Part shown: piece by piece, positions 1-64,000 of the stretch
How the letters are laid out: each line of letters starts with the position of its first letter
How positions within the stretch are numbered: the stretch's first letter is position 1
Origin: Modestobacter italicus
GTDB lineage: Bacteria; Actinomycetota; Actinomycetes; Mycobacteriales; Geodermatophilaceae
Direction of reading: 5' to 3'
Assembly (NCBI RefSeq): GCF_000306785.1
Contig: NC_017955.1
Coordinates: 4,402,001 to 4,466,000 of the forward strand
Length of the DNA stretch: 64,000 nucleotides
Made by a program: the position numbers and the translations under genes
The notes under the pieces: generated by a model
Seen by the model: only the letters and a program-made list of their open reading frames with translations
Databases searched by the model: none
Told to the model about the DNA's origin: nothing

Positions 1-1271
1 GCCTGGGCGAAGCGCTCCAGCAGCTGGTTCACGTCGGTGACGCTCACGCCGGAGCCGTTCGCGATCCGGACCCGTCGCGAGGCGTTGATGATCTTCGGGG
101 TGACGCGCTCCGCCGGGGTCATCGACCGGATGATCGCCGCGGTGCGGTCCAGGTCGCGGTCGTCGACCTGCTTGAGCTGCTCCTTCATCTGCCCGGCACC
201 GGGCAACATGCCGAGCAGGTTGGCGATCGGCCCCATCTTGCGGATGGCGAGCATCTGCTCGAGGAAGTCCTCGAGGGTGAAGCCCTCGCGGCTGGCCAGC
301 TTGCCGGCCATCTTCTCCGCCTGGTCGGCGTCGAAGGCCTGCTCGGCCTGCTCGATCAGGGTGAGCACGTCGCCCATGCCGAGGATGCGGGAGGCCATCC
401 GCTCGGGGTGGAAGACGTCGAAGTCGGCGAGCTTCTCACCGGTCGAGGCGAACATGATCGGCTGACCGGTCACGTGCCGGACCGACAGCGCGGCTCCGCC
501 GCGGGCGTCGCCGTCGAGCTTGGTGAGGACGACGCCGCTGAAGCCGACGCCCTCCTGGAAGGCCGTCGCGGTGGTGACGGCGTCCTGGCCGATCATCGCG
601 TCGACGACGAAGAGGGTCTCGTCCGGCGAGACGGCGTCCCGGATGCCGGCGGCCTGGGCCATCAGCTCCGCGTCGATGCCCAGCCGGCCGGCGGTGTCGA
701 CGACCACGACGTCGTGCATGGTGCGGCGGGCGAAGTCGATGGACTCGCGGGCGACCGCGATCGGGTCACCGACCCCGTTGCCCGGCTCCGGGGCGAACAC
801 GTCGACCCCGGCCTGGCCGGCGACGACGCTGAGCTGCTGCACCGCGTTCGGCCGCTGCAGGTCGCAGGCGACCAGCAGCGGGGTGTGGCCCTGCCCCTTC
901 AGCCACCGGCCGAGCTTGCCGGCGAGTGTGGTCTTCCCGGCGCCCTGCAGACCGGCCAGCATGATCACCGTCGGCGACTGCTTGGCGTAGCGGATCCGGC
1001 GGGTCTCCCCGCCCAGGATGTCGACCAGCTCGTCGTTGACGATCTTGATCATCTGCTGCGCGGGGTTCAGCGCCTGGGAGACCTCGGCGCCGGCCGCACG
1101 CTCCTTGACCGACGCGATGAAGGCACGGACGACCGGCAGCGCGACGTCGGCCTCGAGCAGCGCGATGCGGATCTCCCGCGCCGTCGCGTCGATGTCCTCG
1201 GCGGACAGCCGGCCCTTGCCGCGCAGGCCGGTGAAGACCTTGTCCAGGCGGTCGGAGAGGGTCTCGAACAC
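1..1271 (-). CDS. ffh: Signal recognition particle GTPase Ffh (partial, C-terminus beyond window)
   Basis: SRP54/Ffh binds signal sequences of nascent membrane proteins together with 4.5S/6S RNA and hands ribosomes to FtsY. Visible here are the N domain, the G1 loop GLQGAGKTTL at about residues 107-116, the motifs DTAGRLG and TKLDGDARGG of the G domain, and most of the M domain including the RNA-binding stretch around INASRRVRIANGSG. The GTG start at 1271 has GAGGA six bases upstream. About 423 codons lie in the window; the usual length is near 520, so roughly the last 100 residues are missing. Its receptor gene ftsY lies about 6 kb away at 7303-8508. Confidence 0.97.
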   Translation of the reverse strand, partial: MFETLSDRLDKVFTGLRGKGRLSAEDIDATAREIRIALLEADVALPVVRAFIASVKERAAGAEVSQALNPAQQMIKIVNDELVDILGGETRRIRYAKQSPTVIMLAGLQGAGKTTLAGKLGRWLKGQGHTPLLVACDLQRPNAVQQLSVVAGQAGVDVFAPEPGNGVGDPIAVARESIDFARRTMHDVVVVDTAGRLGIDAELMAQAAGIRDAVSPDETLFVVDAMIGQDAVTTATAFQEGVGFSGVVLTKLDGDARGGAALSVRHVTGQPIMFASTGEKLADFDVFHPERMASRILGMGDVLTLIEQAEQAFDADQAEKMAGKLASREGFTLEDFLEQMLAIRKMGPIANLLGMLPGAGQMKEQLKQVDDRDLDRTAAIIRSMTPAERVTPKIINASRRVRIANGSGVSVTDVNQLLERFAQ

Positions 1272-1396
1272 AGCACGTCCTCACAGCAGTCGGGCGTGCA
1301 GCCGCACCGGCCGACGGGCCGGTGGCCCGGCTCGGGCGCCCGGGGCCACCCCGGGGCCGTCACGCCACCTGTGTCCAGGGTATCGGCGTCGACCGC

Positions 1397-1588
1397 TCAG
1401 GCGGCGCGGTGCCAGGTCTCGCGTCGGGGGACGTGGACGTCGCCGATCACCAGCGCGGTGCCGCACCCGGTGCAGGCCCACTCGGGGCAGACGCCGCCGT
1501 CGGCGGTGTGGCCGTCGACGCAGCCGGGCTGCTCGAAGTCCGCGTCCTCGCCGCAGGTGGGGCAGGGCAGGGTCTGCAGGTCGCTCAT
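1397..1588 (-). CDS. Small protein with two CxxC pairs (zinc-ribbon-like), function unknown
   Basis: A 63-residue protein with CPTC near the N-terminus, a lone Cys in the middle and CTGC near residue 40, which suggests a metal-binding ribbon. A clear AGAGGAG ribosome site lies seven bases before the ATG. It sits alone between glnD and ffh on the same strand. I recognise no named family. The spaced cysteines and the good ribosome site make it more likely a real gene than a chance frame. A general guess would be a small zinc-ribbon accessory protein, but no specific role can be read from the sequence. Confidence 0.7.
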   Translation of the reverse strand: MSDLQTLPCPTCGEDADFEQPGCVDGHTADGGVCPEWACTGCGTALVIGDVHVPRRETWHRAA

Positions 1589-1714
1589 GGGGCGCTCCTC
1601 TCGTCTCGGCGCCGGTCGGTCAGGACGCGTCCCGTCCGGCTCCTGGAACGTCTCACGGGCCTACGACAGAACCGGGCAGCGCCGGCCGGCGTGTCGCCTT
1701 GCCGGACGCCCCGG

Positions 1715-4084
1715 TCAGCGCTCGCCCAGCGCCGCCGGGTCCGGCGCGTCGCCCCGGACGGCCGCCACCAGCGCCCGCTCGGCACGCTCCCGCTGGTCCG
1801 GGTCGATCGGGGTGCCCGAGGGGTCGCTGACGTAGAAGGCGTCCACCGCGTCGGCGCCCAGCGTCTCGACCGTCGCGGAGCTGACGTCCAGCCCGGCGTC
1901 GGCGAGGGCGGCGGTGAGCCGGTGCAGCAGGCCCGCGCGGTCGGTGGCCCGCACCTCGACCAGCCCGGTGGTGCCGGTGGCCTCGGCGTCGAACCAGGAG
2001 ATCCGCGGCGGGCGGCCCGGGCTGCGGTCCTGGCTGTAGTCGCGCTCGCGCTGGCGCAGCCGCTCCCCCAGCGGCAGCGTCCCCTCCAGCGCGGCGCGCA
2101 CGCCGTCGGCCAGGATCTCCGGCACCGGCGGGCGGCCGAAGCGCGGCCGGACGGCGAACACCAGCGTGCCGTGGCCGTCCTGCACGCTCACCCGGGCGGC
2201 GCGCACGTCGAGCTGGTTGAGCGCCAGCACGCCGGCGCAGAGGCTGAACAGCCCCGGCCGGTCCGCCGCGCCGATGGTGACCTGCTGCCCGTCGAGCACG
2301 TCCTCGACCCCCACGGTGACCGGCCCGGTCTGCCCGGGGACCGACGGGGCCGGGGTGGTGACCTGCGGCTGGGTCGGCTCCAGCACGGGCTCGGGCAGCG
2401 GCGCGCTGCCCAGCCGGGCCGCGACCCGGGCGACCAGCGCGGCCACCAGGTGCGCCTTCCACGGCGACCACGCCGAGCTGCTGGTCGCGGCGCCGTCGGC
2501 CTGCGCGAGGCCGTGCAGCAGCTGCAGCAGCGCGGCGTCCCCGCCGATCGCCTCCACCACCCGGTCCACGGTCAGCGGGTCGTCGAGGTCCCGGCGGGTG
2601 GCGACGTCGGGCAGCAGCAGGTGGTGGCGGACCATCGCGACGAGTGTCGCCACGTCCGGCTCGCTGAAGCCCATCCGGGCGGCCATCTCGGCCACGACGA
2701 TGACGCCCACCTCGGTGTGGTCGCCGGGCCAGCCCTTGCCGATGTCGTGCAGCAGCGCCCCGACCAGCAGCAGGTCCGGCCGGTCGACGTCCCGGGTGAG
2801 CTCGGCCGCGGCCGCGGCCGCCTCGACGAGGTGCCGGTCGACGGTGAACCGGTGCCAGGGGTGCCGCTGCGGCAGCGACCGGACGCGGTCCCACTCCGGC
2901 AGCATCCGCGAGAGCAGGCCCTCCTGGTCCAGCTGCTCCAGCACCGGGACGGCGCTGCGCCCGCTGGCCAGCAGCCGCAGGAAGGACCAGCGCACCTCGG
3001 GGGGCCACGGCTCGGGCAGCGGCGGGGCGTGCACGGCCAGCACCTTGAGCGTGTACGGGGACAGCAGCAGGTCGGCGCGGGCCGCGGCGGCGGCGCCGCG
3101 CAGCACCAGGCCGGGATCGGCGGCGGGGCGGGCGTCGCGGGCCAGCACCACCTCGTCGCCCTGCCGGACCAGCCCCTCGGCCAGCGGTTCCCGGCGCACC
3201 CGGCGGTAGCGGGACCGCGGCCGGCGCACCAGCGACGCGTCGACCCGGCGCCACGTCTCGTCGGCGACGAAGGCCAGCCGGCGGCCGGCCAGGCTCACCC
3301 GGCGCAGCAGCACGTCGTCGTCGGCCAGCCCGAGCTCGTCGGCGACCGGGCGCTGCTCCTGGCGCACCAGGGCGTCGGTGGCCCGGCCGGTGCTGCGCTG
3401 CAGGGCGTCGCGCACGTCGAGGAGGAAGGCGTAGGCCTCACCGGCGTCGGCCGGCGGCTCGTCGGCGAGCTGGGCCGCGGCGACCGCGCGGAGCACCTGG
3501 CCCTCGCGGAGCCCGCCGTAGGCCTCCTTGAGGTCGGGCTCGAGCAGGAAGCCGAGCTCGCCGAGCTGCCGGCTGCGGCTGCGGCGGATGTCGCGGAGCT
3601 GGGGCAGCAGGCGCCCGGCGTGCTGGCGCCAGGAGCCGAGGGTCGCCGTCCGCAGGGCCGCGGTGACCTCGGGGTCACCGGCCACGTGCCGGGCGTCGAG
3701 CAGGCCGAGGCCGGCCTTCACGTCGTCCCCGGCGACGGAGACCGCCTCGGCGACGGTCCGGACGGAGTGGTCCAGCCGCAGGCCGGCGTCCCACACCGGG
3801 TACCAGAGCGCGTCGGCCAGGGCGGCGACCTCCGGCCGCCCGTCGTGCACCAGCACCAGGTCGAGGTCCCCGTGCGGCGGGAGCTCCCGGCGGCCCAGGC
3901 TGCCGACCGCCACCAGCGCCACCCCGGCGCCCGCCGGTCCCGGCGGCGGGCCGCCGCGCCGGCGGGACGGGCGGGGGGTCCCCGACAGGGCGTCGGCCAG
4001 CAGGCCGGACAGCCAGTCGTCGACGGCCCGCACCCGCTCGGCACGGGGCAGGGCGGGCAGGGCGGAGTGGTCGAGCACGGGCAC
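1715..4084 (-). CDS. glnD: [Protein-PII] uridylyl/adenylyltransferase GlnD
   Basis: Bifunctional sensor that adds or removes a nucleotide on PII according to glutamine level; actinobacterial GlnD proteins adenylylate PII (family knowledge). Domains in order: nucleotidyltransferase core with GSLGRREL and catalytic DLD at about residues 61-75, an HD hydrolase domain with LLHDIGKG near 446, and two C-terminal ACT domains near 610 and 710, where glutamine is expected to bind. At 789 residues it is a little shorter than enterobacterial GlnD. It follows glnB after a 101-bp gap on the same strand, so it can be co-transcribed with amt-glnB but may also have its own promoter. Confidence 0.95.
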   Translation of the reverse strand: MPVLDHSALPALPRAERVRAVDDWLSGLLADALSGTPRPSRRRGGPPPGPAGAGVALVAVGSLGRRELPPHGDLDLVLVHDGRPEVAALADALWYPVWDAGLRLDHSVRTVAEAVSVAGDDVKAGLGLLDARHVAGDPEVTAALRTATLGSWRQHAGRLLPQLRDIRRSRSRQLGELGFLLEPDLKEAYGGLREGQVLRAVAAAQLADEPPADAGEAYAFLLDVRDALQRSTGRATDALVRQEQRPVADELGLADDDVLLRRVSLAGRRLAFVADETWRRVDASLVRRPRSRYRRVRREPLAEGLVRQGDEVVLARDARPAADPGLVLRGAAAAARADLLLSPYTLKVLAVHAPPLPEPWPPEVRWSFLRLLASGRSAVPVLEQLDQEGLLSRMLPEWDRVRSLPQRHPWHRFTVDRHLVEAAAAAAELTRDVDRPDLLLVGALLHDIGKGWPGDHTEVGVIVVAEMAARMGFSEPDVATLVAMVRHHLLLPDVATRRDLDDPLTVDRVVEAIGGDAALLQLLHGLAQADGAATSSSAWSPWKAHLVAALVARVAARLGSAPLPEPVLEPTQPQVTTPAPSVPGQTGPVTVGVEDVLDGQQVTIGAADRPGLFSLCAGVLALNQLDVRAARVSVQDGHGTLVFAVRPRFGRPPVPEILADGVRAALEGTLPLGERLRQRERDYSQDRSPGRPPRISWFDAEATGTTGLVEVRATDRAGLLHRLTAALADAGLDVSSATVETLGADAVDAFYVSDPSGTPIDPDQRERAERALVAAVRGDAPDPAALGER

Positions 4085-4185
4085 CTCCGGTCGTCGCTGA
4101 GCCGTCGTCCGTCCGGGGAGACGACATCGGCCGGGACAGCGGGTTCCCCCACCGCCCCGGCCGACGTCGGCTTCCCGGGTGTGCG

Positions 4186-5870
<1,685 letters not shown>

Positions 5871-6004
5871 GGCAACCTCCTGAGGGTGTCGTCGGCCAAG
5901 GGCCGCAAGCGGGACCCGAGGGGATCTCGGGGCGGCGCCACCGGTCCCCCGGTGACGCAGGGAAGACGGTGCCGACCCTGTGTTTCCGGCGGCGGCGCGG
6001 ACGT

Positions 6005-6020
6005 GTTTCCCGGCGGTGAA
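6005..6020 (-). promoter_or_regulatory. Possible GlnR half-operator upstream of amt
   Basis: Read on the minus strand this is TTCAC, six bases, GAAAC, which fits the gTnAC-n6-GAAAC half of the actinobacterial GlnR box at nine of ten scored positions. A second GAAAC lies 23 bases downstream (5982-5986), one base off the ideal 22. The site is about 135 bp before the amt start, a plausible distance for GlnR. GlnR is known to activate amtB in streptomycetes; its presence here is inferred from a short motif only. Confidence 0.3.
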
Positions 6021-6162
6021 CTCCGCCTCGCGTGTCGCCGTCGTGTGTTCCGGTCGTGTTGCGCGGCACGTCCGCGCGCTGGTCCGGGTGTCCTCGGTCA
6101 CTGCGCAGGGCCCTTGTTGCGACCCGTGTGCAGTTGCAAAGAGGGTGCAATAAGGTCGCCCG

Positions 6163-7269
6163 GTGACCTCCGCCCCGACGACCGCACCCGTCCAGGCCCC
6201 CGGGCGCTTCAGCCGTCGGGAGCGGCGCAGCATCGCCGGGATGACCGGGTTCGTCGCACTGCTGCACGTGCTCGGCTGGGGGGTGCTCGTCCTCGCCGTC
6301 GCCCCGCGGGAGTACCAGCTGGGCAGCACCGGCGTCCTCGGCGTCGGGGTCGGGCTGACCGCCTACATGCTCGGTGTGCGGCACGCCTTCGACGCCGACC
6401 ACATCGCCTCGATCGACAACACGACCCGCAAGCTCGTCGGCGAGGGCAAGCCGTCGGTGAGCGCGGGCTTCTGGTTCTCCCTCGGGCACTCGTCGGTCGT
6501 CTTCGCCGCCAGCCTGCTGCTCGTCGCCGGCGTGCGGTCGGTCGCCGGGGTCGTGCAGGACGGCGACTCCCAGGTGGGCCAGACCCTGGGCCTGATCGGC
6601 ACCCTGGTCGCCGGCACCTTCCTGCTCGTCATCGGCCTGATGAACCTGTCCGCCGCGGTGGGCATCGCCGGGGTCTTCCGCCGGATGCGGTCCGGGGAGT
6701 ACGACGAGGCCGAGCTGGAGCACCACCTGCACCACCGCGGCTTCCTGGCCCGGCTGCTCACCCGGGTGACGCGGCGCGTCAGCAAGGCCTGGCACCTCTA
6801 CCCCGTCGGCCTGCTGATGGGCCTGGGCTTCGACACCGCCACCCAGGTCGCGCTGCTGGTGCTGGCCGCCGGCTCCGCCGCGTTCGTGCTGCCCTGGTAC
6901 GCCATCCTCGTGCTGCCGGTGCTGTTCGCGGCCGGCATGAGCCTGTTCGACACCGCCGACGGCGTGCTGATGTCCCGCGCCTACGGCTGGGCGTTCCTCA
7001 AGCCCGTCCGCAAGGTCTTCTACAACCTGACGGTCACCCTGCTGTCGGTGACCGTGGCGCTGGTCATCGGGCTCATGGTGCTGACCGGCCTGCTCGTCGA
7101 CCGGCTCGGCATCGAGGGTGGGCCGCTGGCCTGGATCGCCTCGCTCGACCTGGGGTTCGTCGGGTTCGCCGTGGTGGGGCTCTTCGTGCTCACCTGGGCC
7201 CTGGCCCTCGCCGTGTGGCGCTTCGGCCGGATCGAGCAGCGCTGGACGCCGCAGCCCGCCGACAGCTGA
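6163..7269 (+). CDS. Nickel/cobalt transporter, NiCoT (HoxN/NixA) family
   Basis: Secondary transporter of Ni2+ or Co2+ in the cytoplasmic membrane. The family signature is intact: RHAFDADHIASIDN in the second helix (about residues 72-85), GFWFSLGHSSVVF in the next, LGFDTATQ, and LFAAGMSLFDTADG. Its 368 residues and eight or so hydrophobic segments match the family. The start is a GTG with a modest AAGG upstream. It is divergent from amt, sharing a 292-bp gap, and convergent with ftsY. No nickel enzyme lies in this window, so the metal cannot be decided from context. Confidence 0.93.
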   Translation: MTSAPTTAPVQAPGRFSRRERRSIAGMTGFVALLHVLGWGVLVLAVAPREYQLGSTGVLGVGVGLTAYMLGVRHAFDADHIASIDNTTRKLVGEGKPSVSAGFWFSLGHSSVVFAASLLLVAGVRSVAGVVQDGDSQVGQTLGLIGTLVAGTFLLVIGLMNLSAAVGIAGVFRRMRSGEYDEAELEHHLHHRGFLARLLTRVTRRVSKAWHLYPVGLLMGLGFDTATQVALLVLAAGSAAFVLPWYAILVLPVLFAAGMSLFDTADGVLMSRAYGWAFLKPVRKVFYNLTVTLLSVTVALVIGLMVLTGLLVDRLGIEGGPLAWIASLDLGFVGFAVVGLFVLTWALALAVWRFGRIEQRWTPQPADS

Positions 7270-7302
7270 ACCCGCTCAGCCTCCGAGGCCCCCCGGTCGG
7301 CG

Positions 7303-8508
7303 TCAGCCTCCGACGATCGCCTCGGCGAAGGCCTCCGGCTCGAACGGGGCGAGGTCGTCCGGCCCCTCGCCCAGCCCGATCAGCTTCACCGGGATGCCCA
7401 GCTCGCGCTGGACCGAGACGACGATGCCGCCCTTGGCGGTGCCGTCGAGCTTGGTGAGGACGACGCCGGTCACGGCGACCGCCTCGGTGAACACCCGCGC
7501 CTGCACGACGCCGTTCTGCCCGGTCGTGGCGTCCAGCACGAGCAGCACCTCGTCGACCGGCCCGTGCTTCTCCACGACCCGCTTGACCTTGCCGAGCTCG
7601 TCCATCAGGCCGGACTTGGTGTGCAGCCGCCCCGCGGTGTCGACCAGGACGGCGTCCACCTCGCCCTCGATGCCGGTGCGGACCGCCTCGAACGCCACCG
7701 ATGCCGGGTCGCCGCCCTCGCGGCCGCGCACGGTGAGCACGCCCACCCGCTCGCCCCACGTCTCGAGCTGGTCGGCGGCCGCGGCGCGGAAGGTGTCGGC
7801 GGCCCCCAGGACGACGCTCTTGCCGTCGCCGACCAGGACCCGGGCGATCTTGCCGACCGTCGTCGTCTTGCCCGCGCCGTTGACCCCGACCACCAGGACG
7901 ACGGCGGGCCGGCCGTCGTGCCGGTCGGTGTGCAGCGTCCGGTCCAGGTCCGGGCCGAGCACCGCGGTCAGCTCGCGCACCACCAGGTCGCGCAGCTGGG
8001 TGCCCGACGCGGTGGCCAGCACCAGGCTCTGGGTCCGCAGCCGCTGGACGATCTGGGTCGTCGCGCCCACCCCGATGTCGGCGGCGAGCAGGGTCTCCTC
8101 GACCTCCTCCCAGTCGTCCTCGGTGAGCTTCTCCCGGGCGAGCACGGTGAGCAGGCCGCGGCCGAGCGAGGACTGCGAGCGGGCCAGCCGCGAGCGGAGG
8201 CGGACGAGCCGGCCGGCCGAGGGCAGCGGGGTCTCGAAGAGCAGCCCCGGCTCGGGCTCGGCCGGCGGCAGCTCGACGGGCACCGGCTCGGCCTCGGCGG
8301 GCGCGGCCGGTGCCGGGGGCCCGGTGTAGAGGTCGGCCGCGGTGGCCCCGGAGGTCGGGTCGGGGGCAATCGGCGGGCGGGTCAGCGTCGTGCCGGCGGC
8401 CGCGTCGTCGTCCAGCCGCAGGGTCCGCCGGCCGCGGCCGACGAGCAGGCTGACCCCGGTGACCAGGGCGACGACCAGGATCGCGAGGGCGATGAGCACG
8501 AACTCCAT
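7303..8508 (-). CDS. ftsY: Signal recognition particle receptor FtsY
   Basis: SRP receptor GTPase that docks Ffh-ribosome complexes at the membrane. The 401-residue protein starts MEFVLIALAILVVALVTG, a single membrane anchor at about residues 3-22, then an acidic linker rich in Glu and Pro (the A domain), then the NG domain. G1 is GVNGAGKTTT near residue 206, followed by DTFRAAAADQL, DTAGRLHTKSGLMDEL and TKLDGTAKGG, ending in the usual GLGEGPDDLAPF region. The ATG at 8508 is chosen because it begins at the membrane segment. It is transcribed away from the divergent phosphatase gene. Confidence 0.97.
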   Translation of the reverse strand: MEFVLIALAILVVALVTGVSLLVGRGRRTLRLDDDAAAGTTLTRPPIAPDPTSGATAADLYTGPPAPAAPAEAEPVPVELPPAEPEPGLLFETPLPSAGRLVRLRSRLARSQSSLGRGLLTVLAREKLTEDDWEEVEETLLAADIGVGATTQIVQRLRTQSLVLATASGTQLRDLVVRELTAVLGPDLDRTLHTDRHDGRPAVVLVVGVNGAGKTTTVGKIARVLVGDGKSVVLGAADTFRAAAADQLETWGERVGVLTVRGREGGDPASVAFEAVRTGIEGEVDAVLVDTAGRLHTKSGLMDELGKVKRVVEKHGPVDEVLLVLDATTGQNGVVQARVFTEAVAVTGVVLTKLDGTAKGGIVVSVQRELGIPVKLIGLGEGPDDLAPFEPEAFAEAIVGG

Positions 8509-8580
8509 GCCCACCAGTCTCCCAGCCCTCCCACATCGCGGGCCGGGCGGCAGACCGCGATGATGCGGCAGGCTGTGCCC

Positions 8581-10236
8581 ATGCCCGAGAACGCCGGCAC
8601 TCGCCCGCTCCTGCTGCTCGGCCCGCTGGTCCGGCACGTCGACCCCGTGTCCGCCACCATCTGGGTGGAGACCGACCGCCCCTGCGAGGTCTCGGTGCTG
8701 GGCCGGCGGGCCCGCACCTTCTGCGTCAACGGCCACCACTACGCGCTGGTCGTGGTCGAGGACCTGGAGCCGGGCTCCACCACGCCCTACGAGGTGCACC
8801 TGGACGGGGCGCTGGTCTGGCCGCAGGCGCACTCGGCCTTCCCGCCGAGCCGGATCCGCACCGCGGGCGGGCCGGGTGCCTTCCGGCTGGCCTTCGGCTC
8901 CTGCCGGTACGCCACCCCGACCACCGCCGACGTCCGCGACGCCATCCCGCCGGACGCCCTGGACAGCTACGCCCGGAAGCTCGCCGACCAGCCGGAGGAC
9001 CAGTGGCCCGACGCGCTGGTGCTGCTCGGTGACCAGGTCTACGCCGACGAGCTCACCCCGGCGACGACGGAGTGGGTGTCCCAGCGCCGGGACCTGTCCG
9101 AGCCGCCGGGCGCCCAGGCCGCGGACTACGAGGAGTACACCCGGCTCTACATGGAGTCCTGGAGCGACCCGCAGGTCCGCTGGCTGCTGTCCAACGTGCC
9201 GTCGTCGATGGTCTTCGACGACCACGAGATGATCGACGACTGGAACACCTCCGCGGCCTGGCGCGCGGAGGTGACCCCGACCGACTGGTGGCAGAAGCGG
9301 ATCACCGGCGGGCTGACGAGCTACTGGGTCTACCAGCACCTGGGCAACCTCTCGCCCAACGAGCTCGCCGAGGACGAGCTGTGGCAGGCGATCGAGGGCA
9401 ACGAGACCCGGGACGCCGGCCCGATGCTGGACGCGATGGCCCACCGGGCGGACACCGAGCCGCGCTCGGTGCGCTGGAGCTACGTCCGGCACTGGGGCTC
9501 GTCACGGCTGATCATGCTCGACAGCCGGGCGGGGCGGGTGCTGGAGGAGGACGACCGCAAGATCCTCGACGACGAGGAGTTCGACTGGGTCGAGGCCGCC
9601 ATGAAGAACGCGGTCACCGACGGCGTCGAGCACCTGCTGATCGGCACCTCGCTGCCCTGGCTGCTGCCGCACTCGGTGCACGACCTGGAGCGGTGGAACG
9701 AGACGCTGTCGGTCCGGCACGCCGGCAAGCCGCTGGGCCGGCTCGCCGAGCAGCTCCGCCAGGCCGCGGACCTGGAGCACTGGGCGGCGTTCGGGCAGTC
9801 GTTCGAGCGGCTGGGCCGCGCGCTCGTGGCGCTGGGCCGGGGCGAGCTGGGCCGGGCGCCGGCCACCGCCCTCGTCCTGTCCGGGGACGTCCACCACGCC
9901 TACGCCGCGGAGCTGGTGAACCCCGGCGGCCTGGACACCCGGGTGCACCAGCTGACCGTCTCGCCGCTGCACAACTCCTCGCCGCACGCCATCGAGATCG
10001 GCTTCAAGGTCGGCTGGAGCCGCTGGGCGCGGGCGATCACCGGGGGTCTGCGCGCCCTGGCCCGGGTGGAGCGGAGCCCGGTGCAGTGGCGCAAGCAGGC
10101 CGGCCCGTTCTTCGGCAACGAGCTGGGCGAGCTGCTGCTGGAGGGCAAGGACGCCCGGTTCCTGCTGTGGGCGACCAGCCGGGAGGACGACGGCACACCG
10201 CGGTTCACCCAGGTGCTGGACACCCGGCTGTCGTAG
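8581..10236 (+). CDS. PhoD-like metallophosphoesterase
   Basis: A 551-residue protein of the alkaline phosphatase D / PhoD-like superfamily, with a fibronectin-like N-terminal part (about 1-95) and a metallophosphatase domain. Metal-binding motifs are visible: GSCRYA near residue 105, LLGDQVYADE near 150, VFDDHEMIDDWN near 211-222 and SGDVHHAYA near 434. There is no signal peptide, so unlike secreted PhoD it is probably cytoplasmic. The ATG at 8581 is chosen, though an in-frame ATG-ATG at 8560-8565 is possible. The next gene follows after 11 bp. Substrate unknown. Confidence 0.88.
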   Translation: MPENAGTRPLLLLGPLVRHVDPVSATIWVETDRPCEVSVLGRRARTFCVNGHHYALVVVEDLEPGSTTPYEVHLDGALVWPQAHSAFPPSRIRTAGGPGAFRLAFGSCRYATPTTADVRDAIPPDALDSYARKLADQPEDQWPDALVLLGDQVYADELTPATTEWVSQRRDLSEPPGAQAADYEEYTRLYMESWSDPQVRWLLSNVPSSMVFDDHEMIDDWNTSAAWRAEVTPTDWWQKRITGGLTSYWVYQHLGNLSPNELAEDELWQAIEGNETRDAGPMLDAMAHRADTEPRSVRWSYVRHWGSSRLIMLDSRAGRVLEEDDRKILDDEEFDWVEAAMKNAVTDGVEHLLIGTSLPWLLPHSVHDLERWNETLSVRHAGKPLGRLAEQLRQAADLEHWAAFGQSFERLGRALVALGRGELGRAPATALVLSGDVHHAYAAELVNPGGLDTRVHQLTVSPLHNSSPHAIEIGFKVGWSRWARAITGGLRALARVERSPVQWRKQAGPFFGNELGELLLEGKDARFLLWATSREDDGTPRFTQVLDTRLS

Positions 10237-10247
10237 ACGATCTGCGG

Positions 10248-11045
10248 GTGAGCGCCGTCCGACTGGTCACCTTCAACCTGCACCACGGCGTCGGGGACGA
10301 CGGCCGGCACGACCTGGTCCGGGTGGCCCGGCTGCTCGACGACGCCGACCCGGACCTGGTCTGCCTGCAGGAGGTGGACCGGCACTTCGCCGAGCGCAGC
10401 GAGTTCGTCGACCAGGCGCTGCTGCTGGCCGAGGCGCTGGACCGGGAGCTGGCCTGGTCACCGTCGATCGACCGGCCTCCCACGGGTGGCCGGTCGGAGC
10501 GGCGGCAGTACGGCAACGCGCTGCTGTCGCGGCTGCCGGTGCTGAGCTCCCGGGTGCACCCGCTGCCCGGCGGCGGGGAACCGCGGAGCGCGCTGCACGC
10601 CCGGGTGCAGCTGGGCGGCGGCGAGCTCGAGGTGGTGACCACCCACCTGTCCAGCGCGGCCGCGGCCGACCGGGCCGCCCAGGCCGCGGTCGTCGCCGGG
10701 CTCCCTCCAGCGGGGTTGCCGGGCGTGGTGGTCGGTGACCTGAACGCCGACGCCGCGGCGCCGGAGCTGGCGGTGCTCGGCGAGCGGTTCGCCGACGCGT
10801 GGGAGCTCGCCGCCGACCGCAGCGACCAGTCCGGCCGGTTCTCGCTGCGTGCGGGTCGCGGTCTCACCCACCCGGCGCGGCGACCGCGGGTGCGGATCGA
10901 CCAGGTGTGGGTCTCCCCCGGTGTCTCGGTCAGCGGGGCCCGGGTGCTCGACGGCTCGGCGACCTCCGACCACCACCCGCTGCTGGTCGAGCTGGCGGTC
11001 ACCCCGGCCGCTAGGCCGTCTGCAGCTCCCGGAGACGCTGGCTGA
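10248..11045 (+). CDS. Endonuclease/exonuclease/phosphatase family hydrolase
   Basis: A 265-residue EEP-fold (DNase I-like) enzyme. Catalytic elements are all present: TFNLHHG at residues 7-13, CLQEVD near 39-44, YGNALLSRLP, TTHLSS, GDLNAD near 163 and TSDHHPL near 240. The GTG start is 11 bp after the phosphatase gene, so the two are likely one transcript. The substrate could be nucleic acid or a phosphodiester or lipid; the sequence does not decide. The last 35 bp overlap the 3' end of the convergent smc gene, which is unusually long for this region. Confidence 0.88.
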   Translation: MSAVRLVTFNLHHGVGDDGRHDLVRVARLLDDADPDLVCLQEVDRHFAERSEFVDQALLLAEALDRELAWSPSIDRPPTGGRSERRQYGNALLSRLPVLSSRVHPLPGGGEPRSALHARVQLGGGELEVVTTHLSSAAAADRAAQAAVVAGLPPAGLPGVVVGDLNADAAAPELAVLGERFADAWELAADRSDQSGRFSLRAGRGLTHPARRPRVRIDQVWVSPGVSVSGARVLDGSATSDHHPLLVELAVTPAARPSAAPGDAG

Positions 11046-14000
11046 TCACGCCGGTGATGCCGTCGCCGCGCATGCTCACGCCGTAGAGGGCGTCGGCGAT
11101 CTCCATGGTCCGCTTCTGGTGGGTGATGACGATCAGCTGCGAGCTGTTCCGGAGCTGCTCGACCAGGGTGAGCAGCCGGCCCAGGTTCACGTCGTCGAGC
11201 GCGGCCTCCACCTCGTCGAGCACGTAGAACGGCGAGGGCCGGGCTCGGAAGATCGCCACCAGCAGCGCGACGGCGGTCAGCGACCGCTCACCCCCGGAGA
11301 GCAGCGAGAGCCGCTTGACCTTCTTGCCCGGCGGGCGCGCCTCGACCTCGACCCCGGTGGTCAGCAGGTCGTCGGGGTCGGTGAGGTAGATGCGCCCCTC
11401 CCCGCCGGGGAACAGGATGGCGAAGACCTCGGCGAACTCGCGCTGGGTGTCGGCGAAGGCCTCGGCGAACACCTCGTGGATGCGGGCGTCGACCTCGCGG
11501 ACGACGGTGAGCAGGTCGCGCCGGGTGTTCTTGAGGTCCTCCAGCTGGGTGGCCAGGAAGGTGTGCCGCTCCTCCAGCGCCGTGAACTCCTCCAGCGCCA
11601 GCGGGTTCACCTTGCCCAGCGCGGCGAGGTCGCGCTCGGCCCGGGCGGCCCGGCGTTCCTGCGCCGCGCGGTCGTAGCGGACCGGCTCCGGCTCGGGCTC
11701 GCCCGCCGCAGCCGCGGCGGCGGCCTGCGCCTGGGTCGGTGGCACCAGCGCGGCCGGGCCGTACTCGCCGACCAGGGTGGGCAGGTCGACGCCGTACTCC
11801 TCGGCGGCGCGCGCCTCGAGGGCCTCGATCCGCAGCCGCTGCTCGGCGCGGGCGACCTCGTCACGGTGCACCTCGTCGGTGAGCCGGTCCAGCTCCGCGG
11901 TGTGCTCCCGGACCCGGGCGCGGACCACCAGCAGCTCCGCCTCCCGGCCGGTGCGGGCCTCGGCCAGGGCGTCGCGCTCGGTGACCGCACGGGCCAGCGA
12001 CGCGGTCAGCGCGGTCTGCGCCTCCTCGGCGCCGCGGCGCACGGCCGCGGCGACGCGGGCACCGCGCTCCCGGGCGACCCGGGCGGCCGCGGCCCGCTCC
12101 CGCGCGGCGCGCTCCTGCCGGGCCTGGCGGCGCAGCGACTCGGCGCGCCCGGTGAGCGAGCGGGCCCGCTCCTCGGCGGTCCGCACCGCGAGCCGGGCCT
12201 CGGTCTCCGCCTGCCGGGCTCCGGCGGCCTCGGCGCGGAGCCTGTCCCGCTCGTCGGTCGAGGGCTCCTCCTCCAGCGGCGCGGCCTCGGCGGCGGCCAG
12301 CCGCTCCTCGAGCTCGACCAGCCCGGTGACCGCGGCGTCGCGGGCCTGCTCGGCGCGCACCCGGGCGGCGTCCAGGCGCTGGGCCTCGGCCACCGCGGAG
12401 CGCGCGGCGGCGCCCAGCTCGGCGAGCTCGGCGGCGGCGGCCGAGCGCGCCCGGTCACCGGCCTGCCGGGCGGTGAGCGCGGTGTCGACGTCCGCGGAGC
12501 GCTGTGCGGCGACCTCCCGGGCGGCGGCCAGCTCGTCGGCCAGCCGGGCGGCGGTCGCGGCGGCGCGGTCCAGCTCGGCCGCGGCCTCGTCGACCCGCGC
12601 CCGCACCTCGAGCCCGGACGGGGCGTTCACCTGGCCGCCCACCGACCAGTCGGCGCCCAGCAGGTCGCCGGAGCCGGTGACCGCGCGGACCCGCGGGTGG
12701 GTGCGCACCAGCGCCACGGCGGCGGCCAGGTCGGCGACGACGGCGACCCGCTCCAGCGCGCGGGCCAGCGCCGGGCCGAGCTCGGCGGGTGCGGAGACCA
12801 GGTCGAGGGCCCAGCGCGCACCCTCGGGCAGCTCGGGCCAGCCGTCCCGGGCGACCGGGGGGAGGCCGCCGGTGACCAGCAGCCCCACCCGCCCGCCGTC
12901 CGTGCCGGCCAGGTGGGTGAGCACGTCGGCGGCCTCGGCGACCCCGGCGACCACCACGGCGTCGGCCAGGCCGCCCAGTGCCGCGGCGATCGGGACCTCC
13001 GCGCCCGGTGCGACGGTGAGCCGGTCGGGGACCGGGCCGAGCACCCCGGGCAGCCCGGCGGCGAGGACGGCGGCCGCGCCGTCGGCGGGGGCCAGGCCCA
13101 GGGCGAGCGCGTCGCGCCGGGCCTGCCAGCCGGCGCGGTCGCGCTCGGCGGCGCGTTCGGCGGCGGTCAGCTCGGCGACGGTGCGGGCGGCCTCGGCGGA
13201 GGCGGCGACCGCGGCGGCGTGCGCGGCAGCGAGGTCCTGGTCGCCGCCGGCGTCCTCGGTGAGCTCGGCACGCCGGGCCTCGAGCCGCTCCGCGGCGGCG
13301 TCGGCCCGGTCGGCGGCCTCGGTGGCCGCTGCGGCGAGCCGGTCGATCTCGGCCTCGCCGGCCGCGGCCCGCGACCGGCCGGCGGCCACCTGCCCGGAGA
13401 GCCGGGCCAGCTGCTCGCGGCGGTCGGCCAGCGCACGGGCCGCGGCGACCAGGGCGCGCTCCGCCTCGGTCAGCGCGGCCTCCACCTCGGCCCGCAGCGC
13501 CACGGCGGTCGCCAGCCGCGCGCGCTCGGCCTCGAGCGACTCGGCGAGCTCGCGCTCGGTGGCCTCGACCCGGTCGGCCTCGGCGTCCAGCGCGTCCGGG
13601 TCGCGGCCGGTGGGCCCGGCCGGCGGGGCGGCGGCCAGGTGCCGGTGCCGCTCGGCGGCCAGCTGGCCGACGCTGCGGAAGCGCTCGGCCAGGGCGGACA
13701 ACCGGTACCAGCTGTCCTGGGCGGTGGCCAGCGCGGGGGCGTCGGCGGCCAGCTGCCGTTCCAGGGACGACTCGGTGCGGGAGGCCTCGCCCAGCGCGGC
13801 CTCGACCACCGTCCGGCGGGCGCGCGCGGCGGTCTCGTCGGCGACGTCGGCCTCCAGGGCGTCGCGCAGCCCGACCAGGTCGTCGGCGAGCAGCCGCAGC
13901 CGCGCGTCGCGCAGGTCGGCCTGCACCCCGGCCGCCCGGCGGGCCACCTCGGCCTGCCTGCCCAGCGGCTTGAGCTGGCGGCGCAGCTCCGCGGTCAGGT

Positions 14001-14577
14001 CGCCCAGCCGGTCGAGGTTGGCCTGCATCGCGTCGAGCTTGCGGAGCGCCTTCTCCTTGCGCTTGCGGTGCTTGAGGACGCCGGCCGCCTCCTCGACGAA
14101 GGCCCGCCTGTCCTCCGGGCGACCGGAGAGGACGGCGTCGAGCTGCCCCTGCCCGACGATGACGTGCATCTCCCGGCCGATGCCGGAGTCGCTGAGCAGC
14201 TCCTGGACGTCGAGCAGCCGGACCTTGTCACCGTTGATCTCGTACTCGCTCTCGCCGGAGCGGTACATCCGGCGGGTGATCGAGACCTCGGTGTAGTCGA
14301 TCGGCAGCGCGCCGTCGGCGTTGTCGATCGTCAGCGTCACCTCGGCGCGGCCCAGCGCCGGCCGGCCGGCCGTACCGGCGAAGATGACGTCCTCCATCTT
14401 GCCGCCGCGCAGGCTCTTGGCGCCCTGCTCGCCGAGCACCCAGGCGATCGCGTCGACGACGTTGGACTTGCCCGAGCCGTTCGGGCCGACGACGGCGGTG
14501 ATGCCGGGCTCCAGGCGCAGCGTCGTCGGCGACGCGAAGGACTTGAAGCCCTTGAGCGTCAGGCTGGACAGGTGCAC
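11011..14577 (-). CDS. smc: Chromosome partition protein SMC
   Basis: Structural maintenance of chromosomes ATPase, which with ScpA/ScpB compacts and segregates DNA. The 1188-residue protein has the Walker A loop GPNGSGKSN at 31-39, a long coiled coil very rich in Ala, Glu and Arg, a globular hinge near 505-660, a second coiled coil, the signature LSGGERS near 1089 and the Walker B VLDEVEAALDD near 1117. The GTG start gives the standard N-terminus MHLSSLTLKGFKSF. The scp genes are not in this window. In many actinobacteria smc lies just upstream of ftsY; here two plus-strand genes are inserted between them. Confidence 0.97.
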   Translation of the reverse strand: MHLSSLTLKGFKSFASPTTLRLEPGITAVVGPNGSGKSNVVDAIAWVLGEQGAKSLRGGKMEDVIFAGTAGRPALGRAEVTLTIDNADGALPIDYTEVSITRRMYRSGESEYEINGDKVRLLDVQELLSDSGIGREMHVIVGQGQLDAVLSGRPEDRRAFVEEAAGVLKHRKRKEKALRKLDAMQANLDRLGDLTAELRRQLKPLGRQAEVARRAAGVQADLRDARLRLLADDLVGLRDALEADVADETAARARRTVVEAALGEASRTESSLERQLAADAPALATAQDSWYRLSALAERFRSVGQLAAERHRHLAAAPPAGPTGRDPDALDAEADRVEATERELAESLEAERARLATAVALRAEVEAALTEAERALVAAARALADRREQLARLSGQVAAGRSRAAAGEAEIDRLAAAATEAADRADAAAERLEARRAELTEDAGGDQDLAAAHAAAVAASAEAARTVAELTAAERAAERDRAGWQARRDALALGLAPADGAAAVLAAGLPGVLGPVPDRLTVAPGAEVPIAAALGGLADAVVVAGVAEAADVLTHLAGTDGGRVGLLVTGGLPPVARDGWPELPEGARWALDLVSAPAELGPALARALERVAVVADLAAAVALVRTHPRVRAVTGSGDLLGADWSVGGQVNAPSGLEVRARVDEAAAELDRAAATAARLADELAAAREVAAQRSADVDTALTARQAGDRARSAAAAELAELGAAARSAVAEAQRLDAARVRAEQARDAAVTGLVELEERLAAAEAAPLEEEPSTDERDRLRAEAAGARQAETEARLAVRTAEERARSLTGRAESLRRQARQERAARERAAAARVARERGARVAAAVRRGAEEAQTALTASLARAVTERDALAEARTGREAELLVVRARVREHTAELDRLTDEVHRDEVARAEQRLRIEALEARAAEEYGVDLPTLVGEYGPAALVPPTQAQAAAAAAAGEPEPEPVRYDRAAQERRAARAERDLAALGKVNPLALEEFTALEERHTFLATQLEDLKNTRRDLLTVVREVDARIHEVFAEAFADTQREFAEVFAILFPGGEGRIYLTDPDDLLTTGVEVEARPPGKKVKRLSLLSGGERSLTAVALLVAIFRARPSPFYVLDEVEAALDDVNLGRLLTLVEQLRNSSQLIVITHQKRTMEIADALYGVSMRGDGITGVISQRLRELQTA

Positions 14578-14713
14578 GGCGGAGAGGCTCCCAGGCGGGT
14601 ACGACAGTCCTGCTCAGCGCAGGGTCGGCCCATGATGGCCGACAGCGTGCCGATCACCCCACGATCGGTGACCAGTGGGGTGGGTGGTGCAGGAGGCACG
14701 TGCGACCCGCGGT

Positions 14714-14736
14714 CCCGCCGCCGGTGGGGCGGCGGG
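14714..14736 (-). terminator. GC-rich hairpin after the small coiled-coil gene
   Basis: A nine-base-pair stem, CCCGCCGCC against GGCGGCGGG, with a five-base loop, lies eight bases beyond the stop of the 63-residue gene and before smc. There is no clear T run, so it may act as a weak terminator or only as a 3' stabilising hairpin. Confidence 0.35.
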
Positions 14737-14743
14737 GTCGCTG

Positions 14744-14935
14744 CTAGGCCAGGACGGCGTCGGCCTGCTCGTGGGCCATGCTCAGCAGCTCGCGGGCGAT
14801 CGTGGCGTCGCGCTCCTCGCGGAGGACGGCGATCTCCTCCTCGAGGCGGCGCACCTTGGCGCGCAGGGCGGCGTTCTCCTCGGCTACCCGAAGCTCGTGC
14901 GGAGCGACGATCGAACCGAACAGGGCCTTGGCCAT
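14744..14935 (-). CDS. Small conserved actinobacterial coiled-coil protein, function unknown
   Basis: A 63-residue protein that starts MAKALFGSIV and then forms one continuous helix with heptad-like Leu/Glu/Arg spacing from about residue 18 to 58. From memory, proteins with the same MAKALLG-type start followed by a coiled coil are common in actinobacteria close to the smc/mutM region, which supports a real gene. It lies between acyP and smc on the same strand with 146 and 166 bp gaps. No enzymatic motif, membrane segment or cysteine pair is visible. A structural or adaptor role is possible but unproven. Confidence 0.75.
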   Translation of the reverse strand: MAKALFGSIVAPHELRVAEENAALRAKVRRLEEEIAVLREERDATIARELLSMAHEQADAVLA

Positions 14936-15081
14936 GGCTCAGCGGCCTTTCACGTGCAGGAGTGGGTCCCTCGCACCGCCGGGGCGGTCTGCGCGGGTTG
15001 GTGCTCCCAGGGTGACAGCCGGTTCGACCTGGGTCAACGGCGGCGGTACCCCCAGCGGGTGTCGGGCGGATGTCGTCTTGG

Positions 15082-15354
15082 TCACCCGACGGTGAAGCCG
15101 GGCACCCCCTGCACCACGTCGTCGCGCTGCCGCACCCCGCCGACCGCACCCGGTGACCGCGGTCCGGAGAGTTCGGCCAGGACCGCCCGGACGTCGTCCG
15201 CCGGACCCTCGAGGACCACCTCGACCCGGCCGTCGGGCAGGTTGGTCGCCGACCCGGCGAGCCCGCGGGCGGTCGCCGCGCTGCGGACGAACCAGCGGTA
15301 GCCGACCCCCTGCACCTGACCCTCGACCAGGGCCACCACCCGGACGGCGCTCAC
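15082..15354 (-). CDS. acyP: Acylphosphatase
   Basis: Small enzyme that hydrolyses acyl phosphates such as carbamoyl phosphate. The 90-residue length is standard. The phosphate-binding loop with its catalytic arginine is seen as [14 protein letters not shown] at about residues 11-24, and the catalytic asparagine lies in [12 protein letters not shown]. The GTG start overlaps the mutM stop by four bases (GTGA), so the two are translationally coupled, the same pairing seen in mycobacteria. Frames reading further upstream from this gene run inside mutM and are artefacts. Confidence 0.93.
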
Positions 15355-16235
15355 GACCTGCGCGCCCGCGGGCGCGGCTGGCACTGCGGGCAGCTGTAGC
15401 TGGACCGGTTCATGAACTGCTCGCGGCGGACCGGCGTGCCGCACCGGGGGCACGGCCGGTCCAGCTGCCCGTAGACCGCCAGGTGCCGGGAGAAGTAGCC
15501 GCTCTGCCCGTTGACGTCGACGTAGAGCGAGTCGAAGGAGGTGCCGCCCTGCTCGAGGCTCTCCCCCAGCACGTCCCGGACGCCCTCGAGGAGGTCGGCG
15601 ACCTGGGCGCGGGTGAGCTTGTCGGTGGGCCGGGCGCCGTGCAGCCGGGCGCGCCACAGCGACTCGTCGGCGTAGATGTTGCCGACGCCGCCGATCAGCG
15701 TCTGGTCCAGCAGCGCGCGCTTGACCTCGGTGTGCCGTCGGCGGAGCGCGGCGCTGAAGGCGTCGACGTCGAAGGCGTCGTCCAGCGGGTCGATGGCGAT
15801 GTGCGCCAGCCGCGGCGGGACGTCGGCGGGGCCGGTGCCCGCGCCGTCCTCCACCGCCAGCCCGCCGAAGGTGCGCTGGTCGACGAAGCGCAGCTCGCGA
15901 CCGCCGTCGGTGAACCGGAACCGGGCGCGCAGGTGCACCTCGTCGGCCTCCTCGGGCTTCTCCACGAGCAGCTGCCCGCTCATGCCGAGGTGGGCGACCA
16001 GCGCCTGACCGGTGGGGGTGCCGTCGGACTCGGCGACGGGCAACCACAGGTACTTGCCGCGCCGGTGGGCGGCGGTGAGCGTGCGGCCGGTCAGCGCGGC
16101 GACGAAGTGCTCGGCCCCCTCGAGGTGCCGGCGGACCGCCCGCGGGTGGTGCACCTCGACCTCGGCGATGGTCCGGCCGGTGACCCAGCGGTCCAGGCCG
16201 CGCCGGACGACCTCGACCTCGGGCAGCTCGGGCAC
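15351..16235 (-). CDS. mutM: Formamidopyrimidine-DNA glycosylase
   Basis: Bifunctional glycosylase/AP lyase that removes 8-oxoguanine and formamidopyrimidines. The GTG start gives the essential N-terminus [14 protein letters not shown], with Pro2 as nucleophile and Glu3 as acid after Met removal. The 294-residue protein has the helix-two-turn-helix signature [12 protein letters not shown] near residue 170-185 and a C-terminal zinc finger with CPRCG and CPQC around 260-285. The start lies one base after the rnc stop (TGA-C-GTG), so rnc, mutM and acyP form one tightly packed unit. Confidence 0.97.
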
Positions 16236-16236
16236 G

Positions 16237-16965
16237 TCAGCCGCCCGCAGGCCCGCCGTCGGTCGCCGACGTGAGCGAGCGCCACGCCACCTCGGCGGCC
16301 TCCTGCTCGGCGGCCTTCTTGGTCCGCCCGGTGCCCTTGCCGCGGATCTGGCCGGCCAGCGACACGACGGCGGTGAAGGTCTTGGCGTGGTCGGGACCGG
16401 TGTCCTCGACGTCGTAGACCGGGGCGCCCAGCCCCTGGCCGGCCCCGAGCTCCTGCAGGCTCGTCTTCCAGTCCAGCGCGGCACCGCGGGTGGCCGACTC
16501 GGCCAGCAGCGGGTCGAACAGCCGGTGCACGATCGCCGCGGCGGTGTCCAGCCCCTGCCCGAGGTGGATGGCGCCGATCAGCGCCTCCAGGGCGTCGGCG
16601 AGGATCGAGTCCTTCTCCCGGCCGCCGGTGGTCGTCTCGCCGCGGCCCAGCAGCAGGTGCGGGCCGATGCCGCCCTCGCCGAGCGCGCGGGAGACCCGGG
16701 CCAGGGAGTTCATGTTGACCACCGAGGCGCGCAGCTTGGCCAGCTGCCCCTCGGGCAGGTCGGGGTGGCTGCGGTAGAGCTCGTCGGTGACCACGAGCCC
16801 GAGGACCGAGTCGCCGAGGAACTCCAGGCGCTCGTTGGTGGGCAGGCCACCGTGCTCGTAGGCGTAGGACCGGTGGGTCAGCGCCAGCTCCAGCAGCTCC
16901 GCGGGCAGCTCGACGCCCAGGGCGTCGGTGAGCCAGCGGGCGGCGGCGTCGGTGTGCTCGCTCAC
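16237..16965 (-). CDS. rnc: Ribonuclease III
   Basis: Double-strand-specific endoribonuclease that processes rRNA and structured mRNA. The 242-residue protein carries the signature [10 protein letters not shown] at residues 44-53, the second acidic motif DALEALIGA near 125, and a C-terminal double-stranded RNA-binding domain from about 165 with the usual [16 protein letters not shown] ending. It lies 108 bp downstream of rpmF and directly precedes mutM. The many strong intergenic hairpins of this chromosome would be natural substrates, but that is only an inference. Confidence 0.97.
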
Positions 16966-17074
16966 GACGGGCGGACGACCGACGGCGTCCTCGGCCGCAG
17001 GCCCCCCGCTGGGGAGCCTGCCACCGAGGACGCCGGGGCGGAGATCGCGTGCGCCATGCCGCAGGTGCGCTGGG

Positions 17075-17254
17075 TCAGACCGCGAGGACCTGACGGCCGT
17101 CGTGCTGACCGCAGGTCGGGCAGGCGATGTGCGGGGGCTTGAGCTCGCCGCAGGCCTTGTTCGGGCAGGGGGCCAGGGTCGGGGCCGTGGCCTTCCACTG
17201 CGACCGGCGCGAGCGGGTGTTGCTGCGCGAGGTGCGCCGCTTCGGGACAGCCAT
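17075..17254 (-). CDS. rpmF: 50S ribosomal protein L32
   Basis: Ribosomal protein L32, 59 residues, starting [20 protein letters not shown], the invariant family N-terminus. It is the zinc-binding (C+) form: a CPNKAC pair and a CPTC pair. The first pair has a spacing of four rather than two residues between cysteines. The ATG is two bases after the stop of the upstream DUF177 gene, the very common DUF177-rpmF pairing. Confidence 0.97.
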
Positions 17255-17256
17255 GA

Positions 17257-17964
17257 TCAGTTCTCCTCGGTGTCGGTGCTCCCGGAGCCCGGCTGGGCCC
17301 CGTCGGCGTCGTTCGCAGTGCTGTCGTTCAGGTCGGCGAAGCGCGCGGCCAGCCCGGCGAACCGGGGGTCGATCACCTCGTGCGAGTGGTCGGAGGGCAG
17401 GTCGTCCAGCCGCTCGCCGCAGTCGACGCACAGACCGGCGCAGTCCGGTGTGCAGGTCGGCGACAGCGGCAGGGTGAGGACGACGGTGTCCCGGACCAGC
17501 GGGGCCAGGTCGAGCGTGTCGCCCTCGATCCGGCGCACCTCGTCCTCGCCGCTGGTGGCCTCGGTGGTGCTGCCCTCGTAGGCGTAGAGCTCCTGGACGT
17601 CGAGCTCGAGGGTGTCCTCGACGGGGTCCAGGCACCGCGCGCACTGGCCGGTCACCGGGACGTCGACGGTGCCGCTGACCAGCACGCCCTCCATGACCGA
17701 CTCGAGCCGCAGGTGCAGGTGGACCGGCGCGCCCTCGGGCACCCCGATCATCTCGACACCCCAGCCGGGCCGGGCGGGCAGCGTCTTCTCCCACTCGCGC
17801 ATGGAGCCGGCGCGCCGGCCCAGCTCGCGGAGGTCGACCGTCCACGCCTTGGCAGCTGCCTTCTCCGCGGCCTTCTCGGCGACCGAGCGGGTCGCGGGGT
17901 CGGCGGCGGGGCGCTGCGCGTCCGTGGACGCGGCGCCGGGGAACGGTGCAGGGGAAGCAGACAT
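17257..17964 (-). CDS. DUF177 / YceD family protein
   Basis: A 235-residue member of the DUF177 (YceD) family, linked in many bacteria to 23S rRNA accumulation and almost always next to rpmF. Family features seen are the CARCLDPVE motif near residue 110 and a C-terminal [13 protein letters not shown] cluster near 172-184, probably a metal site. The N-terminal 40 residues and the acidic C-terminus are low-complexity. The gene directly precedes rpmF with a two-base gap, so the two are co-expressed. The biochemical role is not settled for the family. Confidence 0.9.
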
Positions 17965-18111
17965 GTCAGTACTCGTCGTCGTCGTTGGTGGGTTCGCCGG
18001 GAGCGCACGGGAGGGCAGCGGCCGGACGGAGGTCGAGCTTACCCGATCCCCCGCCGACGCCGTCCCGGCGTCACGGCGTGCGCAGGTCCGGGAGGGCCTG
18101 GCGCGGTGTGG

Positions 18112-18801
18112 TCAGGGCGTGCGCAGGTTGGTGCGCGCCTTCTCCACCGAACGCATCATGTGCGACAGCGTGTTCCCGAAGTCGGCGAGCCGGGTGTCGA
18201 CGTAGTCGTCGACCTCGGCCCGCATCCGGGCGACCTCGGCCGCGGTCTGCGCGCCGAGCGCGTCGGCCCGGTCGACCGCCGTCCGGTACACCTCGGTCTC
18301 GGTGAGCAGCCGCTCGTGCTCGGCCTCGCCGGCGGCGACCAGCTCGTCCTGCTGGCGCTGGCCGTCGGCCAGCAGCTGCTCGCGCAGCCGGCGGGCCTCG
18401 GCGACCATCCGCTCGGCCTCCGCCTCGGCCTCGGCCAGCAGCTCGTCGGCCTCGGCCTGCGCCTGGGTGAGGATCTCGTCGCGCTGCCGGCGGGCGGTGC
18501 CGATCAGCTCCTCGCGCTGGCGCCGGGCGTTGGCCACGACCTGCTCGCTGTCGCTGCGGGTGCGCCCGGTCAGCCGCTCGGCCTCGGCCTGGGCCTGCTG
18601 GAGGATCTCGGTGCGCTGCTCGACGATGGCGCCGGCCTGCTGCACCTCCTCGGGGAGGGACTCCCGCAGCTCGTCGAGCAGGTCGAGCAGGTGGTCGCGC
18701 GGCACCATGCAGGAGCTGGACATCGGCACGCTGCGGGCGTTCTCGATCACCGTGGTGAGCTCGTCCACGGTCTCGTACAGCCGGTAGACCACCTCGGTCA
18801 T
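18112..18801 (-). CDS. sepIVA: DivIVA-like septal protein SepIVA
   Basis: A 229-residue protein with a short N-terminal DivIVA-like segment followed by a long coiled coil (about 55-200) very rich in Glu, Gln, Arg and Ala. It matches, by composition and by position beside DUF177 and coaD, the mycobacterial protein Rv2927c/SepIVA, a cell-division and cell-envelope factor that sits at septa and in the intracellular membrane domain. The ATG overlaps the coaD stop by four bases (ATGA), so it is coupled to coaD. The next gene downstream (DUF177) follows after 147 bp. Identity is based on family resemblance, not alignment. Confidence 0.8.
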   Translation of the reverse strand: MTEVVYRLYETVDELTTVIENARSVPMSSSCMVPRDHLLDLLDELRESLPEEVQQAGAIVEQRTEILQQAQAEAERLTGRTRSDSEQVVANARRQREELIGTARRQRDEILTQAQAEADELLAEAEAEAERMVAEARRLREQLLADGQRQQDELVAAGEAEHERLLTETEVYRTAVDRADALGAQTAAEVARMRAEVDDYVDTRLADFGNTLSHMMRSVEKARTNLRTP

Positions 18802-19286
18802 GGCTGCTGCCTCTCCCTCGACTGCGCGACCAGCCGGTCGTTGACCGCCTTGGGCACCAGCGACGAGACGTCGCCGCCGAACCGGGCGATCTGCTTGACC
18901 AGGCTCGAGGAGAGGTGGCCGACCTGCGGCGCGGTCGGCACGAAGAGGGTCTCGACCCCGGCCAGCTCGCGGTTCATCTGGGCCATCTGCAGCTCGTACT
19001 CGAAGTCGCCGACCGCCCGCAGGCCCTTGACGATCACCGGGATGCCCCGGTCGCGGCAGTAGTGGACGAGCAGGCCCTCGAAGCTGTCCACGGTGACGTT
19101 GGGCAGGTCGACGACCGCCTCGCGGAGCAGGGCCATCCGCTCCGCGACGTCGAACAGGCCGGCCTTGCCGGGGTTGACCAGCACCGCGACGACCAGCTCG
19201 TCGTAGAGGGCAGCGGCGCGCGCGATCACGTCGACATGGCCGTTGGTGACCGGGTCGAACGAACCGGGACAGACCGCTCGCCTCAC
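18798..19286 (-). CDS. coaD: Phosphopantetheine adenylyltransferase
   Basis: Penultimate step of coenzyme A synthesis: transfers AMP to 4'-phosphopantetheine. The 162-residue product from the GTG at 19286 starts VRRAVCPGSFDPVTNGHVDV, which holds the nucleotidyltransferase TxGH motif; starts further upstream would add non-family sequence. The second motif, HLSSSLVKQIARFGGDV, is present near residue 118. The start overlaps the rsmD stop by four bases (GTGA), and the stop overlaps the sepIVA start, making rsmD-coaD-sepIVA a coupled trio. Confidence 0.96.
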   Translation of the reverse strand: MRRAVCPGSFDPVTNGHVDVIARAAALYDELVVAVLVNPGKAGLFDVAERMALLREAVVDLPNVTVDSFEGLLVHYCRDRGIPVIVKGLRAVGDFEYELQMAQMNRELAGVETLFVPTAPQVGHLSSSLVKQIARFGGDVSSLVPKAVNDRLVAQSRERQQP

Positions 19287-19837
19287 GACAACCGACCGTA
19301 CCGGAGCACCGCCTCCCCGTACCGCCGATCGCGGACTCCGATCAGCGGTGTCGGCCACTCCCACGGCTGCTCGCGGCTGGAGCGCTCCACGACGACCACG
19401 GCGTCCGGGGCCAGCCAGCCGTTCCCGACGAGCCCGCCCAGCACGCCGAGCACCTCGGCCACCGGGGCCGCGTAGGGCGGGTCGGCGAACACCAGGTCGA
19501 AGCCGGCCGTCGCCGGACCGGCCACGACCGCGGGGACGCTCGCGGGCAGCACCACCGCCCCGCGCACCCCCACCGCGGCGATGTTGTCCCGCAGCACCGG
19601 CAGCACGCCGCCGCCGTTCTCCACGAAGACCGCCTCGGCCGCGCCGCGGGACAGCGCCTCGAGCCCGAGGGCCCCGGACCCGGCGTACAGGTCGAGCACC
19701 CGGGCACCGTCGAGGTCCAGCAGCGAGCCCAGCGAGTTGAACAGGCCCTCGCGCGCCCGGTCCCCGGTCGGCCGCACCCCCGCGCGCGGCACCTTCAACC
19801 GCCGCCCCCCAGCGGTTCCGGAGATGATGCGGGTCAC
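19283..19837 (-). CDS. rsmD: 16S rRNA (guanine966-N2)-methyltransferase RsmD
   Basis: SAM-dependent enzyme that methylates G966 of 16S rRNA. At 184 residues it is the usual size. Motifs: RIISGTAGGRRL at the N-terminus, the SAM loop VLDLYAGSGALGLEALSRG near 47-65, and the catalytic FADPPY near 122. It overlaps coaD by four bases. Upstream toward recG only a 61-bp gap remains, filled by a structured repeat element. Confidence 0.95.
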   Translation of the reverse strand: MTRIISGTAGGRRLKVPRAGVRPTGDRAREGLFNSLGSLLDLDGARVLDLYAGSGALGLEALSRGAAEAVFVENGGGVLPVLRDNIAAVGVRGAVVLPASVPAVVAGPATAGFDLVFADPPYAAPVAEVLGVLGGLVGNGWLAPDAVVVVERSSREQPWEWPTPLIGVRDRRYGEAVLRYGRLS

Positions 19838-19843
19838 GCCCCC

Positions 19844-19897
19844 GGCCCCCTGCAGGGTCCCGCCGCGAGCGTGCGAGTGGTGGGGGGCAGGGGGTCC
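19844..19897 (-). repeat. Structured intergenic repeat, copy A (after recG)
   Basis: Nested hairpin shared with copies at 40702, 50065 and 59442. Outer arms on the plus strand are GGCCCCCTGC (19844-19853) and GCAGGGGGTCC (19887-19897), fully paired except for one bulged T. The inner arms CCCGCCGC and GTGGTGGG pair with wobbles around a loop containing GAGC and GCGA. The right arm ends two bases before the recG stop codon, so in the transcript it is the first element of the recG 3' region and lies just before rsmD. Confidence 0.85.
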
Positions 19898-19898
19898 T

Positions 19899-22094
19899 TC
19901 ATGCTTTCTCCAAGTAGTCGGCGCGCTCGTCCATCGCCAGCGCGGCGACCGCGGCGGCCAGCTCGGGGTGGTCGGCGAGGCCGCCGCCGTTCTCCACCAG
20001 GGCGGTCGCCTCGGCCCGCGCCTCGGCGATCAACGTCTCGTCGTCGAGCAGCGAGAGGAGCTTCACGTTCGAGCGGCGGCCGGACTGCGCGGCGCCGAGC
20101 ACGTCGCCCTCGCGCCGGGTCTCCAGGTCCAGCCGGGCCAGCTCGAACCCGTCGGTGGTGGCGGCGACCGCGGCCAGCCGCTGCCCGGTCGCCGACGAGC
20201 TGGACGCCTCGCTGACCAGCAGGCACAGCCCGGCGTGCTTGCCCCGGGCGACCCGGCCGCGCAGCTGGTGCAGCTGGCTGACGCCGAACCGGTCGGCGTC
20301 CATCACCACCATCACCGTGGCGTTGGGCACGTCGACACCCACCTCGACCACGGTGGTGGCGACCAGCACGTCGACCTCGCCGGCGGCGAAGGCCCGCATC
20401 CGGGCCTCCTTCTCCTCCGGGGGCATCCGGCCGTGCAGCACCTCGACCCGCAGCGCCGACAGCGGCCCCGAGCGCAGGCCTTCCGCGACGTCCAGCACGG
20501 CCAGCGGCGGGCGCCGGTCGCTGGTGCCGGCGTCGTCCGGTGGGGCGCCGTCGGCGTCGTCCGGCCCGTCGTCGTCCTTCGCCGACTCCTCCAGGTCACC
20601 GATCCGCGGGCAGACGACGTAGGCCTGCCGCCCGGCCGCGACCTCCTCCCGCACTCGGGCCCAGGCCCGTTCCAGCCAGGCCGGCTTGTCCCGCACCGGG
20701 ACGACGGAGCTGGACACGCCGCCCCGGCCGGCGGGCAGCTGGCGCAGCGTGGAGGTCTCGAGGTCCCCGTAGACGGTCATCGCCACGGTGCGCGGGATCG
20801 GCGTGGCCGTCATCACCAGCACGTGCGGCGGGCGGGTGCCCTTGGCGCGCAGCGCGTCGCGCTGCTCGACGCCGAAGCGGTGCTGCTCGTCGACGACGAC
20901 CAGACCGAGGTCGGCGAACTCGACGCCCTCCTGCAGCAGCGCGTGCGTGCCGACGACGATGCCGGCGCTGCCGTCGGCGACCGCGGCCCGCGCCTCCCGG
21001 CGGACGGCGGCCTTCTGCGACCCGGTGAGCAGCACCACCCGGGTGCCGGCCGGGTCGCCGTCCAGCTCCCCGGCCCGGGCCAGCGGGCCCAGGATCGCCG
21101 ACAGGCTGCGGGCGTGCTGGGCGGCGAGCACCTCGGTGGGCGCCAGCAGCGCCGCCTGCCCGCCGGCGTCGACCACCTGGGCCATGGCGCGCAGCGCGAC
21201 GACGGTCTTGCCCGAGCCGACCTCGCCCTGCAGCAGCCGGTTCATCGGCTGCACCCGGGCCAGCTCGGCGGCCAGCTCCTCGCCGACCTCCCGCTGCCCC
21301 TCGGTGAGGGAGAACGGCAGCGCGGCGTCGACGGCATCGAGCAGCCCGCCGCTGCGCCGCGGCCGCTCGATGCCGGGCTCCAGCGCGGCAGCGCGCCGCC
21401 GGGCGGCCAGCGTGCACTGCAGCACCAGCGCCTCGTCCCACTTCAGCCGCTCGTCGGCGAACTCGACCTGGGCCAGCGACTCGGGCCGGTGCTTGTAGAC
21501 CAGCGCCGTGGCCAGCGACGGCAGGCCGTGCCGGTCGCGCACCGCCGCGGGGATGGGGTCGTCGAGCAGGGCCTCCAGCGAGTGCCGGTCGTCCAGCAGC
21601 ATCTTCACCGACTTCTGGATCACCCAGCTGGAGACGTCCTTGCTGGCCGGGTAGAGCGGCACCAGGGCGCGGGCCCAGTCGTCGTCGTCCCCGGTGATGA
21701 TGTGGCAGTCGGGGTGGCTGAACTGCTTGTCGCCCCGCCAGAGGCCCACGGTGCCGGCGAACAGACCCCATTCCCCGACGTCCAGGTGGGCGTGCCGGTT
21801 GTTGAAGAAGACCAGCCGCATGCTGCCGGCGCCGTCGCCCACGGTGACCTCGGTGAGCGTCCCGCGGCGCTGCTGCATCCGGCGGGTGCTGACGCTCTTG
21901 ACCTGGGCCAGCACCGTCACCCGGTCGCCGACCTGCAGGTCGTCGAGCCGGGACATCTCACCGCGCCGGGCGTAGCGGCGCGGGTAGTGCCGGAGCAGGT
22001 CGCGCACGGTGCGCAGCTGCAGCTGGTCGGCCATGACCTTCGACGTCTTCGGGCCGAGCACCCGGGACAGGTCGGTGTCCATCGACATCGCCAC
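19899..22094 (-). CDS. recG: ATP-dependent DNA helicase RecG
   Basis: Superfamily 2 helicase that regresses stalled replication forks and branch-migrates junctions. The 731-residue protein has an N-terminal wedge/OB domain, Walker A GEVGSGKTVVAL near residue 290, the DEQH box VVVDEQHRFGVEQR near 400, TATPIPRT near 428 and a C-terminal helicase domain with VGVDVPNAT. GTG at 22094 is chosen; it lies two bases after the upstream TAG. An acidic insertion rich in Asp near residue 505-525 interrupts the second helicase domain. Confidence 0.96.
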   Translation of the reverse strand: MAMSMDTDLSRVLGPKTSKVMADQLQLRTVRDLLRHYPRRYARRGEMSRLDDLQVGDRVTVLAQVKSVSTRRMQQRRGTLTEVTVGDGAGSMRLVFFNNRHAHLDVGEWGLFAGTVGLWRGDKQFSHPDCHIITGDDDDWARALVPLYPASKDVSSWVIQKSVKMLLDDRHSLEALLDDPIPAAVRDRHGLPSLATALVYKHRPESLAQVEFADERLKWDEALVLQCTLAARRRAAALEPGIERPRRSGGLLDAVDAALPFSLTEGQREVGEELAAELARVQPMNRLLQGEVGSGKTVVALRAMAQVVDAGGQAALLAPTEVLAAQHARSLSAILGPLARAGELDGDPAGTRVVLLTGSQKAAVRREARAAVADGSAGIVVGTHALLQEGVEFADLGLVVVDEQHRFGVEQRDALRAKGTRPPHVLVMTATPIPRTVAMTVYGDLETSTLRQLPAGRGGVSSSVVPVRDKPAWLERAWARVREEVAAGRQAYVVCPRIGDLEESAKDDDGPDDADGAPPDDAGTSDRRPPLAVLDVAEGLRSGPLSALRVEVLHGRMPPEEKEARMRAFAAGEVDVLVATTVVEVGVDVPNATVMVVMDADRFGVSQLHQLRGRVARGKHAGLCLLVSEASSSSATGQRLAAVAATTDGFELARLDLETRREGDVLGAAQSGRRSNVKLLSLLDDETLIAEARAEATALVENGGGLADHPELAAAVAALAMDERADYLEKA

Positions 22095-22096
22095 GG

Positions 22097-23725
22097 CTAC
22101 TCCACCCCCACCAGCAGCGGCACCGCCCCGGCGCCGCCGGCGTACCGGACCACCTCGACCGTGGGGTGCACCGCCGCCAGGTGGGCGCCCACGGTGTCGC
22201 CGAGGGCGGCGTCGGCCCCCACGACCAGCGTCGCCATCTCCCCGCCGGCGGACAGCAGGCGGTCGAGCAGGTCGCGGGCCACCGTGGCGGCGTCGGCGCC
22301 GATCACGACGACGTCGCCCTCCGCGCTGCCCAGCACGTCACCGGGGCGGCAGCGCCCGGCCGAGGTGAGCGCCTCCTGGTCGGCGACCACCACCTCGGCC
22401 CAGCGGGTCGCCGCGGCGGCCTCGGCCAGCGCGACGACGTCGTCCCCTAAGCGGCGGGCCGGGTCGGCGACGGCGAGGGCGGCCAGGCCCTGCACGGGCG
22501 ACCGGGTGGGGACGACGACCACGTCGCGGCCCTCGGCGCGGGCACGCTCGGCCGCCCGGCCGGCCGGCCCGATGGCCCCGGCGGCGTTGGGCAGCACCAC
22601 GACCTGCTCGGCGCCGGTGCCGAGGACCGCGCGCAGCACGTCGTCCTCCGCGACGGCGTCGGCCGGCGCGGTGAGCACGGTGACGCCCTCCGCCGCGAAC
22701 AGCTCGGCCAGCCCCGCCGCGCAGGCCAGCGCGACGACCGCCCGGACGCCCGGGGCCGCGGCCGGCGGGCGCACCGGTGCCAGCGGGGTGACCGAGATGC
22801 GGTGCGGGCGGCCGGCCTCGATGCCGGCCTCGATCGCCGCGCCGACGTCGGAGACGTGCACGTGCACGTTCCACTCGCGGCCCGCCGGGGTGTCGACGCC
22901 GACCACGACCAGGCAGTCGCCGAGCTCGGCGAGCCGGGCCTGCAGCCGCGCGACGGCGTCCGGGTCGGAGTCGGCGAGCAGGAACTGCACCTCGCTGCCC
23001 GGTCCGGGCGCCGGCGGCCCGGGCACCGGGGCCGAGGGGCGCCGGGGGCGGGCGGGCCGGCCGCCCAGCGGGGGGCGGGCCGGCGCGACCCCGGTCACCG
23101 TGCCGACGAGCGCGTCCAGCACCAGGCACCAGCCCGCTCCCCCGGCGTCGACGACCCCGGCCTCCTTGAGCGCGGCCAGCTGACCGGTGGTGGCCTGCAG
23201 CGCGGTGAGCGCGCCGTCGGCCGCGGCCCGGACGACGTCGGCCAGCCCGGTCCGCCCCTCGACGACGGCGGCGGCCGCGGCCTCGGCCCCCGACCGGGCC
23301 ACGGTGAGGAAGGTGCCCTCCTCGGGGTCGGCGACGGCGCCGTACGCGCTCTGCGAGGCGCTGGTGAGCGCCGTCGCGAGGAGCTCGCCGTCGACCTCGG
23401 GGCGGTCGGCGAGGGCGTCGGCGAGACCGCGCAGCAGCTGGGCGAGGATCGCCCCGGAGTTGCCGCGGGCACCGAGCACGGCGCCGCGGGCCAGCACCGC
23501 CCACGGCGACTCGGGCCGGCGGCCGCCGTCGTCCCGGGCGGCCTGCAGGGCGGCGTCGAGGGCCGCGTGCCCGGCCTCGGCGGTGAGCAGCAGGTTCGTG
23601 CCGGTGTCGCCGTCGGGCACCGGGAAGACGTTGAGCTCGTCGAGCCGGCCGCGGGCCGCGCCGAGGACGTCGACGACGGCACGACTCCACCGGCCGACCG
23701 CGGCGTCGTCCAGCGCCCTCAGCAC
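22097..23725 (-). CDS. DAK-domain kinase, FakA-like
   Basis: A 542-residue protein of the FakA/YloV type: an N-terminal DhaL (dihydroxyacetone kinase ATP-binding) domain with NVFPVPDGDTGTN at about 32-44 and ARGNSGAI near 105, then a middle linker with a Pro/Gly-rich insertion near 210-235, then a C-terminal Dak1-like domain. In firmicutes FakA phosphorylates fatty acids bound by FakB; no FakB (DegV) gene is in this window, so the substrate here is open. The GTG at 23725 gives a start just before the family N-terminus. It is two bases upstream of recG, an arrangement common in actinobacteria. Confidence 0.87.
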   Translation of the reverse strand: MLRALDDAAVGRWSRAVVDVLGAARGRLDELNVFPVPDGDTGTNLLLTAEAGHAALDAALQAARDDGGRRPESPWAVLARGAVLGARGNSGAILAQLLRGLADALADRPEVDGELLATALTSASQSAYGAVADPEEGTFLTVARSGAEAAAAAVVEGRTGLADVVRAAADGALTALQATTGQLAALKEAGVVDAGGAGWCLVLDALVGTVTGVAPARPPLGGRPARPRRPSAPVPGPPAPGPGSEVQFLLADSDPDAVARLQARLAELGDCLVVVGVDTPAGREWNVHVHVSDVGAAIEAGIEAGRPHRISVTPLAPVRPPAAAPGVRAVVALACAAGLAELFAAEGVTVLTAPADAVAEDDVLRAVLGTGAEQVVVLPNAAGAIGPAGRAAERARAEGRDVVVVPTRSPVQGLAALAVADPARRLGDDVVALAEAAAATRWAEVVVADQEALTSAGRCRPGDVLGSAEGDVVVIGADAATVARDLLDRLLSAGGEMATLVVGADAALGDTVGAHLAAVHPTVEVVRYAGGAGAVPLLVGVE

Positions 23726-23925
23726 GCCCGGCAGGGTACCGGGGGCCGCCGACAGGACCGGTCCACGCGTGGTCGGCCGGGCTCCCGGGCCGGGGTGGGC
23801 CGACACCGACCCCGGCCACCGGTTACAGTGGTGCCCAGCGTGTGCGTGGCTGGTGTCTGCCCTCGGGCCTCCAGTGGCACCGCGACCTGACTTCAGTTGG
23901 ACCAATTCTCTGGGAGTGATCGACC

Positions 23926-24117
23926 GTGGCTGCCGTGTGCGACGTGTGTGGCAAGGGCCCCGGTTTCGGCATGTCGGTGTCCCACTCGCACCGCCGTACG
24001 CCGCGCCGTTGGAACCCGAACATCCAGTCCGTCCGGGCTGCCGTCTCCGGTGGCGGGCGCAAGCGCGTCAACGCCTGCACCTCCTGCATCCGTGCAGGCA
24101 AGGTCGCCCGGGTCTAA
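23926..24117 (+). CDS. rpmB: 50S ribosomal protein L28
   Basis: Ribosomal protein L28, 63 residues, beginning with GTG and reading MAAVCDVCGKGPGFGMSVSH, typical of the family. It is the zinc-binding form with CDVC and CTSC pairs. It is divergent from the DAK/recG pair with a 200-bp gap holding a possible promoter (CCGACA, 18 bases, TACAGT near 23800-23830). A strong bidirectional terminator follows 13 bases after the stop. Confidence 0.97.
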   Translation: MAAVCDVCGKGPGFGMSVSHSHRRTPRRWNPNIQSVRAAVSGGGRKRVNACTSCIRAGKVARV

Positions 24118-24130
24118 GCGCCCAGCACGT

Positions 24131-24175
24131 CACGGAAGACCCCGGGAGGCCATCGGCCTCCCGGGGTCTTCCGTG
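24131..24175. terminator. Bidirectional terminator between rpmB and the kinase-like gene
   Basis: A perfect 21-base-pair stem (24131-24151 with 24155-24175) closed by the loop ATC. It lies between two convergent genes and just clears both stop codons, so it can end transcripts from both sides. It lacks a strong T run, as is usual in very GC-rich actinobacteria. Confidence 0.85.
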
Positions 24176-24178
24176 TGC

Positions 24179-24805
24179 TCAGCCGCCGATGCCGCGGGCG
24201 TGGGCGGCGGTGACCACCAGGTCGACCACCGCGTCGTGCGGCAGGGCGGTGCTGTCCACCACCAGGTGGTAGTGCCGGGACTCGGCCGGGTCGCAGCGGT
24301 AGAAGTGCCGTACGTAGGCGACCCGGGCCCGGTCGGCCGCCTCCTGGTCCCGGCGCACCTCGTCCTCCGGCCGGCCCGAGTGCGCGACCGCGGCGGCCAG
24401 CCGCCGGTCCCGCGGCCCGTCCAGCCGCACGTGCAGCACGTCGGGCCGGTCCCGCAGCACCATCGCCGCCGCCCGGCCCAGCACCACCCCGCCGGGGCCC
24501 TCGACGATCTCGGTGAGCACCCGCTCGGTCTGCACCCGGTAGGCCCGCTCGTCGGGCAGGGCGGACGTCGGCAGCACGCCGCCCACCGGGTCGGGCATCG
24601 TGCCCAGCGAGCTCACCAGCCGCCACAGGCCGCGGGTGATGGTCTCGTCGTTGGCCTCGGCCTCTTCCACCGGGACCCCGAGCCGCCCGGCGACCTGCGC
24701 CGGGATCACCCGGTCGTGGAACGGCAGCCGCAGGCGCTCGGCGACGGCGGGGGCGATCTCGGCGCCGCCGGCCCCGAACGACGCCGACACGGTCACGACG
24801 CCCAT
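24179..24805 (-). CDS. Cytidylate kinase-like family protein
   Basis: A 208-residue protein of the cytidylate-kinase-like family (Cytidylate_kin2 type). It begins MGVVTVSASFGAGGAEIAPAVA, where the glycine-rich segment replaces a classical P-loop, and includes the GGVVLGRAAAMVL and RLDGPRDRRL segments with HFYRCDP further on. True Cmk enzymes have a GxxxxGKS/T loop, which is absent, so CMP kinase activity should not be assumed. It overlaps the end of the acetyltransferase gene by 13 bp and is the last gene of the thiL group. Confidence 0.8.
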   Translation of the reverse strand: MGVVTVSASFGAGGAEIAPAVAERLRLPFHDRVIPAQVAGRLGVPVEEAEANDETITRGLWRLVSSLGTMPDPVGGVLPTSALPDERAYRVQTERVLTEIVEGPGGVVLGRAAAMVLRDRPDVLHVRLDGPRDRRLAAAVAHSGRPEDEVRRDQEAADRARVAYVRHFYRCDPAESRHYHLVVDSTALPHDAVVDLVVTAAHARGIGG

Positions 24806-25311
24806 GCGTCCTCCTCCTCAGCGGTCGCCGGCGCGGTGAGCTGCTTGCCCAGGAACACCGCGTCCGGCGAGTCCGCGTAGACCCCGTACCCGGCGACCGG
24901 CGAGTACCCCGCACGGTCGTAGAGCGCCAGCGCCTCGGGCTGCCGGTCGCCGGAGTTCAGCACCAGCTGCCGGTGCCCGGCCGCGGCGGCGGAGCGCTCC
25001 AGCTCGGCGAGGACCAGGGCCGCGATGCCGCGCCGACGGAACGCCGGCTCCACGTACATCCGCTTGACCTCCGCCACGCCGTCGCCGGAGGAGCGCCAGC
25101 CGCCGCAGCCGGCCGGCACCCCGTCGACCTCGGCGACCAGGAACAGCCCCAGCGGCGGGGAGAACTCCGCCGGGTCGACGACGGCGGCGTCCCGGCCGCC
25201 GTAGCGGACCACGTACTCCTGCTGCACCCGCTCGACGAGGTGCTGCGCGACCGGGTCGGCGTACCCCACGGCGCGGAGCCGGACCCGCCCCGGCTCAGCC
25301 GAAGTGGACAT
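24793..25311 (-). CDS. GNAT family N-acetyltransferase
   Basis: A 172-residue acetyltransferase. The acetyl-CoA loop is RRRGIAALVLAELE at about residues 102-115, preceded by the beta strand VAEVKRMYVEP and followed by LNSGDRQPEALALYDRAGY, the usual C-terminal half of the fold. The ATG at 25311 lies inside the 3' end of thiL (17-bp overlap) and its own end overlaps the next gene by 13 bp, so the three are coupled. The substrate is unknown. Confidence 0.88.
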   Translation of the reverse strand: MSTSAEPGRVRLRAVGYADPVAQHLVERVQQEYVVRYGGRDAAVVDPAEFSPPLGLFLVAEVDGVPAGCGGWRSSGDGVAEVKRMYVEPAFRRRGIAALVLAELERSAAAAGHRQLVLNSGDRQPEALALYDRAGYSPVAGYGVYADSPDAVFLGKQLTAPATAEEEDAWAS

Positions 25312-26329
25312 GCCCCGTCTCCTCCCCCAGCTCGGCCGCCACCTGCGCGGCGGGCACCCCGTCCACCCGGACCCCCGGTCCGTCCTCCGTCGGCTCGTGC
25401 ACGACCCCGATCCTCGTCCACCCCTCGGGGAGCGCGACGTGGGGAGGGAAGGTGGCCACCAGGGCGTGGTCCTCCCCGCCGGTGAGGACCCAGCCGAGCG
25501 GGTCGCCGCCGAGCGCCGCGGCGACCTGCGGCAGCGGCCCGACCACGTAGGTCTCCCGCAGCACCGCACGGTCCAGGTCCAGCACGACGCCGCTGTCCGC
25601 GGCGAGGTGGCCGGCGTCGGCGAGCAGCCCGTCGCTGGTGTCGCACATGGCCGTCGCCCCGGCATCGGCGGCGGCCGGGCCGGCGGCGTACGGCGGTAGC
25701 GGACGGCGGTGGGCGCCCACCGCGGCGGCCGGTGCGGAGAAGCCCCGGCGCAGCACCGCCAGCCCGCAGGCCGACCAGCCGAGCCGGCCGGCCACCGCCA
25801 CGACGTCCCCCGCCCGGGCACCCGACCGCAGGACCGGCGCCCGGCCACCGAGGTCCCCCAGCGCCGTCACGGACAGCACGACGGCCGAGGAGTCCGGCGC
25901 GCTCGCCGAGGTGTCGCCGCCGACGACCGCGGCGCCGAACGGGGCGCACTCCGCCGCCATGCCGACCGCCACGCCCTCCAGCCACGCTGCGGAGGTGTCC
26001 GCGGGGCAGGCCAGCCCGACGAGCAGCGCGGTGGGCACCGCGCCCATGGCGGCGACGTCGGCCAGGTTGGCGGCCGCGGCCTTGTGCCCGACGTCCTCGG
26101 CGGAGGACCAGTCGCGGCGGAAGTGCCGGCCCTCGACGAGGACGTCGGTGCAGGCCACCACCCTGCCGTCGGGCGTGCGCAGCACGGCCGCGTCGTCGCC
26201 GGGGCCGACGTCGGCCAGCGACGCGGTACCCGACCGGGCGACCACCCGGGCGATGAGCGGGAACTCCCCCACCGCCCCGACGGTGTCGCCCGGATCGGGC
26301 CGGGGCGTGAGCGGGCGGGACCGCGTCAC
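25295..26329 (-). CDS. thiL: Thiamine-monophosphate kinase
   Basis: Converts thiamine phosphate to thiamine diphosphate using ATP. The 344-residue protein shows the ThiL motifs in order: GPGDDAAVL near 43-51, CTDVLVEGRHFR near 60-71, NLADVAAMGA near 88-97, VVGGDTS near 134, CDTSDGL near 228 and GGEDHALV near 282. It is the first gene of the minus-strand thiL-GNAT-kinase group and is divergent from the Lrp-like gene with a 77-bp gap. The usual neighbour ung is not present here. Confidence 0.95.
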   Translation of the reverse strand: MTRSRPLTPRPDPGDTVGAVGEFPLIARVVARSGTASLADVGPGDDAAVLRTPDGRVVACTDVLVEGRHFRRDWSSAEDVGHKAAAANLADVAAMGAVPTALLVGLACPADTSAAWLEGVAVGMAAECAPFGAAVVGGDTSASAPDSSAVVLSVTALGDLGGRAPVLRSGARAGDVVAVAGRLGWSACGLAVLRRGFSAPAAAVGAHRRPLPPYAAGPAAADAGATAMCDTSDGLLADAGHLAADSGVVLDLDRAVLRETYVVGPLPQVAAALGGDPLGWVLTGGEDHALVATFPPHVALPEGWTRIGVVHEPTEDGPGVRVDGVPAAQVAAELGEETGHVHFG

Positions 26330-26406
26330 GCGGCGTCCCGCGCGGCTCGGTAACGTTGCTGGTCGGTCCGCTGCTCAGCAGGCCTGCGCCCGAGGAAGGT
26401 CAACCC

Positions 26407-26640
26407 GTGGTCCACGCCTACATCCTGATCCAGACCGAAGTCGGCAAGGCAGCCGCGGTCGCCGCGAGCATCAGCGAGATCGCCGGCGTGACGAAGGCCG
26501 AGGACGTCACCGGTCCCTACGACGTGATCGTGCGGGCCGAGGCGAACACCGTCGACGAGCTCGGCCGGCTCGTCGTGGCCCGGGTGCAGTCGGTCGACGG
26601 CATCACCCGCACCCTGACCTGCCCCGTCGTCAACCTCTGA
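26407..26640 (+). CDS. Stand-alone Lrp/AsnC ligand-binding (RAM) domain protein
   Basis: A 77-residue protein that is only the effector-binding half of an Lrp/AsnC regulator: VVHAYILIQTEVGKAAAV followed by the TGPYDVIVRAEANTVDEL core. No helix-turn-helix is present and none can be found upstream in frame. GTG at 26407 has GAGGAAGG seven bases upstream. Such single-domain proteins are widespread in actinobacteria beside thiL and may bind amino acids and modulate full-length Lrp proteins by mixed oligomers; that role is inferred. Confidence 0.85.
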   Translation: MVHAYILIQTEVGKAAAVAASISEIAGVTKAEDVTGPYDVIVRAEANTVDELGRLVVARVQSVDGITRTLTCPVVNL

Positions 26641-26689
26641 GCCGCTGAGCACGCCTGACCCCGCCGACCGGCTGCTGCGCCGGGCGGCG

Positions 26690-27229
26690 ATGGCGACCCT
26701 CACCGTCCTGGTGGCGGTGGTGGCCGTCGTCCTGGTGCTGGTGAACCTGCAGCGCGACGACGAGGACGCCGACACCGGCTCGGCGGTCGCCGACGTCTCC
26801 GGCACGACGTCCGCACCGCGGGGCGACCTGCCCCCGGTGCAGGTCGACACCCCCGACGTCACCCCGGCCGCGGACCTGGCGTGCCCGGTGCTGATGGCCC
26901 AGCTGCCGCTGGAGCTGGCCGGGGAGACCTCCCGGCTGGTCGACTCCGACAGCCCCTACGCCTACGCCTGGGGGGACCCGGCGGTCGTGCTGGTGTGCGG
27001 CGTCGACCCGCCGGCCGGCTACGTGGTGGGCGCCTCGACGTTCGTGATCTCCGGCGTCGAGTGGTTCGTCGACGACTCCGACCCCGACGTCGTCGTCTGG
27101 ACGACGGTCGACCGGAACGTGCCCGTCCAGGTGTCGGTGCCGACGAGCACCGACAGCGCCTCGGTGACCGCGCTCTGCCCGATCATCAGCACGGCGATCC
27201 CGTACGTCACCCCGACGCCCGGGGGTTAG
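26690..27229 (+). CDS. DUF3515 family membrane-anchored protein
   Basis: A 179-residue protein with an N-terminal membrane segment or signal (MATLTVLVAVVAVVLVLVNL) and an extracytoplasmic domain. Features of DUF3515 are seen: CPVLMAQLPLEL, YAWGDPAVVLVCGV, WFVDDSD and WTTVDRNVPVQVSVP, with three cysteines in the exported part. An in-frame CTG at 26645, five bases after the Lrp-like stop, could start a version 15 residues longer (STPDPADRLLRRAA). Mycobacterial Rv2980 holds the same place next to ddlA. The end overlaps the convergent gene by four bases. Confidence 0.82.
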   Translation: MATLTVLVAVVAVVLVLVNLQRDDEDADTGSAVADVSGTTSAPRGDLPPVQVDTPDVTPAADLACPVLMAQLPLELAGETSRLVDSDSPYAYAWGDPAVVLVCGVDPPAGYVVGASTFVISGVEWFVDDSDPDVVVWTTVDRNVPVQVSVPTSTDSASVTALCPIISTAIPYVTPTPGG

Positions 27230-27885
27230 CTCGCCGGCAGCCGGTCCAGCTGGGCCAGGGTGACCGCGACGAGCTCCGCCCAGGCGTCGGCCGGGGTCGC
27301 GGCCACCGCGGCGACCGACACGGTGAAGACGCCGGAGGCGCACCAGGCGAAGGCGGCCGGCCCGGCGAGGCCCTGCTTGCTCGCGGGCTCGTCGCGGGCC
27401 ATGGTGACGCAGCCGGCCGGCAGGTCGTCCGGGGCGCTGTCGGTCAGCCCGCCGTAGTACTCCGCGTCGTTGCGCGCGAGGTCCTCCGCGTAGGACCCCG
27501 CGCCCCCGCCGTCCCGGAACTGATCGAGGAACACGCTGGTCAACGCGTTGTCCGCGCGCCAGAAGCGCTCCCAGCCACGCTGGTAGCCGTACTCGCCGAG
27601 CACCTCGCGCTGCCGCTGCGCGTCGTCGCCGTAGCCGGCGACGTCGTCGATCGTCTTGGCCCCCGCCGGCGGGTCGAGCTCGTCGTCGGGCACGAGCGGC
27701 AGCCCGGAGGGCACCGCGTCGACGAGCAGGGTCTCCAGCTCGGCGTCGTCGGTCGGGACGGCGGCGGAGGCCGCCGACGACGTCGACGGGGCGGCCGCGG
27801 GGGCCTCCGCGGACGAGCAGCCGGTGCACCACGGGGCGAGCAGCAGCAGCGGGGCCGCCACGGTCCGCAGCAGCCGGGAGGTCAC
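27226..27885 (-). CDS. Predicted secreted or lipid-anchored protein, function unknown
   Basis: A 219-residue protein with a basic-hydrophobic leader ([19 protein letters not shown]) and cysteines at 18 and 21. The second follows C-T-G, an imperfect lipobox, so lipid attachment is possible but not sure. A Ser/Ala/Pro-rich linker runs to about 45, then a globular part with [16 protein letters not shown] near 93-108. Two further cysteines could form a disulfide. GTG overlaps the ddl stop by four bases (GTGA), so it is coupled to ddl and may act in the cell envelope. I do not recognise the family. Confidence 0.8.
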
Positions 27886-29003
27886 CCGCCGTCCAGCCCG
27901 GCACTGGCCACCAGCCGGTCGACCAGCTCGGGGTAGCTGACGCCGGTGGCGGCCCACATCCGCGGGAACATCGAGATGGGCGTGAACCCGGGCATGGTGT
28001 TGACCTCGTTCACCACCCACCGGTCGGCCCCGGTCGCCGGGTCGGTGGAGAGGAAGAAGTCGACCCGGGCCAGCCCGCGGCAGTCCATCGCGAGGAAGGC
28101 CCGGCGGGAGATCTCCTGCACCGCGGCGGTCTGCTCGGCGGTCAGGTCGGCGGGTACGTCGAACTCGACGGCGTCGTCGAGGTACTTGGCGTCGAAGTCG
28201 TACCACTCGGTGCCGGGGCGCAGCCGGATCTCCGCGGGCAGGCTGGCCTCGGGGAGCCCACCGCCGGGCCGGGCCAGCACGCCGCACTCGATCTCGCGGC
28301 CGGGGACGCTGGCCTCCACGACCACCTTGCGGTCGACCGCGGCCGCGGTCGCCACCGCCGCGGGGAACTGCGCCCAGTCGGTGACCCGGGTGATCCCGAT
28401 GCTGGACCCGGCCCGGGAGGGCTTGACGAAGACCGGCAGGCCCAGCCGCTCCCGCGCCGCCTCGTCGAGCACGTCCGGGTCGGGGCAGATCGCGCCGCTG
28501 GCGTCGCGGAGCACCACGTGGTCGCCCTGCGGGATCCCGGCGGCGGACAGCAGCTTCTTGGTGAACTCCTTGTCCATCGAGGCCGCGCTGGCGAACACCC
28601 CGGAGCCGACGTAGGGCAGCCCGGACATCTCCAGCAGCCCCTGGATCGTGCCGTCCTCGCCGTGGGCGCCGTGCAGCACCGGGAAGACGACGTCGACCTC
28701 GGTGAGCCGGCCGATGGCCTGACCGGGGTCGAGCACGGCCAGGCCCCGCCCGGCCGGGTCGCCGACCAGCGAGACGGCCGTGCCGTCGGTGACCTCGGGC
28801 AGCCGGCCGCCCTCGATGGCCAGCGCCCCGCCGTCGTGGAGCACCCACCCGCCCTCGCGGGTGATGCCCACCGGCACCACCTCGTAGCGCTCCGGGTCCA
28901 GCGCGGCGAGCACGCTCCCGGCCGACACGCAGGAGATCGCGTGCTCCGCGCTCCGCCCGCCGAAGACGACTGCCACCCTGGTCTTGCCCGCCTCGCCGGT
29001 CAT
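27882..29003 (-). CDS. ddl: D-alanine--D-alanine ligase
   Basis: ATP-grasp ligase that makes the D-Ala-D-Ala dipeptide for peptidoglycan. The 373-residue protein has [13 protein letters not shown] at about 11-23, [13 protein letters not shown] near 112, [10 protein letters not shown] near 143, the ATP-binding [12 protein letters not shown] near 191 and the C-terminal [21 protein letters not shown] at 29003 is chosen; upstream frame belongs to the neighbouring lyase. It is followed by the coupled secreted-protein gene. Nothing suggests a D-Ala-D-Lac variant. Confidence 0.95.
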
Positions 29004-29014
29004 CGCCGCCGACC

Positions 29015-30169
29015 CTAGCCGAGCGCCGCGAGGGCCGAGGTGAGGTCGGCGACGAGGTCGGCGGTGTCCTCGATCCCGCAGGAGAACCGGACGAACCCCG
29101 CCGGGACGGCGTCCCCGCCCCACTGGGCGCGCCGGTCGATCGTGGTGTGCACGCCACCGAAGCTGGTCGCGGCCAGCAGCAGCCGGCTGCCCGCGACCAG
29201 CCGCTGCACCGCCGCGGCGTCGGCGAGCTCGGCGGAGACGATGCCGTTCGGGCGGAGCATCTGGGTGGTCGCCAGCGCGTACGACGGGTCGCCCGGCCGC
29301 CACGGCCACCGGACACCGCTCACGGCGGGGTGGGCGGCGAGCAGCTCGGTGAGGGCGGCGGCGTTGGCGGCCTGGCGGGCCAGCCGCAGGTCCAGGGTGC
29401 TCATCGACCGGTGCGCCAGCCAGGCCTCGAACGGGCCGGGGGTGTTGCCGGTGGTCTTCCGCCAGGCCGCGATCCGGGTGCCCAGCTCGCGGCCGGTGTC
29501 GGTGCGGGCGCTGCTGACGTGCCCGAGCAGGACGTCGCTGTGCCCGGTGAGCGCCTTGGTGTCCGAGCCGATGGTGAGGTCGGCGCCCAGCGCCAGCGGC
29601 CGCTGGCCGATCGGCGAGGCAGTGGTGTTGTCCACCGCCAGCACCGCCCCGGCGGCGGCGGTGGCCCGGGCCACCGCGGCGATGTCGCAGACGTCGAGCT
29701 GCGGGTTGCTCGGGGTCTCCAGCAGCACCATCCGGACGCCGTCGAGGTCGCCGCGGGCGGCGACGTCCCCGATCTCCAGGGTCGGCACCAGGTCGACCCG
29801 CACGTCGAGGCGCTCGAGCTCGTCGCGAGCCAGCACCCGGGTGGCGTAGTAGCCGTCGGAGGGCAGCACCACCCGGTCGCCGGGGCGCACCAGGGCGAGC
29901 ACGGCGGAGCTGATCGCGGCCATCCCGGTGGCGAAGGACAGGCAGTCACCGCCGTCGAGCTCGCCGACGGCCCGCTCGAAGACCCGCAGCGTCGGGTTGT
30001 CCGGCCGGGCGTACCCGTCGGCGCCCTGCCAGCCGGGCGGCTGGTCGCCGAGGTGGTACGGCGCGGCGAACACCGGGGAGGGGCGCAGCGGGGTGCCCGG
30101 CACCGCCGGGTCGTCACCGGCGTGGACCAGCCGGGTCCCGTCACCGAGCGGTGCGTCAGGGGTGCTCAC
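29015..30169 (-). CDS. Cystathionine gamma-lyase/synthase family PLP enzyme
   Basis: A 384-residue enzyme of the Cys/Met metabolism PLP family. Visible are YARPDNPT (Tyr53, Arg55, which bind phosphate across the dimer), [10 protein letters not shown], the cofactor aspartate in AVDNTTASP (Asp180) and the Schiff-base lysine in [11 protein letters not shown] (Lys205). The GTG start has GAGGA six bases upstream. It is flanked by gpsA and ddl on the same strand. Members of this clade are usually annotated as cystathionine gamma-lyase; synthase or other beta/gamma-elimination activity cannot be excluded. Confidence 0.88.
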
Positions 30170-30198
30170 GTGCGGTCCTCTCCCGGGAGGGCGGGCCG

Positions 30199-31194
30199 CT
30201 ACTCGGGCTTCGCCTCGCGGGACATCATCTCGCGCACCATCTGGGCGGCCGACTCCCCCTCGTGGCAGACCCGGACGACGGCCTCGGTGATCGGCACGTC
30301 GACCCCGTGCGCCCGGGCCAGGTCCAGCACCGAGCGGCAGGTCTTGACCCCCTCGGCGGTCTGCTTGGTGATCTGCAGGACCTCGGCCACCGACATGCCC
30401 TGACCCAGGTGCTCGCCGAAGGTCCGGTTGCGCGACAGCGGGGAGGAGCAGGTGGCGACCAGGTCCCCGAGGCCGGCGAGGCCGGCGAACGTCGTCACGT
30501 CGGCGCCCAGCGCCATGCCCAGCCGGGCGGTCTCGGCGAGGCCGCGGGTGATCAGCGAGGCCCGGGTGTTGTCGCCGAAGCCCAGCCCGGTGGCGACCCC
30601 GCAGGCCAGCGCGATCACGTTCTTGACCGCGCCGCCGAGCTCGCAGCCGACCAGGTCGGGGTTGGTGTAGGGCCGGAAGTACGGGGTGCCGCAGGCCGCC
30701 TGCAGCAGCTCCGCGCGCTCGGTGTCCGAGCAGGCGATGACCGTCGCCGAGGGCTGCTCCTCGGCGATCTCCCGGGCCAGGTTCGGCCCGGACAGCGCGG
30801 CGACCCGGTCCGCGCCGGCGCCGGTCACCTCGCAGATCACCTCGCTCATCCGCTTGGTGGTACCGAGCTCGACGCCCTTCATCAGCGACAGCAGCGACGC
30901 CTCGGGCGGCAGCAGCGGCGTCCAGCCGGCCAGGTTGTCCCGCAGCGTCTGGCTGGGCACGGCGAGGACGACGACGTCCGCGCCGTCCAGCGCCTCGGCG
31001 GGGTCGACGGTGGCGCGCACGGCCGCGGGCAGCCGCACACCGGGCAGGTAGTCGGCGTTCTCCCGGGTGCGGGCGATCGTCTCGACCAGCTCGGGACGGC
31101 GGGCGTGCAGGGCCACCGAGCAACCGGCGTCGGCGAGCACCTTGGCGAAGGTCGTGCCCCAGGAGCCGGCGCCGAGCACCGCCGCGCGGGTCAC
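30199..31194 (-). CDS. gpsA: Glycerol-3-phosphate dehydrogenase [NAD(P)+]
   Basis: Reduces dihydroxyacetone phosphate to sn-glycerol-3-phosphate for phospholipid synthesis. The 331-residue product from GTG 31194 starts [17 protein letters not shown] with the nucleotide-binding GAGSWG at 8-13; [23 protein letters not shown] (catalytic Lys) and the C-terminal [15 protein letters not shown] are present. The start overlaps the plsC stop by four bases (GTGA), pairing glycerol-3-phosphate supply with its acylation. Confidence 0.96.
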
Positions 31195-31970
31195 GCCACC
31201 TCCCCGGGGAGCGCCGGGCGCACCGGCCGCGGGGCGAACCCGAGGGGCGGGCGTTCTTGGCGGAGCTCGCCGAGCTGGTCGCGGACCCGGGTCATCAGCA
31301 GGTCGGTCACCTCGTGGAGCAGCTCGGGGGTGAGCGGCTCGCCGGCGCGCACCCGGGCCCGCTGGGCGGCGAGGTCGACCGGCTCGCCGACCAGGTACTC
31401 CGCCGGCGTCCGCAGCCGCGGGTGCAGCCGCTTGGTGTGGTAGTCGTGCACCAGCTGCGGCCCCCACTGGGCGACCGGCACGACGACGGCGTCGGTGGTC
31501 AGCGCCAGCCGGGCCACCCCGGACCGGGCCTGCATCGGCCACCAGTCCGGGTCGCGGGTCACCGAGCCCTCCGGGTAGATGACGACCAGCTCGCCGGCGT
31601 CGAGCTCGGCCTTGGCCGCGTGCACCGAGGACATCGCGGCGCTGGTGCCCCGGGAGACCGGGATCTGCCCCGCGGCGCGCAGGATCGTGCCGGCCAGGCC
31701 GGTGAACACCGACTCCTTGGCCAGGAAGTGCGGCACCCGGCCGCTGTCCCAGACCAGCCGGGCGCAGGCGATCGGGTCGAGCACCGAGACGTGGTTGGCC
31801 ACCAGCAGCACGCCGCCGGCGGGCGGGATGCGGTCGGCGTGCCGGTAGCGCATCCGGAACAGCAGCGAGGCCACCGGGTAGACGACCAGGACGCAGAACC
31901 GGAACGCCCAGCTGATCGGGCGGCGGGTGACCCGGCGCGGTGGGCGCGGGGTCAGCAGCTCCTGCGACAC
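31191..31970 (-). CDS. plsC: 1-acyl-sn-glycerol-3-phosphate acyltransferase (PlsC-like)
   Basis: Membrane acyltransferase that makes phosphatidic acid. The 259-residue protein has a hydrophobic segment at about 21-38, the catalytic NHVSVLD (His60, Asp65), the block around GQIPVSRG and the substrate motif YPEGSVTR near 130. GTG at 31970 is preceded by GGAGGAGG, a strong site. It is coupled to gpsA. Other PlsC-like enzymes acylate other lipids, so the exact acceptor is inferred from context. Confidence 0.92.
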
Positions 31971-32110
31971 CTGGCACCTCCTCCCTCGTGCGGGTCCGCC
32001 GGCCCTGTCCTGGACGTCGGCGTGCGTGACCTCCCTCATGATCGTGCCCCCCGCGTGCGCGGCGCCCGCACCTGGCCCCGTGCGGTCGTCGCGGGGCAGC
32101 AGCAGTGGGC

Positions 32111-33520
32111 TCACCCGCCGACCTGCGCCGCCCGCCGGCTGCGGAAGACCTCCAGCGGCCACGAGGAGATCCCGCCGGCCCGCACCCGGTCGACCGCGCC
32201 GTCGGCGGCCCACTCGTACTCCACCGTCTCCCCGGGCGAGCCGAACCCGGCCACGGTCTCCAGCCGCAGGGTGCCCGGGCCCTCCACGGTCAGCTCGGCG
32301 CGCTCCTCGGCGGGCTCCGGCGCGCTCGGGTGCAGCAGCACCAGCCGGCCGCCCAGCAGCGCCACGTCGGTGACCCCCCACAGGTTGGCGAACCGGCCGG
32401 TGTAGCGCGCCAGCTCGGCCGCGGGCGGCTGCTCGACGCCCTCCGGGGCGGCCAGCGCCAGGTCCAGCAGCGCGAACAGCCCGCGGGCCAGCGCGTCGGC
32501 CGGGCCGTCGACGGCGTTGGTCAGCACGCTGACCACCACCTGGCCCGCCGGGTCGATCCAGGTGCGGGTGATGTGCCCCGGGTAGCCGCCGCTGTGCCCG
32601 ACGAGCTCCCGCTCGCCCTGGGTGCGCAGGTCCATCCCCAGCCCGTAGTACCGGGGGTCGCCGCCGTGCGCCCGGATCTCGGACTCCCGGCGGCGCATCA
32701 GCCGCTTGCTGCCCTCGGTGAGCAGCGCCGGGTCGCCGTCGAAGTGCGCGGCGCCGAAGGTGGTCAGGTCGCGCGCGGTGGACCAGAAGCCGGTCGCCGA
32801 GGCCATCGCCCGGGTGTCGACGTGCGGGATCGTCGTGCGCTCGTCCTCGCCGTCCAGCAGGCCGGTGTGCCCGGCGGCGTACTCCGCCGCCCGGGCCGGG
32901 TCCCACTCCGGTCCGGTGTCGGTCAGCCCGAGCCGGTCGACGACCGCGGCCTGCACGTGCGCGGCGTAGCCCGTGCCGGTGACCGCCTCGACCGCCAGCC
33001 CGAGCAGCGAGTAGCCGATGTTGGAGTACTTGAAGTGCTCGTTGCGGTCGAGGACCGGCCCCTCGTCGGCGGCGATGCGCAGCAGCAGCTCCTCGTCGGG
33101 GAAGGGCTGCAGCAGCTGCCAGTGGTCGTTGTCCCGGCCGTCCCGGACCACCCCGCCCTGGTGGCCGAGCAGCTCCCGCACGGTCACCCCGGCCAGGCCG
33201 GTGCCGGCGAGCGCGGGCACGTGCGCGGCGATCGGGTCGTCGAGCCGGAGCCGGCCGGCCTCGACCAGCTGCAGGACGGCGGTGGCGGTGAACGTCTTGG
33301 AGTGCGAGGCGATCCGGAACAGGTGGCCCGGCGTCAGCGGCGCGCCGGTGCCCAGGTCGGCGACGCCCAGCGCGGTGTCCAGCACCAGCCGGTCCCCCAC
33401 CCGGACGGCGGCCTGCACCCCCGGGACCCGCAGCCGGCGGCGCTGGTGCTCCAGCCACGACTCCAGGTAGGGCGCGGCGGCCGCGGCCACCTCGGCGGTG
33501 CGGGCGGGGTCGGGCTGCAT
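32111..33520 (-). CDS. Serine hydrolase, beta-lactamase/DD-peptidase family (class C-like)
   Basis: A 469-residue penicillin-binding-protein-like hydrolase. The triad motifs are visible: S-H-S-K at 72-75 (SxxK), Y-S-N near 167 and H-S-G-G near 315 in place of KTG. A C-terminal lipocalin-like domain follows. There is no signal peptide, so it is likely cytoplasmic and more probably an esterase or peptidase than a secreted beta-lactamase. It is divergent from fbiD with a 49-bp gap. The physiological substrate is unknown. Confidence 0.9.
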
Positions 33521-33569
33521 GCTGGGGTGCTCCTCGCGGGACGGGTCGGCGGTGTGCTGAGCTTGTCAG

Positions 33570-34232
33570 GTGCAACGGTGGTCGGTCGTCGTCCCGGCCA
33601 AGCGGCTGGCCGCGGCCAAGACCCGGCTGACCCCGCTGACCGCGACGCTCGGCGAGGCGCTCCCGGCCGGGCACCGGGACCTGGTCCTGGCGCTGCTGGC
33701 CGACACGGTCGCCGCGGCGCTGGCCAGCCCGGCGGTCGGCGGCGTCCTGGTGGTCACCGACGAGCCGCAGGCCGCGGCCGTGGTCACCGCGCTCGGCGCG
33801 CGCACCGTCGGGGACGAGCCGGACGCGGGCCTCAACGCGGCGCTCGTGCACGGCGCGCGGCAGGCCCGCGCCGCGGCCGGCGGCCCGGTCGCGGCGCTCT
33901 CCTCCGACCTGCCGGCCCTCCGCCCGGCCGAGCTGACCGCGGCCCTGCAGGCCGCCGGCGCGGTGCCCCGCGCCTTCGTCGCCGACGAGCTGGGCAGCGG
34001 GACGACGCTGCTGGCCGCCCGGGACGGCGAGCTGGACCCGCGCTTCGGCCGGGGGTCGGCCGCCGCGCACGCCGCCGCCGGGGCGGTGCCGCTGGCCGGC
34101 GACTGGCCGGGCCTGCGCCAGGACGTGGACACCCCGGCGGACCTGCAGGCGGCCTGCCGGCTCGGGGCCGGCCCGCGGACCACCGCGTTCCTCCGGTCTA
34201 CCGCCGAGTCCATCTCCTGGACACCTCCGTGA
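33570..34232 (+). CDS. fbiD: Phosphoenolpyruvate guanylyltransferase (F420 synthesis)
   Basis: Makes the activated phosphoenolpyruvate (or lactate) unit for coenzyme F420. The 220-residue protein starts with GTG and reads [20 protein letters not shown], the conserved N-terminus with its nucleotide-binding lysines, then [28 protein letters not shown] near 110 and [10 protein letters not shown] near the end. Its place before ppk is the same as Rv2983 (fbiD) before Rv2984 in M. tuberculosis (from memory). Older names are cofC. F420 use implies deazaflavin-dependent enzymes elsewhere in the genome. Confidence 0.92.
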
Positions 34233-34246
34233 GGCAGGATCCACCC

Positions 34247-36322
34247 GTGCCCGACGCCCCCTCGCCGCTGCCCGCCGACCGGTTCCTCAACCGCGAGCTG
34301 TCCTGGCTGGACTTCAACAGCCGTGTGCTGGAACTGGCCGAGGACGAGGACCTCCCGCTGCTGGAGCGGGTGAAGTTCCTCTCGATCTTCGCCAGCAACC
34401 TCGACGAGTTCTTCATGGTGCGCATCGCCGGGCTCAAGCGCCGGCAGAGCACCGGGCTCAGCGTCCGCTCCCCCGACGGGCTGACCATCCGCGAGCAGCT
34501 GGCCCGGGTGACCGAGCGGACCCAGGACCTCGTCCACCGGCACGCCAGCGTCTTCGACAAGGACGTCGTCCCGCGGCTGATGGAGCAGGGCATCCGGATC
34601 GTGCACTGGTCCGACCTCGGCGAGGCCGACGCGATGCGGCTGCGCGAGTACTTCCGCGACCAGGTCTTCCCGGTGCTCACCCCGCTGGCCGTCGACCCCG
34701 CGCACCCCTTCCCCTACATCAGCGGGCTCTCGCTGAACCTCGCCGTCTCGGTGCGCGACCCGGAGACGGGCGCTCCGCGCTTCGCCCGGGTCAAGGTGCC
34801 CAACAACGTGCCCCGGTTCATCCCGGTGGCCGCGGCCGGTGCGGTGCTCCCCGACCGCGAGGCGGTCTTCCTGCCGCTCGAGGACCTCATCGCCGCGCAC
34901 CTGACCTCGCTGTTCCCCGGCCTCGACGTGATCGACCACCACCTGTTCCGGGTCACCCGCAACGCCGACCTCGAGGTGGAGGAGGACCGCGACGAGGACC
35001 TCCTGCAGGCGCTGGAGCGGGAGCTGGCCCAGCGCCGCTTCGGCCCCGCGGTGCGGCTGGAGGTCACCGAGTCCATCGACCCGCAGATCCTCGACGTGCT
35101 GGTGCACGAGCTGGAGATCAGCCCCGCCGACGTCGTCTCGGTGCCCGGGCTGCTGGACCTCGCGTCGCTGATGGCGCTCTACGACCTCGACCGGCCCGAG
35201 CTCAAGGACGAGCCGTTCGTCCCGGCCACCCACCCGCGGCTGAGCGAGGGCGAGACCCCCAAGAGCGTCTTCGCCACGCTGCGCGAGGGCGACGTGCTCG
35301 TCCACCACCCCTACGACTCGTTCGCGACCAGCGTGCAGCGGTTCATCGAGCAGGCCGCGGCCGACCCGAACGTGCTGGCGATCAAGCAGACGCTGTACCG
35401 CACCTCCGGCGACTCCCCGATCGTGGCAGCGCTGATCGAGGCCGCCCAGGCCGGCAAGCAGGTCGTCGTCCTGGTGGAGATCAAGGCCCGCTTCGACGAG
35501 GAGGCCAACATCAGCTGGGCGCGCTCGCTGGAGCGCGCCGGCTGCCACGTCGTCTACGGGCTGGTCGGCCTGAAGACCCACTGCAAGACCGCGCTGGTGG
35601 TCCGGATGGAGAACGGCGTGATCCGCCGGTACTGCCACATCGGCACCGGCAACTACAACCCGAAGACGGCGCGGATCTACGAGGACGTCGGCATCCTGAC
35701 CGCCGACCCGCGGGTGGGCGCCGACCTCACCGACCTGTTCAACACCCTGACCGGCTACTCCCGGCAGACCACCTACCGGTCGCTGCTGGTCGCCCCGCAC
35801 AGCATCCGGACCGGGCTGCTGGAGAAGATCCGCCGTGAGGCCCGGCACGCCGGCGAGGGCAAGCCCGCCGGCATCCGGATCAAGGTCAACTCGCTGGTCG
35901 ACGAGCAGATCATCGACGCCCTCTACGAGGCCTCGGCGGCCGGCGTCCCGGTGGAGCTGGTGATCCGCGGCATCTGCACGCTGCGCCCGGGGGTGCCGGG
36001 GCTGAGCGAGAACATCAGGGTGCGCTCGATCGTCGGGCGGTTCCTGGAGCACTCGCGGGTCATCAACTTCGCCAACGCCGGGACGCCGGAGTGGTGGCTG
36101 GGCAGCGCCGACCTCATGCACCGCAACCTGGACCGCCGGGTCGAGGTGCTGCTGCGGGTGAACGACCCCGCGGCGCAGCGGCAGCTGCAGCGGGTCTTCG
36201 ACCTGGACCTGGCGCCGGACGTGCGCAGCTGGCAGCTGGCCGGCGACGCCAGCTGGACCCGCACCGGCGACCGGAACTCGCAGGCGGAGCTGCTCGCCCT
36301 GCGGGGTGAGAACGCTGGCTGA
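34247..36322 (+). CDS. ppk: Polyphosphate kinase 1
   Basis: Reversibly makes inorganic polyphosphate from ATP. The 691-residue protein has the N-terminal [19 protein letters not shown] at about 15-33, the head domain, and two phospholipase-D-like C-terminal domains. The catalytic histidine lies in [21 protein letters not shown] near 463, and [11 protein letters not shown] precedes it. GTG 34247 has GAGGCAGGA upstream; an in-frame GTG at 34229 would add six residues. It overlaps the next gene by 17 bp, and the pair ppk-mutT1 matches mycobacteria. Confidence 0.96.
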
Positions 36323-37268
36323 CCAGGGGGTTCTGATCCCGGCCGCCGGCGGCGCGGTCTGGCGCACGGGCCCGAGCGGGGTGCTGGAGACCGCGCTGGT
36401 GCACCGGCCCAAGTACGACGACTGGTCGCTGCCCAAGGGCAAGCTGGACCCGGGCGAGCACCCGCTGGTGGCCGCGGTCCGCGAGGTCCGCGAGGAGACC
36501 GGGCTGCAGGTGGCGGTCGGCCGGCGCAGCGTGCAGACCCGCTACGCCCACCGCAGCGGCCCCAAGCGGGTCGACTACTGGGTGATGGAGGCCGTCGGCG
36601 GCGCGTTCGCCCCCAACGACGAGGTCGACGAGCTGCGCTGGCTGCCGCTGCCGGAGGCCACCGCGCTGGTCACCCACGCGCACGACCGCGCGGTGCTGGC
36701 CGACCTGGCCCGCACCGACGTCCCCCGCACGACCGGGCTGCTGCTGGTGCGGCACGCCACGGCCGGTGACCGGGCGGACTGGGACGGCCCGGACGAGACC
36801 CGCCCGCTGGACCGCCGCGGGCGGGCGCAGGCGGCCACCCTGGCCGCGGTGCTGCCCGGCTTCGCTCCCGCCCGGCTGCTGACCGCCCCGCCGGTGCGCT
36901 GCCGGGAGACGATGACCCCGCTGGCCGCGGCCACCGGCCTCCCCGTCGGGGAGGTGCCCGAGCTCGGCGAGGAGGCCTACGAGGCCGACCCCCAGGCCGG
37001 GCTGGCCGTCGTGCGGCAGCTGCTCGCCGACCCGGCCGGGCCGACCGTGGTCTGCAGCCAGGGCGGGGCCATCCCGTCGGTGCTGCTGGCGCTCGGCGTG
37101 CGCTGGCACGACACCGCGGGTGCGTTGTGGCCCCCCTCGGCGAAGGGCAGCGTCTGGGCGCTGGCCGGCCGGCCCGGCGCGCTGGCCGCCGACTACTACC
37201 GCGACTTCGCCGCCGACCCCGCCGCCGACCGGCACGCCGCGGACCGGGCGGTCCGGAGCTCGTCGTGA
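36306..37268 (+). CDS. mutT1: Nudix hydrolase fused to histidine phosphatase (MutT1-type)
   Basis: Two-domain enzyme that in mycobacteria cleans up 8-oxo-dGTP and diadenosine polyphosphates. The Nudix box is perfect: [20 protein letters not shown] at about 46-65. The second domain starts near 145 with the phosphohistidine motif [11 protein letters not shown]. Total 320 residues, as in Mycobacterium MutT1. The GTG start lies inside the ppk end. Coupling with ppk is conserved, and it complements mutM (15351-16235) in dealing with oxidised guanine. Confidence 0.93.
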
Positions 37269-37912
37269 CGGTCGGCCGCGACGAGGTCCTCGCCGCGACC
37301 GAGCGCGAGCGGCGGGCGGTGGCAGACCTGCTGACCGGGCTGGACGAGGCCCAGCTGGCGACGCCCAGCCTCTGTGCCGGCTGGGACGTGCGCACGGTGG
37401 CCGCACACCTGGCGACCGCCCTGGCCGGCACCGACCGGCGGTTCGCCCTGGCCGTGCTGCGCGCCCGCGGCGACCTGCACCGCGCCAACGACGCGCTGGC
37501 CCGCGAGGCGGCACGCCGTCCGGTCGGTGACCTGGTCGCCCAGCTGCAGCGCTCCGCCGGCCGGCGGGTCAGCCCGCCGGTGGTGGGCCCGCGGGGCCCG
37601 CTCACCGACGTGCTGGTGCACGGCGGGGACATGCGGGTGCCGTTGGGGCTGCCGCACGACCCCGCCGCGGACGGCGTCCGGGCGGCGCTGCAGTTCGTGA
37701 CCGGCGGACGCCCGGTCGGCTTCGTGCCCCGCGGCCGGCTCGCGGGCCTCCGGCTGGTGGCCGAGGACCTCGGGACGACCTCGGGCGAGGGCGCGGAGGT
37801 GCGCGGCCGCGGCATCGACCTGCTGATGGCGGTGTGCGGACGCCGCGCCCTGCTGCACGCCCTGCGCGGCCCCGGGGTGCCCGTGCTGGCCCGGCGGCTC
37901 GCCGCAGGCTAG
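37265..37912 (+). CDS. Maleylpyruvate isomerase-like DinB/mycothiol-dependent family protein
   Basis: A 215-residue protein of the mycothiol-dependent maleylpyruvate isomerase N-terminal/DinB superfamily (TIGR03083-like). The metal-site helix [15 protein letters not shown] lies near residue 39-53, with further histidines in [12 protein letters not shown]. The GTG overlaps the mutT1 stop by four bases. The C-terminal part of true maleylpyruvate isomerases is short here, so function as a thiol transferase is only a family-level suggestion. In mycobacteria hupB holds this place between mutT1 and leuD. The 3' end overlaps leuD by four bases. Confidence 0.82.
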
Positions 37913-38514
37913 GCGGGCAGGGCCGGCAACGACCGCGGCAGCCAGGCCGGGCGCTGCGCCTCGAACGCGGTGATGTCGTCCAGGTGCCGCTCGGTGAGGC
38001 CGACGTCGTCCAGGCCCTCCAGCAGACGCCAGCGGGTGTACGGGTCGATCTGGAACGGGACGGTGACGTCGCCGTAGGTGACCTGCTCGGCCTGCAGGTC
38101 GACGGTGACCGGCAGCGCCGGGTCGGCCTCGACCGCCGCCCACAGCGCCTCCACGTCGGCCTCGGGCAGGACGACGGTGAGCAGCCCGGCCTTGGTCGAG
38201 TTGTTGCGGAAGATGTCGGCGAACCGCGGGCTGATGACCACCCGGAAGCCGCCGTCCAGCAGCGCCCAGTTGGCGTGCTCGCGGGAGGACCCGGTGCCGA
38301 AGTCGGGGCCGGCCACCAGGATCGAGGCGCCGGCGTACTGCGGCTGGTTGAGCACGAAGTCCGGCTCGCCTGCCCGCCAGGCCACGAACAGCCCGTCCTC
38401 GAAGCCGGTGCGGGTGATCCGCTTGAGGTACTCGGCCGGGATGATCTGGTCGGTGTCGACGTTGCTGCGGCGCAGCGGGGCGGCGGTGCCGGTGTGCGTG
38501 GTGAAGGCGTCCAT
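37909..38514 (-). CDS. leuD: 3-isopropylmalate dehydratase small subunit
   Basis: Swivel domain of isopropylmalate isomerase in leucine synthesis. The 201-residue protein starts [20 protein letters not shown] and has [33 protein letters not shown] and [11 protein letters not shown], all family hallmarks. ATG at 38514 is five bases after the leuC stop, so leuC and leuD are one transcript. Regulation is expected from the leuC upstream operator. Confidence 0.96.
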
Positions 38515-38519
38515 GGCGG

Positions 38520-39932
38520 TCAGACTCCAGCCGTCTCGAGGTCGGCGGGGGCGGTGAGCCTGCCGGTCAGCGCGGTGGCCGCGGCGACGGCCGGGGACAC
38601 CAGGTGGGTGCGCCCGCCCTTGCCCTGGCGGCCCTGGAAGTTGCGGTTGCTGGTGGACGCCGAGCGCTCCCCCGGCTTCAGCTGGTCGGGGTTCATGCCC
38701 AGGCACATCGAGCAGCCCGCGCCGCGCCACTCGGCCCCGGCGTCGATGAACACCCGGTCCAGGCCCTCGGCCTCGGCCTGCTGCTTCACCGCGACCGAAC
38801 CCGGGACGACGAGCATCCGGGTGGAGGCGTCGACGTGCTTGCCGGCCAGCAGCGCGGCGGCGACCCGGAGGTCCTCGATCCGGCCGTTGGTGCAGGACCC
38901 GAGGAAGACGGTGTCGACCTCGATCTCGCGCAGCGGGGTGCCGGCGGTGAGGCCCATGTAGGCCAGCGCGGACTCGGCGGCCTGCCGCTCGTTCTCGTCG
39001 GCGATCTGCGCCGGGTCGGGCACGCTCCCGCCGATCGGCAGCCCCTGGCCGGGGTTGGTGCCCCAGGTGACGTAGGGGGTCAGCGACGCCCCGTCGATGT
39101 GCACCTCGCGGTCGAAGACGGCGTCGGGGTCGGTGCGCAGCGTCGACCAGTGCGCGACCGCGGCGTCCCAGTCCGCGCCCTGCGGGGCGTGCGGGCGGCC
39201 CTGCAGGAAGTCGAAGGTGGTCTGGTCGGGGGCGATGAGCCCGGCCCGGGCACCGGCCTCGATCGACATGTTGCAGATCGTCATGCGGGCCTCCATCGAC
39301 AGCGCCTCGATCGCGCTGCCGCGGTACTCGATGACGTGGCCCTGGCCGCCGCCGGTGCCGATCTGGGCGATGACGGCCAGGATGACGTCCTTGGCCGAGA
39401 CGCCCGCGGGCAGCTCGCCGTCGACGGTGACCGACATCTGCTTCGCCGGGTACTGCGGCAGCGTCTGGGTGGCCAGCACGTGCTCGACCTCGCTGGTGCC
39501 GATGCCGAAGGCCAGCGCGCCGAACGCGCCGTGCGTGGAGGTGTGGCTGTCGCCGCAGACGATGGTCATGCCGGGCTGGGTCAGGCCGAGCTGCGGGCCG
39601 ATGACGTGCACGATGCCCTGGTCGCGGTCGCCCATGGGGGCCAGCCGGATGCCGAACTCCGCGGCGTTGCGGCGCAGCGCCTCCACCTGGGCCCGGCTGA
39701 CCGGGTCGGCGATCGGGCTGAGGATGTCCAGCGTCGGGACGTTGTGGTCCTCGGTGGCCATGGTGAGGTCCGGCCGGCGCACCTGGCGCCCGGCCGCCCG
39801 CAGCCCGTCGAAGGCCTGCGGGCTGGTCACCTCGTGCACCAGGTGCAGGTCGATGTAGAGGAGGTCGGGCTCCCCGGCCGTCCGCCGGACGACGTGGGAC
39901 TCGTACACCTTCTGCGCCAGGGTCTGGCCCAT
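38520..39932 (-). CDS. leuC: 3-isopropylmalate dehydratase large subunit
   Basis: Catalytic subunit with a [4Fe-4S] cluster. The 470-residue protein starts [15 protein letters not shown] and has [32 protein letters not shown] (first cluster Cys near 347) and [13 protein letters not shown] (the other two near 407 and 410). The ATG at 39932 has GAGGAGGAG upstream. It is divergent from the IclR regulator, with a 51-bp gap that holds a perfect inverted repeat. Confidence 0.97.
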
Positions 39933-39951
39933 GGGAGCTCCTCCTCGTTGC

Positions 39952-39970
39952 CATCTCATACAGTGAGATG
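39952..39970. promoter_or_regulatory. Inverted-repeat operator between leuC and the IclR regulator
   Basis: CATCTCATACAGTGAGATG: seven-base arms CATCTCA and TGAGATG around a five-base spacer. It lies 20 bp before the leuC start and 14 bp before the regulator start, so it must overlap one or both promoters. LtbR of corynebacteria and NdgR of streptomycetes are IclR proteins that bind in the same divergent gap to control leuCD; this repeat is the natural candidate for autoregulation and leucine control. Binding itself is inferred. Confidence 0.75.
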
Positions 39971-39983
39971 AGAGTATTGCTAC

Positions 39984-40685
39984 GTGGGACAGCCTAACCC
40001 CGTTGCGGTGCTGGACAAAGCCGTGGCCATCCTCCGCGCCGTCGCCGACGAACCGGCGAGCCTGGCCGAGCTGGTCACGCGCACCGAGCTGCCCCGCGCC
40101 ACCGCGCACCGGCTCGCGACGGCGCTGGAGGCGCACCGCCTGCTGCGGCGCACGTCGGCCGGCGCCTGGGCCCCCGGTCCGGCGCTCGCCGAGCTCGGCC
40201 GCGGCGGTGCCGACCTGTCCGAGCTCGCCGGCCGGCACCTCAGCGCGCTGCGCGACGCCACCGGTGAGAGCGCCCAGTTCTACGTGCGCGACGGCGGCAG
40301 CCGGATCTGCATCGCCGCCGCCGAGCGGACCTCCGGGCTGCGCGACACGGTGCCCGTCGGCGCCCGGCTGCCGTTGACCGCGGGCTCGGCCGCGCACGCG
40401 CTGCTCGCCTTCGCCCCGGCCGACGAGGTCACCCCGCTGCTGCCGTCGGCGAGCTTCACCGCCCGCACGCTGCTCGACGTCCGCCGCCGCGGCTGGGCGC
40501 ACAGCGTCGCCGAGCGGGAGGCCGGCGTGGCGTCGCTGTCCGCGCCGGTGCGGGACGGCGCCGGCGGCGTGCTGGGTGCGGTGTCGATCTCCGGCCCGGT
40601 CGAGCGGCTCGGCCGGCGGCCGAGCCCGGAGGTGGTCACCGCCGTGCTCGAGGCCGCGGTCGCCATCTCCCGGGCCACCCGCTGA
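39984..40685 (+). CDS. IclR family regulator, NdgR/LtbR-like
   Basis: A 233-residue regulator with an N-terminal winged helix ([13 protein letters not shown] ... [19 protein letters not shown], about 9-50) and a C-terminal IclR effector domain (about 70-233) with [10 protein letters not shown] and [20 protein letters not shown]. The start is GTG at 39984, with an AT-rich stretch just upstream; the message may be nearly leaderless. Divergence from leuC identifies it with the NdgR/LtbR group that controls leucine and other amino-acid genes. Its product probably binds the 39952-39970 repeat. Confidence 0.9.
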
Positions 40686-40701
40686 GAAGGCCCCCGCCTC
40701 A

Positions 40702-40757
40702 GGCCACCTCGCAGGGGCCCGCCGCGAGCTCGCGAGTGGCGGGGGGCGAGGTGGTCC
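40702..40757 (-). repeat. Structured intergenic repeat, copy B (after the small membrane-protein gene)
   Basis: Outer arms GGCCACCTCGC (40702-40712) and GCGAGGTGGTCC (40746-40757) pair fully with one bulged T. The inner arms CCCGCCGC and GTGGCGGG are better paired than in copy A. The right arm ends five bases before the last base of the stop codon of the minus-strand gene at 40762. It lies between two convergent genes and could serve as a terminator for both. Confidence 0.85.
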
Positions 40758-40761
40758 TTCG

Positions 40762-41112
40762 TCAGTGCTGGGTGAGGTCCGAGCCGTCGCTCGTGCCCTC
40801 GTCCTTCTCCTTCTCCAGCGCGACCGGGTCGACGACGACCGGGCGGAGCACCAGCCACACCGCGAACACCACGGCCACGATGATCATCACGATCCCGGAC
40901 CAGAGGTTCGCGTTCCAGTCGCCGGTCTTGGCGCGGTCCTCGGCGTTGTCGGCGAACAGCCCCATGATCGTCAGGACGATCCCGTACAGGCCGATCAGTC
41001 CGGCGATCACCGTGCGGACGTCGTAGGCCCCCGCCGTGTGCTTGCGGGCCTCCGCCGGCACGCGGCCTGCGTCGTCCGAGTCGTTCGCTGCGGCGTTCGA
41101 TGCCGTGCTCAT
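40762..41112 (-). CDS. Small two-helix membrane protein next to the sodium symporter
   Basis: A 116-residue protein with a polar N-terminus (about 1-30), two predicted membrane helices at about 34-53 and 70-90, and an acidic cytoplasmic tail. It is 31 bp downstream of the symporter gene on the same strand, so the two are probably co-expressed. Small membrane proteins are often auxiliary to solute:sodium symporters (as with the PanF/YhdT or MctP partner types), but this one is not a family I can name. Confidence 0.75.
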
Positions 41113-41143
41113 GTCCTGCTCCTCTCGGGAACGCTGGCGGTGG

Positions 41144-42841
41144 TCAGCGGAAGATCACGTTCAGGATGACGACCAGCACCAGGGAGATGCCGGCCAGCTT
41201 GGTGGGCGACTGGTACCAAGGCAGCAGGTGGGCGTCGGGGTCGGTGCGCTGCTCCTTCGGGGTCTCGGAGTAGACCAGCCCGACCAGCTCGGAGACCGGC
41301 TTGGGCGCGGTCACCATGGTGACCACCACGCTCACGGCGATGTCGACGACGAACGCGGCACCGGCGGCGACGAAGCTGGCGCCCTGGCCGCTGAGCCCGA
41401 TGACCCCGAGGGACGCCGAGCCGAAGGCGTCCTCGCTGAGGAAGGCGACGGCGACGGCGGCCAGGGTGCCGGACACCAGGCCGGTCCAACCGGCCGTCGG
41501 GGTCATCTTCTTCCAGAACATGCCCAGGATGAACGTGGCGAACAGCGGGGCGTTGAAGAAGCCGAACAGCGTCTGCAGGTAGTCCATCAGGTTGCTGTAG
41601 CCCGAGGCGATGATCGCGGTGAAGATCGCCAGCACCGTCGCGCCGACCGTGGCCAGCCGGCCCACCAGCAGGTAGTAGGCGTCGGGCCGGTCCTTCTTCA
41701 CGTACTGCTGCCACAGGTCGTAGCTGAAGACGGTGTTGAAGGCGGAGATGTTCGCCGCCATGCCGGCCATGAAGGCGGCCAGCAGGCCGGCGATCGCCAC
41801 CCCGAGCAGGCCGTTGGGCAGCACCTCCTCCATCAGCATCAGGATGGAGTTGTTGTAGTCGACCGTGCCGCCCGACGCCTTGGCCTCGCTGATCGAGGGG
41901 ATCAGCACCGCGGCGATCATGCCCGGGACGATGACGATGAACGGGATGAACATCTTCGGGAACGAACCGATGATCGGCGTGCTCCGGGCCGCGGACAGCG
42001 ACTTGGTCGCCATCGCCCGCTGCACCTCGACGAAGTTCGTCGTCCAGTAGCCGAAGGAGAGCACGAAGCCCAGGCCGAAGACGATGCCGATGACCGACAG
42101 CACGGGGTTGTCGATCGCCGACAGGCCGGTGCCCGGCCAGGACCGCAGCTGCTCGTCGCCACCGGTCGTCGCCTCGATCTTGTCGACCAGGCCGCCGATG
42201 CCCCCCACCCGGTGCAGACCGATCAGGGTCAGCGGCAGCAACGCGGCGACGATGACGAAGAACTGCAGGACCTCGTTGTAGATGGCCGCCGACAGCCCAC
42301 CGAGGGTGATGTAGCTGAGCACGATCGCCGCGGCGACGAGCAGCCCCAGCCACAGCGGCCAGCCCAGCAGCGCGTTCACGACCGTGGCCAGCAGGTACAG
42401 GTTGATGCCGGCGATCAGCAGCTGGGCCAGCGCGAAGCTCAGCGCGTTCACCAGGTGGGCGCCGGTGCCGAACCGGCGGCGCATGAACTCCGGGACGCTG
42501 CGCACCTTGGAGCCGTAGTAGAAGGGCATCATCACGACGCCCAGGAACAGCATCGCGGGGACGGCGCCGATCCAGAAGTAGTGGAACGTGGCCATGCCGA
42601 ACTGGGCACCGTTGGCCGACATGCCGATGATCTCGACGGCGCCCAGGTTGGCCGAGATGAACGCCAGCCCGGTGACCCAAGCCGGCAGCGAGCGCCCGGA
42701 GAGGAAGAAGTCGAGGCTGTCGCTGACCCGGCGGCGGGCGGCCAGGCCGATGAGCAGGACGACGGCGAAGTAGGCGATGACGAGCCCGTAGTCGACGGCG
42801 TTGGCGTCGAGGCGCAGGGTGTCGTCCGCGGCGAGGACCAC
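41144..42841 (-). CDS. Sodium:solute symporter (SSS family)
   Basis: A 565-residue transporter with about 14 hydrophobic segments. SSS features include DFFLSGRSLPAWVTG near residue 45-59, ANLGAVEIIGM near 65, YGSKVRSVPEFMRRRFG near 108-124 and the FGYWTTNFVEVQRAMA segment near 265. The GTG start has GGAGGG seven bases upstream. The closest functional group by general pattern is the sodium/sugar branch (SglT-like), but the substrate is uncertain. It is followed by the small membrane-protein gene. Confidence 0.9.
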   Translation of the reverse strand: MVLAADDTLRLDANAVDYGLVIAYFAVVLLIGLAARRRVSDSLDFFLSGRSLPAWVTGLAFISANLGAVEIIGMSANGAQFGMATFHYFWIGAVPAMLFLGVVMMPFYYGSKVRSVPEFMRRRFGTGAHLVNALSFALAQLLIAGINLYLLATVVNALLGWPLWLGLLVAAAIVLSYITLGGLSAAIYNEVLQFFVIVAALLPLTLIGLHRVGGIGGLVDKIEATTGGDEQLRSWPGTGLSAIDNPVLSVIGIVFGLGFVLSFGYWTTNFVEVQRAMATKSLSAARSTPIIGSFPKMFIPFIVIVPGMIAAVLIPSISEAKASGGTVDYNNSILMLMEEVLPNGLLGVAIAGLLAAFMAGMAANISAFNTVFSYDLWQQYVKKDRPDAYYLLVGRLATVGATVLAIFTAIIASGYSNLMDYLQTLFGFFNAPLFATFILGMFWKKMTPTAGWTGLVSGTLAAVAVAFLSEDAFGSASLGVIGLSGQGASFVAAGAAFVVDIAVSVVVTMVTAPKPVSELVGLVYSETPKEQRTDPDAHLLPWYQSPTKLAGISLVLVVILNVIFR

Positions 42842-43021
42842 CGGGGTTCCCTCCAGGTTCCAGAGTTCGGGCCCCGGTCCGGATCGGGCCGGGAACCCCT
42901 GCCTGCCGTCAGGCGGGGCACGGTGGTGCGGCGCGATGATCAGCTACGGGAAGCTAGCACCGTCCGGCCGGTCGCACATTCCGTTGGTCACCGCAACGAG
43001 CGGCCGAAGTGAGCGAGAACA

Positions 43022-43057
43022 CGAGAGCCCCCGACCCGGGTGGGTCGGGGGCTCTCG
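43022..43057 (-). terminator. Hairpin after the first tRNA-Glu
   Basis: A perfect 16-base-pair stem (43022-43037 with 43042-43057) with loop GGGT, seven bases beyond the 3' end of the tRNA. An identical hairpin follows the second tRNA-Glu. It probably ends the tRNA transcript and protects its 3' end. Confidence 0.8.
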
Positions 43058-43064
43058 CCCGGTG

Positions 43065-43137
43065 TAGCCCCGAAGGGATTCGAACCCTCGCTACCGCCGT
43101 GAGAGGGCGGCGTCCTGGGCCGCTAGACGACGGGGCC
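43065..43137 (-). tRNA. tRNA-Glu (anticodon CTC), copy 1
   Basis: Full cloverleaf of 73 bases without encoded CCA. The acceptor stem is GGCCCCG against CGGGGCT with a G-T first pair and discriminator A; the anticodon stem CCGCC/GGCGG encloses CTCTCAC, so the anticodon is CTC and reads GAG, the main Glu codon in GC-rich genes. The T arm has GGTTCGAATCC. It is identical to copy 2, 178 bp away. Confidence 0.97.
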
Positions 43138-43199
43138 GCAACTGCACAGGGAATCCTGCCATGCACCGCCGAGCCGCGCACGCAGGGGTCCGGGGACGA

Positions 43200-43235
43200 C
43201 GAGAGCCCCCGACCCGGGTGGGTCGGGGGCTCTCG
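43200..43235 (-). terminator. Hairpin after the second tRNA-Glu
   Basis: Same 16-base-pair stem and GGGT loop as at 43022-43057, here seven bases past tRNA-Glu copy 2 (43200-43215 with 43220-43235). It belongs to a duplicated tRNA-plus-terminator cassette. Confidence 0.8.
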
Positions 43236-43242
43236 GACCGCG

Positions 43243-43315
43243 TAGCCCCGAAGGGATTCGAACCCTCGCTACCGCCGTGAGAGGGCGGCGTCCTGGGCCG
43301 CTAGACGACGGGGCC
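43243..43315 (-). tRNA. tRNA-Glu (anticodon CTC), copy 2
   Basis: The same 73-base sequence as copy 1, with anticodon CTC. Together with tRNA-Gln it lies just downstream of the gltX/CPBP genes, so three tRNAs are grouped with the synthetase that charges two of them. Confidence 0.97.
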
Positions 43316-43382
43316 CCAGGCAGTGCTGGTGGTGCTCGGTGGTGCTGTGGTGCGGTCGTGCTGAGGAGGTGGATCTTCCTCG

Positions 43383-43454
43383 CTGGGGTACCAGGACTCG
43401 AACCTAGACTAACGGAACCAGAAACCGTCGGGCTGCCAATTACCCCATACCCCA
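43383..43454 (-). tRNA. tRNA-Gln (anticodon CTG)
   Basis: A 72-base cloverleaf. Acceptor TGGGGTA pairs with TACCCCA, discriminator G. The anticodon loop TTCTGGT gives CTG, which reads CAG. A T-T mismatch closes the anticodon stem, as in many tRNA-Gln. Most actinobacteria lack GlnRS and charge this tRNA with Glu by GltX before amidation, which fits the gltX neighbour. Confidence 0.96.
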
Positions 43455-43536
43455 AGGCAGTTCAGCACCTTTCGGCGCCGGGAGAGAACTGTACCTGATG
43501 CCGTGGAGGTGCCTCACGGACCCCCCTCCCCGCGCG

Positions 43537-44754
43537 TCACCGCCAGGCGGGCGGCGGCCCCGGCAGCCAGCCGGAAGGGCCCCCGGGGCGCCCACCGACG
43601 GGCCCGGTGCTCGGCCCGGTGCCCGGACGGAGGTCCACCGCGGGGCTGAGCAGCTCCGGCCGCAGCTGCGCCCGGGAGCGGGCCAGCCACCAGACGAACG
43701 CGGCCATGCCGAGGACGCCGAGCAGGCTGGTCGCCCAGCCGACGACGCCGCCGGGCTCGGCGGCGGCCGCGCGGTCGCCGAGCGCGCCGGCCAGCAGGAA
43801 GAGCACCACGTTGTTGACCGCGTGCAGCGCGATGGAGGCCTCCAGCCCGCCGGTCAGCCAGACGGCCGCGGACAGCGCGAGCCCGATCGCGAAGCGGTAG
43901 AGGAAACTCTGGAGGTCCTGCTGGCCGTGGGCGGCGGAGAAGAGCGCCGCCGACACCACCCCGGCGACCGCGGCGCCGACCACCGGGCGCCCGATCCAGC
44001 CGGCGATGGTCTGGCTCAGGTACCCGCGGAAGACGTACTCCTCCGCAGCCGCCTGCAGCGGCGTGGTGGTGAGGACGACCAGCAGCATCCACCCGAACGA
44101 CGGGCCCGGTCCGGTGACGTCGACGCCGGTGGCGACCACCGCGACGACCAGGCCGAGGGCCACCGCCACCCCGAGGGTGGCCAGCGCCCGCAGGGTCGTG
44201 GGCAGGAACAGCCGCCAGCGCAGCCGCCCGAGCACGGAGGAGGACCAGCCGATGCGCAGCCCGTGCGGGACCAGCCAGCACACCCAGACGATCGGGATGG
44301 CGACGATGAGCGAGAGGTTGGTGACCAGCAGCACGGCGACGTCGGTGAGGTCGGCCAGCGCCAGGTCGGGCACCACCCCGGTGACCAGCACCACGATGAC
44401 CAGCACGAACGCGGCCACCGAGTACAGCACGGTGAACAGCAGGAACCCGAGCAGCGGGCGCCACCACGCCCAGTCCCGGGCGCGCATGAGCAGCGCGTAG
44501 GGCTGCGGGGTGTCGAACGGCGGGGCGCCGGGCGGGGTGACCGCCCGGGCCGGTCCGGGGACGGGCGGCGGCCCGGCCCACGGCGCTTTACCCCAGGGCT
44601 GCGGACCCCACGGCGGGGCTCCCCAGGGCTGGGCGCCCCACGGCGGGCCGGGGACGCCGACGGGCACCCGGGGCGGCGCACCGTAGCGGCCGGTCGGCGG
44701 CGGACCGCCGTACGGCTGCTCCGGAGGCGGCGCGCCCCAGCCCCCCGCGGTCAT
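43537..44754 (-). CDS. CPBP family intramembrane metalloprotease
   Basis: A 405-residue membrane protein of the CPBP (Abi/CAAX protease-like) family. The N-terminal 85 residues are a Pro/Trp/Gly-rich cytoplasmic tail with repeated PPWG/QPWG units. About eight membrane helices follow. The three catalytic motifs are visible: [11 protein letters not shown] near 235-245 (the EExxxR glutamates), FSAAHG near 278 and HAVNN near 325. The ATG overlaps the gltX stop by four bases. Family members process or modify peptides or act in protein sorting; substrate unknown. Confidence 0.88.
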
Positions 44755-46244
44755 CCGGTCGCTGCCCCGCGGGCGGCCGCGAGCCGGGCCAGCGTGCGCT
44801 CCCGGCCCAGCAGCTCCATCGACTCGTACAGCGGCGGCGACACCGTGCGACCGCTGACGGCGACCCGGACCGGACCGAAGGCCTGCCGCGGCTTGCGGCC
44901 CAGGCCCTCGACGAGGGCCTCCTTGAGCGCGGTCTCGATGTCCGGCGTCGTCCACTCCGGCAGCGCCTGCAGCGCCGCGGTGGCGGCGTCGAGCACCTCA
45001 CCGGCGCCGGCCCCGAGCTGCTTCTCGGCGGCGGCCGGCTCGATCTCGACGTCCTCGGTGAACAGGAAGCCGAGCAGCCCGACCGCGTCGGACAGCACGA
45101 TCATCCGCTCCTGGGCCAGCGGCGCGATCTGCGCGAGCAGCGCGGCCTGCTCCGCGGTGGGCGGGTCGGCGACCAGCCCGGCACCGGCCAGGTGGGGGGT
45201 GACCCGGGTGATGAACTCCTCGACCGGCAGCGCCCGCAGGTGCGTGGCGTTGATCGCCTCGGCCTTCTTCAGGTCGAAGCGGGCCGGGTTGGCACTGACC
45301 CGGGTGACGTCGAAGGCCTCGACGAGCTCGGCCGGGGAGAACACATCCCGGTCCTCGGCGATGGACCAGCCCAGCAGGGCCAGGTAGTTGGTCAGCCCCT
45401 CGGGCAGGAAGCCGCGCTCGGGGTAGACGTCGAAGTTGGCCTGCGGGTCGCGCTTGGAGAGCTTCTTGGTGCCCTCGCCCATGACGTAGGGCAGGTGGCC
45501 GAACCGCGGGGTGCCGGCGGCGACGCCGATGTCGGTGAGCGCCGCGTAGAGCGCGAGCTGGCGCGGGGTGGAGGGCAGCAGGTCCTCACCGCGCAGCACG
45601 TCGGTGATGCCCATGAGGGCGTCGTCGACCGGGTTCACGAACGGGTAGAGCGGGGCGCCGTTGCCGCGGACCAGCACGAAGTCCGGCACCGACCCCGCCG
45701 CGAAGCTGACCTCACCGCGGACCAGGTCGGTCCAGCCCAGCGCCTCGTCGGGCATCCGCAGCCGCAGCACGGGCTGGCGCCCCTCGTCCCGGAACGCGGC
45801 CTTCTGCGCGTCGGTGAGGAACCGGTCGGCGTTGTCGTAGCCGAGCTTGGGGTCCTGCCCGGCGGCCCGCCGGCGGGCGTCGACCTCCTCGTTGGTCGAG
45901 TAGGACTCGTAGGCGTGCCCGGACTCGAGCAGCCGCGCTGCGACGTCGCGGTAGACCTCGTGCCGCTCGGACTGCCGGTAGGGCCCGTGCGGGCCGCCGA
46001 CCTCGGGGCCCTCGTCCCAGTCGATGCCCAGCCAGCGCAGGCTGTCCAGCAGGTGCCGGTAGGACTCCTCGGAGTCGCGCGAGGCGTCGGTGTCCTCGAT
46101 CCGGAACACCAGCTGCCCGCCGGTGTGCCGGGCGTGCGCCCAGTTGAACAGCGCGGTACGCATCAGCCCGACGTGCACCATGCCGGTCGGCGAGGGGCAG
46201 AACCGGGTCCGGACGATGCCCGGCTCGACCTGCGGAGCCGTCAT
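44751..46244 (-). CDS. gltX: Glutamyl-tRNA synthetase
   Basis: Class I aminoacyl-tRNA synthetase. The 497-residue protein has the HIGH-type motif in [20 protein letters not shown] at about 16-35 and the KMSKS-type motif KKLSKRD near 260. The ATG at 46244 overlaps the upstream FAH stop by four bases. It is probably non-discriminating and also charges tRNA-Gln, as in most actinobacteria; two tRNA-Glu genes and one tRNA-Gln gene lie just downstream. No zinc-binding cysteine cluster is apparent in the acceptor-binding domain. Confidence 0.96.
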
Positions 46245-47053
46245 CGGTTGCCCCCTGCGGTGGAGACCCGGTCGGCGCCGGCGACGGAGTTGGTGAGCGT
46301 GCCCAGGCCCTCGATCGTGCACTCGACCCGCTGCCCGGGGGCGATCGGCCCGACACCGGACGGCGTGCCGGTGAGCACCACGTCGCCGGGCAGCAGCGTC
46401 ATCACCTGGGAGATGTAGGAGATGAGCGTGGGCAGCCCGAACAGCAGCTGGCTGGTGCGGCCGGACTGGCGCAGCTCGCCGTCGACGTGGCAGGTGATCT
46501 CGAGGTCGGCCGGGTCCTTGCCCAGCCCGGCCAGGTCGGTCTCGATCCACGGCCCCAGCGGGCAGAAGGAGTCGAAGCCCTTGGCCCGGGTCCACTGGCC
46601 GTCGCTCTTCTGCATGTCGCGCTCGGAGACGTCGTTGCCGATCGTGTAGCCGAAGACGCTGGCCATCGCCTGCTCCGGGGTGACCGACCGCGCTCCGCGG
46701 GCGCCGATGACGACGGCGAGCTCGACCTCGTGGTGCACGTTGGTGCTGCCGGCCGGGATGCGGATGGCGTCGCCGGGCCCGATGACCGAGGTGGAGGGCT
46801 TGAGGAAGATCAGCGGCTCCTTCGGCGCGTCGCCGGTGGCCATCTCCTTGACGTGGTCGGCGTAGTTCTTCCCGACGCCCACCACCTTGCTGGGCAGGAT
46901 CGGGGAGAGCAGCCGGACGTCGGCGGCGGCGTACCGCTGGCCGGTGAAGGTGATCTGGCCGAAGGGGTGGCCCTCGATCTGGGCGACCTGGCCGTCCCCG
47001 TCGAGGACCCCGAAGGACATGCCGGCTGGGTGGGCGAAGCGGACGATGCGCAC
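46241..47053 (-). CDS. Fumarylacetoacetate hydrolase family protein
   Basis: A 270-residue enzyme of the FAH fold, typical of hydrolases and decarboxylases of beta-diketo or oxaloacetate-like acids. The metal site is seen in [12 protein letters not shown] near 106-117 (two Glu) and the Asp in [10 protein letters not shown] near 140; [11 protein letters not shown] near 60 and LTGTPSGVG near 230 are also standard. It is coupled to gltX by a four-base overlap, the same order as Rv2993c-gltX in mycobacteria. The GTG start is 36 bp from the divergent VOC gene. The true substrate is unknown. Confidence 0.9.
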
Positions 47054-47089
47054 GTGGCCACGGTAGTCGCGACGGCGCTAGCGTTCGGC

Positions 47090-47482
47090 ATGGCCGCCCG
47101 GATCACCGAACTCGTCCTCGACTGCCGCGACCCGGCCTCGCTCGCCGCCTGGTGGGCGGAGGTGCTGGGCTACGAGGTGCTCGGCACCGAGGACGACGGA
47201 TCGGTGGAGATCGGCCCGCCCGGGCAGGAGCCGAAGGGCGCCGTCCCGACGATCGTCTTCGGGCCGGTCTCCGAGCCCACCCCGGGCAAGCTCCGGCTGC
47301 ACCTGGACCTCAACGCCACCGACCGCGACCAGGACGCCGAGCTGCAGCGGCTGCTGTCCCTCGGCGCCACCCGGGTCGACGTCGGCCAGGGCCCGCTGAG
47401 CGACACGATGACCTGGCACGTCCTCGCCGACCCCGAGGGCAACGAGTTCTGCCTGCTGAAGAGCAGGGTCGACCCGCTCTGA
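47090..47482 (+). CDS. VOC (glyoxalase-like) family protein
   Basis: A 130-residue vicinal-oxygen-chelate fold protein. Start [22 protein letters not shown], then LRLHLDLNA in the middle and [12 protein letters not shown] at the end, the classic second-half signature. The metal-ligand positions are partly conserved: His in the middle strand and Glu at the end are present. Such small proteins bind or modify diverse small molecules; no specific activity can be assigned. It is divergent from the FAH gene. Confidence 0.88.
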
Positions 47483-47504
47483 CCGGGCGATGTGCCGGTA
47501 CGGA

Positions 47505-47753
47505 CCGCCGGAACGGCGGGTGGCCCGGTCGCGGGGCCCGGAGGGTCCCCGACCGGGACACGGCCAACGGCTCAGCGCAGGCAGGGAACGGCTCCTGGCC
47601 GCGGTGCGGCCCGAAGGGTCGCCATGTCACCGCCGGAACGGCGGGTGGCCCGGTCGCGGGGCCCGGAGGGTCCCCGACCGGGACACGGCCAACGGCTCAA
47701 CGCCGATCGGGCACGGCTCCTGGCCGCGGTGCGGCCCGAAGGGTCGCCATCGT
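47505..47753 (-). repeat. Two-copy tandem repeat of a 125-bp multi-hairpin unit after cimA
   Basis: The unit begins CCGCCGGAACGGCGG (a six-pair hairpin), continues with CCCGGTCG...CGACCGGG (a longer hairpin) and contains GGCCGCGGTGCGGCC (six pairs, loop GGT). Copy 1 starts at 47505 and copy 2 at 47630; they differ mainly in a short patch near the middle (47574-47590 against 47700-47713). Copy 2 abuts the cimA stop codon. Short frames inside (MATLRAAPRPGAVP) occur in both copies but look like by-products of the structured DNA. Confidence 0.85.
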
Positions 47754-49354
47754 CACAGCCGATGACGGACGGCATACGTCAGGGCGTCGACGAGGGCGTG
47801 CCAGGAGGCCTCGACGATGTTGTCGTGGACGCCGACGGTGGTCCACTCTCCCGCCCCGTCGGTGCTGTCGACGAGCACCCGGGTGGTGGCGCTGGTGCCG
47901 CCCGTCCAGCCGAGGATGCGGACCTTGTAGTCGGCCAGCGAGACGCCGGCCAGCTGCGGGTAGCGGCCGACGAGCGCCTGGCGCAGGGCGTTGTCCAGCG
48001 CGTTGACCGGGCCGTTGCCCTCGCCGGTGCTGATCACCCGCTCCGTCGTCCCGTCGTCGTTGCGCAGGTGCACCTTGACGGTGGCCTCGCTGACCACCAC
48101 GCCGTTGCCCCAGTGCTCGACGGAGCTCCGGTAGCTCTCCAGCTCGAAGAGCGGCTCGGGGGCGCCGGGCAGCTGGGCGCGCAGCAGCAGCTCGAAGGAG
48201 GCGTCGGCGGCCTCGAAGGACCAGCCGTCGGCCTCCAGCACCTTCACCTGGTCCACGACCCGGCCGATGGCGTCGGCCTGCCCGGCGAGGTCGACCCCGA
48301 GCTCGCGGCCCTTGAGCTCGATGGAGGCCCGGCCGGCCATCTCGGTGACCAGGATGCGCATGTCGTTGCCGACGACCTCCGGCGCGAGGTGGTTGTACAG
48401 CTCCGGGCTGACCTTGATGGCGCTGGCGTGCAGCCCGGCCTTGTGCGCGAACGCCGAGGCGCCGACGAAGGGCTGGTGGTCGTCGGGGGCGATGTTGGCC
48501 AGCTCGGCGATGGCGTGGCTGACCCGCTTGAGCTCGGGCAGGCACCCGGCCGGCACGACCGGCAGCCCCATCTTGGTGACCAGGTTGCCGACCAGCGCGA
48601 ACGTGTCGGCGTTGCCGGCCCGCTCGCCGTAGCCGTTGGCGGTGCCCTGGACGTGGGTGACCCCGGCCTCGACGGCGGCCAGCGTGTTGGCCACCGCGCA
48701 GCCGGTGTCGTCCTGGCAGTGGATCCCCAGCCGGCCGCTGGTGCGGGCGCGGACGTCGGCGACGACCCGGCCCACGCCCATCGGCAGCATCCCGCCGTTG
48801 GTGTCGCACAGGACGCCGACCTCGGCGCCGGCGGCGAACGCCGTCTCCAGCACCTGGACGCCGTACTGCGGGTCCGCGGCGTAGCCGTCGAAGAAGTGCT
48901 CGCAGTCGACGAAGACCCGGCGTCCGTGCGCCACGAGGAAGGCGACCGTGTCGGCGACCATCGCCAGGTTCTCCTCCAGCGTGGTGCGCAGCGCCTCGCG
49001 CACGTGCCGGACGTCGGACTTGGCGACCAGGCACACCACCGGGGTCTCCGCGTCGAGCAGCGCCCGGACCTGCGGGTCGTCCTCGACCCGGACGCCGGCC
49101 TTGCGGGTGGCCCCGAAGGCGACCAGCTGGGCGTGCCGCAGCTGCAGCTCGGTGCGGGCCCGGGCGAAGAACTCGGTGTCCTTGGGCAGGGCTCCCGGCC
49201 AGCCGCCCTCGATGAAGCCGACGCCGATCTCGTCGAGCAGCCGGGCGACGGCGAGCTTGTCGGCGACCGACCAGCTCACCCCCTCGCGCTGAGCCCCGTC
49301 GCGCAGGGTCGTGTCGAAGACGTGGAAGTCCAGCTCGGTGGTGGCGTCGGCCAC
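47753..49354 (-). CDS. cimA: (R)-citramalate synthase
   Basis: Condenses acetyl-CoA and pyruvate to citramalate, opening the threonine-independent route to isoleucine. The 533-residue protein has the HMGL-type catalytic domain (DTTLRDGAQREGVSWS near 14-29, HCQDDTGCAVANT near 206, GNADTFALV near 242) and a C-terminal LeuA allosteric dimer domain (about 400-533). GTG at 49354 follows GGGAGA. A leader peptide with three Ile codons and a U-tailed terminator lie upstream, indicating control by isoleucine supply. Some family members are isopropylmalate synthases; the start and the NGYGERAGN motif favour CimA. Confidence 0.93.
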   Translation of the reverse strand: MADATTELDFHVFDTTLRDGAQREGVSWSVADKLAVARLLDEIGVGFIEGGWPGALPKDTEFFARARTELQLRHAQLVAFGATRKAGVRVEDDPQVRALLDAETPVVCLVAKSDVRHVREALRTTLEENLAMVADTVAFLVAHGRRVFVDCEHFFDGYAADPQYGVQVLETAFAAGAEVGVLCDTNGGMLPMGVGRVVADVRARTSGRLGIHCQDDTGCAVANTLAAVEAGVTHVQGTANGYGERAGNADTFALVGNLVTKMGLPVVPAGCLPELKRVSHAIAELANIAPDDHQPFVGASAFAHKAGLHASAIKVSPELYNHLAPEVVGNDMRILVTEMAGRASIELKGRELGVDLAGQADAIGRVVDQVKVLEADGWSFEAADASFELLLRAQLPGAPEPLFELESYRSSVEHWGNGVVVSEATVKVHLRNDDGTTERVISTGEGNGPVNALDNALRQALVGRYPQLAGVSLADYKVRILGWTGGTSATTRVLVDSTDGAGEWTTVGVHDNIVEASWHALVDALTYAVRHRL

Positions 49355-49391
49355 GGCGTCTCCCGGGAGGTCGGATGAGGGCCCAGACACG

Positions 49392-49418
49392 AAAAAACCT
49401 CCCGGGTCACGGGAGGTT
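49392..49418 (-). terminator. Attenuator terminator of cimA
   Basis: On the minus strand AACCTCCCG, five-base loop, CGGGAGGTT, then TTTTTT-like run (plus-strand A run 49392-49397): a classic intrinsic terminator, exceptional in this GC-rich DNA. Just upstream is a perfect ten-pair hairpin (49419-49428 with 49437-49446) whose loop reads ACCTCCCC, the same as the terminator's 5' arm. The first hairpin arm begins at the leader stop codon. Thus a ribosome paused at the leader would open this hairpin and let its loop compete for the terminator's 3' arm. Confidence 0.85.
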
Positions 49419-49445
49419 GCGCGCAGTCGGGGAGGTGACTGCGCG

Positions 49446-49478
49446 CTAGCTGATGATGATCGTGCGGGTGGCGTCCAT
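49446..49478 (-). CDS. cimA leader peptide with three consecutive Ile codons
   Basis: A ten-residue frame, MDATRTIIIS, too short for normal gene finding. The ATC-ATC-ATC run lies two codons before the stop. It is followed by a hairpin and a terminator before cimA. This is the layout of ribosome-mediated attenuation: when isoleucyl-tRNA is scarce, ribosomes stall on the Ile codons and cimA is transcribed. The product itself likely has no other role. The promoter at 49486-49514 suggests a nearly leaderless start. Confidence 0.82.
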   Translation of the reverse strand: MDATRTIIIS

Positions 49479-49485
49479 CGCGCCC

Positions 49486-49514
49486 AGTACAGCACGGAAC
49501 CGCCGCCGGTGGAA
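49486..49514 (-). promoter_or_regulatory. Candidate promoter of the cimA leader
   Basis: Minus strand: TTCCAC (49509-49514) and TGTACT (49486-49491) separated by exactly 17 bases, seven bases before the leader ATG. Position and spacing fit a housekeeping sigma promoter that yields an almost leaderless leader-peptide message. Each hexamer matches the consensus at only four of six positions. Confidence 0.35.
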
Positions 49515-49602
49515 CGCCTCGTCCGCTGCGTGGGACGCGGTAATCCGGCTGACGGCCGGTGGCGGGCCGGGGCACGATGCGGGCCGACCCCGAGGAGGAC
49601 CG

Positions 49603-50007
49603 GTGACCAGCACCTGGCGGGCCGTGCACCGCACGGACGACGGCGAGCACGTGGGATACGTCGCGCCTGCGTCCGTGGACGGCGGGCTCGTGGTCCCGAT
49701 GACGCTGGCCGGCACCCCTGCGGCGGGGCCGCTGCCGGTCGCGGACGCCACCGCGCTGCTCACCGGCACCGGTCTGGCCGTGCTGGCCAGCCGCTGGTGG
49801 TGCCGGCTGCCGGACCCGCTGCCCGCCGGCGTCACCGACGCCCACCGGCCGTCCGCGGACTGGCCGTGGCGGCCCACCGTGCTGGTCGAGGTCTCGCCGC
49901 GGCAGGTGCAGCTGCGCCCCGAGTGGGCCGCCCCGGAAGAGCAGACCGCCCGGGCCGTGCTCCCCTTCCCCGCCGGCGACCTGCTGCGCACCACCGCCCC
50001 CGGCTGA
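49603..50007 (+). CDS. Conserved hypothetical protein between cimA and leuB
   Basis: A 134-residue protein with no membrane segment and no motif I recognise. It starts with GTG after GAGGAGG (an excellent ribosome site), and reads VTSTWRAVHRTDDGEHVGYV, then a Pro/Ala-rich body with WWCRLPDPLP and WPWRPTVLVEVSP in the second half. A longer frame upstream would start inside the cimA leader region and is unlikely. It is divergent from cimA. Its stop codon forms part of a 20-base direct repeat that leads into repeat copy C. Confidence 0.75.
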   Translation: MTSTWRAVHRTDDGEHVGYVAPASVDGGLVVPMTLAGTPAAGPLPVADATALLTGTGLAVLASRWWCRLPDPLPAGVTDAHRPSADWPWRPTVLVEVSPRQVQLRPEWAAPEEQTARAVLPFPAGDLLRTTAPG

Positions 50008-50070
50008 CGTGCTGGAACGGCCCCGCTGCAGGGGCCCGCGCCGAGCGTGGTGACGTGCTGGAACGGCCCC
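50005..50070. repeat. 20-base direct repeat and truncated copy of the structured element
   Basis: TGACGTGCTGGAACGGCCCC occurs at 50005-50024 and again exactly at 50051-50070. The first occurrence continues into GCTGCAGGGGCCCGC, which looks like the left part of a structured repeat whose right part is lost. The second runs into the full copy C. The stop codon of the plus-strand gene is the TGA of the first copy. Confidence 0.7.
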
Positions 50071-50120
50071 CTTCCAGGGTCCCGCCACGAGCTTGCGAGT
50101 GGTGGGGAGGAAGGGGGTCC
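50065..50120 (-). repeat. Structured intergenic repeat, copy C (after leuB)
   Basis: Outer arms GGCCCCCTTCC (50065-50075) and GGAAGGGGGTCC (50109-50120) with one bulged T; inner arms CCCGCCAC and GTGGTGGG. The right arm ends five bases before the last base of the leuB stop codon (50125). It lies between convergent genes. Confidence 0.85.
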
Positions 50121-50124
50121 TTCC

Positions 50125-51144
50125 TCAGCCGGAGAGGGCGGCCAGCCGGTCGCCGATCTCCGAGGTGCGGATGGTGGCCTTCGGGTCGCGGGTGGACAGG
50201 TCGAAGGCGACGGCGGCGTTGACCTTCTTGGCCAGCTCCGGGCGGCCGAGGTGGTCCAGCAGCAGGCCGACCGACAGCACGGTGGCCGTCGGGTCGGCGA
50301 TGCCCTGCCCGGCGATGTCCGGAGCGGAGCCGTGCACCGGCTCGAACATGCTCGGGTTGGTGCCGGAGACGTCGAGGTTGCCGCTGGCGGCCATCCCGAT
50401 CCCACCGGTCACGGCGGCGGCCACGTCGGTGATGATGTCGCCGAACAGGTTGTCGGTGACGATCACGTCGTACCGCGACGGGTCGGTGATGAAGAACATC
50501 GTGGCCGCGTCGACGTGCTGGTAGGCGACGGTGACCTCGGGGAACTCCGCGGAGACCTCCTCCACCGTGCGCGACCACAGCGACCCGGCGTGGGTGAGCA
50601 CGTTGGTCTTGTGGATCAGCGTGAGGTGCTTGCGCGGGCGGGCGACGGCCCGCTCGAAGGCGTAGCGGACCACGCGCTCCACCCCGAAGGCGGTGTTGAG
50701 GCTGACCTCGGTGGCGATCTCGTGCGGGGTGTCCCGGCGGAGCACCCCGCCGTTGCCGACGTAGGGGCCCTCGGTGCCCTCGCGGACGCAGAGCATGTCG
50801 ATCTCGCCGGGCCGGGCGAGCGGGCTGCGCACGCCGTCGTAGAGCTTGGCCGGGCGCAGGTTGACGTGGTGGTCGAGCTCGAAGCGGAGCTTGAGCAGCA
50901 GGCCGCGCTCGAGGATGCCGCTGGGCACCCCGGGGTCGCCGACGGCGCCGAGCAGGATGGCGTCGTGCTGGCGCAGCTCGTCGAGCACCGAGTCCGGCAG
51001 CAGCTCGCCGGTGCGGTGCCACCGCGCCGCCCCCAGGTCGTACGGGGTGGCCTCGACGTCCGGGGCCACGGCCCGCAGGACCTTGAGGCCCTCCGCCACC
51101 ACCTCGGGACCGATGCCGTCTCCAGGGACCACTGCCAGGCGCAT
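50125..51144 (-). CDS. leuB: 3-isopropylmalate dehydrogenase
   Basis: Oxidative decarboxylation step of leucine synthesis. The 339-residue protein starts [20 protein letters not shown] and has [20 protein letters not shown]-type [37 protein letters not shown] and [15 protein letters not shown], the last being the nucleotide-binding loop. No strong ribosome site precedes the ATG. It stands alone between two terminator-like structures (51194-51232 upstream and repeat C downstream), so it has its own promoter in the short gap. Confidence 0.96.
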
Positions 51145-51193
51145 GAGGCCAGAGGTTAGTGGTCGACCGCTCCCCTCCCCGCACCCGTACACG

Positions 51194-51232
51194 CCGGACG
51201 CCCCCCGCGAGGTGCTCGCGAGGGGCGTCCGG
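51194..51232 (-). terminator. Terminator downstream of the S8 peptidase gene
   Basis: An 11-pair stem (51194-51204 with 51222-51232), one C-A mismatch, then six more pairs and a GTG loop. It is 19 bases past the peptidase stop codon and separates it from leuB. Confidence 0.8.
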
Positions 51233-51250
51233 GTCGTGCGGTGCTGCCGG

Positions 51251-54200
51251 TCAGCCAGCCGGCGGGGCCTCCACCGGGGACACCGTGGCGTCCGCGGCGA
51301 CCGCCGGGACGGGCACCGACTGGCTGCGCCCGGTGGCCGTGTCGTTGTGCGGCAGGACCACCAGCGCCCCCTTCTCCCCACCGACGGCGACGTCGGCGGC
51401 GTAGGACGCGGGGTCCTGGGTGACGGTGATCGTCGTCCCGTCGGCGGCCGGCAGGAGCAGGGCCGGGTTGCCGTCGGGGTCGCTGAACGACAGCCCCGGG
51501 GCCAGCGGGTCGAAGCTCATCGGCGTGCTGAGCTCCGCCCCGGTGGCGCCGGTGGTGGTGCCGAGGTCGTCGACGGTGTCGTAGGCGCTGACCGCCTGGA
51601 CACCGAAGGAGATCCGCCCCTGCACCAGCGGCATCGCCGACAGCGGCACCCCCATCACCTGGACGTCGCTGTCGTAGGCGTTGGTGTCCACGAGCCCGTC
51701 GACCAGGTCGAGCGCGCCGACGTAGGGGTCACCGGCGGGCAGCAGCTGGAACTCCCGGTCGGTGACGACGACGAGCGCGACGTCGCTGTCGGCGACCCGC
51801 GTGGTCGTCACCTGGTAGTCCCAGACGCCGTCACCGGTCGCGTCGAGGTACACGCCGTAGTTCACCGCCGTCTCCGGCGAGGTGTACCTCCCGTGCGCGG
51901 AGACCGCGAAGTACAGCCCCGGGTCGTCGGCGAACGCCCGGACGTCGGAGGCGACGCCGACCGCCGCCAGGTCGACGGAGCGCTCGAGCTCGGACTTGTA
52001 GCAGTCCGGGCCGACCGTGGTCGTGCAGCGGGGCATCTCCGGGCTGGTGCCCAGCTGCTCGACGACGTCCACCAGCGAGGTGTAGCTGCTGGGCTGGTAC
52101 GCCTCGCCGTTGGCCACCCCCTGACCGCTCAGGGTGATCGTCGAGCCGTCCGCGGCCGCCGACGCGGTGAGCGTCGAGGAGGGCTTGGCGTTGCTGTGCA
52201 CCGGGACGCGCAGCGCGCTGCCCTTCCCGTTGACCGGGGTGAGCACGACGCGGCCGCTGGCCTCGCCGAGGAACTGGCGACCGTCGTCGGTGACCACCGT
52301 GGGGTCGGCCACCTTGCGCAGCTCGTCCTGCACGGCGGTCATCGTGACGGTCACCGTGCGGGTCTGGCCCGGCGGCACGGTCACCCGCTGCGCGGACAGC
52401 GAGTACCGGACACCCGGCTGCTCGGCGGCGGCCTGGTAGGCCACCCGGTAGACCGCGGCGCTGGTGCCCTTGTTGGCCACCGTGATGGTCCGGGTCGCCT
52501 GCACCTGCTCGGCCGCGACCTCGACCACCCCGAAGGAGGCCGAGACCACACCGGAGCCGGCCTCGGCGTAGGCCAGCACGGTGTTCTGCACCGCGGCCGC
52601 GGCGTCGATCCGACCGGAGCCGGTGCGGTTGGGCCCGTAGACCTCACCGGTCCGCCCCTCGCCGGTGTACACGTCGTGCACCGCGGTGTTCATCAGGTCG
52701 GCCTTGACCTCCTCGGTCGTCCACTCGGGGTGCGCCGCCCGGATGAGCGCGGTGACCCCGGCGGTGGTCGGCGTGGCCATCGACGTGCCGCTCTCGCTCA
52801 CGCCGGCCGAGCCGGTGCCCACGCCCGCGGAGAAGAGCGTGACGCCGGGAGCCGTGACGTCGGGCTTGACGCCGTCCGCCTGGCGCACCCCGCGCGAGGA
52901 GAAGGACGCGAGCAGGTCGACCTGCTCGGGGTCGTCGGCGACGGCGGCGTCCTTGAGGCTCGGCCCGAAGGTGACCGTGACGGTCTGCCCGGCACCGACC
53001 GCCGTCTCCAGCGCCTGGCCGTCGGTGGCGGTGGTCAGGATCCCCGGGATCTGCGGGACGCCGGTGATGCCGGTCTCCAGCAGGTCGTCGTCGGAGACGA
53101 TCACGAAGGCGATGGCCCCGGCGGCCACCGCGTTGGTGCCCTTGGCGACCGAGCCGCAGGCGAAGCCGGCGGCCTGGATGAGCAGCACCTTGCCGGTGGC
53201 GTAGCCGGCCGGCAGCGCCGCGCAGGCGTCCTCGTTGCCCGTCGGCGCGGCGATCAGGTCACCGGTGACGTCGGGCTTGACCGCTCCGGCGTCGTCGGTG
53301 TCGCTGTAGGCGACCGACCGGAGGCCGGGCCGCACGCCGTCGAGCACGCCGGCCGGGCTGAGCACCCGCCAGCCGTCGAAGACGCCGTAGCCGTCGTTGC
53401 TCGCCGCGACGCCGATGCCCCGCGGCGCGTTGCCCGGGGAGCCGCCGATGTCGTAGCTGTCCCCGGCGTTGCCGGCCGCGACGACGGCCAGCATGCCCAG
53501 CTCCATGGCCTGGTCGATGGCGAGCGCGTCGGCGTCGTCGGCCAGCCCGTAGTCCGAGCCGAGCGACAGGTTGACCACGTCGAGGTGGTCGGAGGGGTCG
53601 CCGTCCTGGTCAGGGTCCAGCGCCCAGTCGATCGCCTGGATGGTCACGTCGGTCGAGCCCTCGCAGCCGAAGACCTTCAGGGCGTAGAGGTCGGCCTCGG
53701 GGGCCATGCCGGGGCCGATCCGCAGGGCCTTCGGGTCCAGGCCGGGGCCGTACCCGCCGCGGTAGGTCGTCCCGTCGGCGTTCACGCCGTACCCCGCGGA
53801 GGTGCCCGCCACGTGGGTGCCGTGGCCGTTGCAGTCCAGCGGGTTGTCGTCCGGCTTAGCGACCGGGTCGTAGGCCGGATCGGCCGGGTCGGCGTTGTAG
53901 GCGTCACCGACGAAGTCGTGACCGCCGACGACCTTGGCGTTCGGGAAGACGCCGGCCGGCGCCGGCTGCGCCTCGGCCGCCTGCAGCGCCGCGTAGTCGG
54001 CGACGCTGCCGCTGCCTCCGAAGTCGGTGTGCGTGTAGTCGATGCCGGTGTCGATGACGCCGATGGAGACGCCCTTCCCGGTGTTGCCCAGGGCCTCCCA
54101 CGCCTGCACGGCCTGCACGACGCCGGCCGCGCCGGCGTTGCTGACCGTCTTCGGCGTGATCGGGTGCACGGCGGTGACGCCGGGCAGCGCGCTCAGCGCC

Positions 54201-54696
54201 TCGTAGTCGGCCGCGTCGGCGCGCACCGCGACCCCGGAGAGCACGCTGGCGGTCGAGTAGAGCACCGCGGCGTCCGGGACGGCGGTCGGCAGCTCGTCGA
54301 CGACCTGCGCGGCCGCCGCCTCCGAGTCCCCGCGCGCGGTCGAGGCAGCGGAGGCCGCGGCGGCCGCTCCGGACCGCGTCAGCACGTCGGAGTAGACCTG
54401 CGAGGCCGCGGGCGCGGCCAGCTCCATGAAGAACGACGTCGGGCCGCTCTCCGGCAGCCCGGCGGGGCGCACCCCGTCGCGCCGCGCGGCGAGCTGCGCC
54501 TGGACCTCGGCGAGCTGCTGCGCGCTGAGGTCGACCTGCCCTGCCCGGCCCCGACGTGGTCGGCCACGCCGGCCGGTGCGGCCAGCGCCGTGCCGGCACC
54601 GCTGGTGGCCAGGGCCGCCGCGACGGCGACGACCCCCGTCCGGACGGCGACGCGTCGGCGTCCCGCCCGGGTCGTGCTCGATGTCCTGGGTCGCAC
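51251..54696 (-). CDS. Secreted S8 (subtilisin-like) serine peptidase with probable frameshift
   Basis: A large exported subtilase of about 1150 residues. Catalytic residues: Asp in [17 protein letters not shown], His in [14 protein letters not shown], and Ser in [16 protein letters not shown]; a PA domain ([15 protein letters not shown]) lies between His and Ser, and beta-rich C-terminal domains follow. An I9-type propeptide precedes the catalytic domain. The signal peptide ([18 protein letters not shown]...ALA-AP, from GTG 54696) is in a different frame from the body: they meet at 54535-54546 (minus GGGCAGGGCAGG), where one missing base breaks the frame. It may be an inactivated gene or a sequence error; all catalytic motifs are intact. 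Confidence 0.82.
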
Positions 54697-54992
54697 GTTC
54701 TCCCCTGTCGACTGGTTCTCGGACCCGTCCGCCGCCACCTGCTGTGTCCGGCCGGTGACCAACGGCGAGTGCTCTCACGGTGGTCGTTGCCCCGGGCAAG
54801 GACCAATAGGCCGTTCGGAGCAGCGCCGCCGGCTGCCCGGCGCACTCGGCCGCGCTGTGCCCAGGCTGTGCCGTCGAGGGAACCGCGCACGCCGACGACG
54901 CGCGGGCGCTGCGGCGAACGGAGCAGCCGCTCGCGGCAGGTGCCGCGTTGCTCCAGGCGTCAAGCACCACGCAGGCCTCTCCCCCGACGCGA
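54697..54992 (-). other. Non-coding stretch upstream of the S8 peptidase
   Basis: About 300 bases between the peptidase start and the serA terminator. It should hold the peptidase promoter. I see no convincing -10/-35 pair, repeat or small frame with a ribosome site; the frames that cross it have no family features. Confidence 0.5.
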
Positions 54993-55027
54993 CGAGGCCG
55001 CGTCGTCCGGTGGACGACGCGGCCTCG
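54993..55027 (-). terminator. serA terminator
   Basis: A perfect 16-pair stem (54993-55008 with 55012-55027) and loop GGT, 32 bases after the serA stop. It separates serA from the peptidase gene. Confidence 0.85.
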
Positions 55028-55058
55028 GGCGCGGTGCCGGGAGGGCCCGGCGGGAGGG

Positions 55059-56672
55059 TCAGGTGGGGTTGAGGTCGGCCGACTGCGCCCGCCGGGAGCC
55101 GATCCGCCCGGCGATGTCGGCGAGCAGCTCGCTGCTGACCGGGCTGTCGACGGTGATCGCCATGAGCGCCTCGCCGCCCTGCGTCGTCCGGCTGACCTGG
55201 GCGCCGGCGATGTTGACCCCGGCCTCGCCCAGGGCCGCGCCGACGGCGCCGACCACCCCGGGCCGGTCGGTGTAGACGAAGAACAGCAGGTACCCGTCGG
55301 CGGTCAGGTCGACGTCGAACCCGGCGACCTCGGTCAGCTTCGGCACCTGGTTCTTGCCGTACAGGGTCCCCGAGACGGTGACCTCGGTGCCGTCGGCCAT
55401 CGCGCCGCGCACGGTGATCAGGTTGCGGTAGTCCGGGCTCTCCGGGTCGCTGGTCAGCCCCACCTCGAGGCCGCGCTGGGCGGCCAGCAGCGGCGCGTTG
55501 ACGTAGGTGACCGGCTCCTCGACGACGTCGGCGAAGACGCCCCGCAGCACAGCCAGCTGGACGACCGACACGTCGAACTCGGCGATCTTGCCGAGCACCT
55601 GCACGGTCACCGACTGGGCCAGGCCGCCGGCCAGCGCGGTGAACACCCGGCCGAGCTTCTCGGCCAGCGGCAGCCCCGGCCGGACGTCCTCGGCGACGAC
55701 CCCGCCGGCCTGCACGTTGACCGCGTCAGGGACGAACTCGCCCTGCAGCGCCAGCCGGACGCTGCGGGCCACCGCGGTGCCGGCCTTGTCCTGGGCCTCC
55801 GTCGTCGAGGCGCCCAGGTGCGGGGTGACGACCACGTTGGGGAGCCCGAACAGCGGGCTGTCGGTGCACGGCTCCTTGGCGTAGACGTCGATGCCGGCCG
55901 CGCCCACCTGGCCGGACTCCAGCGCCTCGGCCAGCGCCGCCTCGTCGACCAGCCCGCCGCGGGCGGCGTTGACGATGATCACGCCGCGCTTCGTGGCGGC
56001 CAGCTGCTCGGCGCCGATGAGCCCGAGGGTCTCCGGCGTCTTGGGCAGGTGGACGGTGATGAAGTCCGACTCGCGGAGCAGATCGTCCAGCGACACCAGC
56101 CGGACGCCGAGCTGGGCGGCGCGGCCGGGCTGGATGTAGGGGTCGTAGGCGAGCAGGGTGACGCCGAAGGCCGCCAGCCGCTGGGCGACCAGGACACCGA
56201 TCCGCCCCAGCCCCACGACCCCGACGGTCTTCTCGGTGACCTCCACGCCGGTGAACCTCGACCGGGCCCACTTCCCCTCGCGCAGCGAGGCGTCGGCGGC
56301 CGGGATGTGCCGGGCGGCGGCCAGCAGCAGCGCGACGGCGTGCTCGGCGGCGCTGACGATGTTCGAGGTCGGGGCGTTGACCACGAGCACGCCGCGCTCG
56401 GTGGCGGCCGGGACGTCGACGTTGTCCAGCCCGATGCCGGCCCGGGCGACCACCTTGAGCGCAGGCGCCGCCGCGAGGGCCTCGGCGTCGATCTGGGTGG
56501 CCGACCGGATCAGCACGGCCGAGGCCTCGGCGAGCGCCGGGAGGAGGGCTGCGCGGTCGGCGCCGTCGACGTGGCGGATCTCGACGTCGCCGCCCAGCAC
56601 CTCCAGGACGCTGGGGGCGAGCTCTTCGGCGATCAGGACGACGGGCGTGGTCCCCGGCACAGTGGCGGTCAC
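55059..56672 (-). CDS. serA: D-3-phosphoglycerate dehydrogenase
   Basis: First step of serine synthesis. The 537-residue protein is the long actinobacterial type: substrate domain, NAD-binding domain (VGVVGLGRIG near 149, VTPHLGAST near 290 with the catalytic His), an intervening ASB domain, and a C-terminal ACT domain (YTDRPGVVGAVGAALGEAG), where serine inhibits. Start GTG 56672 reads VTATVPGTTPVVLIAEEL; an in-frame GTG four codons on is possible. It is divergent from the 302-residue membrane protein with a 160-bp gap. Confidence 0.96.
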   Translation of the reverse strand: MTATVPGTTPVVLIAEELAPSVLEVLGGDVEIRHVDGADRAALLPALAEASAVLIRSATQIDAEALAAAPALKVVARAGIGLDNVDVPAATERGVLVVNAPTSNIVSAAEHAVALLLAAARHIPAADASLREGKWARSRFTGVEVTEKTVGVVGLGRIGVLVAQRLAAFGVTLLAYDPYIQPGRAAQLGVRLVSLDDLLRESDFITVHLPKTPETLGLIGAEQLAATKRGVIIVNAARGGLVDEAALAEALESGQVGAAGIDVYAKEPCTDSPLFGLPNVVVTPHLGASTTEAQDKAGTAVARSVRLALQGEFVPDAVNVQAGGVVAEDVRPGLPLAEKLGRVFTALAGGLAQSVTVQVLGKIAEFDVSVVQLAVLRGVFADVVEEPVTYVNAPLLAAQRGLEVGLTSDPESPDYRNLITVRGAMADGTEVTVSGTLYGKNQVPKLTEVAGFDVDLTADGYLLFFVYTDRPGVVGAVGAALGEAGVNIAGAQVSRTTQGGEALMAITVDSPVSSELLADIAGRIGSRRAQSADLNPT

Positions 56673-56832
56673 GGGACCACAGCGTAGGGACGTCGCCCCC
56701 GCCGTCCAGCGTCGGTGCCCACCGGTCCCACTGGGTGGACGCGCCTGCGACCGGGCGGTTGTTGCCCGCTCCCCCGGGACACGACCATCCTGGGCCGGAG
56801 CGCCGGTGCCACCGGCCCGTGCGGAGGAGACC

Positions 56833-57741
56833 ATGAGCAACGACCGGGACGACGAGCAGGGCCGCCAGGAGACGACGCCGCTCGGCCAGCCGCTGGACCC
56901 CACCGCACCCCGGGACGACTCCTCCAGCGGGACCGGCTCGACCGCCTACGGGTCCTCACCCGGCCAGCCGTACGCGCCGACCGAGCAGTACGGGCAGTAC
57001 GGGCAGCCGCCGCAGTACGGGCAGCCGCCCGCCTACGGCCAGCCGCCCCAGTACGGCCAGTCCCCCGCCTACGGCCAGTCCCCCACGTACGACCAGTCGC
57101 CCACGTACGACCAGTCGCCCACGTACGGCCAGCCGCCGTCCTACGGGCAGACCGAGCAGTACGGCGGCGGCTACGGGCAGCCCGCGCCGTACGGGCAGTA
57201 CCAGCCCGCGCCCTACGGGCAGTACGGCGCCGCGCAGCCGCCGGCCGGCTACGGCTACGGGCCGCCACCGGCTCCGGCCCGCCCGGGCGGGGTCATCACC
57301 GCCGCCGTCCTGGGCATGGTGCTCGGCGCGTTCGGTGTGCTGGTCAGCCTGCTCTTCGTGATCCTCGGCGCCGTGGCGGCCGGTGGCGCCAGCGGCCTGG
57401 ACGACGAGATCCCCGGGTTCGGCGCGGTCACCGGGGCCGTCGCCGGCCTGCTGCTGGCCGTCGGGCTGCTGGCGGTGGCCTGGACGGCGCTGATGATCTG
57501 GGGCTCGATCTGGGCGCTGACCGGCCGCAGCCGGGTGCTGCTGATCGTCGCCGGGTCCATCGCCACGGCGGTGACCGGGGTGATGCTCATCGGCAGCCTC
57601 AGCGACTCCGACGGCGGCGGCATCGTCTTCGCGCTGCTGCTGTTCGCGGCGTCGGTGGCCACCGTGGTGCTGCCGTCGCTCCGCCCGGCCGCGCAGTTCT
57701 ACGCCGCGCACCGGCAGCGCCGGGCCCTGCTCCCCCTCTGA
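56833..57741 (+). CDS. Membrane protein with Tyr-Gly-Gln-rich repeat tail (DUF4190-like)
   Basis: A 302-residue protein. After an acidic start (MSNDRDDEQGRQETTPLGQP) residues about 45-145 are tandem short repeats of the type QYGQPP, YGQSP and YDQSP, very low in charge and rich in Tyr. Four membrane helices follow (about 155-182, 198-222, 230-250, 258-280). The start has GGAGGAGA upstream. Proteins with this build are frequent in actinobacteria; the tail may mediate phase-separation-like or cell-wall contacts, but the role is unknown. A bidirectional terminator separates it from ilvC. Confidence 0.83.
   Translation: MSNDRDDEQGRQETTPLGQPLDPTAPRDDSSSGTGSTAYGSSPGQPYAPTEQYGQYGQPPQYGQPPAYGQPPQYGQSPAYGQSPTYDQSPTYDQSPTYGQPPSYGQTEQYGGGYGQPAPYGQYQPAPYGQYGAAQPPAGYGYGPPPAPARPGGVITAAVLGMVLGAFGVLVSLLFVILGAVAAGGASGLDDEIPGFGAVTGAVAGLLLAVGLLAVAWTALMIWGSIWALTGRSRVLLIVAGSIATAVTGVMLIGSLSDSDGGGIVFALLLFAASVATVVLPSLRPAAQFYAAHRQRRALLPL
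56980..57235 (+). repeat. In-frame tandem repeat region coding the YGQ-rich tail
   Basis: Repeated units of about 15-18 bases such as GTACGGGCAGCCGCC and CCACGTACGACCAGTCG, several in exact tandem (for example the two YDQSPT units near 57085-57125). Unit number is likely to vary between strains by slippage. Confidence 0.75.
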
Positions 57742-57743
57742 AC

Positions 57744-57781
57744 CAGCACGGGCCCGCGACCGTGGTCGCGGGCCCGTGCTG
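57744..57781. terminator. Bidirectional terminator between the membrane-protein gene and ilvC
   Basis: A perfect stem of 17 pairs (57744-57760 with 57765-57781) and a four-base loop CGTG, lying in the 55-bp gap between two convergent genes. Confidence 0.85.
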
Positions 57782-57796
57782 CGTGCTCGGTGCGGC

Positions 57797-58864
<1,068 letters not shown>

Positions 58865-58880
58865 GCGGATTGTGTGAGGT

Positions 58881-59411
58881 TCAGGCGGAGCGCTGGTCGA
58901 CCGGGCGCAAGGTACCGGCGCCGCTCATCGACCGCGGTCCGCGGCCCAGGGCGACGGTGCCGGACTGCGCCATCTCCTTGATGCCCAGCGGGGCGAGGAC
59001 GGCGACCAGCGCCTGCAGCTTGTCCGGTGTGCCGGTCGCCTCGAGGGTGACGGTGTCGACGTTGACGTCGATCACCCGGGCCCGGAAGAGCTCGGCGGTC
59101 TGCAGCACCTGGTTCCGGTCGGCCAGCGGTGCGCGGACCTTGACCAGCAGCAGCTCGCGCTGGACGGCGGCCCCGCCGTCCAGCTCGACGATCTTGATGA
59201 CCTCGATCAGCTTGTTCAGCTGCTTGGTGATCTGCTCCAGCGGCGCGGACTCCGCGTCGGCGACGATCGTCATCCGGGAGAGGTCGGGGTTCTCCGTCGG
59301 ACCGACGGCCAGGGACTCGATGTTGAAGCCCCGCCGGCTGAACAGCGCCGAGACGCGGGCCAGCACACCGGACTTGTTCTCGACCAGGACCGAGAGCGTG
59401 TGCCTCGTCAT
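58881..59411 (-). CDS. ilvN: Acetolactate synthase regulatory subunit
   Basis: Small subunit that activates IlvB and confers valine feedback. The 176-residue protein opens MTRHTLSVLVENKSGVLARV, the ACT domain, with GFNIESLAVGPTE and a second half with DVNVDTVTLEATG. ATG 59411 has GGAGG upstream. It follows ilvB after a 91-bp gap filled by repeat copy D, a frame inside which also happens to start at the ilvB stop and end at the ilvN start. Confidence 0.97.
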   Translation of the reverse strand: MTRHTLSVLVENKSGVLARVSALFSRRGFNIESLAVGPTENPDLSRMTIVADAESAPLEQITKQLNKLIEVIKIVELDGGAAVQRELLLVKVRAPLADRNQVLQTAELFRARVIDVNVDTVTLEATGTPDKLQALVAVLAPLGIKEMAQSGTVALGRGPRSMSGAGTLRPVDQRSA

Positions 59412-59441
59412 GAGCGGGGACCTCCTTCCTGAGAGCAGTCC

Positions 59442-59498
59442 GGCCCCGTCTCAGGGGCCCGCCGCGAGCGGAGCGAGTGGTGGGGGGAGACGGGGTCC
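59442..59498 (-). repeat. Structured intergenic repeat, copy D (after ilvB)
   Basis: Outer arms GGCCCCGTCTC (59442-59452) and GAGACGGGGTCC (59487-59498) with one bulged T. The right arm ends five bases before the end of the ilvB stop codon. It sits inside the ilvBN operon, so it could lower expression of ilvN relative to ilvB or stabilise the ilvB message. Confidence 0.85.
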
Positions 59499-59502
59499 TT
59501 CA

Positions 59503-61449
59503 TCAGACCTGTCCCTCCCCGAAGACCGGGCGCACGTCGCGCGCGGCCAGGATCTCGTCGTTGCTGGCGCCGGCGGCGACCATCGGCCACACCTGGGCGT
59601 CGGAGCCGACGATGAAGTCGATCACCACCGGGGCGTCGGTGATGGCCATCGCCTTCTCGATCACCGCGTCGACGTCGTCCTTGCTCTCGCAGCGCAGGCC
59701 GACGCAGCCGAGCGCCTCGGCGAGGGTGACGAAGTCGGGGATCCGCACCTGCTTGGGCGAGCCGTCGCCGGCGCCGTGGGTGCTCAGGTGGGTGTTGGAG
59801 TAGCGGCCCTCGTAGAACAGCGTCTGCCACTGCCGGACCATGCCCAGGTTGCCGTTGTTGATGACGGCGACCTTGATCGGGATGCCCTCGATGGCGCAGG
59901 TGGCCAGCTCCTGGTTGGTCATCTGGAAGCAGCCGTCGCCGTCGATGGCCCACACCGTGGTCTCCGGCCGGCCGTACTTGGCGCCCATGGCGGCCGGGAC
60001 GGCGTAGCCCATGGTGCCGAGCCCACCGCTGTTGAGCCAGGTGCCCGGCTTCTCGTAGCGGATGAACTGCGCGGCCCACATCTGGTGCTGGCCCACCCCG
60101 GAGGCGTAGATCGCGTCAGGGCCGGCGATCGCGCCCAGGCGCTCGATCACGTACTGCGGGGACAGTGCGCCGTCCTCCGGCCAGTCGTAGCCCAGCGGGT
60201 AGCGGGCCCGCCAGTCCTCCAGCTGCTCCCACCAGGCGGTCAGCTGGGGGGTGCGGCCGGCCTCGTGCTCGGCGCGCAGCGCGCTGACCAGCTCGGCGAT
60301 CGTCGCCTTCGCGTCGCCCACGATCGGGACGTCGGCCCGGCGGTTCTTGCCGATCTCGGCCGGGTCGATGTCGGCGTGGACGACGGCGGCGTTAGGCGCG
60401 AAGCTGGACAGCTCCCCGGTGACCCGGTCGTCGAAGCGGGCGCCGAGGGCGATCAGCAGGTCGGCCTTCTGCAGCGCGGTGACCGCGGTGACGTTGCCGT
60501 GCATCCCGGGCATGCCCAGGTTCTGCGGGTGGCTGTCCGGGAAGGCGCCGCGGGCCATCAGCGTGGTGACCACCGGGGCGCCGGTCAGCTCGGCGAGCTC
60601 GGCCAGCTCGGCGCTGGCGCCGGCCTTGAGCACGCCGCCGCCGACGTAGAGCACCGGCTGCCGCGCACCGGCGATGAGCGCCGCGGCCTCGCGGACCTGC
60701 TTGCCGTGCGGACGGGTGGTCGGCTTGTAGCCGGGCAGGTCCATCCGCGGCGGCCAGCTGAAGTTCGTGCGGGCCTGCAGCACGTCCTTGGGGACGTCGA
60801 CCAGGACCGGGCCCGGGCGGCCGGTGCCGGCGAGGTGGAAGGCCTCGGCGATCTTCTGCGGGATCTCGTCGGCCGAGGTCACCAGGAAGCTGTGCTTGGT
60901 GACCGGCATCGTGATGCCGCGGATGTCGGCCTCCTGGAAGGCGTCGGTCCCGATGGCACCGGTCGAGACCTGGCCGGTGATCGCCACGATCGGCACCGAG
61001 TCCATGTAGGCGTCGGCCAGCGGGGTGACCAGGTTGGTCGCACCGGGGCCGGAGGTGGCCATGCACACCCCGACCCGGCCGGTGGCCTGGGCGTAGCCGG
61101 TCGCGGCGTGGCCCGCGCCCTGCTCGTGCCGGACCAGCACGTGCCGGATGCGGGAGTCGAACAGCGGGTCGTAGAGCGGGAGGATCGCCCCGCCCGGGAT
61201 CCCGAAGGCGACCTCGACCCCGACCGCCTCCAGCGACCGGACCAGGCTCTGCGCGCCGGTGATGCCGGTGGCCGGCTCGGCGGCGGCCTCGGCCATCGTC
61301 CGGGCGGTGCTCTCGACGCCGAGGGTCGCGGCGGCGGCGGCCTCGCTGGGGGCGGTGGGCGTGGCCGGCGCGGGACCGGCACCGGGAGCCGGGGCGGCCG
61401 ACGGGCCGGGGGCCGCGGCGGCGCGGCCGGCGTGGGCGGTGGTGCTCAT
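59503..61449 (-). CDS. ilvB: Acetolactate synthase catalytic subunit
   Basis: ThDP/FAD enzyme that starts branched-chain synthesis. The 648-residue protein has an N-terminal low-complexity Ala/Pro tail of about 60 residues before the family start [20 protein letters not shown]. Seen are [26 protein letters not shown] (catalytic Glu), the FAD-contact [10 protein letters not shown] region and the ThDP motif [12 protein letters not shown] ... [16 protein letters not shown] 61449 follows GGGAGA. A leader peptide and terminator upstream indicate attenuation. Confidence 0.97.
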
Positions 61450-61537
61450 CTCGACGATCTCCCTGGGCGCGGGGTGGGGTGCTGCGGCGGACGACTGTCG
61501 CTGGTCCGGAGAGCGCCGGCCGGACGGTGCCCGGCCA

Positions 61538-61571
61538 ACAAAAAACCCCTCGTGCCGATGGCACGGAGGGG
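61538..61571 (-). terminator. Attenuator terminator of ilvB
   Basis: On the minus strand CCCCT, a bulged C, CGTGCC, loop ATC, GGCACG, AGGGG, then a U-rich run (plus A run 61540-61545): an intrinsic terminator. Just upstream a hairpin of 11 pairs (61574-61584 with 61590-61600, loop CCCCC) starts at the leader stop codon, and its C-rich loop could pair with the terminator's AGGGG arm. Confidence 0.85.
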
Positions 61572-61599
61572 TGGCGCGTCGGTCGGGGGGACCGGCGCG

Positions 61600-61641
61600 C
61601 TAGCGGATCGCTACGAGCAGACGAGTGCGGGGCACAGGCAC
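61600..61641 (-). CDS. ilvB leader peptide
   Basis: A 13-residue frame from GTG 61641, MPVPRTRLLVAIR, with a Leu-Leu-Val-Ala-Ile run just before the stop. All three branched-chain amino acids are tested, as expected for ilvBNC control. An in-frame ATG at 61698 would make a 32-residue form that starts one base after the stop of the GGDEF-EAL gene. From memory the RTR-(I/L)-LV core resembles streptomycete ilvB leaders. Confidence 0.72.
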   Translation of the reverse strand: MPVPRTRLLVAIR

Positions 61642-61698
61642 ACTCTGCGCCCCCACCTCCGCCCCGTCAACCACGGCGTCCCAGTGGATGGGACGCAT

Positions 61699-63993
61699 TC
61701 ACTCACCTACTGGGACGGTGGCCCCCAGGGTGCCCACGGTGAGCGGCACCGCGGCGTCCAGCAGGTCCGCGTCCAAGGCATCGATGACCGCCGGCAGGTC
61801 CGCGGGCGCGGTGGGCCGGCCGAGCAGGAAGCCCTGCAGGTAGCGGCAGCCCAGCGCGCGCAGGGCGGCGAGCTGCCCGGGCGTCTCCACGCCCTCGGCG
61901 ACCACGTCGATGGCCAGCCGCCGGCCCAGCTCGATGACGCTGAGCACCAGCGCGGCGCTGCGCTCGTCGTCCTCGATGCCGGCCAGGAACTCCCGGTCCA
62001 TCTTGAGCACGTCGACCGGCAGCCGGGCCAGGTAGGCGAAGGTCGAGTACCCCCGGCCGAAGTCGTCCAGCGAGATGACGCAGCCCAGGTCGTGCAGCGT
62101 CTGCAGGTCACCGCCGCCGCGGTCGGGCTCGCTGATGAACAGCGACTCGGTCACCTCGAGCATCAGCCGGCGCGCGGGCACCCCGGCGCGGGCCAGCGCG
62201 GCGGAGACGTCGGGCACCAGGCTGCCCGACTGCAGGTGCCGGGCGCTGATGTTGACGCCCAGCTGCAGGTCGCGGCCCTGCTCCAGCAGCACGGCGAGCT
62301 CCGCGGTGGCCCGTTCCAGGACCCACCGCTGCAGCGGCACGATCAGCCCGTCGTCCTCGGCCAGCGGGATGAACTCGTCCGGGGCCACCTCGCCCAGGGC
62401 CGGGTGGTCCCAGCGGACCAGCGCCTCCAGCCCGAGCACGCGGCGCTCGGCCACCCCGACCACCGGTTGGTAGAGCAGCCGCAGCTCGCCGCGGGACAGC
62501 GCGTCGGGCAGGTCGCGGGCCAGCCGGGTGCGCCGGACGGTCGCGGCGTCCGCCGTCTCCCCGTGCCGGCGCACGCAGCCCTTGCCGGCCGCCTTCGCCG
62601 CGCGCAGCGCCAGGTCGGCGTTCCGGAAGGTGACCGGGACGTCGTCGGCGGGGTGCAGCTCGGTGACGCCGATGCTGCAGGAGACGTCGAAGACCAGGTC
62701 CGGGTCGGTGCCCGGGGTCGGCACCGCACGGTGGACGCCGGTCAGCTCGACGAGGATCCGCTCGGCGAGCGCGGTGGACTCCGCGAGCCCGGCGCGCACC
62801 ACGACGGCGAACTCGTCGCCGCCGAGGCGGCCCACCAGGTCCCGGTCGCGCACGGTGGCCCGCAGCCGGTCGGCGACCGCGCCGAGGAGCAGGTCCCCGG
62901 CGTCGTGCCCGGCGATGTCGTTGACCGCCTTGAAGCCGTCCAGGTCCAGCAGCAGCAGGCAGGCGCTGTCCCCCTCGGTGGTCCGGGCCCGGGCGCTGTC
63001 CAGCGCGGCCATCAGCCGGGCCCGGTTGGGCAGCCCGGTGAGGTAGTCGGTGTAGGCCATCCGCTCGAGCTCGAGCTCGTTCTGCCGCCGGTCGTCGACG
63101 TCGCGCAGGTGCAGCACCAGCCCGGCGCCGCACCCGGCCCCGGCCGGCTCCTCGGGCAGGGCGGGCAGCGGCCCGGACGGCACCACCCGCACGGTCTCGT
63201 ACGCCGGCCAGCGGCCGTCGCGGGAGCGGAGCCGGAAGACCCGGCCGCGCCCCTGGTCGGGGTCGGCGCCGGCGGCGAGGACCGCGTCCAGCTCCGCGCG
63301 GTCCTCGTCGTGGACGAAGTCGGCCAGCGGCCGGCCCTCGAGCTCGCGGGCGGTCCAGCCGTGCGGGTGCGAGCCGGCGCCGGAGTCCCAGGTGATCCGG
63401 CCGTCGTGGTCCAGGACGATGGTGATGTCGGCGGCGCCGTGCACCAGGGTGCGGAAGTAGGCCTCGGTGCGGAGCACGCGGCGGGTCAGCCGGGCACCGT
63501 CGGCGGCCCACATCAGCGACCGGACGAGGACCAGCACCAGCAGCAGGCAGGCGGCCACCGCCTCGACCGGCAGGATGGTCCGGCCGAGCACCCGGCCGAC
63601 CAGCAGCAGCAGCACCACGCCGAAGGCCGCGCAGTAGCTGATCACCACGCCGAGCAGCGGGACGGTGGACGCGTCCTGCTCCGCGGTCCGGGACCGGCCC
63701 GGGTCGGCGGCGAGGGCCAGCGTGCCGGCCGCGAGCATGCCCAGCCACGCGATCTCGGTGAGCAGGTCGAACCCGACGGAGGGACGCACCGCGGCGAGTG
63801 CCCCGGTGCCGTTGAGGAGCGTCAGGCAGGAGAAGGACGCGAGCAGCCAGCCGGCGGCGCGGCGGCGCGACTCGCTGACGCCGGCGAAGGTCACCAGACC
63901 CACGACGCACAGCAGCACCGACGCACCCGGGTAGAGCAGGGTGACCAGGTCGGCCGGGAGGCCGCCGGTGTCGGCGAGGACCTGCTCGGACAC
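61699..63993 (-). CDS. Membrane-bound PAS-GGDEF-EAL cyclic-di-GMP protein
   Basis: A 764-residue bifunctional-type regulator. Five membrane helices (about 15-38, 48-68, 78-98, 110-135, 143-163) are followed by a PAS domain (AYFRTLVHGAADITIVLD near 178), a GGDEF domain with intact GGDEF and an RDRD inhibitory site five residues before it, and an EAL domain with LEALVRW, EVTESLF, DDFGRGYS, KMDREF and AEGVET. Both cyclase and phosphodiesterase motifs look complete. The start (GTG 63993) is two bases after GGAGG, too close, and near the window edge, so the true start may lie outside. Confidence 0.9.
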   Translation of the reverse strand: MSEQVLADTGGLPADLVTLLYPGASVLLCVVGLVTFAGVSESRRRAAGWLLASFSCLTLLNGTGALAAVRPSVGFDLLTEIAWLGMLAAGTLALAADPGRSRTAEQDASTVPLLGVVISYCAAFGVVLLLLVGRVLGRTILPVEAVAACLLLVLVLVRSLMWAADGARLTRRVLRTEAYFRTLVHGAADITIVLDHDGRITWDSGAGSHPHGWTARELEGRPLADFVHDEDRAELDAVLAAGADPDQGRGRVFRLRSRDGRWPAYETVRVVPSGPLPALPEEPAGAGCGAGLVLHLRDVDDRRQNELELERMAYTDYLTGLPNRARLMAALDSARARTTEGDSACLLLLDLDGFKAVNDIAGHDAGDLLLGAVADRLRATVRDRDLVGRLGGDEFAVVVRAGLAESTALAERILVELTGVHRAVPTPGTDPDLVFDVSCSIGVTELHPADDVPVTFRNADLALRAAKAAGKGCVRRHGETADAATVRRTRLARDLPDALSRGELRLLYQPVVGVAERRVLGLEALVRWDHPALGEVAPDEFIPLAEDDGLIVPLQRWVLERATAELAVLLEQGRDLQLGVNISARHLQSGSLVPDVSAALARAGVPARRLMLEVTESLFISEPDRGGGDLQTLHDLGCVISLDDFGRGYSTFAYLARLPVDVLKMDREFLAGIEDDERSAALVLSVIELGRRLAIDVVAEGVETPGQLAALRALGCRYLQGFLLGRPTAPADLPAVIDALDADLLDAAVPLTVGTLGATVPVGE

Positions 63994-64000
63994 GACCTCC

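Follow-up and report, generated by a model that had tools for sequence, protein, structure and literature searches.

A dispersed hairpin family positioned behind stop codons in Modestobacter italicus and other Geodermatophilaceae

What is a hairpin that recurs four times within 64,000 nucleotides, each time directly behind a stop codon? The stretch in question (positions 4,402,001 to 4,466,000 of contig NC_017955.1 of Modestobacter italicus, hereafter the window; coordinates count from its first letter) had been described in a first-pass annotation as holding four structured repeats, and all four are present: a covariance model of the element returns exactly the same four matches at E<=0.01 in the window, all on the + strand. 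Copy 1 (19844..19904, +) separates two minus-strand genes, with the stop codon of recG 1 nt from the GGTCC at the right end of the element and the start of rsmD 6 nt from its left end. Copy 2 (40702..40764, +) sits between convergent genes, 4 nt from the stop codon of a minus-strand gene for a 116-aa protein without NCBIfam match, and the plus-strand gene to its left gives sub-cutoff matches to IclR-type regulators. Copy 3 (50065..50127, +) and copy 4 (59442..59505, +) are each 4 nt from the stop codon of a minus-strand gene, leuB and ilvB respectively, and ilvN (minus strand) is the next co-directional gene past copy 4, starting 30 nt from its left end. These spacings of 1, 4, 4 and 4 nt bear out the close adjacency to stop codons that had been reported. 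A search of the window with Rfam 15 at the gathering score gave three tRNAs only and no match to the hairpin, and a known RNA family was set aside for want of any Rfam match.

The element is about 57 nt long from GGCC to GTCC and folds into two stems with an internal loop, with the + strand consensus GGCCCC-NNNN-C-AGGGg-CCCGCCRC-GA-G-CNNG-C-GA-GTGGTGGG-GG-G-NNNN-GGGGTCCTTC; in the first set of copies, free variation was limited to four outer base pairs and the loop. In an alignment of 22 copies (A2, the 26 rows of A1 minus L006, L011, L026 and L027), 97.7% of pair cells hold standard pairs and 7 of 20 pairs are changed on both sides, giving 35 double-changed cells in these 7 pairs. On four of five measures no shuffle out of 500 came up to the observed value, and on the fifth 2 did, figures which, like the binomial value below, overstate independence because the sequences are related; when the register was slid, the paired fraction fell to 45-65%. 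The inner stem covaries as well in 17 copies from an evenly spread genome sample, which was not chosen by the core pattern, with C-G in 10 and G-C in 6 at one pair and five pair types at another. Chance or composition as the origin of the hairpins is ruled out by the shuffles, the slid registers and the intergenic background given below, and the proposal that the covariation reflects a maintained structure stands, the double-sided changes being far more frequent than in either control.

The family reaches well beyond the window. Scanning the 5.58-Mb genome with the core pattern yielded 27 + 16 hits, and its reversed control yielded 14 + 16. Of 30 loci fetched, 22 are hairpins of this family, as are the window's four, and 8 are chance matches. 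A spacing-specific pattern matched a single copy, because loop length varies. A covariance model built from the 22 copies found at least 147 matches at E<=1 and at least 146 at E<1e-4 among 150 candidates scored, copy counts for searched genomes being minima throughout, since 150, 137 or 17 candidates were scored per genome. In 464 kb comprising the window and a 400-kb evenly spread sample there were 21 matches at E<1e-3, of which 17 lay outside the window (a further match, at E 0.44, was not counted), and these imply about 240 copies in the genome if the 400-kb sample is typical. The genome-wide covariance search that the first-pass annotation had called for thus uncovers a large dispersed family, and not the scarcity of further copies that would have spoken against a selected element.

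All 23 genomes of the genus (M. italicus included) carry matches at E<=0.01, from 17 to 144 per genome with about 137 candidates scored in each, and the same search gave no match at this threshold in 16 genomes of other families. Within the order, 54 of 298 genomes had a match, namely 51 Geodermatophilaceae of eight genera and three genomes, each with one or two copies, that belong to two other families; only genomes with a match were listed, and the 224 unlisted may include Geodermatophilaceae without one. The lowest counts among Geodermatophilaceae were 1 (a weak match), 5 and 5, with 17 candidates scored in each. A search of named records returned at least 80 loci, and among those listed 79 stood under Geodermatophilaceae names (Modestobacter, Geodermatophilus, Blastococcus, Klenkia, Trujillonella and a Geodermatophilaceae bacterium); the remaining listed record, 'UNVERIFIED_ORG: Bacillus sp. 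AZ43', is probably mislabelled. Judged by these searches, the family is confined in the order almost entirely to Geodermatophilaceae. No description of this repeat was found in the literature searched, which is not proof that it is unpublished.

Position was assessed on gene calls from a codon-usage gene finder whose training set was 20 long frames of the window. In the spread sample, 16 of 21 copies (the window's four included; 12 of 17 outside the window) have a convergent stop codon no more than 15 nt from their right end, and two of the five misses are too near the end of a sampled stretch for a gene call. By the same measure only 2.8% of 86,247 intergenic positions qualify (binomial p 2.5e-21, relatedness ignored), and the random placement that would have counted against the first-pass annotation is not what is seen. 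In M. italicus itself 30 of 34 copies have a convergent stop codon within 15 nt of GGTCC, the 34 being 37 matches minus the window duplicates L040 and L052 and also L054, a weak match on the opposite strand; all but the window's four were drawn from the 30 best-scoring loci. Among copies from named genomes the figure is 84 of 107, with 107 of 114 matches used after the six lowest-scoring and one cut by a locus end were dropped. The modal spacing is 4 nt (23 of 30 and 47 of 84, respectively); the usual layout is TGA-N-GAAGGACCCC, and the modal 4-nt layout is written TGA-N-GAAGGACC. Seen from the genes, AGGACC falls within the first 22 nt of 17 of 177 gene ends with at least 50 nt of room, compared with 0.95 in shuffles.

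The gene to the left of the element is convergent in 13 of 30 cases and co-directional in 17 of 30 in M. italicus, and convergent in 23, co-directional in 59 and of unknown direction in 2 of the 84 named copies. As the left-hand gene may run either way, it is the right-hand gene's stop codon to which the element is linked. According to the gene finder, 4 of 34, 23 of 107 and 5 of 21 copies have no right-hand stop codon within 15 nt, and of the 27 such copies in the first two sets, seven have the stop codon of the left-hand gene within 2 nt. The earlier description of a 3'-end feature with fixed orientation to the gene therefore holds as a strong preference with one main orientation, but a minority of copies lie elsewhere. 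The bare word TGA is not favoured as the target, as TCA occupies the modal position in only 3 of the 27 off-stop copies, among which the gene finder may have missed some genes. At 4-nt spacing, the stop codon is TAG in 1 of 70 cases versus 36 of 399 gene ends (p 0.01), a scarcity that leaves some room for a preference for TGA.

Which strand folds can be read from the wobble pairs. In 26 copies the mean folding energy is -39.0 kcal/mol on the + strand and -31.9 on the gene strand, and among the 17 copies of the spread sample there is no exception to the better fold of the + strand, which is antisense to the gene (means -37.6 vs -29.7 kcal/mol). The spread sample holds 35 G-U and no A-C cells on the + strand, with G-U at three wobble positions in 15 of 17, 11 of 16 and 5 of 16 copies and, elsewhere, 4 G-U against 0 A-C cells. 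The outermost of the three is the 'single bulged T' of the first-pass annotation: the outer arms do differ between copies while remaining complementary, as had been noted, but this T can pair as G-U on the + strand, a pairing that ViennaRNA chose in most copies. Since the search patterns fix T at one (M. italicus) and two (named genomes) of the inner wobble positions, the G-U counts in alignments A1, A2 and A3 are partly built in, and the strand claim rests on the 17 spread-sample copies, whose rows were also gathered by a model accepting G-U, so that some bias remains. Outside the three wobble positions, G-U exceeds A-C by 34 to 10 in A3 and by 1 to 0 in A4, the rows of both having been gathered and aligned by such a model. 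These observations suggest that it is the + strand, whether DNA or RNA, that folds. From the strand bias it would follow that some of the constraint, at least, falls on something other than the mRNA, and any role in the mRNA must use the weaker fold of the gene strand. Selection on structure, as first proposed, is upheld, but the wobbles favour the strand antisense to the adjoining gene and not the mRNA.

Orthologous sites reveal how the copies come and go. Between ilvB and ilvN the element is present in 8 of 18 species and absent in 10. In the eight, 42 of 45 element columns outside the arms and loop are invariant, whereas the leader behind the element averages 60% identity and the coding ends reach 91-92%; the arms change in concert (GTCT/AGAC in the window, CGTT/AACG in another species) with a few single mismatches. 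The ten empty junctions read TGATG (five), TAGGGATG (three), TAGGACAATG (one) and TGACGATG (one), and one of them retains GGAC; this variety and the leftover GGAC suggest that an ancestral copy was lost several times. In agreement with an ancestral copy, the right flank of a Geodermatophilus ruber locus (L112) resembles the ilvB end. No clean gain was demonstrated at this site among the 18 species, and comparison of filled with empty junctions gave no clear target-site duplication. Of the 21 full-length leuB ends read, 7 carry the element or a variant, all seven being model hits, and the others show unrelated sequence or hairpins; the variant in genome G007 directly abuts the leuB stop codon at one end and, it appears, a convergent stop codon at its other end. 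Turnover here occurs between species with 98-99% identical LeuB. At ilvC, identified by position, 4 of 18 species have an element (model scores 62.4, 61.9, 49.6 and a weak 28.8) that is preceded by the stop codon and followed by a separate GC-rich hairpin; that hairpin is also found, by eye, behind ilvC in 10 of the other 14. From this arrangement, the position behind the stop codon is independent of replacing the separate hairpin. Few orthologs of the 116-aa protein and recG were found in the regions fetched from relatives. At the three sites compared, the family behaves like a dispersed repeat whose copies turn over from one species to the next, a possibility that the first-pass annotation had not considered.

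Taken together, the copy number, the conserved hairpin, the placement at stop codons, the turnover between species, the kept pairing and the strand bias of the wobbles, all of which rest on comparison, lead us to prefer, at about an even chance, the reading that these hairpins are a lineage-specific, REP-like dispersed palindromic family of Geodermatophilaceae that spreads as a folded + strand and acts at the transcript end of the upstream gene. We infer both the spreading step and the transcript step. Copies would spread or be renewed through the folded + strand, by way of single-stranded DNA or of conversion between copies, using an enzyme other than the known REP transposase; neither a mobility event nor a mobilising enzyme was found. 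Those behind stop codons would survive, and the hairpin would act on the end of the upstream transcript: by analogy with stop-proximal REPs of Escherichia coli, a ribosome reaching the stop codon may meet the hairpin at once, with tuning of termination, of mRNA decay or of read-on into the next gene of the operon as the possible outcome.

A serious though less probable alternative is that the repeat is selfish or neutral, with insertions elsewhere purged and with gene conversion keeping the core alike and swapping the arms, and that it has no function for the host. The turnover at leuB between near-identical proteins and the ten empty ilvB-ilvN junctions sit well with such an origin, as does the lack of a functional theme among the host genes, for which 20 proteins of the 26 extracted were run against Pfam (one gave no match). 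So do the repeated half-units. Ahead of copy 3 lies the left extension GTGACGTGCTGGAAC (50050..50064, +), common to a subset of copies, and ahead of this a tandem half-unit of 46 nt (50004..50049, +) whose TGA is the predicted stop codon of the + frame 49603-50007. Across the genus, the left half is repeated head to tail with exact junctions in 14 of 23 genomes, 37 in total, with up to five half-units in a row in 46-nt steps and the junction at the hairpin tip, and the reversed junction pattern occurs in none of the 23. Simple purging, however, leaves the narrow TGA-N-GAAGGACC spacing unexplained, and the ilvB-ilvN copy keeps its columns while the adjoining leader diverges, which conversion could also bring about.

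More doubtful is the idea that the stop codon itself sets the placement, the element entering or becoming established a single nucleotide past a terminating TGA, with a single orientation, through a process coupled to translation termination or to a single-stranded template, the active form being the folded antisense strand.

That the hairpins are intrinsic transcription terminators of the gene whose stop codon precedes them is unlikely. A GC-rich hairpin right behind a stop codon is what a terminator would offer, and other gene ends here also bear GC-rich hairpins without a rise in T behind them, by a crude test in which the 'elements' label caught 10 gene ends and some elements fell among the 122 averaged 'strong non-element' ends. 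Yet on the gene strand GGGGCC is followed, as judged by eye, by mixed bases and not by a U tract. Two window copies lie in likely operons (ilvB-ilvN and recG-rsmD), a poor fit to a plain terminator, as had been pointed out before, and in 7 of 17 tandem cases in M. italicus and 29 of 59 in the named genomes no more than 40 nt separate the element from the start of the next gene. The separate hairpin behind the element at ilvC and the unrelated leuB ends of other species also speak against it. An RNA element on the + strand, ending antisense or convergent transcripts before they enter the neighbour's 3' end, is very unlikely, for while the excess of G-U over A-C, the better fold of this strand and a pyrimidine tract, UCCUUC, after the hairpin in most copies would suit it, the tract holds few U, the left-hand gene is not read on the + strand in the tandem cases and single-stranded DNA would give the same wobble bias.

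Among known systems the hairpins come closest to REPs, which by the abstract of PMC2817692 exceed 100 copies per genome, a number that this family also reaches with at least 146 matches at E<1e-4 and 17 in 400 kb outside the window. Akin to the GTAG-tagged, RAYT-associated REPs of enterobacteria and Pseudomonas, as portrayed in sections of PMC3733652, they are high-copy extragenic palindromes near gene 3' ends in both tandem and convergent intervals, and both groups have stem and loop variants. For the two species analysed there, most convergent REPs are described as lying less than 20 bp from both 3' ends, and unidirectional REPs as close to the upstream 3' end, other REP-rich genomes being alike (sections of PMC3733652); the word actinobacteria is absent from the main text of that paper. 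The present hairpins differ in their length of about 57 nt, outside the REP size of 20-40 bp, in having two stems with an internal loop and in their one main orientation to the adjoining stop codon. By eye, neither a GTAG nor a CGTC foot is present at either end of the consensus, and Y1_Tnp (PF01797, RAYT) was found neither in M. italicus nor in any of the 23 genomes of the genus, while 5 of 14 control genomes were positive; this lack in the genus rules out a RAYT-mobilised REP. Without the GTAG foot, the REP size and the Y1 transposase, the family is not filed as REP. The CGTC-tagged REPs, palindromic, near 3' ends and without a known dedicated transposase in the account of PMC3733652, are a further likeness, but here CGTC is seen only when the left extension is read in reverse complement, where it stands about 9 nt from the stem, and not all copies have it. 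From intrinsic terminators, also GC-rich hairpins after a stop codon, the family is set apart by the missing U tract on the gene strand, its conserved internal sequence and, at ilvC in four species, the further hairpin that follows it. In E. coli, REPs can lower translation and stall ribosomes when fewer than 16 nt separate them from a stop codon, as relayed in part of PMC12306157, and they share with our hairpins a position within 15 nt of the stop codon; here the spacing has a sharp mode at 4 nt. The family adds an untagged REP-like element to a family of actinobacteria, and in the one genus searched for RAYT none was found. Its strand bias can separate selection on the mRNA from selection on the other strand, and with many species, orthologous filled and empty ilvB-ilvN sites and compensatory arms it is well suited to the question of why extragenic palindromes cluster behind stop codons.

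Half-units of the element, 46 nt each, were found in tandem, with the tip of the hairpin serving as the point of junction. One such half-unit occupies positions 50004-50049 of the window, ahead of the copy behind leuB, and others lie in tandem at the fetched loci L102, L143 and L110 and in further genomes of the genus; exact junctions between half-units numbered 37 in total, spread over 14 of the 23 Modestobacter genomes searched.

A few copies stood out at single loci. Behind leuB in genome G007 (locus L189), the copy abuts the leuB stop codon directly, is apparently flush with a convergent stop codon on its other side, and presents the gene-facing end at both sides. At L229 (3899-3930), a copy without the core, i.e. 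the outer stem alone, lies downstream of a stop codon, and at L048 an FtsQ-like gene has a copy behind its stop codon and a co-directional neighbour that comes next after just 15 nt.

The order-wide search, in which 17 candidates were scored per genome, returned one or two strong copies in each of three genomes from two other families of the order (G078, G088 and G173), which may reflect horizontal transfer or contamination. Within Geodermatophilaceae, G203, G084 and G207 gave 1 (weak), 5 and 5 matches, respectively, out of the 17 candidates, and the element family may be small or divergent in these members. The element is also present in L149 (SPQJ01000046.1), a record labelled Bacillus sp. 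AZ43 (UNVERIFIED_ORG) that is probably a mislabelled Geodermatophilaceae contig.

Elsewhere in the window, an Rfam 15 search placed three consecutive tRNA genes on the minus strand (43065-43454). In several genomes, among them those of loci L192, L195 and L199, leuB has downstream of it a short reading frame, which is followed by a hairpin with a T-run and then by the next gene, so that genuine U tracts do exist in the genus. Judging by form, we would guess at a likeness between this arrangement of frame and hairpin and a transcription attenuator.
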